NCBI GenBank assembly: GCA_026770585.1
Contig: MU646407.1
Span: 95,368-132,074, forward strand
Direction of reading: 5' to 3'
Length of the DNA stretch: 36,707 bases
Source of the DNA: Baffinella frigidus
Taxonomy: Eukaryota; Cryptophyceae; Cryptomonadales; Baffinellaceae
The translations under genes and the position numbers were made by a program. How positions within the stretch are numbered: position 1 is the stretch's first letter; the number at the start of each line of letters is the position of its first letter. The notes below the pieces were generated by a model. That model did not search any database. It was given only the letters and a program-made list of their open reading frames with translations, and was not told the origin of the DNA. Shown here one piece after another: positions 1 through 36,707 of the stretch.

Positions 1-71
<71 letters not shown>

Positions 72-94
72 TATAGATATAGATAGATAGATAC
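1..94. repeat. (AT)n microsatellite running into (GATA)n
   Basis: Uninterrupted AT dinucleotides fill the first 69 bases and grade into GATA units. It lies just downstream of the last visible phosphorylase exon and therefore in its next intron. Confidence 0.95.
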
Positions 95-126
95 AAAAAT
101 GCCTTTGTGGCCTTCTGTGAGGTTAC

Positions 127-794
127 CTGTTCTCGCGCGCTTGCGCCAGGCCCGCGGCACGGTCTGGGGCAAGGCCGCCGAGCACCAGCATCTCCGCACA
201 CTGCGCCTCCACCAGCGCCACCTGCTCACATCATCAATTCACAATCTCTTATTAGTGACTTTGGGTTCTCTTATTTGTAACTAGGGCTCCCTATTTCGAA
301 TCACGGTTTCCTAAGTACGAATCACGGTTTCCTGATTACCAGTAAGCGACCCCTAATTAGTAACCATGGAGCCCTAATCACTACGCAGGGGTCCATAAGT
401 CTCCTAGTAACTTACTAGCAATCCATACTTGGAAATCTTTCAGAGGCAGGGCGGGGGGGGGCACCAACCACATCCGGTTAGTCCGAATGTGTTCTGGGCA
501 CATGATTTGAGTCGGTGTGTATCACTGGAGCCACCTTGGTTGATACAGGGGTGACGCGAAAATGGGGGGGCACACCCTAATTACCTATTAGGGATCCCAA
601 AAAAGGGTCTTAAGGATCCCTAATTGGTAATTAGGGATCTATAGTAACTAGGAATCTATAACAACTAAGAATCTATAGCAACTAGGGATCTAAAATAACC
701 AAGAATCGGGAGGGAGGCGCGCACCACATCCGGAGGACCCTGGCCTCCGAGAACTTCGATCGCCTCCCTCATCTCCAGCCAGTTCCCGACCGCC
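127..794 (-). CDS. Phosphorylase exons 13-14, last in the window
   Basis: Exon 13 (794-728) encodes [18 protein letters not shown] then QGPPD. Exon 14 (221-127) encodes [18 protein letters not shown] and runs on to a GTAACC donor. The intron between them begins GTGGTGCGC, closely like the GTGGCGCTGG with which exon 14 begins. The exon 14 donor shows that the gene continues to the left of the window. Confidence 0.88.
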
Positions 795-3700
795 CTGTGG
801 TTCGGGGTTTAGGATTTAGGGTGTAGGGTGCAGGGGTTACAGTTGATTGGCTAGGGTTTAGGGTCCAGGGTGTTACCGTCCGAGCGGCTGAGACATGTCT
901 GTGAGGAGTGCCACGGTCCGTGTTCCGGCAGCCTCGCCTGTTTAGGGTTTAGGGTTCAGGATTTTCGGTCGAAATCTCCTTCGAAGCCCACTGTGAGGCA
1001 AGGACTCGTAATAGGTCTGCGTCCGCCGGGCTACTTAGCGATCTGTGATGAGTCGCAGCCGCACCACACGGTGGACTACAACGTTTTCACAGCGCCCAGC
1101 ATCGGGGTGTAGCGTGCTCAAATTTGTACCTGAAAAGGGCTGAAATAAGTGAAAACGAGACTCCTTTGAATATGAACCCCGTGTAGTTCACCGTAAGAAT
1201 TAAAGCACCAGTGGCGACCATGCAGAGTCGTCCCAATCCGCAAGAAATGCGCCTGCTGCGCGAAGCCGTCCATTTAAAATATTCCGTTATAAATCTTGGT
1301 GTTTAAAACTTTTTAAACCCTAAAAGTACAAAATGGCTCCAATACCAAGCCAAATTTGAGATATAATCTGTTGGTTGACGGGCCGAAATGAGAGGACCTG
1401 TGGAGACCATGCAGCGTGCGAGCGCGACGGAGTCGTCCCAATCCGCCAGGAACGCGCCTGTTTCGGGCTTCAGCGTTCAGGCGAACCACCATCAAACATA
1501 CAGTAACAGGCTTTCAGGATCCTGCTTCTAGACAACTCCCGGGCGCAAGCCGCTGGGGTTCGGGGGGTTCAGTCCGGGAGTGCACGGGACGAAACGGGCT
1601 TTGATACCGTTGCCCGTCTTGAGGTCGAGGATGAGCACGATCAAAGGCTCTTTCGTTCCTTGCAATCCCGGGCCGAACCCCCCGAAAACGAGAGGGTCGC
1701 GCCCTGGAGTTGACTAGAAGCGGATCGTGAAAAGACCGTTACCGTTTCCCGTCTTGACGTCGAGGAGGAGCGCGTCGGTCCCCTCGGCGATCTGGTGTAG
1801 GATTTAGGGTTGAGGGTTCAGGGTTCGGGGTTTGGGGTATGAGGTTTTGAGGTTTAGGGGTCAGGGTGTACGGGTTGGGGGTTAGGGACCTTCTTGGACA
1901 TGATCGACGCGACGATCAGTGGGAGCGAGGAGGTTGTTGCTGTCGCCAGGAGAGACTCCAGTTAACTCAGTCTAGGCAATTTCGTGAGACCGGGCTCGTT
2001 TTCGCTCCAACGTTGACGAGCTTGTACCACACACCCAGCCTCTCAACCTAGGAATAGTCAGCAAACCCGACGGAGGCAGAGCGAGGAAGTTGTCGCCGCC
2101 ATCGGGCGAACTGAATTTAATTCTCCTTGTCCAATTCCCGATTCCCAATTCCCAATTCCCTGGGTGAATTGGAGCCGTTCCGCCCTAGAGTCTGAAGGGA
2201 AAGCTCAAATCCCATACGGAATCGAAGAGATAGCAAAATGCAAGGTCAACATCACACGGGTCGCGTCTAAACATCACGGGTCACGCCCGAATTACTACCG
2301 GGTCGCGTCCAAGTTGCTACGAGTGAGTCACGGGTCGCGTCCGAATTCTAGAGCGGGTTTCATATCAGGTGGCCAGCAAAAATAATGCACCACTGCCAAC
2401 AGGTGACGATGCGTGTACTAACCTGTCAATTGTTGGTACGGTTTGATTGCTTTCGTGGCCGACAGTTGTGACAACATACCGGGGAGTGGTGTTCACAGGT
2501 GTCAATCGGGCGGAACGGTACCTGTGGCCACAGGTACCGAGGCGCGTGCTGTTTCTTGTCCAACCGGGGGGAACCCATTCAACTCTTCGCCCACAAGGAA
2601 CTGGAGCCGGCTAGTTCCTGAAGAGAAGGCTCCAATTCCCGAGGGCGAGTATGCAAAGTGACGGGGCGAAGGGGTACCGGTCACGTCCCGCAGCGCGTAC
2701 AGCTTCTTGTCCACCTGGGTGAGGGTTGAGGGGTTAGGCGTTGGGGTTCAGGGGCTAGGGTCCAGGGGTTATGGGTTAGGGGTTAGGGAGTAGGGTGTCG
2801 GGTTTGCGCGTTCTGGGTCGTGTCCACATGGGTAAGGGTTTAGGGCTTAGGGGTCGGGGGTTAGGGTGTAAGGTTTGGAGGTGTATCTGCGGGATGTTCG
2901 GGTGTAGTGATGGGGGTGATGGGTCAGCGGTTAGGGGTTGGGGTGCAGGGGTTGGGGTGTAGGAGTTAGGGGTTAGGGATGCGAGGTAACCTCGCAGAAA
3001 GGGTTTATGGGTTGATGATTAGAGGGTGTAGGGGTTAAGCACCGGGCAGATGGCGGGGATCGGCGAGATGATCACCACGCCGATCTCCGAAAGCTGCGTC
3101 GGGCTTCGGGGTTAGGGCGAGTGTTTAGTGGTTGGGGTTTGGGGTTTAGGGTTTAGGGTTTAGGTTTGGGGTTTAGGGTTTAGGGTTTAGGGTTTAGGGT
3201 TTAGGGTTTAGGGTTTAGGGTTTAGGGTTTAGGGTTGAGGGTTGAGGGTCTGGGGTTTAGGGTTTAGGGTTTGGGGTTGAGGGTTGAGACGATTTAACCC
3301 AGGTTATGCTCGAGAAGGACAAGTTATGCCCAGGAAGAGAGCCCCATGAGGGTGTGGATTTTGGGCTTTAGGGTTTGGGAGTTTGTGTTTCCTGTTTTCG
3401 GATCTCTTCCATGGAGAGTTCGGTGCGAAACCCCGGAATCGACTCCAGTTTGTCCAGCGTCCCTGAACGGGGTTTCAGGTTTCAAGTTTCCTAGCTCTGT
3501 CTCAGTCTATTTGGGCTGACCAATTTGGTAAGACCAGGCTCTTTCCCGCACCAAAGTTGACGGATGTGTACCGCACACCCAGCATGTCAACTTCAGAATA
3601 GTCCGCCAACCCTACTGAGGCACAGCTAGGTTTCTGTGTTTTCGGGTCTCTTCGGGAGAGGGAGCTCGGTGTGAAACTCCAGAATCGGTTCGAGTGCCGA

Positions 3701-5771
3701 GCGTCCCTGGTTTGGGGATTAGGGTCTGGTGTGTAAGGGGTTACGCGGTCATGGTTTAGGGTGAGGGTTAAGGTTTAGGGCCAGGGGTTTCGAACTTAGG
3801 ATGTAGGGGTCAGGTCATAGGGTTTCGGTTTTCACGGGGGGGGGGTTGCACCTTCCTTGTGCCCCAACTCTCGCCCTGACATCATCGGGACGCACAACCC
3901 GAGCGATGCGGCGAGGGGCGCAAGCTTAGGGGTCCCTAAACATCACTTACGAACCAGTTATCATTACTTAGGGCGCCCGAATGATTTATGATGAACTTGT
4001 ATTTTGATCTCGTTTTTGAATGGTAGGATAAGGGGTGCACCTCCCGTGTGCCCCAACCCCCGCCCAGACATCATCGGGACGCACAGCCCGAGCGAGGCTG
4101 CCAGGGGCGCGAGCGCCAGCGAGACCTTGTCGCCCACCCCTCCCGTCGAGTGCTGTCCGGTTCGGGTTTCGGGTTTATGGGTAAGGGGTGAGGGGTTGGT
4201 GACCGGACAGAGGACAAAAGCGTCGATGGGGGGGGGTGAGGTTGAGGGTGTAGGATTTAGGGGCGAGAAGACCTTATCGACGACGGGGCGGATTTGGAAG
4301 GAGCAGTGAAACGTCGCCTCTTTTCGGCTCCAAAGTTGACAGATTTGTACCGCAAAACCAGCATGTCAACTTAAGCATAGTCAGTGAGGCAGAGGTAACC
4401 TTATCGACGACAGGGCGTGTTTGGAAGGAGCAGTCGAACGTCGCGCCGCTCTCCGTGATCGCCTGCCCGAAAAACAGGTTATCATCGAATGTACAGGTTA
4501 TGCTCAAGAAGGACAGGTTATGCCCAGGACCAGCGCCTCCCGCACGACCTTCACGGAGAAGAATTGACTGCACCATGGTTTGCCTAATTGGAGGATCCTG
4601 TCGGACTTATCCTTTTCAGTTTAGTAACCGCCTCGTACAAAACCTGCCCGTTTAAAAAGCGTCTCGCGCAAAGGCTGCACGGTTAAGTGAAGCGCAAGGA
4701 GGGCTCTCGTGTGCAGACCTGGCGGAGGTGTCCCGTCTCAGCCTCGGTCATCCCGCGGATGTACACCGCCATCAGCCATGCCGAGGCCTGGTAGTCGGGA
4801 ATTCGCCCACCGTCGAACCCTGTAGGGTGTAGGGTGTAGGGTTCGGGTTGAGGGTTCAAGGTTCGAGGCTGAGTAGTCGGGGATACTCCCGGTGTCGAAC
4901 CCTGCGAAGCGTGCGTGAGCGAAGGGAGGAGAAGCTGTGTGCGGAAGGAGCGGGAAGGCATCTCCTGAGTCAGCACCAATCAAGGGATCTGGAGAAGGCG
5001 AGTTGCTCGACGTGTGCGAGTTCCACCCGGACTCCGAAGTGGACTTACCGAGTTCGTTGCCGCCGTCCCGATTTGTTCCAGGGAGTTGCCCTGGTCGGGA
5101 AACTTCTCCATACGAATCGACCTTTGGAAACGCACTCGGTAAGTGCGCTTCGGAGTCCTGGTGGTTGGTAGAGGGCGGGACCTTGCACGAACGCGCGGAT
5201 CTCATCGCGCGAGAGCGCATGCCCGTCCCGCTTCTTCTCTGAGAAGGTGGGCACAGATGAGAGACAGAGTTTTTCGCGAGGTTCGAGGCATCAAACCCTG
5301 CCTCGCTAGCTCTCTGCCAACGCTCAACTCCAAGGAGTCGATCCGACACGGCCCTGGCCATCCCGCGTTGTCTTTGCCCTACCGCGCACCATTCACGCAC
5401 CGCTGCTCTCCCAAACGCGCTGCGAAAAAGCCTCTTTCCGCACGAAACGCAAGCGGTTTAACGTGGCAAGTGCCGGAGAAGGGCGAGGTTCCACGCAGCA
5501 CGCCTCAAAACGATGCCACGCTGGCTCCTGTACGACGCGCAACTCAGAGGAGTCGCCATGACACAGCCTTGATCGCCTGGGTCAGCGCCACGGCCGGGCA
5601 GCAGGAGAAATCCCCAGACGGGCCAGGTGGCGGGAATCAGGTGGGACGCCGCTCGCGCCAGCACAGCACAAATCTGAAGTTGCACCCCCCCCGACTGCGC
5701 TGCCCCAGAGCTGCTGAGATCGCGCGGACCTTACCGATCAGCTCCACGGCGGAGAGCTCGATCGATCCCAT
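127..5771 (-). CDS. Thymidine/pyrimidine-nucleoside phosphorylase, 14 exons, 3' end off the window
   Basis: The enzyme cleaves thymidine (or uridine) with phosphate to base plus deoxyribose-1-phosphate. Exons, 5' to 3' on the minus strand: 5771-5735, 5238-5182, 4819-4719, 4462-4400, 4152-4041, 3462-3392, 3093-3043, 2714-2678, 1939-1890, 1791-1743, 1457-1398, 937-877, 794-728, 221-127. Phases agree at all 13 junctions, giving 911 bp or about 304 residues; family members have about 440-480, so roughly the last third is beyond position 1. Diagnostic motifs in order are [83 protein letters not shown] and TDMSQPLGR. The catalytic His, Arg, Ser and Lys of the family are all present. The start is the only ATG just before VELIEKKRDG and gives a bacterial-length N terminus. 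All introns hold TTTAGGG-type arrays and decayed exon copies. Thymidine versus broader pyrimidine specificity cannot be told. Confidence 0.94.
877..1457 (-). CDS. Phosphorylase exons 11-12
   Basis: Exon 11 (1457-1398) encodes [19 protein letters not shown] and completes KTGNGAFL. Exon 12 (937-877) encodes [28 protein letters not shown](R) is a signature stretch of nucleoside phosphorylase family II. A decayed copy of exon 11 with its own acceptor-like CAG lies around 1204-1275. Confidence 0.92.
1743..1939 (-). CDS. Phosphorylase exons 9-10: SIMSKK and KTGNG motifs
   Basis: Exon 9 (1939-1890) encodes [17 protein letters not shown] when joined to the preceding G. The Ser and Lys of SIMSKK are the residues that contact the pyrimidine in this family. 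Exon 10 (1791-1743) encodes [16 protein letters not shown] and ends one base into the next Gly. A decayed copy of exon 10, about 60 bp, lies at 1606-1665 in the intron that follows. Confidence 0.93.
2150..2645. repeat. Foldback short repeats GGAACTGGAGCC / GGCTCCAATTCC
   Basis: A hairpin is formed by 2597-2608 and 2628-2640, and a half-copy lies near 2167-2180. The same pair recurs at 10525-10572 and 13717-13764, and single arms at 30747 and 30881. Between the two copies here sits a perfect 22-base palindrome at 2517-2538 centred on TGGCCA and flanked by GGTACC. Confidence 0.7.
2678..3093 (-). CDS. Phosphorylase exons 7-8
   Basis: Exon 7 (3093-3043) encodes [17 protein letters not shown], the strand before the active-site Arg. 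It is more diverged than its neighbours, and the Gly-Gln usual after the Ile-Ile is missing. Exon 8 (2714-2678) is only 37 bp and encodes [12 protein letters not shown]. Its ARDVT-type motif carries the conserved nucleoside-binding Arg. Donors are GTGCTT and GTACCC; acceptors are both CAG. Confidence 0.92.
3139..3275. repeat. Perfect and near-perfect TTTAGGG array
   Basis: More than ten head-to-tail TTTAGGG units with TTGAGGG and TTTGGGG variants at the edges. The C-rich complement is the coding strand of the surrounding phosphorylase gene. Confidence 0.95.
3392..3462 (-). CDS. Phosphorylase exon 6, with a GA splice donor
   Basis: The exon reads [18 protein letters not shown] then EEIRKQ and continues the frame of exon 5 exactly. 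After the final CAG the sequence is GAAACA and there is no GT for over 60 bases. The frame to the next exon (LSEIGVV) is kept only if the intron begins with GA. The exon boundary CAG|G suits the rest of the gene. Either this is a genuine GA-AG intron or one base differs in this copy. Confidence 0.87.
3640..3715 (-). pseudogene. Intronic copy of phosphorylase exon 6
   Basis: Begins CCAGGGACGCT as exon 6 does and tracks it for about 70 bases with several differences that break the frame. It lies in the intron just before the true exon. Confidence 0.8.
3845..3945 (-). pseudogene. Intronic copy of phosphorylase exon 5
   Basis: A degraded copy of about two thirds of exon 5. It keeps the CGTCCCGATGATGTC-like stretch and the GGGGCACA end, in the intron after the true exon. 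Confidence 0.8.
4041..4152 (-). CDS. Phosphorylase exon 5: phosphate-binding loop
   Basis: This 112-bp exon encodes [16 protein letters not shown] and continues to [11 protein letters not shown]. Together with DK from the previous exon it forms the [11 protein letters not shown] loop that holds phosphate in this enzyme family. It ends GAG|GTGCAC and supplies one base of the following Gly codon. A decayed second copy lies at 3845-3945, inside the next intron. Confidence 0.95.
4255..4320 (-). pseudogene. Intronic copy of phosphorylase exon 4 end
   Basis: Matches the last 45 or so bases of exon 4 (CSFQ.RPVVDK plus a GT donor) but lacks the exon start. It is placed downstream of the true exon, so only donor-side sequence was copied. 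Confidence 0.8.
4400..5771 (-). CDS. Phosphorylase exons 1-4: N-terminal helical domain
   Basis: Exon 1 (5771-5735) reads [12 protein letters not shown], and its last G joins AG of exon 2 to make the Glu of IEKKRDG. A 24-base tandem duplication upstream repeats GSVELSA/GSIELSA without an ATG. Exon 2 (5238-5182) gives [18 protein letters not shown]. Exon 3 (4819-4719) gives [11 protein letters not shown] then [17 protein letters not shown]. Exon 4 (4462-4400) gives [12 protein letters not shown] through PVVDK. These are the conserved helical-domain motifs of the family. Splice sites are GTAAGG/CAG, GTCCCG/CAG, GTCTGC/CAG and GTTACC/CAG. Confidence 0.93.
4860..4909 (-). pseudogene. Intronic copy of phosphorylase exon 3 start
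   Basis: Reads CAG then a decayed [13 protein letters not shown], matching the first 40 bases of exon 3, and then breaks into TGTAGGG-type repeat. It lies upstream of the true exon within the same intron. Confidence 0.8.
5029..5158. repeat. Imperfect inverted repeat with a nested hairpin
   Basis: Arms 5029-5058 and 5129-5158 match at about 27 of 30 bases when one is reverse-complemented. Inside is a second hairpin: CCAGGG at 5078-5083 with CCCTGG at 5089-5094, extended by CCCGA/TCGGG. It sits in the intron between phosphorylase exons 2 and 3. It looks like a small foldback element; no coding content seen. Confidence 0.7.
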
Positions 5772-6020
5772 CCCGGCGGAGAGCTCGACCGATCCCGACT
5801 GGTCAAATCTGAAATCTGCAGTGTCCTGGTGTCGGGTAGCGAGCCTCAAGAGAGGGGGAGAGCCTTGCCAAGGGACGCGGCTGAAGGACGCCCTCACCTC
5901 TCACCGCTGTCGTCGTTCCAAGACAAGTGGAGAGGGGCCGGGGCGAAACAGTCTCGGGAGGGAGGATGTTGGACCGATTCCTTGGCACCAAGGGGCGAGA
6001 GCTTGAAGAGGAGGGTGACG
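5772..6020. promoter_or_regulatory. Divergent intergenic region, presumed shared promoter
   Basis: About 250 bp separate the phosphorylase ATG (minus, 5771) from the tentative PACS ATG (plus, 6021). The stretch is GC-rich, has no heptamer array and no TATA-like box that I can see. It includes a 24-base tandem duplication next to the phosphorylase start. A bidirectional promoter is inferred from geometry only, and the PACS start is itself uncertain. Confidence 0.4.
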
Positions 6021-6094
6021 ATGAGCGGGCCAAGCGCGGCGAGCAGGCAGCAGCGCGCAGACGCGACGAGACCTACTATTCCAACATCCCCGGG
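6021..6094 (+). CDS. PACS tentative first exon
   Basis: An ATG at 6021 opens a 24-codon stretch (MSGPSAASRQQRADATRP onward, low complexity) ending in a GTGCTG donor. Its phase is the one needed by the next exon at 6262. PACS N termini are variable and low-complexity, so similarity cannot confirm it. An alternative ATG at 5966 opens a longer ORF in another frame. Confidence 0.4.
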
Positions 6095-9000
6095 GTGCTG
6101 AAGCGGTCCGTGCTGCCTTCTCTTCTCAGTTCCGGAACAGCCGGGCGGTCTTTGGAGTCTGCTGTTGAACGATTTTCGAGTTAGGACTCTGCCCTGCAAC
6201 AGCTGGCGTCCTCACGCGACGGGCAGATGGTCTGACTAGTAACACCGGGGTCGGTGTGCAGGTCCATCAAAAACTGTGTGCCACGAATCTGCTACCTTCG
6301 CATCACAAAGCTGGAGGCGCTGAGCGCCCTGACAAGCTCCACGACCGACATCTCGCTGATTGTGGCCATGTCGGACGGCCGGTCGCGGCTGCGCGACTCG
6401 CGGCGGATGAAGCGCGCTGCGCTCCGCTCCGCCCCGATCCCGGTACCGTCCAGATCGCGTTTGACTCCCACTTGGCAATGGGCGCAACACGCGGGAGCAT
6501 GACTGTGCTGTGCGCAACAAGCTTCCCGAGGCAGAGCTAGAAATCAGCGAGCACCGCAAATCACCACTAGCCATCTCTCGTGGCCCCTGCTCAGACACAG
6601 CCTCCGTGGGGGTGCATACATTGCGGCCGTTCTTGTATTAACAACAGTCTCTCCCTGGACAACAGGTGCAGACGTGCGAGTCCTTCACAATTCCAATCAA
6701 CGTGAGACCCTTGCCCTGCACCCCCCTTTCCAATATCTTGCTCTGCTGAGTAAATCTGGGCTCGCCCTAGAGGTATTTTCGTTGCTGTTTTGTGCTAGAG
6801 TTCCTGCTCTAAATGCGTTTTTTAGCAAGCCCAGATCTACTCAGGCAGAGCTCTAACATGTTTATCGGCATGGTGGTAGGAACGAATGCGGAAACTTTGT
6901 TATTTCTGCTATCGCGTGATCTCATGTGTCTGCTTAAATTTTGCGATTCCTGAATGTGGTTTGTGGGGTCTCTCATACATTGAGACGTGATTTCTTCTGG
7001 AATATTACAACCAGGGTTGACTACGGTCGTATTCTGTGAAAGCAGGTGAGCTTCCACATGCAGTACTTCCCTAAAACCCGGAACCCGAAACCAGAAATCA
7101 GACACCAGAAACACCAAATCCCAAACCCCAAACCAAACACCACAAACCCCAAACCACAAACCCCAAACCCCAAACCCAACACCCGAAACGGTAATGCAGG
7201 TGAGTTTCCACATGCAGTACTTCCACAACCTGACGCACACCGACACCTTCCGCATCCTGCTCCCATCGCCTACCTACGGAATCTCTCTACATGCAGTTTT
7301 AGAGTCTTTACTTTCAGTTGCATTGTCTCTGTATTCAGTTGTATAGTCTCTACATTCAGTTGTAAAGTCTCAACAACTAGTTATTGAAACTAGATACAAC
7401 TTTATAACGATATACCTTTTTATTTTTAAGACCGGAAATGCTGCGAATGCAGGTGAGTTTCTACATGCAGTACTTCCACAACCTCACGCATAACAACACC
7501 GACACCTTCCGCATCCTCCTCCAGAAACGCAAGAAGCGCTCGCTCGTCAACAAGATCATCGCTGAGTATTTACCCTGTCACACAGTGGGCTTTGCAGGAA
7601 GTTTCAAACCAGATGTCTTTGTACCGAGGAATTCTTAATTACTACCACAAAAGTTAATTAACCGACCTGCGAAGCCGCCTGTTTGGCAACCCGAAACCCG
7701 AACTGGACACCAAACCTCATTGGCGTCCCCATAAAGGCTGTCTCAGATTTGCCCTGGGCGTTGGAACCGTTTGGTACCCTTGTGCTTCCACACGATGGGC
7801 ATCGAAGGTTTCGTTGGGGCTGGAATTCAGGATGTAACGTAACCAAATTGCACCAGAAAATCGTTAATTGCCTCAAGGCACGTTGACGCTTGATGAAAGA
7901 TTCGTAGCCCACCGTGTGGTTAGATAAAGTGAAGGCACGCCGTCGTAAGGGCCTTTCAAGGCGAGGCAAGCCACTGGAGGAGGACCTAAAGAGCCTCCGG
8001 CGGCCCCTGCGGGGGGCTTGCTGCGCGACCCGAATCCCGGTCTTAAAAACAGGCGACCGGTCTAACCGACTTCTACCACGCTCCAGAACGTCAACTTAAA
8101 CCGGCAAAAGTGGACACTCTACCGTGACGGACTCGGTCACTTTTACGTACACCAACAACGTTTTAGCTCTAATCACCCCGGTACTAAAGTACGCTCCTCC
8201 CTGCCCGGTTTGGTCGGCCCTTCTGCTTGAATGGCAAAGTTCATCGGTCACGTCCCGACTTTCTGGTACAAACTCAACGGCCGTCAGCACTTGCTCGCCT
8301 TCTGCCGGATTCTGGGTCACGTGACCGTCAGTGCGCCTGAGGCCCTTGAAAGGCCCAATTATAAACAGTAGCATGATGTACTTGAGCAACAACTTCCCGG
8401 CAGAGATTATGTAGGTGTCGGGATGAAAACGGAGGCCACGTCAGAGACTCCGAGTCTTGTGGCGTACACCTAAACCTTCATGTGACCCGAAACCCGAAAC
8501 CCCCAACCCCCCAAGCCCAATATTTCAGGTGCCGCGTATCGATGGCCGACCTCCTCAAGCACCCATGGGGGTAGTGGTACTGACAGGGCGCCTTGTCAGT
8601 ACCACTAGCGTCGAACCCCACTCAAGAAATCTACATTCAGTAGTAGAGTCTATACATTCAGGTGTCAAGAATATACCTAGTCAGTGCAACTAGTCCCCAA
8701 CATCCACTCCCACTCTCCAGGTGGCGCGTATCCATGGCCAAACCCTAAACCCTCCAAACCCTGAACCCTAACCCCTGACCCCCACACCCCCCCTCCAGGT
8801 GCCGCGTATCGATGGCCGACCTCCTGCAAGCACCCATGGAGGAAGGTTCAACGCTCATCTTACATTCTACCGGCCGTCAACGCCGCGCACATCACACCTT
8901 CAACGCCCCCCTGGTACCACGCGCTTGACTCCAGTATTAGTTTTCGTGTTTCTGCCACTGTTCAAAAATTGTAAAATATTGATGTTTTATAATATTAATA

Positions 9001-12000
9001 GTTGGAGAATGGAGGGATGAAGATAGGGTTGAGGGGTTGAGGTTTGTAGAAATAAGGGGATGGTTTTGGAAGAGATGTGCGGGGGCAGAGCCGGGCGAGC
9101 CCCCTGGTACCCTACCCTAAACTCTAAGGTAGCACGCGCGCAACCGCACTATTCTATTTCGTGTGTCCGCAACTATTCCGCAACTATTAATGCGTCATAA
9201 TATCAAGTTATTCAACGCCCTGCTGGTACCCTAAACCCTAAACCCTAAACCCTAAACTCCAAACCTTAAAGCGGGAACCCCAATCCCCAATCCCCAAGCC
9301 ATACACCCTAATCCCCAAATCCCAAACCCCTAATCCCTAAACCCCAAACCCAACACCTTCAAATCAGGAAGGCATCTACGCGCAACTCGAGTCCCTCCCG
9401 CTGTCCAGACTCGAAGCCGAACCCTAATCCAACCCCTAAATCAGTGCGGCGCGTAACATGTGTCCCCAAACCCCCAACTGTAAACTCTGGTCCCTGAACC
9501 CAAATCCTGATTTTCACAGAAGCCACCAATGATAAATCAGGTGCGGAGATACGCGCAACTAGAATCGCTCCCGCTCGCAGGCTTCGACGCCTGACCCTAA
9601 TCCAAAAAAGAAAAATCAATGCGGTTCATAACCTGTGACCCCAAACTCGATTTTCACATGTACCACACACCATAAATCAGGTACGCGTCTACGCGCAACT
9701 TGAGTCCCTCCCGCTGGCGGGGCTGGACGCATCCACCCCCTCAACGCTCAACTCTCAACCCTCAACCCCAAACCCTCAACCCCAAACCCCAAACCCTAAA
9801 CCATTACTTTCTCGGAACCTGAATCACCCATCCCTGAAACAGGTGCAGATCTACGCGCAACTGGAATCGCTCCCGCTCGCAGGGCTGGACGCCTAACCCA
9901 AATCCCCAAACCCTAAACCGATGCGGCTCGTCACCCGTACAGGTTCGCCTCAAACCCTAAGCCCTAAAACAGGTGCGGATATACGCGCAGCTAGAGTCTC
10001 TTCCGCTGGCAGGGCTGGACGCATGGCCAGATGAGGACAGAGACGAGGGCCCCAACGTCGCTGAGGCATTTCCCCCGAACCTCAAACCCCAAACACTAGC
10101 GCTGCGCGCGCGCGCAGCGCTAGTGGGTGTAGGGTGTAGGGTTTATTGGGCCCAACGTCGCTAAGGCACTCCCCCTAACCCAATCCAGGCGGGTCAAGTC
10201 CTCTATTTAAATGTCGGCGGTAGGCGCGCGTCCAGGGTTGTACGGGAGTTGGTCACGTCCCAGCCTGAAAAGTGGTAGGCGCATCCAGTGATTTCCCACC
10301 AGAAATGCTTTACGTGTATAAAGAACCCTTAAACCCTAAACCCTAAACCCTAAACCCTGAACCGTGGGCCCTAAACCGTAAAGCCTGAAGCCTAAACCCT
10401 GAACCCTGACCCCTAACCACTAAACACTAAAGCAGGTGCTGGATGACGAGGAGATCTTTTCGGGAGAGGAGGGGCCAGAGTCGATTGTTCTGCGACTATT
10501 GAATTGAATATCTCGTTTCCGTAGGGAACTGGAGCCTTTCCTTGAGAAATGAGGCTAACGGCTCCAATTCCCGCAGGTTCTGGATGACAAGGGCATCTTT
10601 TCGGGAGAGGAAGAACCTGAGGAGGCGTGGGACGACGAAGAGGAGGTACCCCCAACCCCTCACATTTACCCAATCCAGGGTTTTTACCTAATCCGGTTTA
10701 GAGTTCAGGTTCAGAGTTGAGTCGTGTGGGGTTTCCCTAAACCCAGAGCCCTAAACACGAAACACGAAACGTTTCTCGGGGAGGAAGCGCCAGAGGAGGC
10801 CTCTTCGGGACGAGGAGGAGGAGGTTACCTCCTCCGTTTAGGTTAAACCCTAAACCCTAATCCCTAAACCCCAAACCATAAACCCTGAACCCCAAACCCT
10901 GAACCCTAAACCCTGAACCCCAAATCATAATCCCTAAGCTTTAAACCCTAAGCCCCAAAGGGGTCACCTAATTTAGGGTATACATAATCCACCCTGCCTG
11001 ACCTCTCAACTCTCTCACCAGGAGCGGGACATGGGCGGAGCGTATTCCGACGACGAGGATGAGTGGGTCGAGACGTGCGAGACGGTCGTCGACATGGATG
11101 ACCTCCACGGGAAGGAGGCCATCGGCGTCATCGAGGTAGCCCTGCAACCCGAAACACCAGCCCCTAGACCCTGTAGGGTTTCGAACCTTGACGGTGCAGA
11201 AGAGCTACAATCTAGCGCCGCGCGCGCGCGCGCGCGAAGCGCTAGTGAAGAGCTAAACACTATCGCTTCGCGCGGCCCTACAGGGTGTAGGGGTTGAGGG
11301 TTGAGGGTTGAGGCGGAGACGGTCGTGGATATGGACGACCTCCACGGCAAAAAGGCCATTGGCGTCATCGAGTTATGTGGCTTGAGGTTTGGGGGTGAGG
11401 GCTTAGGGAGTGGGGTCTGAATTTTGGGGTGTAAATCCTTCCCCCTTCGGCCATCTCCAGCACTCTAACACCTACCTCTCGAACCCTAAACCCAACCCTC
11501 TAAACCCGAACACCAAACACCAAACACCAAACACCAAACACCAAACATCAAACACCAAACACCAAACACCAAATACCAAACCCTAAACACTACACCCGAA
11601 CCCCAAACCCCTACACTCGAACCCCCAAACCCCAAACCCCAAACCTCAAAACCCAAAACTCTAAACCCTAAACCCTAAACCCCAAACCCCAAACCCTAAA
11701 CCCTAAACCCCAAACCCCAAACCCCAAACCCCAAACTGCCAGGACCGTGAAAGGGAGAACCTCGCCAAAGTTTTCCGGAGCAAGGTGCAAACCCCACACC
11801 CTCATCCCTAAACTATAAACCACACACCATAAACCATAAACCATGAACCATATACCATATACCATAAACCATAAACCATATACCATAAATCCCTACACCC
11901 TAACCCCCAAACCCCAAACAATCAGGTGCTGGAGGGCACGCGCAAGATCGCGTCAATCACCCTCAAGCCCGTCCGCGCGGTAAACATACCCAAACCCCAA

Positions 12001-12236
12001 ACTCCAAATCCTGAAACATTAACCTTGAACCCTGAACCCTAGACCCCACACCCTAAACTTCAAATCCTGAGCAGGTTAAAAAAGGGTACAACCGAATGCG
12101 TAGCAACGTGAGTTCTCGGGGGAAGCAGCCCCAAGATCACGAAGCGGCGGGGGGAGACGGGGTCGAGTCGGGGGTGAACCATAAACCCTACACCCTAAAC
12201 CCTGAACCCTGACCCCTAAACCCTGAACCCTGAACC

Positions 12237-12268
<32 letters not shown>

Positions 12269-13333
12269 ACCCTAAATCATCAACCCCAAACCCTACACCC
12301 TAACCCAGGAGGGGGACTCGGACGAGTCAGACCCTTCGGACGAAGACGAACTCCAAGGTTTGATGAAACCCCTTTATCCACCCTACACCCTACACCCTAC
12401 ACCCTACACCCTACTCCCTGCACCCTGCACCCTGCACCCTACACCCTACACCCTACACCCCGCACCCCACACCCCACACCACTCACCCCACACCCCACAC
12501 CCCACACCCCACACCCCACACCCCACACCCCACACCCCACTCCACACACCCCACCCATATAAACCCGTTAATCACGACCCCCACACCCCACACCCCACGC
12601 AGAGTCGAAACCCTCGCGCGCAGCGGAGGAGTAGATGAAGGACGCTGAACCTGAACCCTCAACCCCAAACCATACACTGTACACGCTACATCCCAAACAC
12701 CGTATACAACCCACACCCACTCTAAACCCCAAACACCGTAACCCCCAAACGCAAAGTCCAAACCCTCGCGGGCGTCGGAGGAGGAAGAGATGGAGCACGC
12801 GCCCGAGCAGCCCCTGAGCCTAGAAACGAGTGCTGCCTCAACGGTTTTCGCGCGTGGCCAAACCCCTTCACCCTAAACCCCACACCCCACACCCCACACC
12901 CCACCCAGATTCGAAACCCTCACGGGCGTCGGAGGAGGAGATGGAGGACGCATCCCCCCCACCCTTCCTGGTGTGGGTGTTGAGGCCCTACACGGGTACA
13001 CAATCTGACCCCCAAACCCCAAACCACGCAGATCCGAAACCCTCGCGGGCGTCGGAGGAGGAGATGGACGGCGAGCAGGTCCCCATCGACGAGCGCGAAC
13101 TCGTGGAGCTGGTCGAGGCCGCCCTCGCGCTGCCGTTGGACGCGCGGGAGGGGAAGCACACTCTCCGCCCCGCGGGGCCGCTGGTGATGCTCCTCTACCC
13201 TTCTGCCCTGAACCCTCAATATCAATCCCCATTTCCCGAACCCAACCTAAACCCCATACCCCCATCCCCAAAATAGGTAATGCTGCTCTACCCGGGCACG
13301 CGGCCCTGAACCCCCAACCTTCAACCCTAAACC

Positions 13334-13372
<39 letters not shown>

Positions 13373-16300
13373 GCCCTCAACCCTAAACCCTAAACCCTAA
13401 ACCCTAAGCCCTGAACCCTAAACCCTAAACCCCAAACCCTAAACCCTAAACCCTGAACCCTAAACCCTAAACCCCGTCCCCAACCACCCCCCCCCTTAAA
13501 ACCGCCCCCTAAACCCAAAACGCAGGTAATGTTGCTGTACCCGGGCACGCGGCGCGGGCAGCAGCTGAAAAGACTCTTCGATTCCCTGGAAGATGGCACG
13601 GCGTCAACAGGTAGGCCCTAAACCCTCCACCCTAAACCCTAAACCCTTATCGTTTAGGGTTGCGTTTAGGGTTTCGTGAAGAGGGCACCGCATTGCGAGG
13701 TGATGTCAGCCCATAGGGAACTGGAGCCATCTGCCTAATTCCTGGAGGAAAATATCCAATTCCCTGTGGTGGCGAGTGTTTAGATCGGATACTCGGCGGG
13801 ATGAAAGCAGCTGAAAGGACTCTTCGATTCCCTCGCAGAGGGTACCGCCTCGCGAGGTTCACCCTAAACCCTAAACCCAAATATAACCCCACCCGGGTCA
13901 GTCAACCGCGATACGTATGACCAGGGGGCACTCTCTCTCTCACTGAGCGCATAACCTGTCCTGCTCGAGCACAACCTGTTGGTAGCATAACCTGTTCAGA
14001 TCATAACCTGTTCGTATCTTCCAGGGGCGGCGGGGGGCATGACCTCGCGGTGCATCGCTGCATAAGGCAGATACAGCCTGTAGGGCAAATGTCATAAATC
14101 AAACACATTTTCCTACCGGGAGGTTGTGAGCCTCGTTGTCTAATCCCTATGCCGAGGATAACCGTGACTGGTGCGGTGGCAGGGGCGGCGGGGGGCATGG
14201 CATCGCGGTGCATATCGGCGCTCTCAAGAAAGGAGATCCGCGTCGTCCTCGAGACCATCCTCGCCCACCAGCGCAACATCCGCGGGTGAACACTAAACCC
14301 TAAACCCAAGATCCTAGATCCTGGACTCTAAACCTCAAACTCCTGAACCCTGAACCCGGAACCCAACCCACCGGCAACATGTTTCGGCAAACCCCTGCAC
14401 CCTCAAACCTAAATCCTAGACCCCAACCCCCAAACCCCAACCCCCGCAGCCCAAACACCCAACACTCCCATCCCCAAACCCCAAACCCCAAACCCCAGGG
14501 AAGCGCGGGGCGCGACGCGGCTGGCGCTTCTTGGAAACGACCTCTACGTCCACAACGTCGTTCAGGTTGCGAGCCCCCCCACGTACAATAGATGTATGGC
14601 ATATGAATTAGATGTATATACTATACTATACTATACTATACTATACTATACTTTACTATACTAAACTATACAGTACTATACTGTACTAAACTATACTAAA
14701 CTATACTCAACTATACTATACTATACTATACTATACTATACTATACTATACTGTAGATGTATAGACAAAACAATAGATTTATAGATTATACAAAGGAACG
14801 ACCGCTACATCCACAACGTCGTTCAGGTTGCGAGCCTCCCTCATATACAATAGATGTATAGACACTAAGATGGAAGTATACATTGTAAAATATATATGTA
14901 TAGAGTATACAACAGTATACAATAGATGTGTAGACTATACAACAGAATGACCTCACATCCGCAACGTCGTTCAGGTTGCGAGTCACCCCCCCATCCACAA
15001 TAGATGTGTGGAATATAAAATATAAGTATAGACTATACACTAGATGTATTGACCATAGATGCATGGACAAGAGATGCATTGACGATGGACAACGTGGTTC
15101 AGGAGTGTCCCCTACACCTCAAACCCTAAACCCTAAACCCTAAACCCTAAACCCTAAACCCTAAACCCTAAACCCTAAACCCTAAACCCTAAACCCTAAA
15201 CCCTAAACCCTAAACCCTACACCCTCAAATCTCAACACTAAACCCTAAAACCTAAACCCTAAACCCTAAACCTTAAAACGTAAACCCTGAACCCTAAACC
15301 CTAAACCCTAAACCCTAAACCCTAAACCCCAAACCCTGAACCCTAACCCCTACAACGTGGTGCAGGAGTACGCGGAGCTGCGTCTGCAGAACCACTCGAA
15401 AGAGTGGGAGACAGACCCGCCGATCCGATTCTTGATCGTGCCTGTCGGCAAGCGCGGGAGGGACCTCTCCATCTCCCTCCACCTTGCGGGGCTGGACCCC
15501 ACCTATTCGGCGCTCTTCTTCCAGGTACACCCCAAACCCCAAACCTTAACACCAAACCTATTTAAACCCTAACCCCCAACCCCTAAACCCATGCAAAATC
15601 AAACCAGGGGCAGAACTGGCTGCAGGCGCTGGATAGCGAGGAGCAGTGGCGCGACGCCGACGGCGGGGACGTCCTCGAGCGCATCGAACGGTACGCGCCG
15701 GGTTACACTTTCGGGAAGACCATCCAGCCGCAGGGCCTTGAGGTTGAATTCAGGGTCAGTTTTGAGTTGTGGTCTCTCGAGTGGTGGCACCCCCCGTGGC
15801 AACCCCCAAACCCCAAACCAGTTATGCACCCGGCGTGGGGGACACGCTGAAGCTGAACATTGCAGAGGCGTTCCTTAACATCCCAACCCTAAATCCCAAA
15901 CCTAGAGTGTAGGGGTTGGGGTTCTAGTTCTAGCTCTAATCCCCAACCACTGGAACCAGGTATGCACATGGCGCGGGGGGCATGATGAAGCTCAACATTG
16001 CAGATGTGTTCCTTAGACCCCTAAAACTGAAACCCCCAAACCCTGACCCAGGTACGTGCCCTAAACTCTAAACCCAAGCCCCAAGGCCTGAACTCTTAAC
16101 CTCAATTCCCAAAAGAGGTACGTGCGGGAGACACGAGGCGTTGGTGACGTCTTCGAAGATGCAGGATGTTAGGTCTCAACCCTGAACCCTAACCCCAAAT
16201 CCCGAAACACCAAACCAGGCGCGGGAGGCACGCTGAAGCTCAACATCGTAGAAGGGTCCGTGACAACCCAAACCCTAAACTCTAATCCAGGTACATCCGT

Positions 16301-19300
16301 TCAGGCATACGTGCCCCACACCCCACAAACCACACCCAATCTCTTAACTCAACCCCCTGTAATGCAGGTACGTACACGGGGCGGGGGAAACGCTGAAGTT
16401 GAACATCGCAGAGGCGTTCGTGACATGCACCGACGAAGCCTCCCCACCCACCGGTGAATCCCCAAACCCCACGATCTGTCCCGGTGCAGTTGACTAAACC
16501 CGGCAGGTTTTGAACCAGGACGGTATCCAACCCGGGCCGTTTTTGTACCGTGCGAGGATGTATTTAGTTAACTGCAGTCGGAGGTCCGGCGCGGACACGC
16601 TGAAGCTCAACATTGCTGAGCAATGTGTTTTCGTGACATTCACCGACGAGGCCTCCCCACCCGCCGGTGAAACCCTAAACCCTAAGCCCCAACCCCCAAA
16701 CCGAGCGCTCCAAACCATAAACCTTAAACCTTGAACCCGAAACCCGAAACCCGGATCCCTCAACCCGGATCCCTAAACCCTGTACCCTGAACCCTCAATC
16801 CTTATCCTTGAGGGGGCGGGCCCGCCGGGGGACCGGAGCGGATCGTGCATTTGACTGTTCCTGGCAGGTTTTGTACCTGGACGGTATCCGAATCTGGGCT
16901 GGTTTTGTACGGGTTTGTACCAAGACCGTGCAGATGTGAACCAGGACATTTTCGCATTAGTCTACTGCTTCCGCAGGTCTTGGGCCCGCTTCCAAAGTCA
17001 ACCCTGGGTTGATGTAAACCCCGTGTGCGCCGTAGGGGACCGGCCTGCCGGGGGGCAATTCGTGCAGTTGATTGAACCCGGCACGGTTTGTACCAGGACG
17101 GTATCCACCCCTGCAGGTTCTGTACCATGAAATGAAATATTGAGTGAAGTGGTTTCGCAGGAGTCGGGGGATCGGGCGCGCCGGAGCAGATCGTCCAGCA
17201 GCGCGCCCTTCCCTTCCTTCTCACGGTTGCGATTCGCAAAACCCGAAACCCAAAACCCTCAACCCTAAATCCCAAAGCTCAAACCCCCAACCCTAAACCC
17301 TAAACCCTAAACCCTAAACCCTAAACCCTAACCCTAAACCCTAAACCCTAAACCCTAAACCCTAAACCCTAAACCCTAAACCCTAAACCCTAAACTCTAA
17401 ACCCTAAACCCCAAACGCCACGGCAGGTAGCGATTCGAGCGGAGCCGGTAGGCGAAGATCGCCGCGAACCCCCGCCGACCCTCGATGTACGCCCGAAACC
17501 CCGAAACCCTCAAACCTAAACCCTCAACCCTTAATCCTGAACCTTCGGCCCTGAAGGATGTTAACACCCGCCCTCCGAAGAGGCTTGGTGTGTTGCTGTA
17601 TGGCCGCGTTGGTACCGACAAAGGTCTTTCTCCCTTCTGGACCTTGATCAATACGGTCTCACACTGGCGCTCCGCTGCAGGTACACTTGGATCTGTGGGT
17701 GGCGGTAGGGCAGGGCGACTACGTGAAGACCTCTTCTACAGGGGTGCATTCGGACATTCTCCTGCGGCGATACAACCCTCTCCCCCTCTCGCCGAGTCCT
17801 GGAGCAGGTCTCCCTCCCTCCCAGATTTGTACTAAACCCTAAACCCTACACTCTGAACCTAAACCCCTAAACCTCTAAACCCTACACTCCAACCCCCAAA
17901 CCCTACACCTAGACCTTTCAACCCTCAACCCTGACCTCCAAATTTTGGTGTCTCGAGCAGGGAGCGGGAAGGGTCTGGGGCAGAGCGTGGGACAGCACGC
18001 GGGGGCCGCGCCGATGGAGGTACGATCAACCTTGAGTTTGGACTTTGTGACACCGATCCGCCCGCTCAACTTAGGATTACATGGGAAACCCTGAACCCTG
18101 AACCCCACACCCTGAACCCTGAACCCTAATCCCTCAACCCTAAAAACGAACCCCTAAACCCGTATCCCTAAACACTAAACCCTAAACCCTCAACCCCAAA
18201 CCCAACCCCAAAAAAACCAAACCCCGAAAATCTCAACACAGAGCCCTAAAAGCTCAAACCTAACCCCCAACCCTGAGGTACAAGTAGTGCTGGCGCGGGG
18301 GCTGAAAATCCGCAGCAAGCGTCTCTCCTCTACCTCAAACCCTAAACCCTCAACCCTCACCCTCAACAACCCTCAACGCCAAACCCCTAATTCCTAAACC
18401 CTAAACCCTACCCGAAACCAAAAAAAAATAACTCCAAACCCTAAACCCCAAACCCAACCCTTCAGGTGCAAGCAGTGCTAGCGCGGGAGCTGAAGATCAG
18501 CAGCAAGCGCCTCTCCGCGGCCATGACCATCACCCCGAGTGGCACCGGCAGCCAGGTTCGCGCGGACGTCAACAAGTGAGCCCCTCACCCCGCCAGATGG
18601 ATCGACACATCCACTTTTGTTTCAGGGAACATCCCCAGAAAAGTGAAGTCAACGACGCCAGATCTGGCGTGGTTAAGGCGTCGGTTTCCCTCGAGGCCTC
18701 TGGCGTGGAACTCATAACCCATCATCCCGAAGAGACCTCACCCCAGTCGATCGGTTAACCCCAAACCCTAAAAGCTGAAACCGCAAAGCCTGACAGGCTG
18801 ATCTGCACGGCATCCCCACCCTCCGCGCGCGCGCCCCTCCGCGCCCCGCACTTCAGGTGCGACCTTTGCTGACGATCGGGCTTCAGGTGCGACCTTTGCT
18901 GACGATCGGGCTTAGGGTTGCGACCCTTGCGCTGCAGTGTTAGGGTTCAGCATTTAGCGATTGGGGGTTTGGGATTGGGGGTGTGGGGTTGAGCGGTTTA
19001 GGTCCAGTGATTAGTGTTTAGTGTGTGGGGTTGAGGATTTAGGTATATATCAGGCGCGCAGTCACACGCTGAGCTGCACGGTCTCTCATCACTCCGCGCC
19101 CCGCACTCCAGGAGCGAACATTGTTCATAGAGTCAGTGAGACCTTTGTTGATGGGGTTTGGGGTTCAGCGTCTGGGGTTGGGGTTTTGAGGGTATCATTT
19201 TCTCCGTCAAGTATCATTTTTGTAAAGCAACGCCATCCCCCCCGTGGTGGTCGACGGCGTGACCCTCAACACTAAACACTAATCACTCAACCCTATACCC

Positions 19301-20242
19301 TAAACACTAAACACTCAACCCTATACCTCAAACACTAAACCCTAAACCCTAAACACTAAACCCTAAACCCTAAACTCTAAACCCTAAATCCTACAACCTA
19401 CACCCTACACATTACATCTCCCGCGCGGGACCTGTGTTCTCTCGGGCCTGGGGATGCTTCGTCTCCGAAACACTACGCACACCCTTCCTGAGAGCGAACA
19501 GTGGCGCGTACAGACAAAAACATCTCCTCTGTAAAGCAACAGCTCCCGCGTAAAGAATTTTTTCCTCTGCATTCTGTACATGTACAGTAACTCCCTGTGA
19601 CCGCAAGTATTCTCAGTAAAGTAAAACGTTTTTGTAAAGCAAAACTCTCTCCTCCCCACCCTTCAACGTGGTGATCAACGGCTTCGAGTTGACATTTTCT
19701 CTGTAAAGAAACACTTTTGTAAAGTAACTGACTGTGACTGAACAGTGTGGTGATCGACGGCGTGCGCGTCCCGAGGGTGCGCTTCGTCTCGGTCTCGCCC
19801 CACCTCTCCTCGTCCCTCGTCCGCACCTTCCCCGTCGCGGCATTTGAGGTCCACCTCCTACACCCTACACCCTGCACCCTACACCCTACACCCTACACCC
19901 TACACCCGACACCCTACACCCTACACCCTACACCCTGCACCCTCAACACCTACACCCGACTGAACAATAAACCCAACCTTCAACCCAACCATGACTCCTG
20001 CACCCTAAATCGTCAACCCTCCACACCAAACAACAAACACCAAACACCAAACACCAAACACCAAATCCCGAATCCAAAACCGGTTGAAAATTCTAAGCCA
20101 TAAACCCCAAACCCTAAACCCTAAATCCTAAACCCCAACCCCCAAACCCTAAACACAGGCGGACCCCGGCAGCAGACGGCCTCCTGGCGTGGGGGATCAC
20201 CCTCCAGCCGGGGAGCTCTGGGAAAGGAGAGACCTCTATTGA
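6021..20242 (+). CDS. PACS-family sorting protein (phosphofurin acidic cluster sorting protein homologue)
   Basis: PACS proteins bind acidic-cluster motifs in cargo tails and link them to adaptor and coat proteins in the TGN/endosome system. Exons: 6021-6094 (tentative), 6262-6442, 7453-7565, 8799-8913, 9973-10056, 10577-10645, 11022-11135, 11743-11784, 11926-11979, 12075-12173, 12309-12357, 13032-13183, 13526-13610, 14183-14285, 14499-14565, 15366-15524, 15608-15690, 16368-16453, 17161-17225, 17427-17486, 17681-17807, 17961-18019, 18466-18575, 19746-19848, 20159-20242 (TGA). Phases match at every junction. Family landmarks are NCVPRICYLRI, VSFYMQYFHNLT, a RKKRS-type basic run, CRVSMADLL, VRIYAQLESLPLAGLD, acidic exons, IRFLIVPVG, ALPFLLTVAIRAEPVGED, VHLDLWV, RLSAAMTIT and VVIDGV with FPVAAF. 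About 780 residues against roughly 900-960 in animals; the serine-rich linker is shorter. No frameshift is needed, so the gene looks functional. Confidence 0.9.
6262..6442 (+). CDS. PACS exon 2: start of the cargo-binding domain
   Basis: Encodes SIKNCVPRICYLRITKLEAL, then SLIVAMSDGRSRLRDSRR, ending APIP|GTACCG. The NCVPR(I/L)C.L motif and the following Leu-rich strand are the start of the conserved PACS N-terminal (furin-binding) region. Another frame just downstream (TVQIAFDSHLAMG) also resembles the family, but the exon as called keeps phase with the next. Confidence 0.85.
7043..7267 (+). pseudogene. Two intronic copies of PACS exon 3 start
   Basis: Copy one (7043-7073) has CAG plus VSFHMQYF. 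Copy two (7197-7267) has CAG plus VSFHMQYFHNLT.HTDTFRILL. Between them is a CCCAAAC-type array. Copy two loses two codons and ends before the basic run and donor. Confidence 0.85.
7453..7565 (+). CDS. PACS exon 3: cargo-binding domain
   Basis: Encodes VSFYMQYFHNLTHNNTD, then FRILLQKRKKRSLVNKIIA. This aligns with the PACS strand-helix segment that ends in a run of basic residues. Donor is GA|GTATTT. Two truncated copies precede it in the intron, at 7043-7073 and 7197-7267, each starting with its acceptor CAG. Confidence 0.9.
7566..8525 (+). other. PACS intron 3, first part: no gene seen
   Basis: This kilobase of intron has little heptamer array and no exon copy that I recognise before 8526. 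ORFs on both strands here have no family features. Positions 7960-8090 are GC-rich with short inverted pieces, but no tRNA fold could be supported. Confidence 0.6.
8799..8913 (+). CDS. PACS exon 4
   Basis: Encodes CRVSMADLLQAPMEEGSTL then ILHSTGRQRRAHHTFNAPL|GTACCA. Phase 2 in and phase 0 out agree with both neighbours. Earlier copies at 8526-8570 (CRVSMADLLKHPW, then a stop) and 8719-8740 carry only the exon start. Two later copies (about 9090-9112 and 9208-9231) carry only the donor end, CC(C)CTG|GTACC. Confidence 0.88.
9365..9893 (+). pseudogene. Four tandem intronic copies of PACS exon 5 start
   Basis: Copies at 9365-9418, 9538-9592, 9678-9731 and 9840-9893 each start at CAG and track IYAQLESLPL.GLDA. 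They end at or just after GACGC and break into CCCTAA-type sequence. Spacing is 140-173 bp. None keeps the acidic second half or the donor of the true exon at 9973. Confidence 0.92.
9973..10056 (+). CDS. PACS exon 5
   Basis: Encodes VRIYAQLESLPLAGLDA followed by WPDEDRDEGPN|GTCGCT, phase 0 both sides. It matches the end of the PACS N-terminal domain and the start of the acidic stretch. A copy of its donor end sits at 10145-10175. Confidence 0.9.
10094..10125. repeat. Perfect 32-bp GC palindrome
   Basis: A self-complementary sequence with a (CG)n centre and CACTAGCGC/GCGCTAGTG arms. The flanking heptamer array is C-rich to its left and G-rich to its right. A related, imperfect palindrome is at 11214-11251. 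Confidence 0.9.
10577..11135 (+). CDS. PACS exons 6-7: acidic linker
   Basis: Exon 6 (10577-10645) encodes VLDDKGIFSGEEEPEEAW then DDEEE. Exon 7 (11022-11135) encodes ERDMGGAYSDDEDEWVE followed by TCETVVDMDDLHGKEAIGVIE. Both are strongly acidic, as is the autoregulatory region that follows the cargo-binding domain in PACS proteins. Decayed copies of exon 6 lie at 10433-10480 and 10768-10836, and of the exon 7 donor half at 11313-11376. Confidence 0.85.
11208..11310. repeat. Imperfect GC palindrome with array inversion
   Basis: CTAGCGC and GCGCTAG flank a long (CG)n run. Outer arms CCCTGTAGGG near 11170 and CCCTACAGGG near 11275 extend the foldback. To the right the array turns G-rich (TGTAGGG, TTGAGGG) and then returns to exon 7-like sequence. 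Confidence 0.75.
11743..12173 (+). CDS. PACS exons 8-10
   Basis: Exon 8 (11743-11784) encodes DRERENLAKVFRSK. Exon 9 (11926-11979) encodes VLEGTRKIASITLKPVRA. Exon 10 (12075-12173) encodes VKKGYNRMRSNVSSRGK then a Gly/Glu-rich tail. All are phase 0. They fall where animal PACS has its middle region and basic helix. Similarity is weak here; assignment rests on splice phase and order. Confidence 0.7.
12309..13183 (+). CDS. PACS exons 11-12
   Basis: Exon 11 (12309-12357) encodes EGDSDESDPSDEDELQ, an acidic Ser-rich stretch. Exon 12 (13032-13183) encodes PKPSRASEEEMDGEQ, then a helix VPIDERELVELVEAALAL and LRPAGPL. The donor GTGATGCTCCTCTACCC is itself a decayed copy of the start of exon 13. Three copies of the start of exon 12 precede it, at 12599-12640, 12759-12810 and 12905-12960. 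Confidence 0.8.
12360..12595. repeat. CACCCTA / CACCCCA heptamer array
   Basis: A variant of the intronic heptamer repeated about thirty times, first as CACCCTA and then as CACCCCA. It fills the intron between PACS exons 11 and 12 and is nearly free of CCCTAAA. Confidence 0.93.
12599..12960 (+). pseudogene. Three intronic copies of PACS exon 12 start
   Basis: Each has a (C)CAG/GCA(A/G)A boundary followed by a KPSRASEEEM-like stretch. The first has a stop after two Glu codons, the second gains an extra GAG codon, the third is nearly intact. They alternate with CACCCCA and CCCAAAC arrays. Confidence 0.88.
13526..14285 (+). CDS. PACS exons 13-14
   Basis: Exon 13 (13526-13610) encodes VMLLYPGTRRGQQLKRLF then DSLEDGTAST. 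Exon 14 (14183-14285) encodes AAGGMASRCISALSRKE then IRVVLETILAHQRNIR. They match the conserved PACS block that runs from a hydrophobic strand to the helix before the RFLIIPLG-type strand. Copies of parts of both lie at 13274-13305, 13809-13858 and 14019-14083. Confidence 0.85.
13947..14016 (+). repeat. Tandem GCATAACCTGTTC units
   Basis: Four units of about 16-18 bases carrying ATAACCTGT. The same unit occurs on the coding strand of the phosphorylase gene at 4478-4527 and 3303-3335, and in the opposite sense in the ankyrin gene near 32611-32760. Confidence 0.75.
14499..15524 (+). CDS. PACS exons 15-16
   Basis: Exon 15 (14499-14565) encodes EARGATRLALLGNDLYVHN then VVQ. Exon 16 (15366-15524) encodes EYAELRLQNHSKEWETDPP, then IRFLIVPVGKRGRDLSISL and HLAGLDPTYSALFFQ. 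The DPPIRFLIVPVG strand and the nearby FFQ are among the best-conserved PACS features. The last bases of exon 15, ACAACGT.GT.CAG, reappear as the acceptor end of this intron. Confidence 0.93.
14617..14753. repeat. (CTATA)n pentanucleotide satellite
   Basis: About 27 near-perfect ACTAT units inside the intron between PACS exons 15 and 16. It replaces the usual heptamer array in the first half of this intron. Confidence 0.95.
14796..15105 (+). pseudogene. Three intronic copies of the PACS exon 15 donor end
   Basis: Copies at 14796-14840 and 14944-14985 keep CAACGTCGTTCAG|GTTGCGAG, so they include both exon end and intron start. The copy at 15083-15105 reads CAACGTGGTTCAGGAGTG and so already carries the next exon's first bases. 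Confidence 0.92.
15121..15345. repeat. CCCTAAA array
   Basis: About fifteen perfect CCCTAAA units followed by mixed variants, ending at the acceptor of PACS exon 16. With 17293-17405 it is one of the two longest perfect stretches on the plus strand. Confidence 0.95.
15608..16453 (+). CDS. PACS exons 17-18
   Basis: Exon 17 (15608-15690) encodes GQNWLQALDSEEQWRDADGG then DVLERIE, ending CG|GTACGC. Exon 18 (16368-16453) encodes YVHGAGETLKLNIAEAF then VTCTDEASPPT. The join gives ERIERYVHGAGETLKLNIAEA, equal to the conserved PACS helix and 'AEAM' strand. An alternative exon 18 at 16585-16673 also keeps frame and donor. Confidence 0.9.
15821..16262 (+). pseudogene. Several intronic copies of PACS exon 18 start
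   Basis: Copies start at about 15821, 15957, 16118 and 16216, with tiny acceptor-only scraps at 16048 and 16288. The better ones read Y.PG.GDTLKLNIAEAFL or similar. All stop before the TDEASPP half and the donor. Confidence 0.88.
16488..17130. repeat. Three copies of a 60-70 bp unit in PACS intron 18
   Basis: Units at about 16488-16550, 16850-16925 and 17064-17130 share GTTGA.TGAACCCGGCA, GGTTTTGTACCAGGACG and GTATCC. The second and third are preceded by scraps of the start of PACS exon 19 (CCGGAGCGGATCGT and similar). Confidence 0.8.
16585..16673 (+). pseudogene. Second full copy of PACS exon 18, possible alternative exon
   Basis: Reads SGADTLKLNIAEQCVFVTFT then DEASPPAG|GTGAAA after a GAG|G acceptor-like site. 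Unlike the truncated copies it keeps both halves, the correct phases and a donor. It could be a mutually exclusive exon or a recent relic. The 3' half is closer to a plain consensus (FVTFTDEASPPAG) than that of the upstream copy. Confidence 0.6.
17161..17486 (+). CDS. PACS exons 19-20
   Basis: Exon 19 (17161-17225) encodes VGGSGAPEQIVQQRALPFLLT. Exon 20 (17427-17486) encodes VAIRAEPVGEDRREPPPTLD. Together LPFLLTVAIRAEPVGED matches the family's conserved 'PFIG.VKVGLVED' strand. Exon 19 ends ACG|GTTGCGATTCG, a copy of the GTAGCGATTCG that opens exon 20. Confidence 0.9.
17293..17405. repeat. CCCTAAA array
   Basis: About fifteen perfect units with one CCCTAA hexamer slip, filling the intron between PACS exons 19 and 20. 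Confidence 0.95.
17681..18019 (+). CDS. PACS exons 21-22
   Basis: Exon 21 (17681-17807) encodes VHLDLWVAVGQGDYVKTSS then a loop and PLPLSPSPGA, ending CAG|GTCTCC. Exon 22 (17961-18019) encodes SGKGLGQSVGQHAGAAPME. VHLDLWV is the 'LQVDYW' strand of the family C-terminal domain. Exon 21's end was chosen because it restores the phase needed by exon 22. Confidence 0.82.
18466..18575 (+). CDS. PACS exon 23
   Basis: Encodes VQAVLARELKISSKRL, then SAAMTITPSGTGSQVRADVN, ending AA|GTGAGC, a strong donor. RLSAAMTIT matches the family's '(G)TMAMTVVTKEK' strand. A truncated copy of its start (VQVVLARGLKIRSKRLS) is at 18272-18330. A segment that follows in animals, before the RVSIDGVEW-type strand, is not found. 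Confidence 0.87.
18838..19160 (+). repeat. Tandem and spaced duplication in PACS intron 23
   Basis: A perfect direct tandem of about 36 bp (CTTCAGGTGCGACCTTTG...ATCGGG) starts at 18852. Its left flank, CTCCGCGCCCCGCACT, returns at 19091 followed by a decayed CAGGAGCGAAC. It looks like an acceptor-side copy, but no matching exon was found in frame. The array here is G-rich, against the rule for this gene. Confidence 0.65.
19247..19694 (+). pseudogene. Two intronic copies of PACS exon 24 start
   Basis: At 19247-19270 VVVDGV, and at 19664-19694 FNVVINGFE. Both match the opening VVIDGV of the true exon at 19746 and end within about 25 bases. Confidence 0.75.
19746..20242 (+). CDS. PACS exons 24-25 with stop
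   Basis: Exon 24 (19746-19848) encodes VVIDGVRVPRVRFVSVSP then HLSSSLVRTFPVAAFE, equal to the family's terminal 'RVSIDGVEW...FFQL...HFPVGLF' block. Exon 25 (20159-20242) encodes ADPGSRRPPGVGDHPPAGEL and ends ERRDLY, TGA. Animal PACS stops soon after FPVGLF, so a short tail is expected. The tail sequence itself is not conserved. Confidence 0.83.
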
Positions 20243-20383
20243 GACGGCTTGTGAGGAATCGCCGAGACAACTTTGTTGCTACCACCACGTGTTGGTTGAC
20301 GTGTATTGAGACCTGTAGTTAGAACTGAGGTCTCTGCGAAAGGAGCGACGTGTGAACGGAGAGACCTGTATTGAGAGAGACTT
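20243..20383 (+). other. PACS 3' flank with short direct repeats
   Basis: GGAGAGACCT.TATTGAGA occurs at 20227, again at 20359, and more loosely in between. No ORF of note. It may be part of the 3' UTR. Confidence 0.5.
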
Positions 20384-20501
20384 CAGGGGTACCTCGCTCA
20401 TAAGAAACTGCGCCCCCCTAGGAATCTACAGAAAGCCTATGCCTATCTCCCTATGGTGGTCCTAGGGGGGGGGCGCTTTCCTATGAGCGAGGTACCCCTG
20501 T
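20384..20501. mobile_element. MITE-like foldback element, 118 bp copy
   Basis: Terminal inverted repeats begin CAGGGGTACCTCGCTCATA and extend inward through a CCCCCCTAGG-like block on both sides, so nearly the whole copy folds on itself. There is no coding capacity. I see no clear target-site duplication. Confidence 0.75.
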
Positions 20502-20623
20502 ACCGTGTCCCCAGATCTGGGGGCACAGTCCATGTAGGATAGCCGAGGTGACTTTGCACGGGACTGTCCCCAAAAGACCTGTATCCCTTGTGCAAGGCCT
20601 GCGCTGTTTGGTACTACAACTGT

Positions 20624-20858
20624 ACAGGGGTACCTCGCTCATAAGAACCCCTTCCCCCCCTAGGTCCACCATAGGGCCCTAGGCATAGGCCTGCAGGGGT
20701 TGCTCGAAACTACGGTCCACCACGCCGTAGGAGCCTACAGTAGACCTATGCCTATGGACCTGGGACCATCCTACGAGCGGTGGTGGACCTTGTTCGAGTA
20801 ACCCATGTACTGTAGGGTCCTAGGGGGGGACGGTGTCTTATGAGCGAGGTACCCCTGT
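20624..20858. mobile_element. MITE-like foldback element, 235 bp copy
   Basis: Same termini as the 118-bp copy (ACAGGGGTACCTCGCTCATA and its complement), with a longer middle that has its own inverted pieces (CTACAGTAGACC..., CCTATGCCTAT). A single decayed end, TGAGCGAGGTGCCCCTG, is at 26301-26317. Confidence 0.78.
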
Positions 20859-20904
20859 AGACCCTGGAGTGCAGCAACCCCCGCGGGATATGTATTGTGC
20901 CATG

Positions 20905-20925
20905 CCGGTTTCAATAAACGCTTCT
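20905..20925 (+). terminator. Possible poly(A) signal
   Basis: CAATAAA lies at about 20911 in plus orientation, followed by a T-rich stretch. It is 670 bp past the PACS stop with two foldback elements between, so assignment to PACS is speculative. Confidence 0.25.
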
Positions 20926-20935
20926 CTCTTTGTTA

Positions 20936-20987
20936 ATACCGACACGGCCGCCACGCATGCACCCACCGAGGCTGTGTCTGAGGACTG
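20936..20987. repeat. Dispersed repeat ACACGGCCGCC...GAGGCTGTG
   Basis: About 50 bp that recurs at 26702-26762 and 26772-26820, with short inverted pieces at 21774-21800 and 25782-25803. Copies are 75-85% alike by eye. Confidence 0.75.
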
Positions 20988-21254
20988 ATATTTAGGAGCG
21001 CAATAGAAGCACAAAGAAACCTGTGCGTCAATTTAATTCGTGTGCGTCACGCTGTCCATCCTCAAACAAAGAGAGAGTGCCCTGCATTGTTACGGAAACG
21101 GACGCAATGTATTCCCAGGATATTCCCCACGGGGAGGCTTTGATTAAGCAGGACCTAGCGAGACTGCCGTTCTTGCTTTCGGGATACAGGCTGACACCAG
21201 TATTCACCCCCCGGTAGTCAAGATGTAGAGCATTTTCCCCCTCACACCTCATCC

Positions 21255-21355
21255 TCCTCCTCATCCTCCTCCTCCTCATCCTCCTCCTCCGCATCCTCCT
21301 CCTCATCATCATCCTCTTCCTCCTCCTTCTCCTCCTCCTTCTCCTCCTCCTCCGT
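21255..21355. repeat. (CTC)n-type triplet repeat, acidic tail
   Basis: CTC/CTT/CAT triplets that on the minus strand encode the Glu/Asp-rich tail EEKEEEKEEEEDDDEEED and onward. Confidence 0.9.
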
Positions 21356-21689
21356 CTGCTCCAGCACAATCCGAACCGCCTCGGGGTCCAGCGCTCGCAC
21401 AAACAAGCCCCATCGCGAACGCGATGCACCGTGCTCGCTGCGTCCCCACCTCACACAGCAGCGCCGCCACCTTCACCGCGCACGAATTCATCAAACACGT
21501 TGTTAAGCGCAAGCATGCGTGCGTGGACCGGATGAGCAGCACAGCACAAACATCTCAGAACATTAGAGGAAGGACCTCAAGGAGGCCACTGGCGTGCGCA
21601 AGGTCCTCCGGCGTCTGCCCGGTCCAGTCCTCCACCTCCACTTCCGCCCCCGCGTTGAGCAGCACCCTCACCTTCTCAACAATTCGCTT

Positions 21690-22130
21690 CTAGCATGATC
21701 AAAGCCCCCTATGAGGCCAGGCTTTTTGGGGTTCCAATTGGGGGAATGCCCTTGCTTGGGAGGGTAGGGAATACATATGGCGGCCGTGTTGGTGTCAGTA
21801 GGGTTCAGGGTTAAGGGTTTAGGGTTCAGGGTTTAGGGTTTAGAGTTTAGAGATTTGGGTTTAGGGTTTAGGATTATGTTCGGGGTTTGCTGTTTAGGGC
21901 TCAGGGTTAAGGGTTCAGGGTTCAGGGTTCAGGGTTCAGAGTTTGGGGTTTATGGTTGAGGGGTTAGGGTTGAGGGTTGAGGGTTGAGGGTTTAGGATTT
22001 GCCATGCAGCTCCGGACAGAACGTCGCCATGCTTGACTTGCATTACATGTACACCAGTCTACCGGGGGGGCTGTGCGGACGTAGCTAAGACGCGCTTCCT
22101 GCCCCAAGGGCCCGTCGTGGATATCATATC
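21690..22130. repeat. Segmental duplication, copy A
   Basis: Paired with 25723-26085. Shared landmarks in order are GGC(G)GCCGTGTTGGTGTCAG, a TTTAGGG-type array, TTGACTTGCATTACATGTA, GGGGCTGTGCGGACGTAGC and GGGCCCGTCGTGGATATCA. Copies are roughly 75-80% alike outside the array. In copy A it lies in the ankyrin locus, where it encodes part of the repeat. Confidence 0.85.
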
Positions 22131-22681
22131 CAGCACCCCACACATCCGCCCCCTCGTCAAGAAGCATGGTCGCAACAACCTTGAGACCCTTTCACGCAAC
22201 AAAGTGCATAGGAGTTCGTCCGTCCATGGTCTCCGCCGCCACGTCTACCCCCGCATCCAGCAGCATCCTCACCACCTCCACAAGGTCTGCGGCAGTAAGG
22301 ACCTGGTCTTGGTCGTTCGCCATCATGCCCGCAAACACCAACAACACCAATCTCGCCCACTCAACGCCATTCCCCGCAGAAAACTGCAGAGGTGTCCTGC
22401 CACATTTGTCCTGGACAGTAACGTCGGCTCCTCCAGCGATCATCACCCGTACCATCTCAGGATTGCCCATCTCCGCTGCAACGGGCAGCAGTCGGTCCTT
22501 TTCTTGGAGGTCGACGGAGCGACCTGCTGCAGAGGAGAGCCCCCCCATGCTGCGGTGCCTGTCAGCAGGCGAGCTTGATCGTCGACTCAGAAGTAGGTGG
22601 AGAAACCGTGGCCCGATGGCCAACGGGAGAGCGTTCAAGGCGGCCCACCCTTGCTGCGCGGGGAAAGCTACCGAGGGGAGT

Positions 22682-23021
22682 TAGGTCCTTTAGGTTTTAA
22701 TTAGCCCAACGACACGCCGTTCCGTAGAAGGCGGAATGGAAAAGCACAAACAGGTTATTTGCGTGAAATCCGGAAATAGCTCCAATGCTGCTCGAGCCAG
22801 CCTCATAAAGGCTGACTTGGGTTCGGTGTGTGCAGGAGCGTGTTCCCACTTGGGACTCCTCAAACACCCCAAAAGAACCAACCTGCATCCCTTCTTCAAG
22901 AGCCTCTGCACTTGAGAGCGAAACGCGATCCGAAAGCAAAAATGCTTTCTCTGCAGATCCCTTTCACGGAACGGCGTGTCGTTGGCATATGTTGGGACAA
23001 ATTAAAACCTCAAGGACCTAA
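22682..23021. mobile_element. MITE-like element with 45-50 bp inverted termini
   Basis: Left arm 22682-22727 and right arm about 22966-23021 are reverse complements (ACGGAACGGCGTGTCGTTGG, then AATTAAAACCT and AAGGACCTA), the right arm with an 11-base insertion. The core has no gene. Fragments (AACAGGTTATTTGCG, GAAATCCGGAAATAGCTCC) recur at 23996-24012 and 24648-24672. Confidence 0.75.
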
Positions 23022-23079
23022 ATGATCCAACTGAAACCAGTTTCGGTGTCAGCCTATGTTGGGACTTTTTGCAAGGAGG

Positions 23080-23340
23080 GGGGGGGAGGCAAGCAAAACC
23101 AGATGCGGTGGTTTGCGGGGAGTCGTATTTTGAGGAGGTTTGCCGGCCTTCAATGCCCTTAATTAATGCAGCGGATTTGATGGGGACCTTTTGTTAAAGT
23201 TTTGAGGATTCCAGAACCGTCAAGAATGGTGAAATGAGTCCAGGGGTTCAAACGTTACACCCAATTGAGCGCCCGACGTCAGGTTTGGGGAGCCTTTCCT
23301 GGCTGAAAACACTTTTCTCAGAAAAGTGTTTTCACCTGCC
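23080..23340. repeat. Diverged direct repeat, copy 1
   Basis: Paired with 24838-25080. Shared blocks: CAGATGCGGTGGTTT, TCGTATTTTGAG, GGATTTGA.GGGGAC.TTT, CCAGAACCGTC, ATGAG(T/C)CCAGGG.TTCAAACGTT and GAGCGCCCGACG, ending AAACACTTTTCT. Probable remnants of one element family. Confidence 0.8.
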
Positions 23341-24837
23341 GATCGTCCTCTCCAGGATCTGGGCTCCTCTCAGGTCCAAAGTTTCGGAACATCGACCGCA
23401 TGTTCTCGGTTTTGTTCCGCCACTCGTCGAGCTTGCCTTGGGGGCGAAGAGGTGTTCTGTTGATCATTGTGGACCTATCAGACCTCTCCCTCTTCTTCGT
23501 CGTTTACTTCATCTGCGCCAATCTTCGGGGAGCATCCCTCGGAGACAGACTGAGCGGGGTATAACATGGACCGATCATAGTCTGGTTAAGGCACGGGTTA
23601 GGCAATAACGGCGAAACCTCTTTAATAAATTCAGTTATCAGTAATCAGTAATCGGAGATGGAGGTGCTTTCTCAGACTCCTCACAAGAGAACATGGCTGA
23701 CTTCTTGTGAGGAACTAAAAAGGTGGCCGAAATTTTCCAGATTTGATTCAAACCAAATCAAATTGCCTGTTTGATTCAAATCAAATCAAATTTGGCACAC
23801 ACGTTTTCCCCGGACGGGAAGGATCTGAAGGCCTAAAAGAACCCTGGGATTTGATATCCTCGCCAGAATTTGATATTCCCACTTTCTGAGGAAAGTCGGA
23901 TACCAAATCCTAGGGTGGTCAAATCCTGACCTTATTTTTCTGAGAACACATGTCTAAACCAACGTAGGAGCCTTTCTATGCGGGAGGGAAGAAGCATAAA
24001 CAGGTTATTTGCGAGGGGAGTGAAGCGAACCATTTTTTTCTACGAAAACAATACAAAAGTCGTGAAGTGACTTTACAAGAAAAAATGGACGGGCCCGCCT
24101 CCGTACCTGAAAACTCGCAGCTCGTTCTACGGAACCGCTATGTCCAGCTATGGTGTGATTGCATCAAGCCTAAAGGCCGTAACCTGTTTGGCCAGTTCTG
24201 CACCTCCACACTTTTTGATGCCAGGAGTTGATTTTTTTAGTTTTTCAAGGGCTACAACTTTGCTTCTGGACCCGAAACCTGGGTAATTTGACCGCTTGGT
24301 CCTGGGTAAGTCGACCCCTAGCGGTGGTTCTGAACCGTCGATCCCAGGGTCTAGCACGCGAAGACCCTCCCCCTACGCAGAGATATGGCCGGGTGGGCCT
24401 TAGGGGCCGCCCCAGGGTCCTTATTTTGGCCTTTCTAGAATCTTTAAAACAGCTTTCCAAAACCGCGCACTTTTTTGGCCAAAACGGAATCTTCAAAAAA
24501 AGAAACGGCCTCCAGGCCCTATCTTGCTTACCGTCAGAAGCGCAATTTCGCCACGAAATAAGAAAAAGGCCAGAAAAAGCTTATTTTGGCCCTTTTCTGG
24601 TTTGAGAATTCCACCGTAAGAAACGGTTTCAATCCCCCTCTTCTTTGCGGGAAATCCAGAAATGGCTCCAATGTTACGGACTATGATGTGCCTCCAACTT
24701 TTTGCCACCCCAGCATACGAGCTCGTAGTAAAGGATACGAGCTCGTACTAACTTTTCCTCGCAAAGTCGTAAATTTAAGCCTTGCCAAGCTGAGCATCTT
24801 TGTTGGTGCAAGGTTTTGCGAGAAGGGTGGAAAAGGT
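23341..24837. other. Spacer without a recognisable gene
   Basis: No heptamer array and no exon with family features. At 23740-23800 a TTTGATTCAAATCAAATC cluster, and at 23837-23935 an inverted pair around GGATTTGATATCC/GGATACCAAATCC. ORFs on both strands look like chance. Confidence 0.6.
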
Positions 24838-25080
24838 GTGCAAAAACAGATGCGGTGGTTTTGGGGAGATCGTATTTTGAGTATGTTTTTGGATTTGACG
24901 GGGACTTTTTGAGAATCCCAGAACCGTCGAATAAGATACAATGAGCCCAGGGATTCAAACGTTGCACTTAATCGAGCGCCCGACGGGCCCGCCTTGGGAC
25001 CAGGAAACTCCACAACGCCAGATTTTGGGGGTTTTCCCCGTCTCAAAACACTTTTCTGAGAACACATTTTTAAACTAACT
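24838..25080. repeat. Diverged direct repeat, copy 2
   Basis: Copy of 23080-23340 as described there, same orientation, about 1.75 kb away. It ends in AAACACTTTTCTGAG, which is also repeated at 25095-25110. Confidence 0.8.
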
Positions 25081-25358
25081 GTTAATTGTTTTTCATAAGA
25101 GAGATTTCAGAAAAAGTGTTTTGACAAGTGTTTCCCTACGCAAAAGCCTTGCTTCTTCACCCTCGAGCTACGCGACTGTTTATTATTTTCCCCAGAAACG
25201 CATCTGTTTATTATTTCCCCCAGAAATCAGCAAAAGTTTCCTCAAATGCCTACAAATAACTGACTTTCACCATGCTAGCAAAGGTTTTCTATCCGGTCGC
25301 CCTCTAGACTTTTTTTAATTTGTTTTTTGACCATCAACCTTCTGGGGTCCACGCATAG

Positions 25359-25745
25359 GACATCGCTAGTGCGTGGATATCACCGGAGAATGGCAGGCTC
25401 GTGGCGAGCGTGTGATGGCCACAATGAGCAGAGTTTCAGATTAAGTTACAACAAAAAAATGTTTAGCTTGCACCCCCTGTAAGCCTGTTGAACGTTGAGA
25501 CAGGAGAGGCGAACGCATGCAGGGAAATATCTTGGACAGTCATTTCTTGGTCATTCTCGGCAGACGGCGCGCGGCTGGCGAGCGGGAGTCACACGTGGCC
25601 CATGCACACAGTGGACTACAGACCTTTCATCAAAAGTCAACTTACCCTGTGGGCAGCTAACTTTAAGGATTTTCTAATGCAAACAAGGATCACCTCAGTG
25701 GCGTGGGGGCCTGGCCACACACAAGGCTTTGATCATGCTAGATGA
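25359..25745 (+). pseudogene. WD40-repeat fragment
   Basis: Two, perhaps three, blade fragments. ASAWISPENGRLVASV at 25362-25412 ends in TGA. NVETGEANACREIS then WTVISWSFSADGARLASGS is at about 25493-25592. ITSVAWGPG is near 25692. The spacing and the W/GxLVASGS pattern are those of WD40 repeats. There are no GH or WD dipeptides and no long frame, so a broken or partly intronic gene is likely. Confidence 0.55.
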
Positions 25746-26085
25746 GCATTGTTGAGGATTTCTGCCAGTCAGTACACACGGCGGCAGTGTTGGTGTCAGT
25801 AGGGTTTAGGGTTTTATGGATTGGGGTTCAGGGCTTGGAGTCTAGGGTCCAGGGTTCAGGGTTTAGGGTTTGTTTTTCAGGGTGTAGGGTGTAGGGTGTA
25901 GGGTGTAGGGTGTAGGGTTTATGGTTTATGGTTTATGGTTTAGGAGCTCTGCAACCAGCATACAGCCCCAGACTGAATGTTGTCAACATTCTTGACGTGC
26001 ATTACATGTAAACCCTCTATCGGAGGGGCTGTGCGGACGTAGCGGGGTTCCTGCCCCGAGGCGGGCCCGTCCTGGATATCACGTT
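25723..26085. repeat. Segmental duplication, copy B
   Basis: Counterpart of 21690-22130. Its array differs (TGTAGGG x6 then TTTATGG x4), its ankyrin-like reading is lost, and its right end runs into a GAGGCGGGCCCGTCC minisatellite. Its left end, GGCTTTGATCATGCTAGA, occurs inverted at the left end of copy A. Confidence 0.85.
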
Positions 26086-26240
26086 CCCACAAGAGGCGGG
26101 CCGTCCTAGACTCTGTTCCGAGGCGGGCCCGTCCTACACTCCGCCATCTCATGAGGCGGGCCCGTCCTACAATGTAGACTTTGTTCTGAGACGGGCGCAT
26201 CCTACACTGTAGACTCTGTCCCGAGGCGGGCCCGTCCTAG
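26059..26240. repeat. GAGGCGGGCCCGTCCTACACTGTAGACTC minisatellite
   Basis: Six units starting near 26059, 26093, 26120, 26153, 26188 and 26223, i.e. periods of 27-35 bp. Each contains the GGCGGGCCCGTCC core, with GGGCCC palindromic in most. Confidence 0.9.
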
Positions 26241-26252
26241 GGCCCATCCGAG

Positions 26253-26300
26253 GCACCTAGGTCTTGGCAAAGGAGACGGAGATCCTGCGGCTGTTTCTTG
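26253..26300 (-). pseudogene. Copy of the terminal ankyrin-gene exon end
   Basis: Encodes RRISVSFAKT and TAG, a decayed copy of HRNIAVSFAKT and TAG at the end of the gene upstream. The foldback end TGAGCGAGGTGCCCCTG follows at once. Confidence 0.8.
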
Positions 26301-26432
26301 TGAGCGAGGTGCCCCTGCGCGGGTTACACCTGAGCCACGCCCCCCCCCAAGGGCCACCGTAGGGCTACAGGTGTAAGCCTACTGCAGGGTCTTAGGGGAC
26401 CGAGGGTGTGTCGGAGGAGGGGCGACTCGAGA

Positions 26433-26534
26433 CTAGGTCTTGGCAAACGAGACGGCGATATTGCGGTGGCTGCCCCGAGACACGAGGGCGGCTGCTGGAG
26501 GGTCTTGTGCTTGGACCACCTTCAGCGTGTACAC
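26433..26534 (-). CDS. Ankyrin gene terminal exon a22
   Basis: Encodes VYTLKVVQAQDPPAAALVS then RGSHRNIAVSFAKT and TAG. The acceptor GGCAG|GTG keeps phase 0 with a21. The second copy of its end at 26253-26300, with the same stop, supports the reading. Confidence 0.85.
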   Translation of the reverse strand: MYTLKVVQAQDPPAAALVSRGSHRNIAVSFAKT

Positions 26535-29500
26535 CTGCCAAGCGAGCAAGAGGGTTAGGGGTAATGCAGGGCTTTGTTGTTTAACTTTCCTGGAAGTGAA
26601 CAATAGCTGACTTGAGCGTATCTGGCGAGAGAGAGAGAAAGAGAGGTGCACACGGTCAATTGTGGATCGTTTCTGGAGTGTGAGAACGAGAGAGAGGTTT
26701 ATGAATAGCAACAAGGCCGTCGTGAATGCACCCCCACAGAGGCTGTGACTGATCGGGACCTAGAACTTTATTGATACCAACACGGCCGCCGTGCATTCCC
26801 TCCCACAGAGGCTTTCAGGAGTTCAGGGTTTGGGTTTCAGGAGGGTTCAGGAGGGTTCAGGAGGGGAGGGGGAGAGCCTGGTCAGCGACGAGCTCGACGT
26901 GCATGGTGTTGAACTTTGTCTCGAACGTCCGATCCGTTGGGTCCCACCTTCACGTGGACACATGTTTAAAATGGAATGCCAAATGGAATTCTGGCCCTAA
27001 ATAAATTCAGTTAACCTGTGTCCAACAAACTTTGTCTCGAAAGTCCGATCGGTTGGGTCCCACCTGCTCCGTTTGAATCAATTTGAATTGATTTGAATAT
27101 GCGCCATGAAAATTTGTCCGCTCGGCTGGGTCACATCTTCACACATGGATACATGTTTCATTTCAATGAAAATGGCATAGCAAATGGGATGCTGGCCCTG
27201 AATGAATTTAGTCAGGGCCCTGATAAACCTTCGTCCAAAGAACTGTATCTCGAATGTCCGCTCGGTTGGGTCCCACCTGATACGTTTGAATCCATTTCAA
27301 TTTATTTGAATTATGCTCAATTGAGTTGAATTGAATGAAATTTCAAATTTCTTCATAGCGTATGAGCCGGCTGCTAAGAGTGCATACAATGATGCAGTCG
27401 AGGTCAGGGGCGTGCAGAGGATTCAGGGTTTCGGGTGCAGGGTTTAGCACGAGACGTGATAGTTGAGCGGTCTGAACTCTAAGCCCTAAATCCTGAGCCC
27501 TACTCCCTGAGAGTGTGGAGCGTACTTGCAGAGCAGCGAACGCGCTTCTGTGGCAAGCCCCGAGAAGTCCTCCGTGTACTCGATCGACAGGATGTAGGGC
27601 TCGCAACCCTCCTCTAGTCGACAGGGGAGTGCTAACCCTCAACCCTTAACCCTGGGGTGGGGTGGGACGCACTTGCAGAACCCTACACCCTACACCCTGC
27701 ACCCTACACCCTCAATCCTACACCCTCAACCCCGCACCCTGAGCCCGACGCCCAAACCCTAAACGCACTTGCACAGCAGCGAGCGCGCTTTTTTCGCAAG
27801 CCCCGAAAAGTCCTCCAAGTAATCGATAGGTATAATGTAGAGTGTGCAGAACCCCGAAACCCAGATCCCAACCCCTATACCCTTTGGGGTTCTGGTTTAG
27901 CGTTTAGGATACTAAGTCAGGGGTTTAGGGCGCTAGACCCTAGACCCTAGACCCTAGACCCTAGACCCTACACCCTAAACCAACCCCCCAAAAGCAGAAC
28001 CCCAAAGGTGGGGGCCGCACTTGCAGAGCAGCGAGCGGGCTTCTTTGGCAAGGCCCGAGAAGTCCTCCGTGTACTCCATCGACAGGATGTAGAGCGTGCA
28101 CCCGGTGCGGTCTAGGGTCCCTGCCTGCCCCGTCTGCGGATGGCGATGCGGTTCAGGGTTTAGGGATTGGGGTTTGGGGTTTGGGGTTTGGGGTTTGGGG
28201 TTCGGGGTTCAGGGTATAGGGCTTAGGGTTTAGGGTTTGGTGCGTAGGGTTTAGGGTTTAGGGTTTGGGGTTTAGGGTTTAGGGTTTAGGGTTTAGGGTT
28301 TAGGGTTTGGGGTTTGGGGTTTAGGGTTTAGGGTTTAGGGATTAGTGTTTAGTGGTTGGGGTTTAGGGTGTGGGGTTTACATCGAAGTCCCCGAGCGAGC
28401 GGTAGTCCACCTCCTGCGCCGCGTACCGCGACACTGTTGTGGGTTTGCGGTTTGCGGTTGAGGGTTAGGGTTTGGGGCTTGGGGCGAGAACAACATTTTA
28501 AAGGTAACACTCACTCGGCTTTTTGAAGGCGCGGGAGCCGGAGAGGGTCGGCTTCCCAGCAGCGCAGCGCACGCCGAAAGTTGTCACGAGCGTCCACTTG
28601 TTCGGGTGCTCGAACCTGCGTTGCAGTGTAGGGGTTAGGCTTCGCTCTTATGTAGGGTTCGCTGTCAGGGTTTAGGGTTTGGGGTTCGGGTTCGCTCTCA
28701 GGGGTTTGGGGTTTGGGGTTTAGGGTTTGTCCCGGGGTCTGCGAGGTTTGGGGAGCAAAAAATAGGGTTCAGGTTCAGGGTACATGGTTTAGGGTTTAGG
28801 GTTTCGGGTTTAGGGAGGGGGATACCGTGTCCCGCGGTCGCCGAGGTACTGCGCGCTTACCTGCACGCGCGTGTGAACCGTGCCTTCAATCGTTTTCAGT
28901 AAAGCATTTAGTGCAAATCGTGCTGTAAAAAGCACGGAGCCACTCACCTTCAAGGCACGTGTAATTTATGAACTTGAACATGCAGACCAGCATTTAGTCA
29001 AGCATTGCTTCTGCAGAAAGCAAAGCGCCGCCCCCGCCTGGGGGCGCAAAACTACAACGTTTGCCATTTCTGCAGACATGAGCATCTAGATGGGCTTCCG
29101 GCGGTGGTGCGGGTGGTTATAGTGGTGGTCAAGGTGGGACTGATATTTATCTAAATAGCGGTGGGGGCTGGACGGGAGAATCGGTACAGGGGCGCAAGCA
29201 TATACCATGTCCCTACGGGTTGTCTACCGTAGGGTCCTAGGTCTCATCGCTTAGGGGTTATTCGAACTCCCTCCGAAGTCCGGTGTGTGGGGGCGACGAT
29301 ACGCACCACGTCACCGAACATGACGAAGGTCCTCCCGTCCTCCTCCGTGTTGCTGAACGCCTCGTCCAGCCTTTCCCACACGCCAGGGTCCGCCTGCATT
29401 TGTGGGTTTATGGGTTTATGGGTTTAGGGTTTAGGGTTTAGGGTAGAGATATTCGGGTGCAGGGTTTGGGGTGTAAGCTTTAGTGTTTGGGTGTTTGGGT

Positions 29501-32107
29501 GTTTGGGTGTTTGGTTGTTTGGGTGTTTGGTTGTTTGGGTGTTTGGGTGTTTCGAGGTTTGGGGTTTGGGGTCCGCCTGGACGATCTCCTTGGCGGTGCG
29601 GCCCCTCGCGTCGCGCGCGTCGTACCGCGCAAACGCGTCCAGCAGCACCTGCTTGCGCATTCGGGCATTCGGGCATTGGGCGTTAGGGATTATGGGCTAG
29701 GATTTAGGTTTAGGGTTTAGGGGAGTATGGTTTAGGGTTGAGAGCTTAGGATTTTGGATTTAGGGCTTAGGGCGGAGGGCTTAGGATTTTGGGGGTTTGG
29801 GTGTCGTGTTGCCATGACGGGTCAGGGTTTACAGTTCAAGGTTCGAGGGTTAGGGTTGACCTCCGCAGTGTGGACGAAGCGCCCAACATTGGATTCCACC
29901 ACCCTCCGCAGCTTGTCGAGACTCACCTAAAACCTAATCCCTGGACCCTCTAGGCGCATCCAGCAGCCTGATACCCCTAAACCCCGCCAACCAAAAAATA
30001 TCATTCCTAAACCCTACCCCGACCTACGGCACCGAACCCAAAAACCCTACACGAAACTCCAAGCCCTAAACCTTGCACCCTAAATTATTCACAGCGACCT
30101 CCGCAGTCTGGACGAAGCGACCGAACTTGGATTCCACCTCTCTCCGCAGCTCGTCCAGACGCCGCGCCCCGAACCCCTTTGTAGGGTTTGGGGTTTGGGG
30201 TTTGGGGTTTGGTGTTTGGGGTCTGGGGTCTGGGGTTTGGGGTTTGGGGGTTGGGGTTTGGGGTTTGGGGTTTGGGGTTTGGGGTTTGGGGTTTGGGTTT
30301 CCGGGTTTGGAGTTTAGGGTTTGGGGTTTGGATTTAGGGTTTAGGGTTTAGGGTTTAGGGTTCAGGGTTTAGGGTTTAGGGTTTGGAGGAAACCTTGGTC
30401 GAGGCCTTTCCCTCCCGCCACTGCGCGACCCACCCTGGTTTATGGTTTAAGGTTCAGGGGTTGGGGGTTTAGGGCTGGTCTCCGCATCTTGCATGACCCA
30501 CCCAGCCAAACCACGTGTTTCACTTCCAGGAAACCCTTCCGATCTCATCCTTTGGCGTCAATTCCCATACAAACCACTCTGCGCACACATATTATATCGG
30601 GGGGCAGTAAGTGACGCCACCCCCTCCCGCCACTGCTCGTCCCGCTCTGCGCCCCCGTATCATTCATGAGACACTGCCGCTATGACGGGAGCGCGCCTGA
30701 AACGAGCAGCGAGCCACGCCCACAGCCACGTCGGATCTCACGGATCGGCTCCAATTCCCGTACAAAACACGCCGGTCAAACACGCACCCCAAGATAAATA
30801 AGGGCACCTGCGGCGCGCTGGCGCGCGCGCTCATCGAAGGCACCGCGCGCGACTGCTGTGGAGACGTCAGCTCTGATGCATTGGCTCCAATTCTCGTAGA
30901 AAACTCGCGGGTCAAACAGGATTTTTCTGGACGATGCCAGGCAGTTAGAACCGTGTTTTTTCTATCTTGGGATGGGGTTTCTCCTTTAATAAAGCTTTGT
31001 CGAATCTAATATAGCAAAACCAAATAAAAATTCACCTGTAAGATGGCATGAAAGGCGGTTTAAATTGCACTAAAATAGTGGATACATAAGGTCACCTGCG
31101 GCGCGCTGGCGAGCGTGTTCATCGAAGGCACCGCGCGCGACGGCTGTGGATACCTCTGGGGCCGTTTTTTCGAGGTGCTCTCCCACCGCACCTGCATTTA
31201 GGGTTTGGGGTTGGGGGTTTCGGGTTTGGGTGTGGGGTTGGGGTTGGGGTTGGGGTTGGGGTTGGGGTTGGGGTTGGGGTTGGGGTTTAGGTGATTGAGT
31301 TTAGGGTTCAGTGTTCAGTGTTTAGGGTTCAGGGTCTAAGGTTCAGGGTCTAGGGTTCAGGGTCTAGGGTTCAGGGTCTAGGGTTTCCGGGTTCGATACC
31401 GTAGGCAGCGTAGTGGAGGGGGGTCGCGAGGCGCTGGTCCGCCGCGTTAATGTTTGCCCCCGAATCCAAGAGCAAGAACGTCATTTCCTCGAGGCCGTAT
31501 CTGGCGCTCATCTGCAGCGGTCGCAAGTCGTACATGTCTTCCTGTGCCTCCAAGTCCACCAGCGTCCCTGATTGCACCCGCTTGATTCACTTGCATTTCA
31601 TTAGATTCAGTTTGATTCAGTTTGATTCAGTTTGATTCTCTAATTAATTGGATTTGTGTTAGGTACCATTTACGTTGGCCTTCAGGGTTTAGGGTTTAGG
31701 GTTTAGGGTTTAGGGTTTAGGGTTTAGAGTTTGGAGTTTGGGGTTTGGGGGCCAACCTTGGGCTTCGGCGCTCTGGATGAGCATCCGGGCTGCCTCCTCC
31801 TGACTCGTCTTGACAGCGTAGTGAAGGGCAGTAGACCCCATCTTGTCTCGTGCGTTGACCTCAGCGCCACACTCGACGAGGAGCTTGACGAAGTCGGGCG
31901 TCCCGTTCGCGCACCTGCAATCCGCAAATCGCTCGACCCATCAAACATTGCCGATCGCTCAACCCATCAAACAATGCATCCGCCGATCCATCAATCCACC
32001 AAGCATGCGCCAGATCGACCATAACAAATCAATCAACCGATCGCTCAATCGTTCCTTCGATCCATTGATCAATCGATCATTTATTCAATCAATCAATCAA
32101 CCAACCA

Positions 32108-32144
<37 letters not shown>

Positions 32145-33948
32145 CCCATCCATCTTTCTATACATCAATCGATCAATCATGCGATCAATCAAGCAAACAC
32201 TCGACCAAGATCGCACATGTGGGGGTCAGGTTTGGTACGCGAGGTGGAGGGCGCGGCGGTTGAGGTCGTCCAGCGCGTTGGGATTCCACCCAGCATCGAG
32301 GAGGATCTTGGTCGCGGCGGAGCGCCCGTACGCCGCTGCCTGCTTCAAGGTTTAGGGTTTAGGGTTTAGAGTCTAGGGTTTGAGGTTTAGAGTTTGAGGT
32401 TTGGGCTTCAGGGTTTAGATTTTAGGTTTGTGGGTCCAGGGTTCAGGGTTTAGGGTGTGGGGTTTAGGGTTTAGGGTTTAGGGTTTAGGGTTTAGGGTTT
32501 AGGGTTTAGGGTTTAGGGTTTAGGGTTTAGGGTTCATGGTGTAGGGCTTGGGTTTTTCGCCTGATGGAGAGCCGTCCAGCCGTGCGTGTGCCGCACCGTG
32601 CGCACCTCCTCCGTAACCTGTTCGTATACATACGACCCCACTTCAGATTTCTGACGTATACACACGCAACCTGTTCACAGCACACACACCAATTGTATAT
32701 CCAGTCAGTCTTTATTATATTATACACATGTACATAGCTCCTCCGTAACCTGTTCGTGCCCAAGTACCGAGCATTCAGGAGCTTTGCCCGAAAGATGTCA
32801 AACGTGGAGATTTCGAGCCCTCTGGCGTGGTTGACTGCCTGGTACAAAAACGGAGGGGGGGGGGCGCACGTGTTCGCGGCGAAGAACCGAGGAGCAGTCC
32901 ACCCCTACCCGATCCTCGGCAGAGGTGCCCTTCACCCACCGCTCACGCGTTAGGGTGAATTGCACCTGGGTTAGGGTTCAGGGTTGAGGGTGTGAGGTTT
33001 AGGGTTTAGGGTTTAGGGTTTAGGGTTTAGGGTTTAGGGTTTAGGGTTTTGGGTTTTGGGTTTCGGGTTTAGGGTTTTGGATTTCGGGTTTCGGGTTTAG
33101 AGTTGGAGGTTTCGGGTTTCGGGTTTCAGGTTGAGGGTTGAGGGGTGAGCGTTGAGGGTATAGAGTTGAGGGTTTCTGGTGTAGGGGAGCACCGGAGCCT
33201 TGACGAGGCTCGGGTGGCGGTGCTCCTTGGGCGCCGCTGCTCACCCAACATTCGCCTCATGAGTCGACGCCGTACACAACTTCATGCGATATTTTACTTC
33301 AAAGATGCCGTCCACACACCAGGTGATGCTGTACTGCCTAGGGTTGAGGATTGAGGGTTAGGGTTTCGAAACCTTCGACCCGAACCCCTAAACCCTCGAA
33401 AAACATACGACGGATAAGTTGCCTCTGCACCATAAAAGATGAGCTGTGCACGACACGCGGTGTGGTATTTCGTGGGACATCTGCTAAAAACAAGGCTGCA
33501 CTCCCCGTACACTGCCTCAAAACCTGAAGCAAAGGCTCAACGAATTGTATGATAGGTTCTTTAACAAACAATTTAACGCCAATTCCCGCGAACAAAAAGC
33601 GTACCGCGTGGGCGCATGAGCGGCTCGCCGCCGATCGGAAAAGGCGCCCCGACTGAGACCCGATCCACATCCTGTGTTTCGGGTCTAGGGCTTAGGGTTA
33701 GCCTGCCACATTCTGTGCCCCCACTGAGACCCGATCCACATCCTGCGCCGCGGGAATCGGAGCCTTCCCTCAGATTTCGAGCTTTTTGTACAGACGATAC
33801 ACCTATGATGTAAGAACATTTTTGTAGCACGAAAGTCATGCACAATACATGTATGAACTGCATAACCACAAGGATCGTTGAGCGTGTAAGTACCGGGTGG
33901 TAGGCGAGGTATGTCTATCTATCTGTCTGTCTATCCATCAATCAACCA

Positions 33949-33986
<38 letters not shown>

Positions 33987-34386
33987 TGAGGTAGGTAGGT
34001 AGGTAGTAAGTTAGTCAATCAGCTAGTTAGTCAGTCAGTGAGTGAGTCAGTCAGTGATGGAACAGGTACCGGGAGGCAGGCGAGGATGTCGCGCCCGAAG
34101 GCCGGTGCCCGCGCGCCCCGTGTCAGACCTAACCCTAAACCCCACACCCACGCCCTACACCCCACAACTCACACCCCACACCCCACACCCTACACCCCAA
34201 TCCCTGGTCGAAAACGATTCGATTTCAGGATGATTTGACCCACCGAAACCCCCTAAGCCCAATCCCTCCCCCGCGTACCGGGTGGTAGGCGAGGACGTCA
34301 AGGGCGCGCCAGTGCCCGATCTACCTACCAAAATATCTATCTATCTATCGATCGATCTTTCTTTCTATCTATCTATCTATCTATCC

Positions 34387-34424
<38 letters not shown>

Positions 34425-36533
34425 TTAGTAAGTTGGTTAGTCAGTCAGTCAGTGAGTTGATTAGTTAGTCAGTCAGTCGGTCAGTGAGTCAGTGAGTCAG
34501 TGAGTCAGTGAGTCAGTTAGGGGTTAGGTACCGGGTGATAGGCGAGGATGTCAAGGGCGCGCCAGTGCCCGAGTTTCGCCGCCCGGTGCAGCGCCGTCTC
34601 GCCCTTCGCTGTCGAGAGCCATTGCGCTTTGAGATTCAGTGCTCAGGGTTGAGGGTTTGGGATTTTGGGTTCGGCCCTAGCCTCTCGGATTTCGGGGTTA
34701 GGATGGCAAGGGCGCACTAGTGCCCGCGTTTCGCCGTCTCGCTGTTCGCTGCGGGGGGAGAGGGGTTTCACGTCTGTGAAGGGAGAGGGTTTTCACGTCT
34801 GTGAGGGGAGAAGGTTTTCACGTAACGCCAAGAGACTTTTCGATCACTCCTCTTCAGGCTTGAGAGTAATACAGAAGAGGGAGAAGATGGGTTTTAGTGT
34901 CAGATGTTTGCCGCCCGGTGCAGCGCCCTCTCGCCACTCGCTGCAGGTACCGATTCGTGCTTTGGGTTTAGGGGTTTGCCTTTGGGTTGGGGTTAAGGGC
35001 TTTGGTTTTAGGGGGTCTGCGTCTCGCCGTTGACTGCGATGAGGGATTCGGGTTTTGCCGTTCAATGCGCCCGCAGGGCTTAGGGCTTAGGGTTTAAGGT
35101 TTGGGGTTGCGGGGAAGTTAACGCTCCAAAGTTGACTTTTTTGGGGGGGGCGGACCATCGCGAAAGTTGACATCGGCGCGCGCAGCGACGCACGCCTTGA
35201 CCACGTTCGGGGAGTTGATCTCGTGCTCCACCGCCGAGTGTAGTACAGAAATTTGGTTGCCTGCAAAACCGCACGTTTCCACGTCAGCAAACGTCTCCAC
35301 GTCCTGCACTAACACACCTTTTCGCGTCAGCAGAGGTCTCCACGTCTGCGAAAACACACGCTTTCACGTCAATCGAGAGTTGATCTCGTGCTCCACCGCA
35401 GAGTGTAGCACCGAAATTTAGTTGCCTACAAAACCGCACGTTTCCACGTCACCAACCGTCTCCACGTCCTGAAAAAACACACCTTTTCGCATCAACAGAG
35501 GTAGCCACGTCTGCAAAAACACACCCTTTGACGTTTTCAAAAGGCAACCCTGAGAAATTAGAAACTTGGGAAACGACCTGCGGCGGCGAGGATGGGTGAG
35601 GGATCGAACTCGATGCGTAGTGCGACGCACGCCTCGTGCCCTCTACACATAAACCCTCTGAAACTTAGTGTGCAGAGTCCACAATAGATGTATACGCTCC
35701 ATAACTAAATATGCAGAGTGTACAATAGATATACAGCTTCTATAAGTAACCCCGACCTGCGACGGTGAGGATGAGGGAGGGATCGAATTCGAGGAGCAGC
35801 GTGACACACGCCATGTTCCCGCTCTTGGCTGCCATGTGACACGATTCCCGGTACCAAAAAACACACATGCTTTACATATACCACTCACGGGGGGAAAAAT
35901 ACATTATAAAGACATACACGAAAACACCAGGTTTTACTAAAACAACAACACGTGAAAAACGGCTTGATAAGGGCGACCTGCCACGGCGAGGATGAGGGAC
36001 GGATCGAATTCGAGGAGCAGCGTGACGCACGCCACGTGCCCGTTCTTGGCTGCCATGTGGAGCGCTGTCTCGTTCTGCCTCTTGTCCCCAGCCCTGCGAA
36101 TTTGAGTTTGGGGGTTGTTAGGGTTTGGGGTTGTTAGGGTTCATTGTTGAGTGTTGAGTGTTAGAGCTTAGGATTAAGGGGTTGGAGAGGAAGGTTGCTA
36201 GGGGTTAGAGGTTAGAGCTTGGTGGCCGTGCTTCGCCGCCATGTCGAGGAAGGTCTGGTTCTGCCTGTTGTCCCCGACCCTGCCAACGGGGATTAGGGTT
36301 TACTGTTAGGATGCGCGTTCGGGGTTTTACTGTTTCAGATTTTGGGGTCTGGGTTGATAGTTTAGTTTTTAGTGTTAGGGTTTAGGGTTTGTAGGGTTGA
36401 GGGTGGAAGGTACGTGGGGGTTTGAGTTGAGGGATTAGGGTTTAGGGTTTAGGGTTGGTAGGTACCAGACATCGATGCCGTGGGTCGCCAGGAGGCGCCG
36501 CGCGATGTCTGTGTGCCCCCGGTCGCATGCCAC
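26433..36533 (-). CDS. Large multi-exon ankyrin-repeat protein, 5' end off the window
   Basis: Exons 5' to 3': 36533-36466, 36093-35978, 35260-35156, 34608-34532, 33671-33605, 33236-33193 (weak), 32838-32768 (weak), 32617-32561, 32339-32239, 31914-31757, 31567-31400, 31191-31096, 30434-30394, 30176-30099, 29648-29577, 29393-29307, 28860-28826, 28615-28515, 28433-28381, 28124-28021, 26947-26878, 26534-26433 (TAG). Phases agree for the first six and, without a break, for the last fifteen (440 residues); the join around 32.6-32.85 kb does not resolve. The first half is ankyrin repeats (ETALHMAAKNGHVACVTLLL, STALHYAV, ATPLHYAAYG), a protein-interaction scaffold. The last 240 residues are compact and not ankyrin; I do not recognise them. 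GC donors follow exons 32617-32561, 29648-29577 and 26947-26878. Confidence 0.85.
26878..27312 (-). CDS. Ankyrin gene exon a21 with a ~200 bp tandem of its start
   Basis: The exon (26947-26878) encodes WDPTDRTFETKFNTMHVEL then VADQ and ends CAG|GCTCTC, a GC donor. Its start, AG|GTGGGACCCAACCGA, recurs in decayed form at 27023-27063, 27110-27146 and 27237-27285. The stretch 26911-27312 is two ~200 bp units, each with two such scraps and a run of TTGAATT/AATTCAA. Confidence 0.78.
27540..27850 (-). pseudogene. Two intronic copies of ankyrin-gene exon a20
   Basis: They read CTLYIIPIDYLEDFSGLAKK and CEPYILSIEYTEDFSGLATE, each followed by ARSLLCK and a GT donor. Both are open along the copied length. 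Unusually for this gene, the array between them is C-rich on the plus strand. Confidence 0.9.
28021..28860 (-). CDS. Ankyrin gene exons a17-a20: C-terminal region
   Basis: a17 (28860-28826) VSAQYLGDRGT. a18 (28615-28515) FEHPNKWTLVTTFGVRC then AAGKPTLSGSRAFKKP. a19 (28433-28381) SRYAAQEVDYRSLGDFD. a20 (28124-28021) AGTLDRTGCTLYILSMEYT then EDFSGLAKEARSLLC. Alternating strands and helices suggest a folded domain, but I cannot name it. Copies of a20 at 27775-27850 and 27540-27630, and a donor scrap of a17 at 28725-28755. Confidence 0.83.
28140..28380. repeat. TTTGGGG/TTTAGGG array
   Basis: About 30 units, grouped in runs of TTTGGGG and TTTAGGG, between ankyrin exons a19 and a20. The coding (minus) strand is the C-rich one. 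Confidence 0.95.
29307..29648 (-). CDS. Ankyrin gene exons a15-a16
   Basis: a15 (29648-29577) encodes VLLDAFARYDARDARGR then TAKEIVQ, a last ankyrin-like repeat. a16 (29393-29307) encodes ADPGVWERLDEAFSNTEEDG then RTFVMFGDV. The intron starts with GC, and CAGGCGGACCC occurs exactly at both ends of the intron. The a16 donor could be one codon earlier. Confidence 0.85.
29483..29560. repeat. (GGGTGTTT)n octamer array
   Basis: About nine GGGTGTTT or GGTTGTTT units, an eight-base variant of the heptamer array, in the GC-AG intron between a15 and a16. Confidence 0.93.
30099..31191 (-). CDS. Ankyrin gene exons a12-a14: helical linker
   Basis: a12 (31191-31096) encodes AVGEHLEKTAPEVSTAVAR then GAFDEHARQRAA. 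a13 (30434-30394) encodes WVAQWREGKASTK. a14 (30176-30099) encodes GFGARRLDELRREVES then KFGRFVQTAE. Predicted to be mostly helical. Copies: a12 end at 30800-30865 and 30655-30720, a13 at 30610-30655, a14 at 29865-29930. Confidence 0.82.
30184..30390. repeat. TTTGGGG array
   Basis: About 22 TTTGGGG units then TTTAGGG units between exons a13 and a14. The C-rich strand is again the coding strand. Confidence 0.95.
30535..30920. repeat. Three tandem units in ankyrin intron 12
   Basis: About 60 bp containing GATCGGCTCCAATTCCCGTACAAA-like sequence, at 30535-30590, 30725-30785 and 30862-30920, each next to a scrap of exon a12 or a13. It reuses the GGCTCCAATTCC arm seen in the phosphorylase and PACS introns. 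Confidence 0.7.
31200..31385. repeat. (GGGGTT)n hexamer run and TTCAGGG array
   Basis: Nine or ten perfect GGGGTT hexamers (31225-31287), then TTTAGGG, TTCAGGG and TCTAGGG units. GGGGTT is the ciliate telomere unit, but here it is intronic, between a11 and a12. Confidence 0.95.
31400..32339 (-). CDS. Ankyrin gene exons a9-a11: core repeats
   Basis: a9 (32339-32239) encodes AAAYGRSAATKILLDAGWNP then NALDDLNRRALHLA. a10 (31914-31757) encodes CANGTPDFVKLLVECGAEVN, then GSTALHYAVKTSQEEAARML. a11 (31567-31400) encodes PLQMSARYGLEEMTFLLLD, then SGANINAADQRLATPLHYA. About five repeats with good consensus. Confidence 0.93.
31930..32215. repeat. (ATCA/ATCT)n tetranucleotide tract
   Basis: Long run of CAATCAATCGATC-type and TCTATCTATC-type units in the intron between a9 and a10, in place of the heptamer array. 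Confidence 0.9.
32350..32540. repeat. TTTAGGG array
   Basis: Mixed units followed by about eleven perfect TTTAGGG, between exons a8 and a9. Confidence 0.95.
32561..33671 (-). CDS. Ankyrin gene exons a5-a8, partly uncertain
   Basis: a5 (33671-33605): DVDRVSVGAPFPIGGEPLM. a6 (33236-33193): APKEHRHPSLVKAP, weak. a7 (32838-32768): AVNHARGLEISTFDIFRAK then LLNA. a8 (32617-32561): VTEEVRTVRHTHGWTALHQ. a8 is solid. a7 to a8 breaks phase as called. A 20-base sequence spanning CAG|GTTACGG is identical at 32737-32756 and 32608-32627, so the a7 end was probably duplicated to make the intron. Confidence 0.6.
33885..34530. repeat. Compound repeat: a4 donor scrap + (ATCT)n + (TCAG)n, three times
   Basis: Scraps of the a4 end (TACCGGGTGGTAGGCGAGG and similar) at 33885, 34066 and 34275 alternate with ATCT runs and then GTCA/GTTA runs. 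Units 33885-34060 and 34270-34530 are clearly copies of one another. Confidence 0.85.
34532..35260 (-). CDS. Ankyrin gene exons a3-a4
   Basis: a3 (35260-35156) encodes NQISVLHSAVEHEINSPNV then VKACVAARADVNFRD. a4 (34608-34532) encodes KGETALHRAAKLGHWRALD then ILAYHP. D|A at the join gives DAKGETALHRAAKLGH, a textbook repeat start. A copy of the a3 start with an in-frame TAA is at 35367-35432; copies of the a4 start are at 34900-34945 and 34685-34750. Confidence 0.9.
35575..35832 (-). pseudogene. Two intronic copies of ankyrin exon a2 end
   Basis: Both keep the ACVTLLLEFDPS(L/P)ILA.A stretch and the following GGTCG donor. The nearer keeps HMAAKSGNMA as well and is close to intact; the farther starts mid-exon and is more decayed. 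Confidence 0.88.
35978..36533 (-). CDS. Ankyrin gene exons a1-a2
   Basis: a1 (36533-36466) encodes VACDRGHTDIARRLLATHG then IDV. a2 (36093-35978) encodes AGDKRQNETALHMAAKNGH, then VACVTLLLEFDPSLILAVA. Both fit the ankyrin helix-loop-helix pattern. Copies of a2 flank it: acceptor half at 36227-36286, donor halves at 35755-35832 and 35575-35640. Confidence 0.9.
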
Positions 36534-36539
36534 CTGTAA

Positions 36540-36707
36540 GGGTTGTGCGTTTGGGGTTTGGGGTTTGGGGTTTGGGGTTTTGGGTTTGGGGTTTGGGGTT
36601 TGAGGCTTGGGGTTCTGGGTTCTGGGTTCTGGGTTCTGGGTTTGGTGTTTGGGGTTTGGGGTTTGGGGTTTGGGGTTTGGGGTTTGGGGTTTGGGGTTTG
36701 GGGTTTG
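36540..36707. repeat. TTTGGGG array at the right edge
   Basis: About 20 TTTGGGG or TTCTGGG units immediately upstream of ankyrin exon a1. It runs off the window, so the next exon is not visible. Confidence 0.95.

Follow-up and report, generated by a model that had tools for sequence, protein, structure and literature searches.

The analysed window is a stretch of 36,707 nucleotides from contig 105 of the assembly of Baffinella frigidus (382 Mb, 1364 contigs), a cryptophyte. Four gene loci lie in it, one more than had been counted in an earlier reading made from the letters alone (the sequence-only reading). The gene models were assembled manually, on the basis of open frames and splice-like limits. 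A thymidine/pyrimidine-nucleoside phosphorylase gene (TP) occupies 127..5238 on the minus strand, with 13 exons found (T1-T13) and 12 introns. The joined TP exons encode 291 amino acids identical to part of a B. frigidus protein named pyrimidine-nucleoside phosphorylase (P0001), and match PF00591 (3e-40) and PF02885 (9e-18) in Pfam. The gene for the PACS-1 cytosolic sorting protein (PACS, 5966..20242, plus strand) has 27 exons (P1-P27) and 26 introns and matches the Pfam families C2_PACS_N and Pacs-1. The initial PACS model shared 97% identity with the annotated PACS-1 protein of B. frigidus (P0121); once two corrections had been borrowed from the latter (GC as the donor of P6, and P25 as an additional exon), the joined exons give all 835 of its amino acids. 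For the unnamed gene X (26433..28614, minus strand), four exons were found from open frames and splice-like limits, the X3-X4 frame being provisional, and a Pfam search with X1-X3 returned no match. The fourth locus (ANK, 29244..36533, minus strand) comprises ankyrin-repeat exons A1-A5 and A7-A15; its A4-A7 region is partly modelled, A1-A4 and A7-A15 are open, and Ank_2 is matched at 3e-18 and 1.6e-26. TP and PACS are supported by independent annotation, ANK by open frames and Pfam, and gene X by open frames.

Together the four models contain 54 introns, with uncertain limits in three (A4/A5, A5/A7 and X3/X4). Donors other than GT are implied by the reading frame at four exons: GC at P6 (10056-10070), A7 (32555-32565) and A14 (29569-29576), and an apparent GA at T5 (3380-3395). 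Those at P6 and T5 agree with the annotated proteins.

Read by eye, a further ankyrin-like coding stretch lies on the minus strand at 21250-22600. Paired heptamer arrays with common flanks are found at 22003-22085 and 25959-26043 (areas 21250-22600 and 25800-26050). Long imperfect palindromes span 1500-1745, 5023-5164 and 20384-20690, and close to the middle of the first lies an exon copy (1608-1639). In the intergenic segment 20384-20860, copies of a cctaggcataggc-type motif are nested in direct and inverted orientation; by eye, this motif was also seen in one filler of a kinase locus elsewhere in the genome (L054). Past the stop codon of gene X, 26257-26290 is a 34-nt copy (88%) of the final coding bases of that gene together with its stop region, an edge copy outside any intron.

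Copies of exon edges in the adjacent introns

A Smith-Waterman search of the 54 introns against their adjacent exons (sense strand, score of at least 26) gave 50 matches. Two were dropped, a marginal X4 match at 26944-26961 and an A3 match at 35622-35634 (13 nt within another copy). The 48 that were kept, 6 of which sit in introns with uncertain limits (A4/A5, X3/X4), bear out the earlier estimate of more than 40; 26 derive from the downstream exon and 22 from the upstream exon, and 27 of the 54 introns hold at least one.

In PACS, where all copies are on the plus strand (identity in brackets), exon starts are copied ahead of P4 (7046..7070, 0.92; 7200..7263, 0.87), P5 (8529..8574, 0.94), P6 (9374..9403, 0.83; 9541..9596, 0.80; 9690..9732, 0.88; 9843..9892, 0.84), P7 (10436..10470, 0.89), P13 (12606..12637, 0.88; 12757..12794, 0.92; 12909..12945, 0.95), P14 (13277..13303, 0.93), P15 (14025..14055, 0.94), P19 (15828..15873, 0.87; 15960..16011, 0.75; 16218..16264, 0.79), P24 (18278..18328, 0.86) and P26 (19244..19261, from the copy search, without the acceptor AG). 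Exon ends are copied behind P6 (10148..10165, 0.89, with its GC donor), P7 (10773..10823, 0.78, with donor), P8 (11316..11372, 0.88, donor GT lost), P14 (13806..13851, 0.85), P16 (14797..14826 and 14946..14974, the homology of both running on into the intron), P19 (16593..16666, 0.80, with donor) and P25 (19092..19111, 0.95, without the donor GT).

The copies in the other three genes are on the minus strand. TP holds a copy of the T2 start (4864..4901, 0.82), donor-bearing copies of the ends of T3 (4273..4317, 0.89), T4 (3852..3925, with filler at 3926-4040 between exon and copy) and T9 (1608..1639, again with filler between), a decayed, near-complete copy of T5 (3637..3706, 0.77), a copy of T7 (2531..2562, 0.78) and one of the first 28 nt of T10 (1225..1252, 0.89), after which, by eye, more of the exon follows a deletion. 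In ANK, copied starts are those of A2 (36222..36275, 0.80), A3 (35354..35425, within a tandemly duplicated unit of 165 nt that also takes in intron), A4 (34896..34935, 0.90), A5 (33717..33742, 0.96) and A12 (30622..30643, 0.91). A further A4 copy covers exon positions 28-64 (34700..34736, 0.89), its start side seemingly deleted as judged by eye. Ends copied with their donor belong to A2 (donor GTCG; 35757..35838, with filler between exon and copy, and 35578..35641, 0.81), A4 (34279..34319, 0.95; 34070..34111, 0.74, homology running on into the intron; 33894..33913, 0.90), A11 (30808..30868, 0.90, with ~15 nt of intron homology) and A13 (29861..29922, 0.89). Gene X has two donor-bearing copies of the X3 end (27526..27608, 0.89; 27769..27848, 0.80).

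The chance test was made on the first gene models, with 53 introns. At a score of at least 34, an upstream-exon copy is present in 14 of 53 introns and a downstream-exon copy in 16 of 53. Antisense copies of the adjacent exons number 0 of 53 and 0 of 53 at this score, and none appears at 26 either. Non-adjacent exon-intron pairs reach 34 in 0 of 2915 sense and 1 of 2915 antisense comparisons, and 26 in 6 of 2915 in each orientation.

The copies are anchored at splice sites (38 of 49 tested). As the sequence-only reading had it, downstream-exon copies precede their exon, begin at its acceptor (no more than 3 nt off the exon start in 19 of 27) and break off inside it, the exon end being reached in 1 of 27; upstream-exon copies follow their exon and retain its donor side, with no more than 3 nt between the two ends in 19 of 22. 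From random placement, about 3 in each group would be expected, with maxima of 9 and 10 in 10000 draws. The splice dinucleotides are largely retained (AG in 23 of 25 copies, GT or GC in 18 of 21). It is conceivable that CAG|GT copies act as ratchet points in recursive splicing. Copies equally present in intergenic DNA, the outcome named beforehand as contrary to the pattern, are not what the window holds. Over 23754 intron bases and 7846 intergenic bases, local direct pairs (no more than 600 nt apart) number 41 exon-intron and 26 intron-intron vs 2 intergenic, with 1 exon-intergenic pair and 0 exon-exon pairs.

Functional alternative exons were considered as an identity for the copies and rejected, since 16 of 20 indels in them are not a multiple of 3 and break the frame. 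This rejection leaves unexplained an excess of silent differences: in 42 copies, copy-exon mismatches comprise 137 silent and 112 non-silent changes (55% silent, 137 of 249), where 27% is expected for a neutral copy and, by a rough estimate, ~42% if the exon also gains silent changes. The copies may be older than assumed or come from another allele; third-position mutation bias and other-allele origin are both candidate causes. A paralogue or second locus as the source was rejected for PACS, which is a single locus in the assembly; a genome search gave 22 exon matches, every one inside the window. Judged from the annotated proteins, which skip the copies, they are probably spliced out with the intron.

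Limits of the copies at the splice site

The 32 copies with at least 85% identity were used to compare intron-side homology with a 99% control. In 28 of the 32, no intron-side homology above that control is found, as plain tandem duplication would leave, in a comparison made weak at acceptors by their heptamer-like flanks (99% control score of 17 vs 8 on the donor side). The exceptions are A3, A11 and both P16 copies. At a 95% control, 8 of 32 copies extend into intron (2 of 17 downstream-exon and 6 of 15 upstream-exon copies). Downstream-exon copies have a median exon part of 37 nt and upstream-exon copies one of 45 nt, with median intron extensions of 3 and 4 nt. Five bounded cases, 86-95% identical within the exon, were followed into the adjoining 30 nt of intron, where identity is 40-63% (random 30-mers, 51%); in three of the five the value is 63%, over the random level.

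Faster decay of intron sequence does not simply produce this limit, because the intron parts of the true duplications are nearly as similar as their exon parts (88% vs 92% in A3, 88% vs 93% in P16). Duplications that include intron were seen at A3, P16, A4 (34070), in the P6 family, where the spacers are repeated too, and in parts of the kinase locus L056. The copies thus appear to fall into two classes, founding copies that stop at the splice site and tandem duplications that reach into intron.

Filler, heptamers and strand bias

The structure that recurs is filler lying between a complete exon and an edge copy of 18-83 nt. The filler is of several types: telomere-like heptamers, a dispersed element of ~130 nt, tetranucleotide arrays (as near A4) and DNA without any other genome match. 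When four fillers were searched genome-wide, one proved to be the high-copy element, the T9 filler had 13 matches, itself included, and the A2 and T4 fillers (the latter 3926-4040) gave no second match. Mixed filler of this kind favours repair-like capture over a single transposon.

The ~130-nt element has defined ends and at least 42 genome matches; a first look gave 3384 candidates, 40 of which were scored. In the window it lies at 3500..3632 (minus strand), where it separates exon T5 from its copy, in part at 4318..4382 (minus strand), between exon T3 and its copy, and at 1977-2086. Local duplications bracket the element at 8 of 31 places in the window and kinase loci, vs 113 of 3000 random placements (3.8%), and two of the three window copies are among the 8. 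The bracketing duplications measure 38, 41, 47, 61, 68, 70, 72 and 88 nt, so that a target-site duplication of fixed length, as looked for in introners and short transposable elements, is not seen at these 8 of 31 places. The element may be mobile, and it is possible that it represents an introner or MITE family of a cryptophyte.

Every break had been said to run into a heptamer array. In fact 19 of 47 do so and 28 of 47 meet none. Among downstream-exon breaks the heptamers at 14 of 26 are all C-rich (CCCTAAA on the sense strand), with TTTAGGG at 0 of 26; among upstream-exon breaks 5 of 21 meet them, 1 C-rich and 4 G-rich. The background in 1896 intron windows is 32% C-rich and 4% G-rich. A graded decay of the copies, also claimed, is inconsistent, the copy nearest the exon being the most similar in 4 of 9 multi-copy families. 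The repair scheme that had been drawn from these features holds in part. Repeated local re-copying of the edge, with other DNA between and heptamers as a common filler (14 of 26 vs 32%), is supported; telomerase-type addition to a broken end is not, as the polarity at the downstream-exon breaks is wrong.

The orientation of the heptamers follows transcription. On the sense strand, C-rich heptamers cover 4937 nt of intron in the window and G-rich heptamers 476 nt (~10:1), and of 40 kinase loci elsewhere 36 have a C-rich and 2 a G-rich excess. Heptamer-like sequence before the acceptor is C-rich in 37 of 54 introns and G-rich in 0; after the donor it is C-rich in 28 of 54 and G-rich in 1. CCCTAAA repeats contain neither GT nor AG, and TTTAGGG repeats contain both in each unit. 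Overall, introns hold 1071 GT on the sense vs 2043 on the antisense strand, and 1017 vs 1672 AG. Selection on splicing is the simplest reading of this bias, and it would seem that the repeats tolerated in an intron are determined by splicing. An orientation test by the pattern TTTAGGGTTTAGGG..CAGG (3798 + 3999 matches) was uninformative because TTCAGGG is itself a heptamer variant.

Intron length and intron birth

Intron length rises with copy number (Spearman 0.80, p = 4e-13), by ~199 nt per copy, and the median is 607 nt with copies and 208 nt without. Introns with more copies are longer; therefore, the window looks like a record of intron growth. Of the 27 introns that lack exon copies, nine consist of masked repeat over 85% or more of their length.

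Signatures of intron birth were sought at both intron ends. The intron start copies the start of the next exon in 2 of 54 introns at a score of 6 (expected 0.02), both of them rich in heptamers. At P20/P21, the start GTTGCGATTCG (17226..17236, plus strand) resembles the P21 start with one mismatch, in an intron that is 91% masked repeat; at A14/A15, the A15 start is duplicated as GCGGACCC (29569..29576, minus strand) beside a GC donor, in an intron that is 85% masked repeat. The intron end copies the end of the previous exon in 1 of 54 at the same score (expected 0.02), the acceptor-side case being P16/P17, where ACAACGTGGTGCAG (15352..15365, plus strand) resembles the P16 end. No signature reaches a score of 7 at either end of the 54 introns. 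All three are consistent with introns born when an insertion duplicated a proto-splice site. Duplication at birth is possible for the P13/P14 intron, whose start GTGATGCTCCTCTACCC (13184..13200, plus strand) resembles the P14 start at 12 of 17 ungapped positions by eye, below the score threshold.

Kinase exons elsewhere in the genome

Same-strand copies were found at 25 of 56 kinase segments taken from other parts of the genome in two sets. Set 1 comprises 40 of 78 kinase rows, hand-picked in rough table order before the flanks were seen; those picked have no internal stop and an open frame of up to ~450 amino acids, and at least three fitting rows were passed over (C1169:1738, C131:552829, C671:42375). 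In this set a same-strand copy lies within 2 kb in 22 of the 40 segments, which are not all independent as some loci partly overlap, and antisense copies number 0 in 80 tests. Set 2 comprises longer segments with 1.5-kb flanks, 16 of 30 further kinase loci, chosen for open frames of up to 350 amino acids. It gives 3 of 16, with 2 antisense matches in 32 tests (at 30-31); the strand was guessed, which leaves the comparison of direct with inverted copies unaffected. The pattern seems to be found more in short exons of intron-rich genes than in long open reading frames. A control against other kinase loci was uninformative in set 1: owing to the mutual similarity of kinases and the overlap between several of the loci, the best match was at least 30 for all 40 segments.

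Some of the bounded kinase pairs are highly similar (L064, 100% over 37 nt; L056, 97.4% over 77 nt; L054, 93.6% over 94 nt), and by eye two pairs include intron (L066, ~24 nt; L067, ~17 nt). GT is common to exon and copy at the right edge of 11 of 14 downstream copies (3.4 expected), and CAG at the left edge of 7 of 18 upstream copies (2.3 expected).

Discussion

The insertion of filler and the duplication of the exon edge are directly visible as structure; we infer that they arrived in one event. We propose, with a probability of roughly 0.55, that these introns grow, and now and then arise, through DNA-level insertions that duplicate the edge of an exon and are filtered by splicing. A staggered break or a template switch near the exon edge would be filled in, leaving the edge doubled around the filler. 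Such an event would survive only where the complete exon keeps a functional splice site, which lets the intron be removed together with the truncated copy and the filler; sequence that splicing ignores, such as CCCTAAA on the sense strand with neither GT nor AG, would survive best as filler. Where a heptamer insertion within an exon doubles a site beside GT or GC, a new intron could result outright, as may have occurred at P20/P21 and A14/A15. This proposal does not account for the position of one end of the duplication at the splice site. Fill-in and selection alone predict a variable reach into the intron, and mostly this is not what is found. An exon-bounded RNA:DNA hybrid of spliced RNA, cut at its edges, might fix that end, but this is a guess. 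A bolder extension, which we advance tentatively, is a repair or mobile process that acts at splice sites, with one point fixed at the exon-intron border and the other anywhere in the exon. Edges would then be re-copied repeatedly, introns would be born and grow by a DNA process guided by splicing, and the heptamers would be splice-silent stuffing.

Ordinary local tandem duplication, by unequal crossing-over or slippage, is the competing account that fares best, and as an explanation of the whole pattern it is doubtful rather than implausible. It supposes that purifying selection keeps the exons intact and that the intron part of each copy decays beyond recognition. The intron-including units listed above, the 165-nt unit at A3 foremost, are clear cases of it; direct pairs dominate both in the window (85 vs 22 inverted or palindromic) and at the 40 kinase loci (282 vs 33 inverted pairs and 62 palindromes), and selection would explain the lack of exon-exon pairs. 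Against it, 28 of 32 copies of at least 85% identity show no intron homology above the 99% control, yet true tandem units keep 88% identity in their intron part. Plain tandem duplication covers one class of copies only.

Introner-like mobile elements with a long target-site duplication across the splice site, and with the heptamers as a second, non-mobile filler, would be a special case of our proposal, so that the odds of the two overlap; taken by itself this version is unlikely. The ~130-nt element has the defined ends and, more often than by chance, the bracketing duplications that it calls for, but the duplication length varies, 23 of 31 elements are unbracketed, two other fillers have no second match, and many fillers are heptamers or tetranucleotide arrays.

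We give still less weight to exchange or conversion between haplotypes with diverged introns, by which a copy would come from the other allele and its homology would stop at the exon end. The silent excess among copy-exon differences is in line with such an origin, and the limit of the copies would fit a conserved splice consensus. However, a second locus was found in the assembly neither for PACS nor for the A2 filler, and the introns of true tandem units remain alignable even at 12% divergence.

Addition of heptamers by telomerase to broken exon ends, followed by joining to a re-copied edge, is highly improbable. Telomerase would add the strand opposite to CCCTAAA at that 3' end, and the downstream-exon ends show 14 C-rich vs 0 G-rich arrays among 26, with no heptamer at 28 of 47 breaks of either kind. 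In its favour, heptamers are a common filler, and mammalian genomes are known to carry interstitial telomeric sequence inserted at breaks (PMC7215372). Reverse-transcribed mRNA or splicing intermediates pasted back into the gene would place the limit at the splice site but can scarcely be credited, as the copies carry a few nucleotides of intron and 330 junction-by-intron tests gave 7 alignments over a spliced junction, 4 of them through masked (N) bases and, of the remaining 3, only that at P25/P26 looking possible on reading.

The origin and lengthening of introns is an old question, with few cases caught in the act. Here, 48 scars of differing age lie in the 54 introns of a single window, and kinase exons elsewhere show the same pattern; the size of the events, their filler, the strand bias and the boundary can thus be measured. 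The boundary at the splice site is predicted neither by tandem duplication, nor by transposon insertion with a fixed length, nor by end-joining. No account of the pattern, and none about the introns of Baffinella, was found among the titles and abstract beginnings listed in the searches, subscription papers and bioRxiv being mostly outside the scope of the search for the pattern.

Several known systems share parts of it. In templated insertions or filler DNA of the polymerase-theta type, short pieces of nearby DNA are copied into a repaired break, much as here; we know of no preference of that process for splice sites. Introners can carry target duplications that touch splice sites. As short dispersed sequences in genes, the introner elements of the dinoflagellate account (PMC11453091) are alike; here, in contrast, the filler is mixed, the duplications are 38-88 nt and the element is one filler among several. 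Interstitial telomeric sequences at double-strand breaks are likewise telomere-type repeats whose target is sometimes duplicated. In a study of such loci (PMC7215372), direct target duplication is given for 3 of 66 horse loci, and the human sequences lie in no exon and to 31% in introns, compatible with random insertion. In contrast, the present assembly holds 104837 exact TTTAGGGTTTAGGG matches (overlaps counted), and its heptamers are strongly oriented with transcription. Direct repeats near intron splice sites (PMC11782384) are exon-intron border repeats that were also read as insertion scars; those are pairs of 4-30 bp flanking introns, whereas here exon pieces of 18-83 nt occur in up to four copies per edge per intron. 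Finally, intron gain by tandem duplication of AGGT shares with a minority of the introns here, P20/P21 and A14/A15 and, on the acceptor side, P16/P17, the doubling of an exon piece that supplies splice sites and leaves the coding sequence unchanged. In that system the copies adjoin without unrelated DNA; here filler separates them, except in the 165-nt unit at A3, most events enlarge existing introns, several rounds occur per intron, and a splice site that already exists mostly forms the limit of the duplicated piece.
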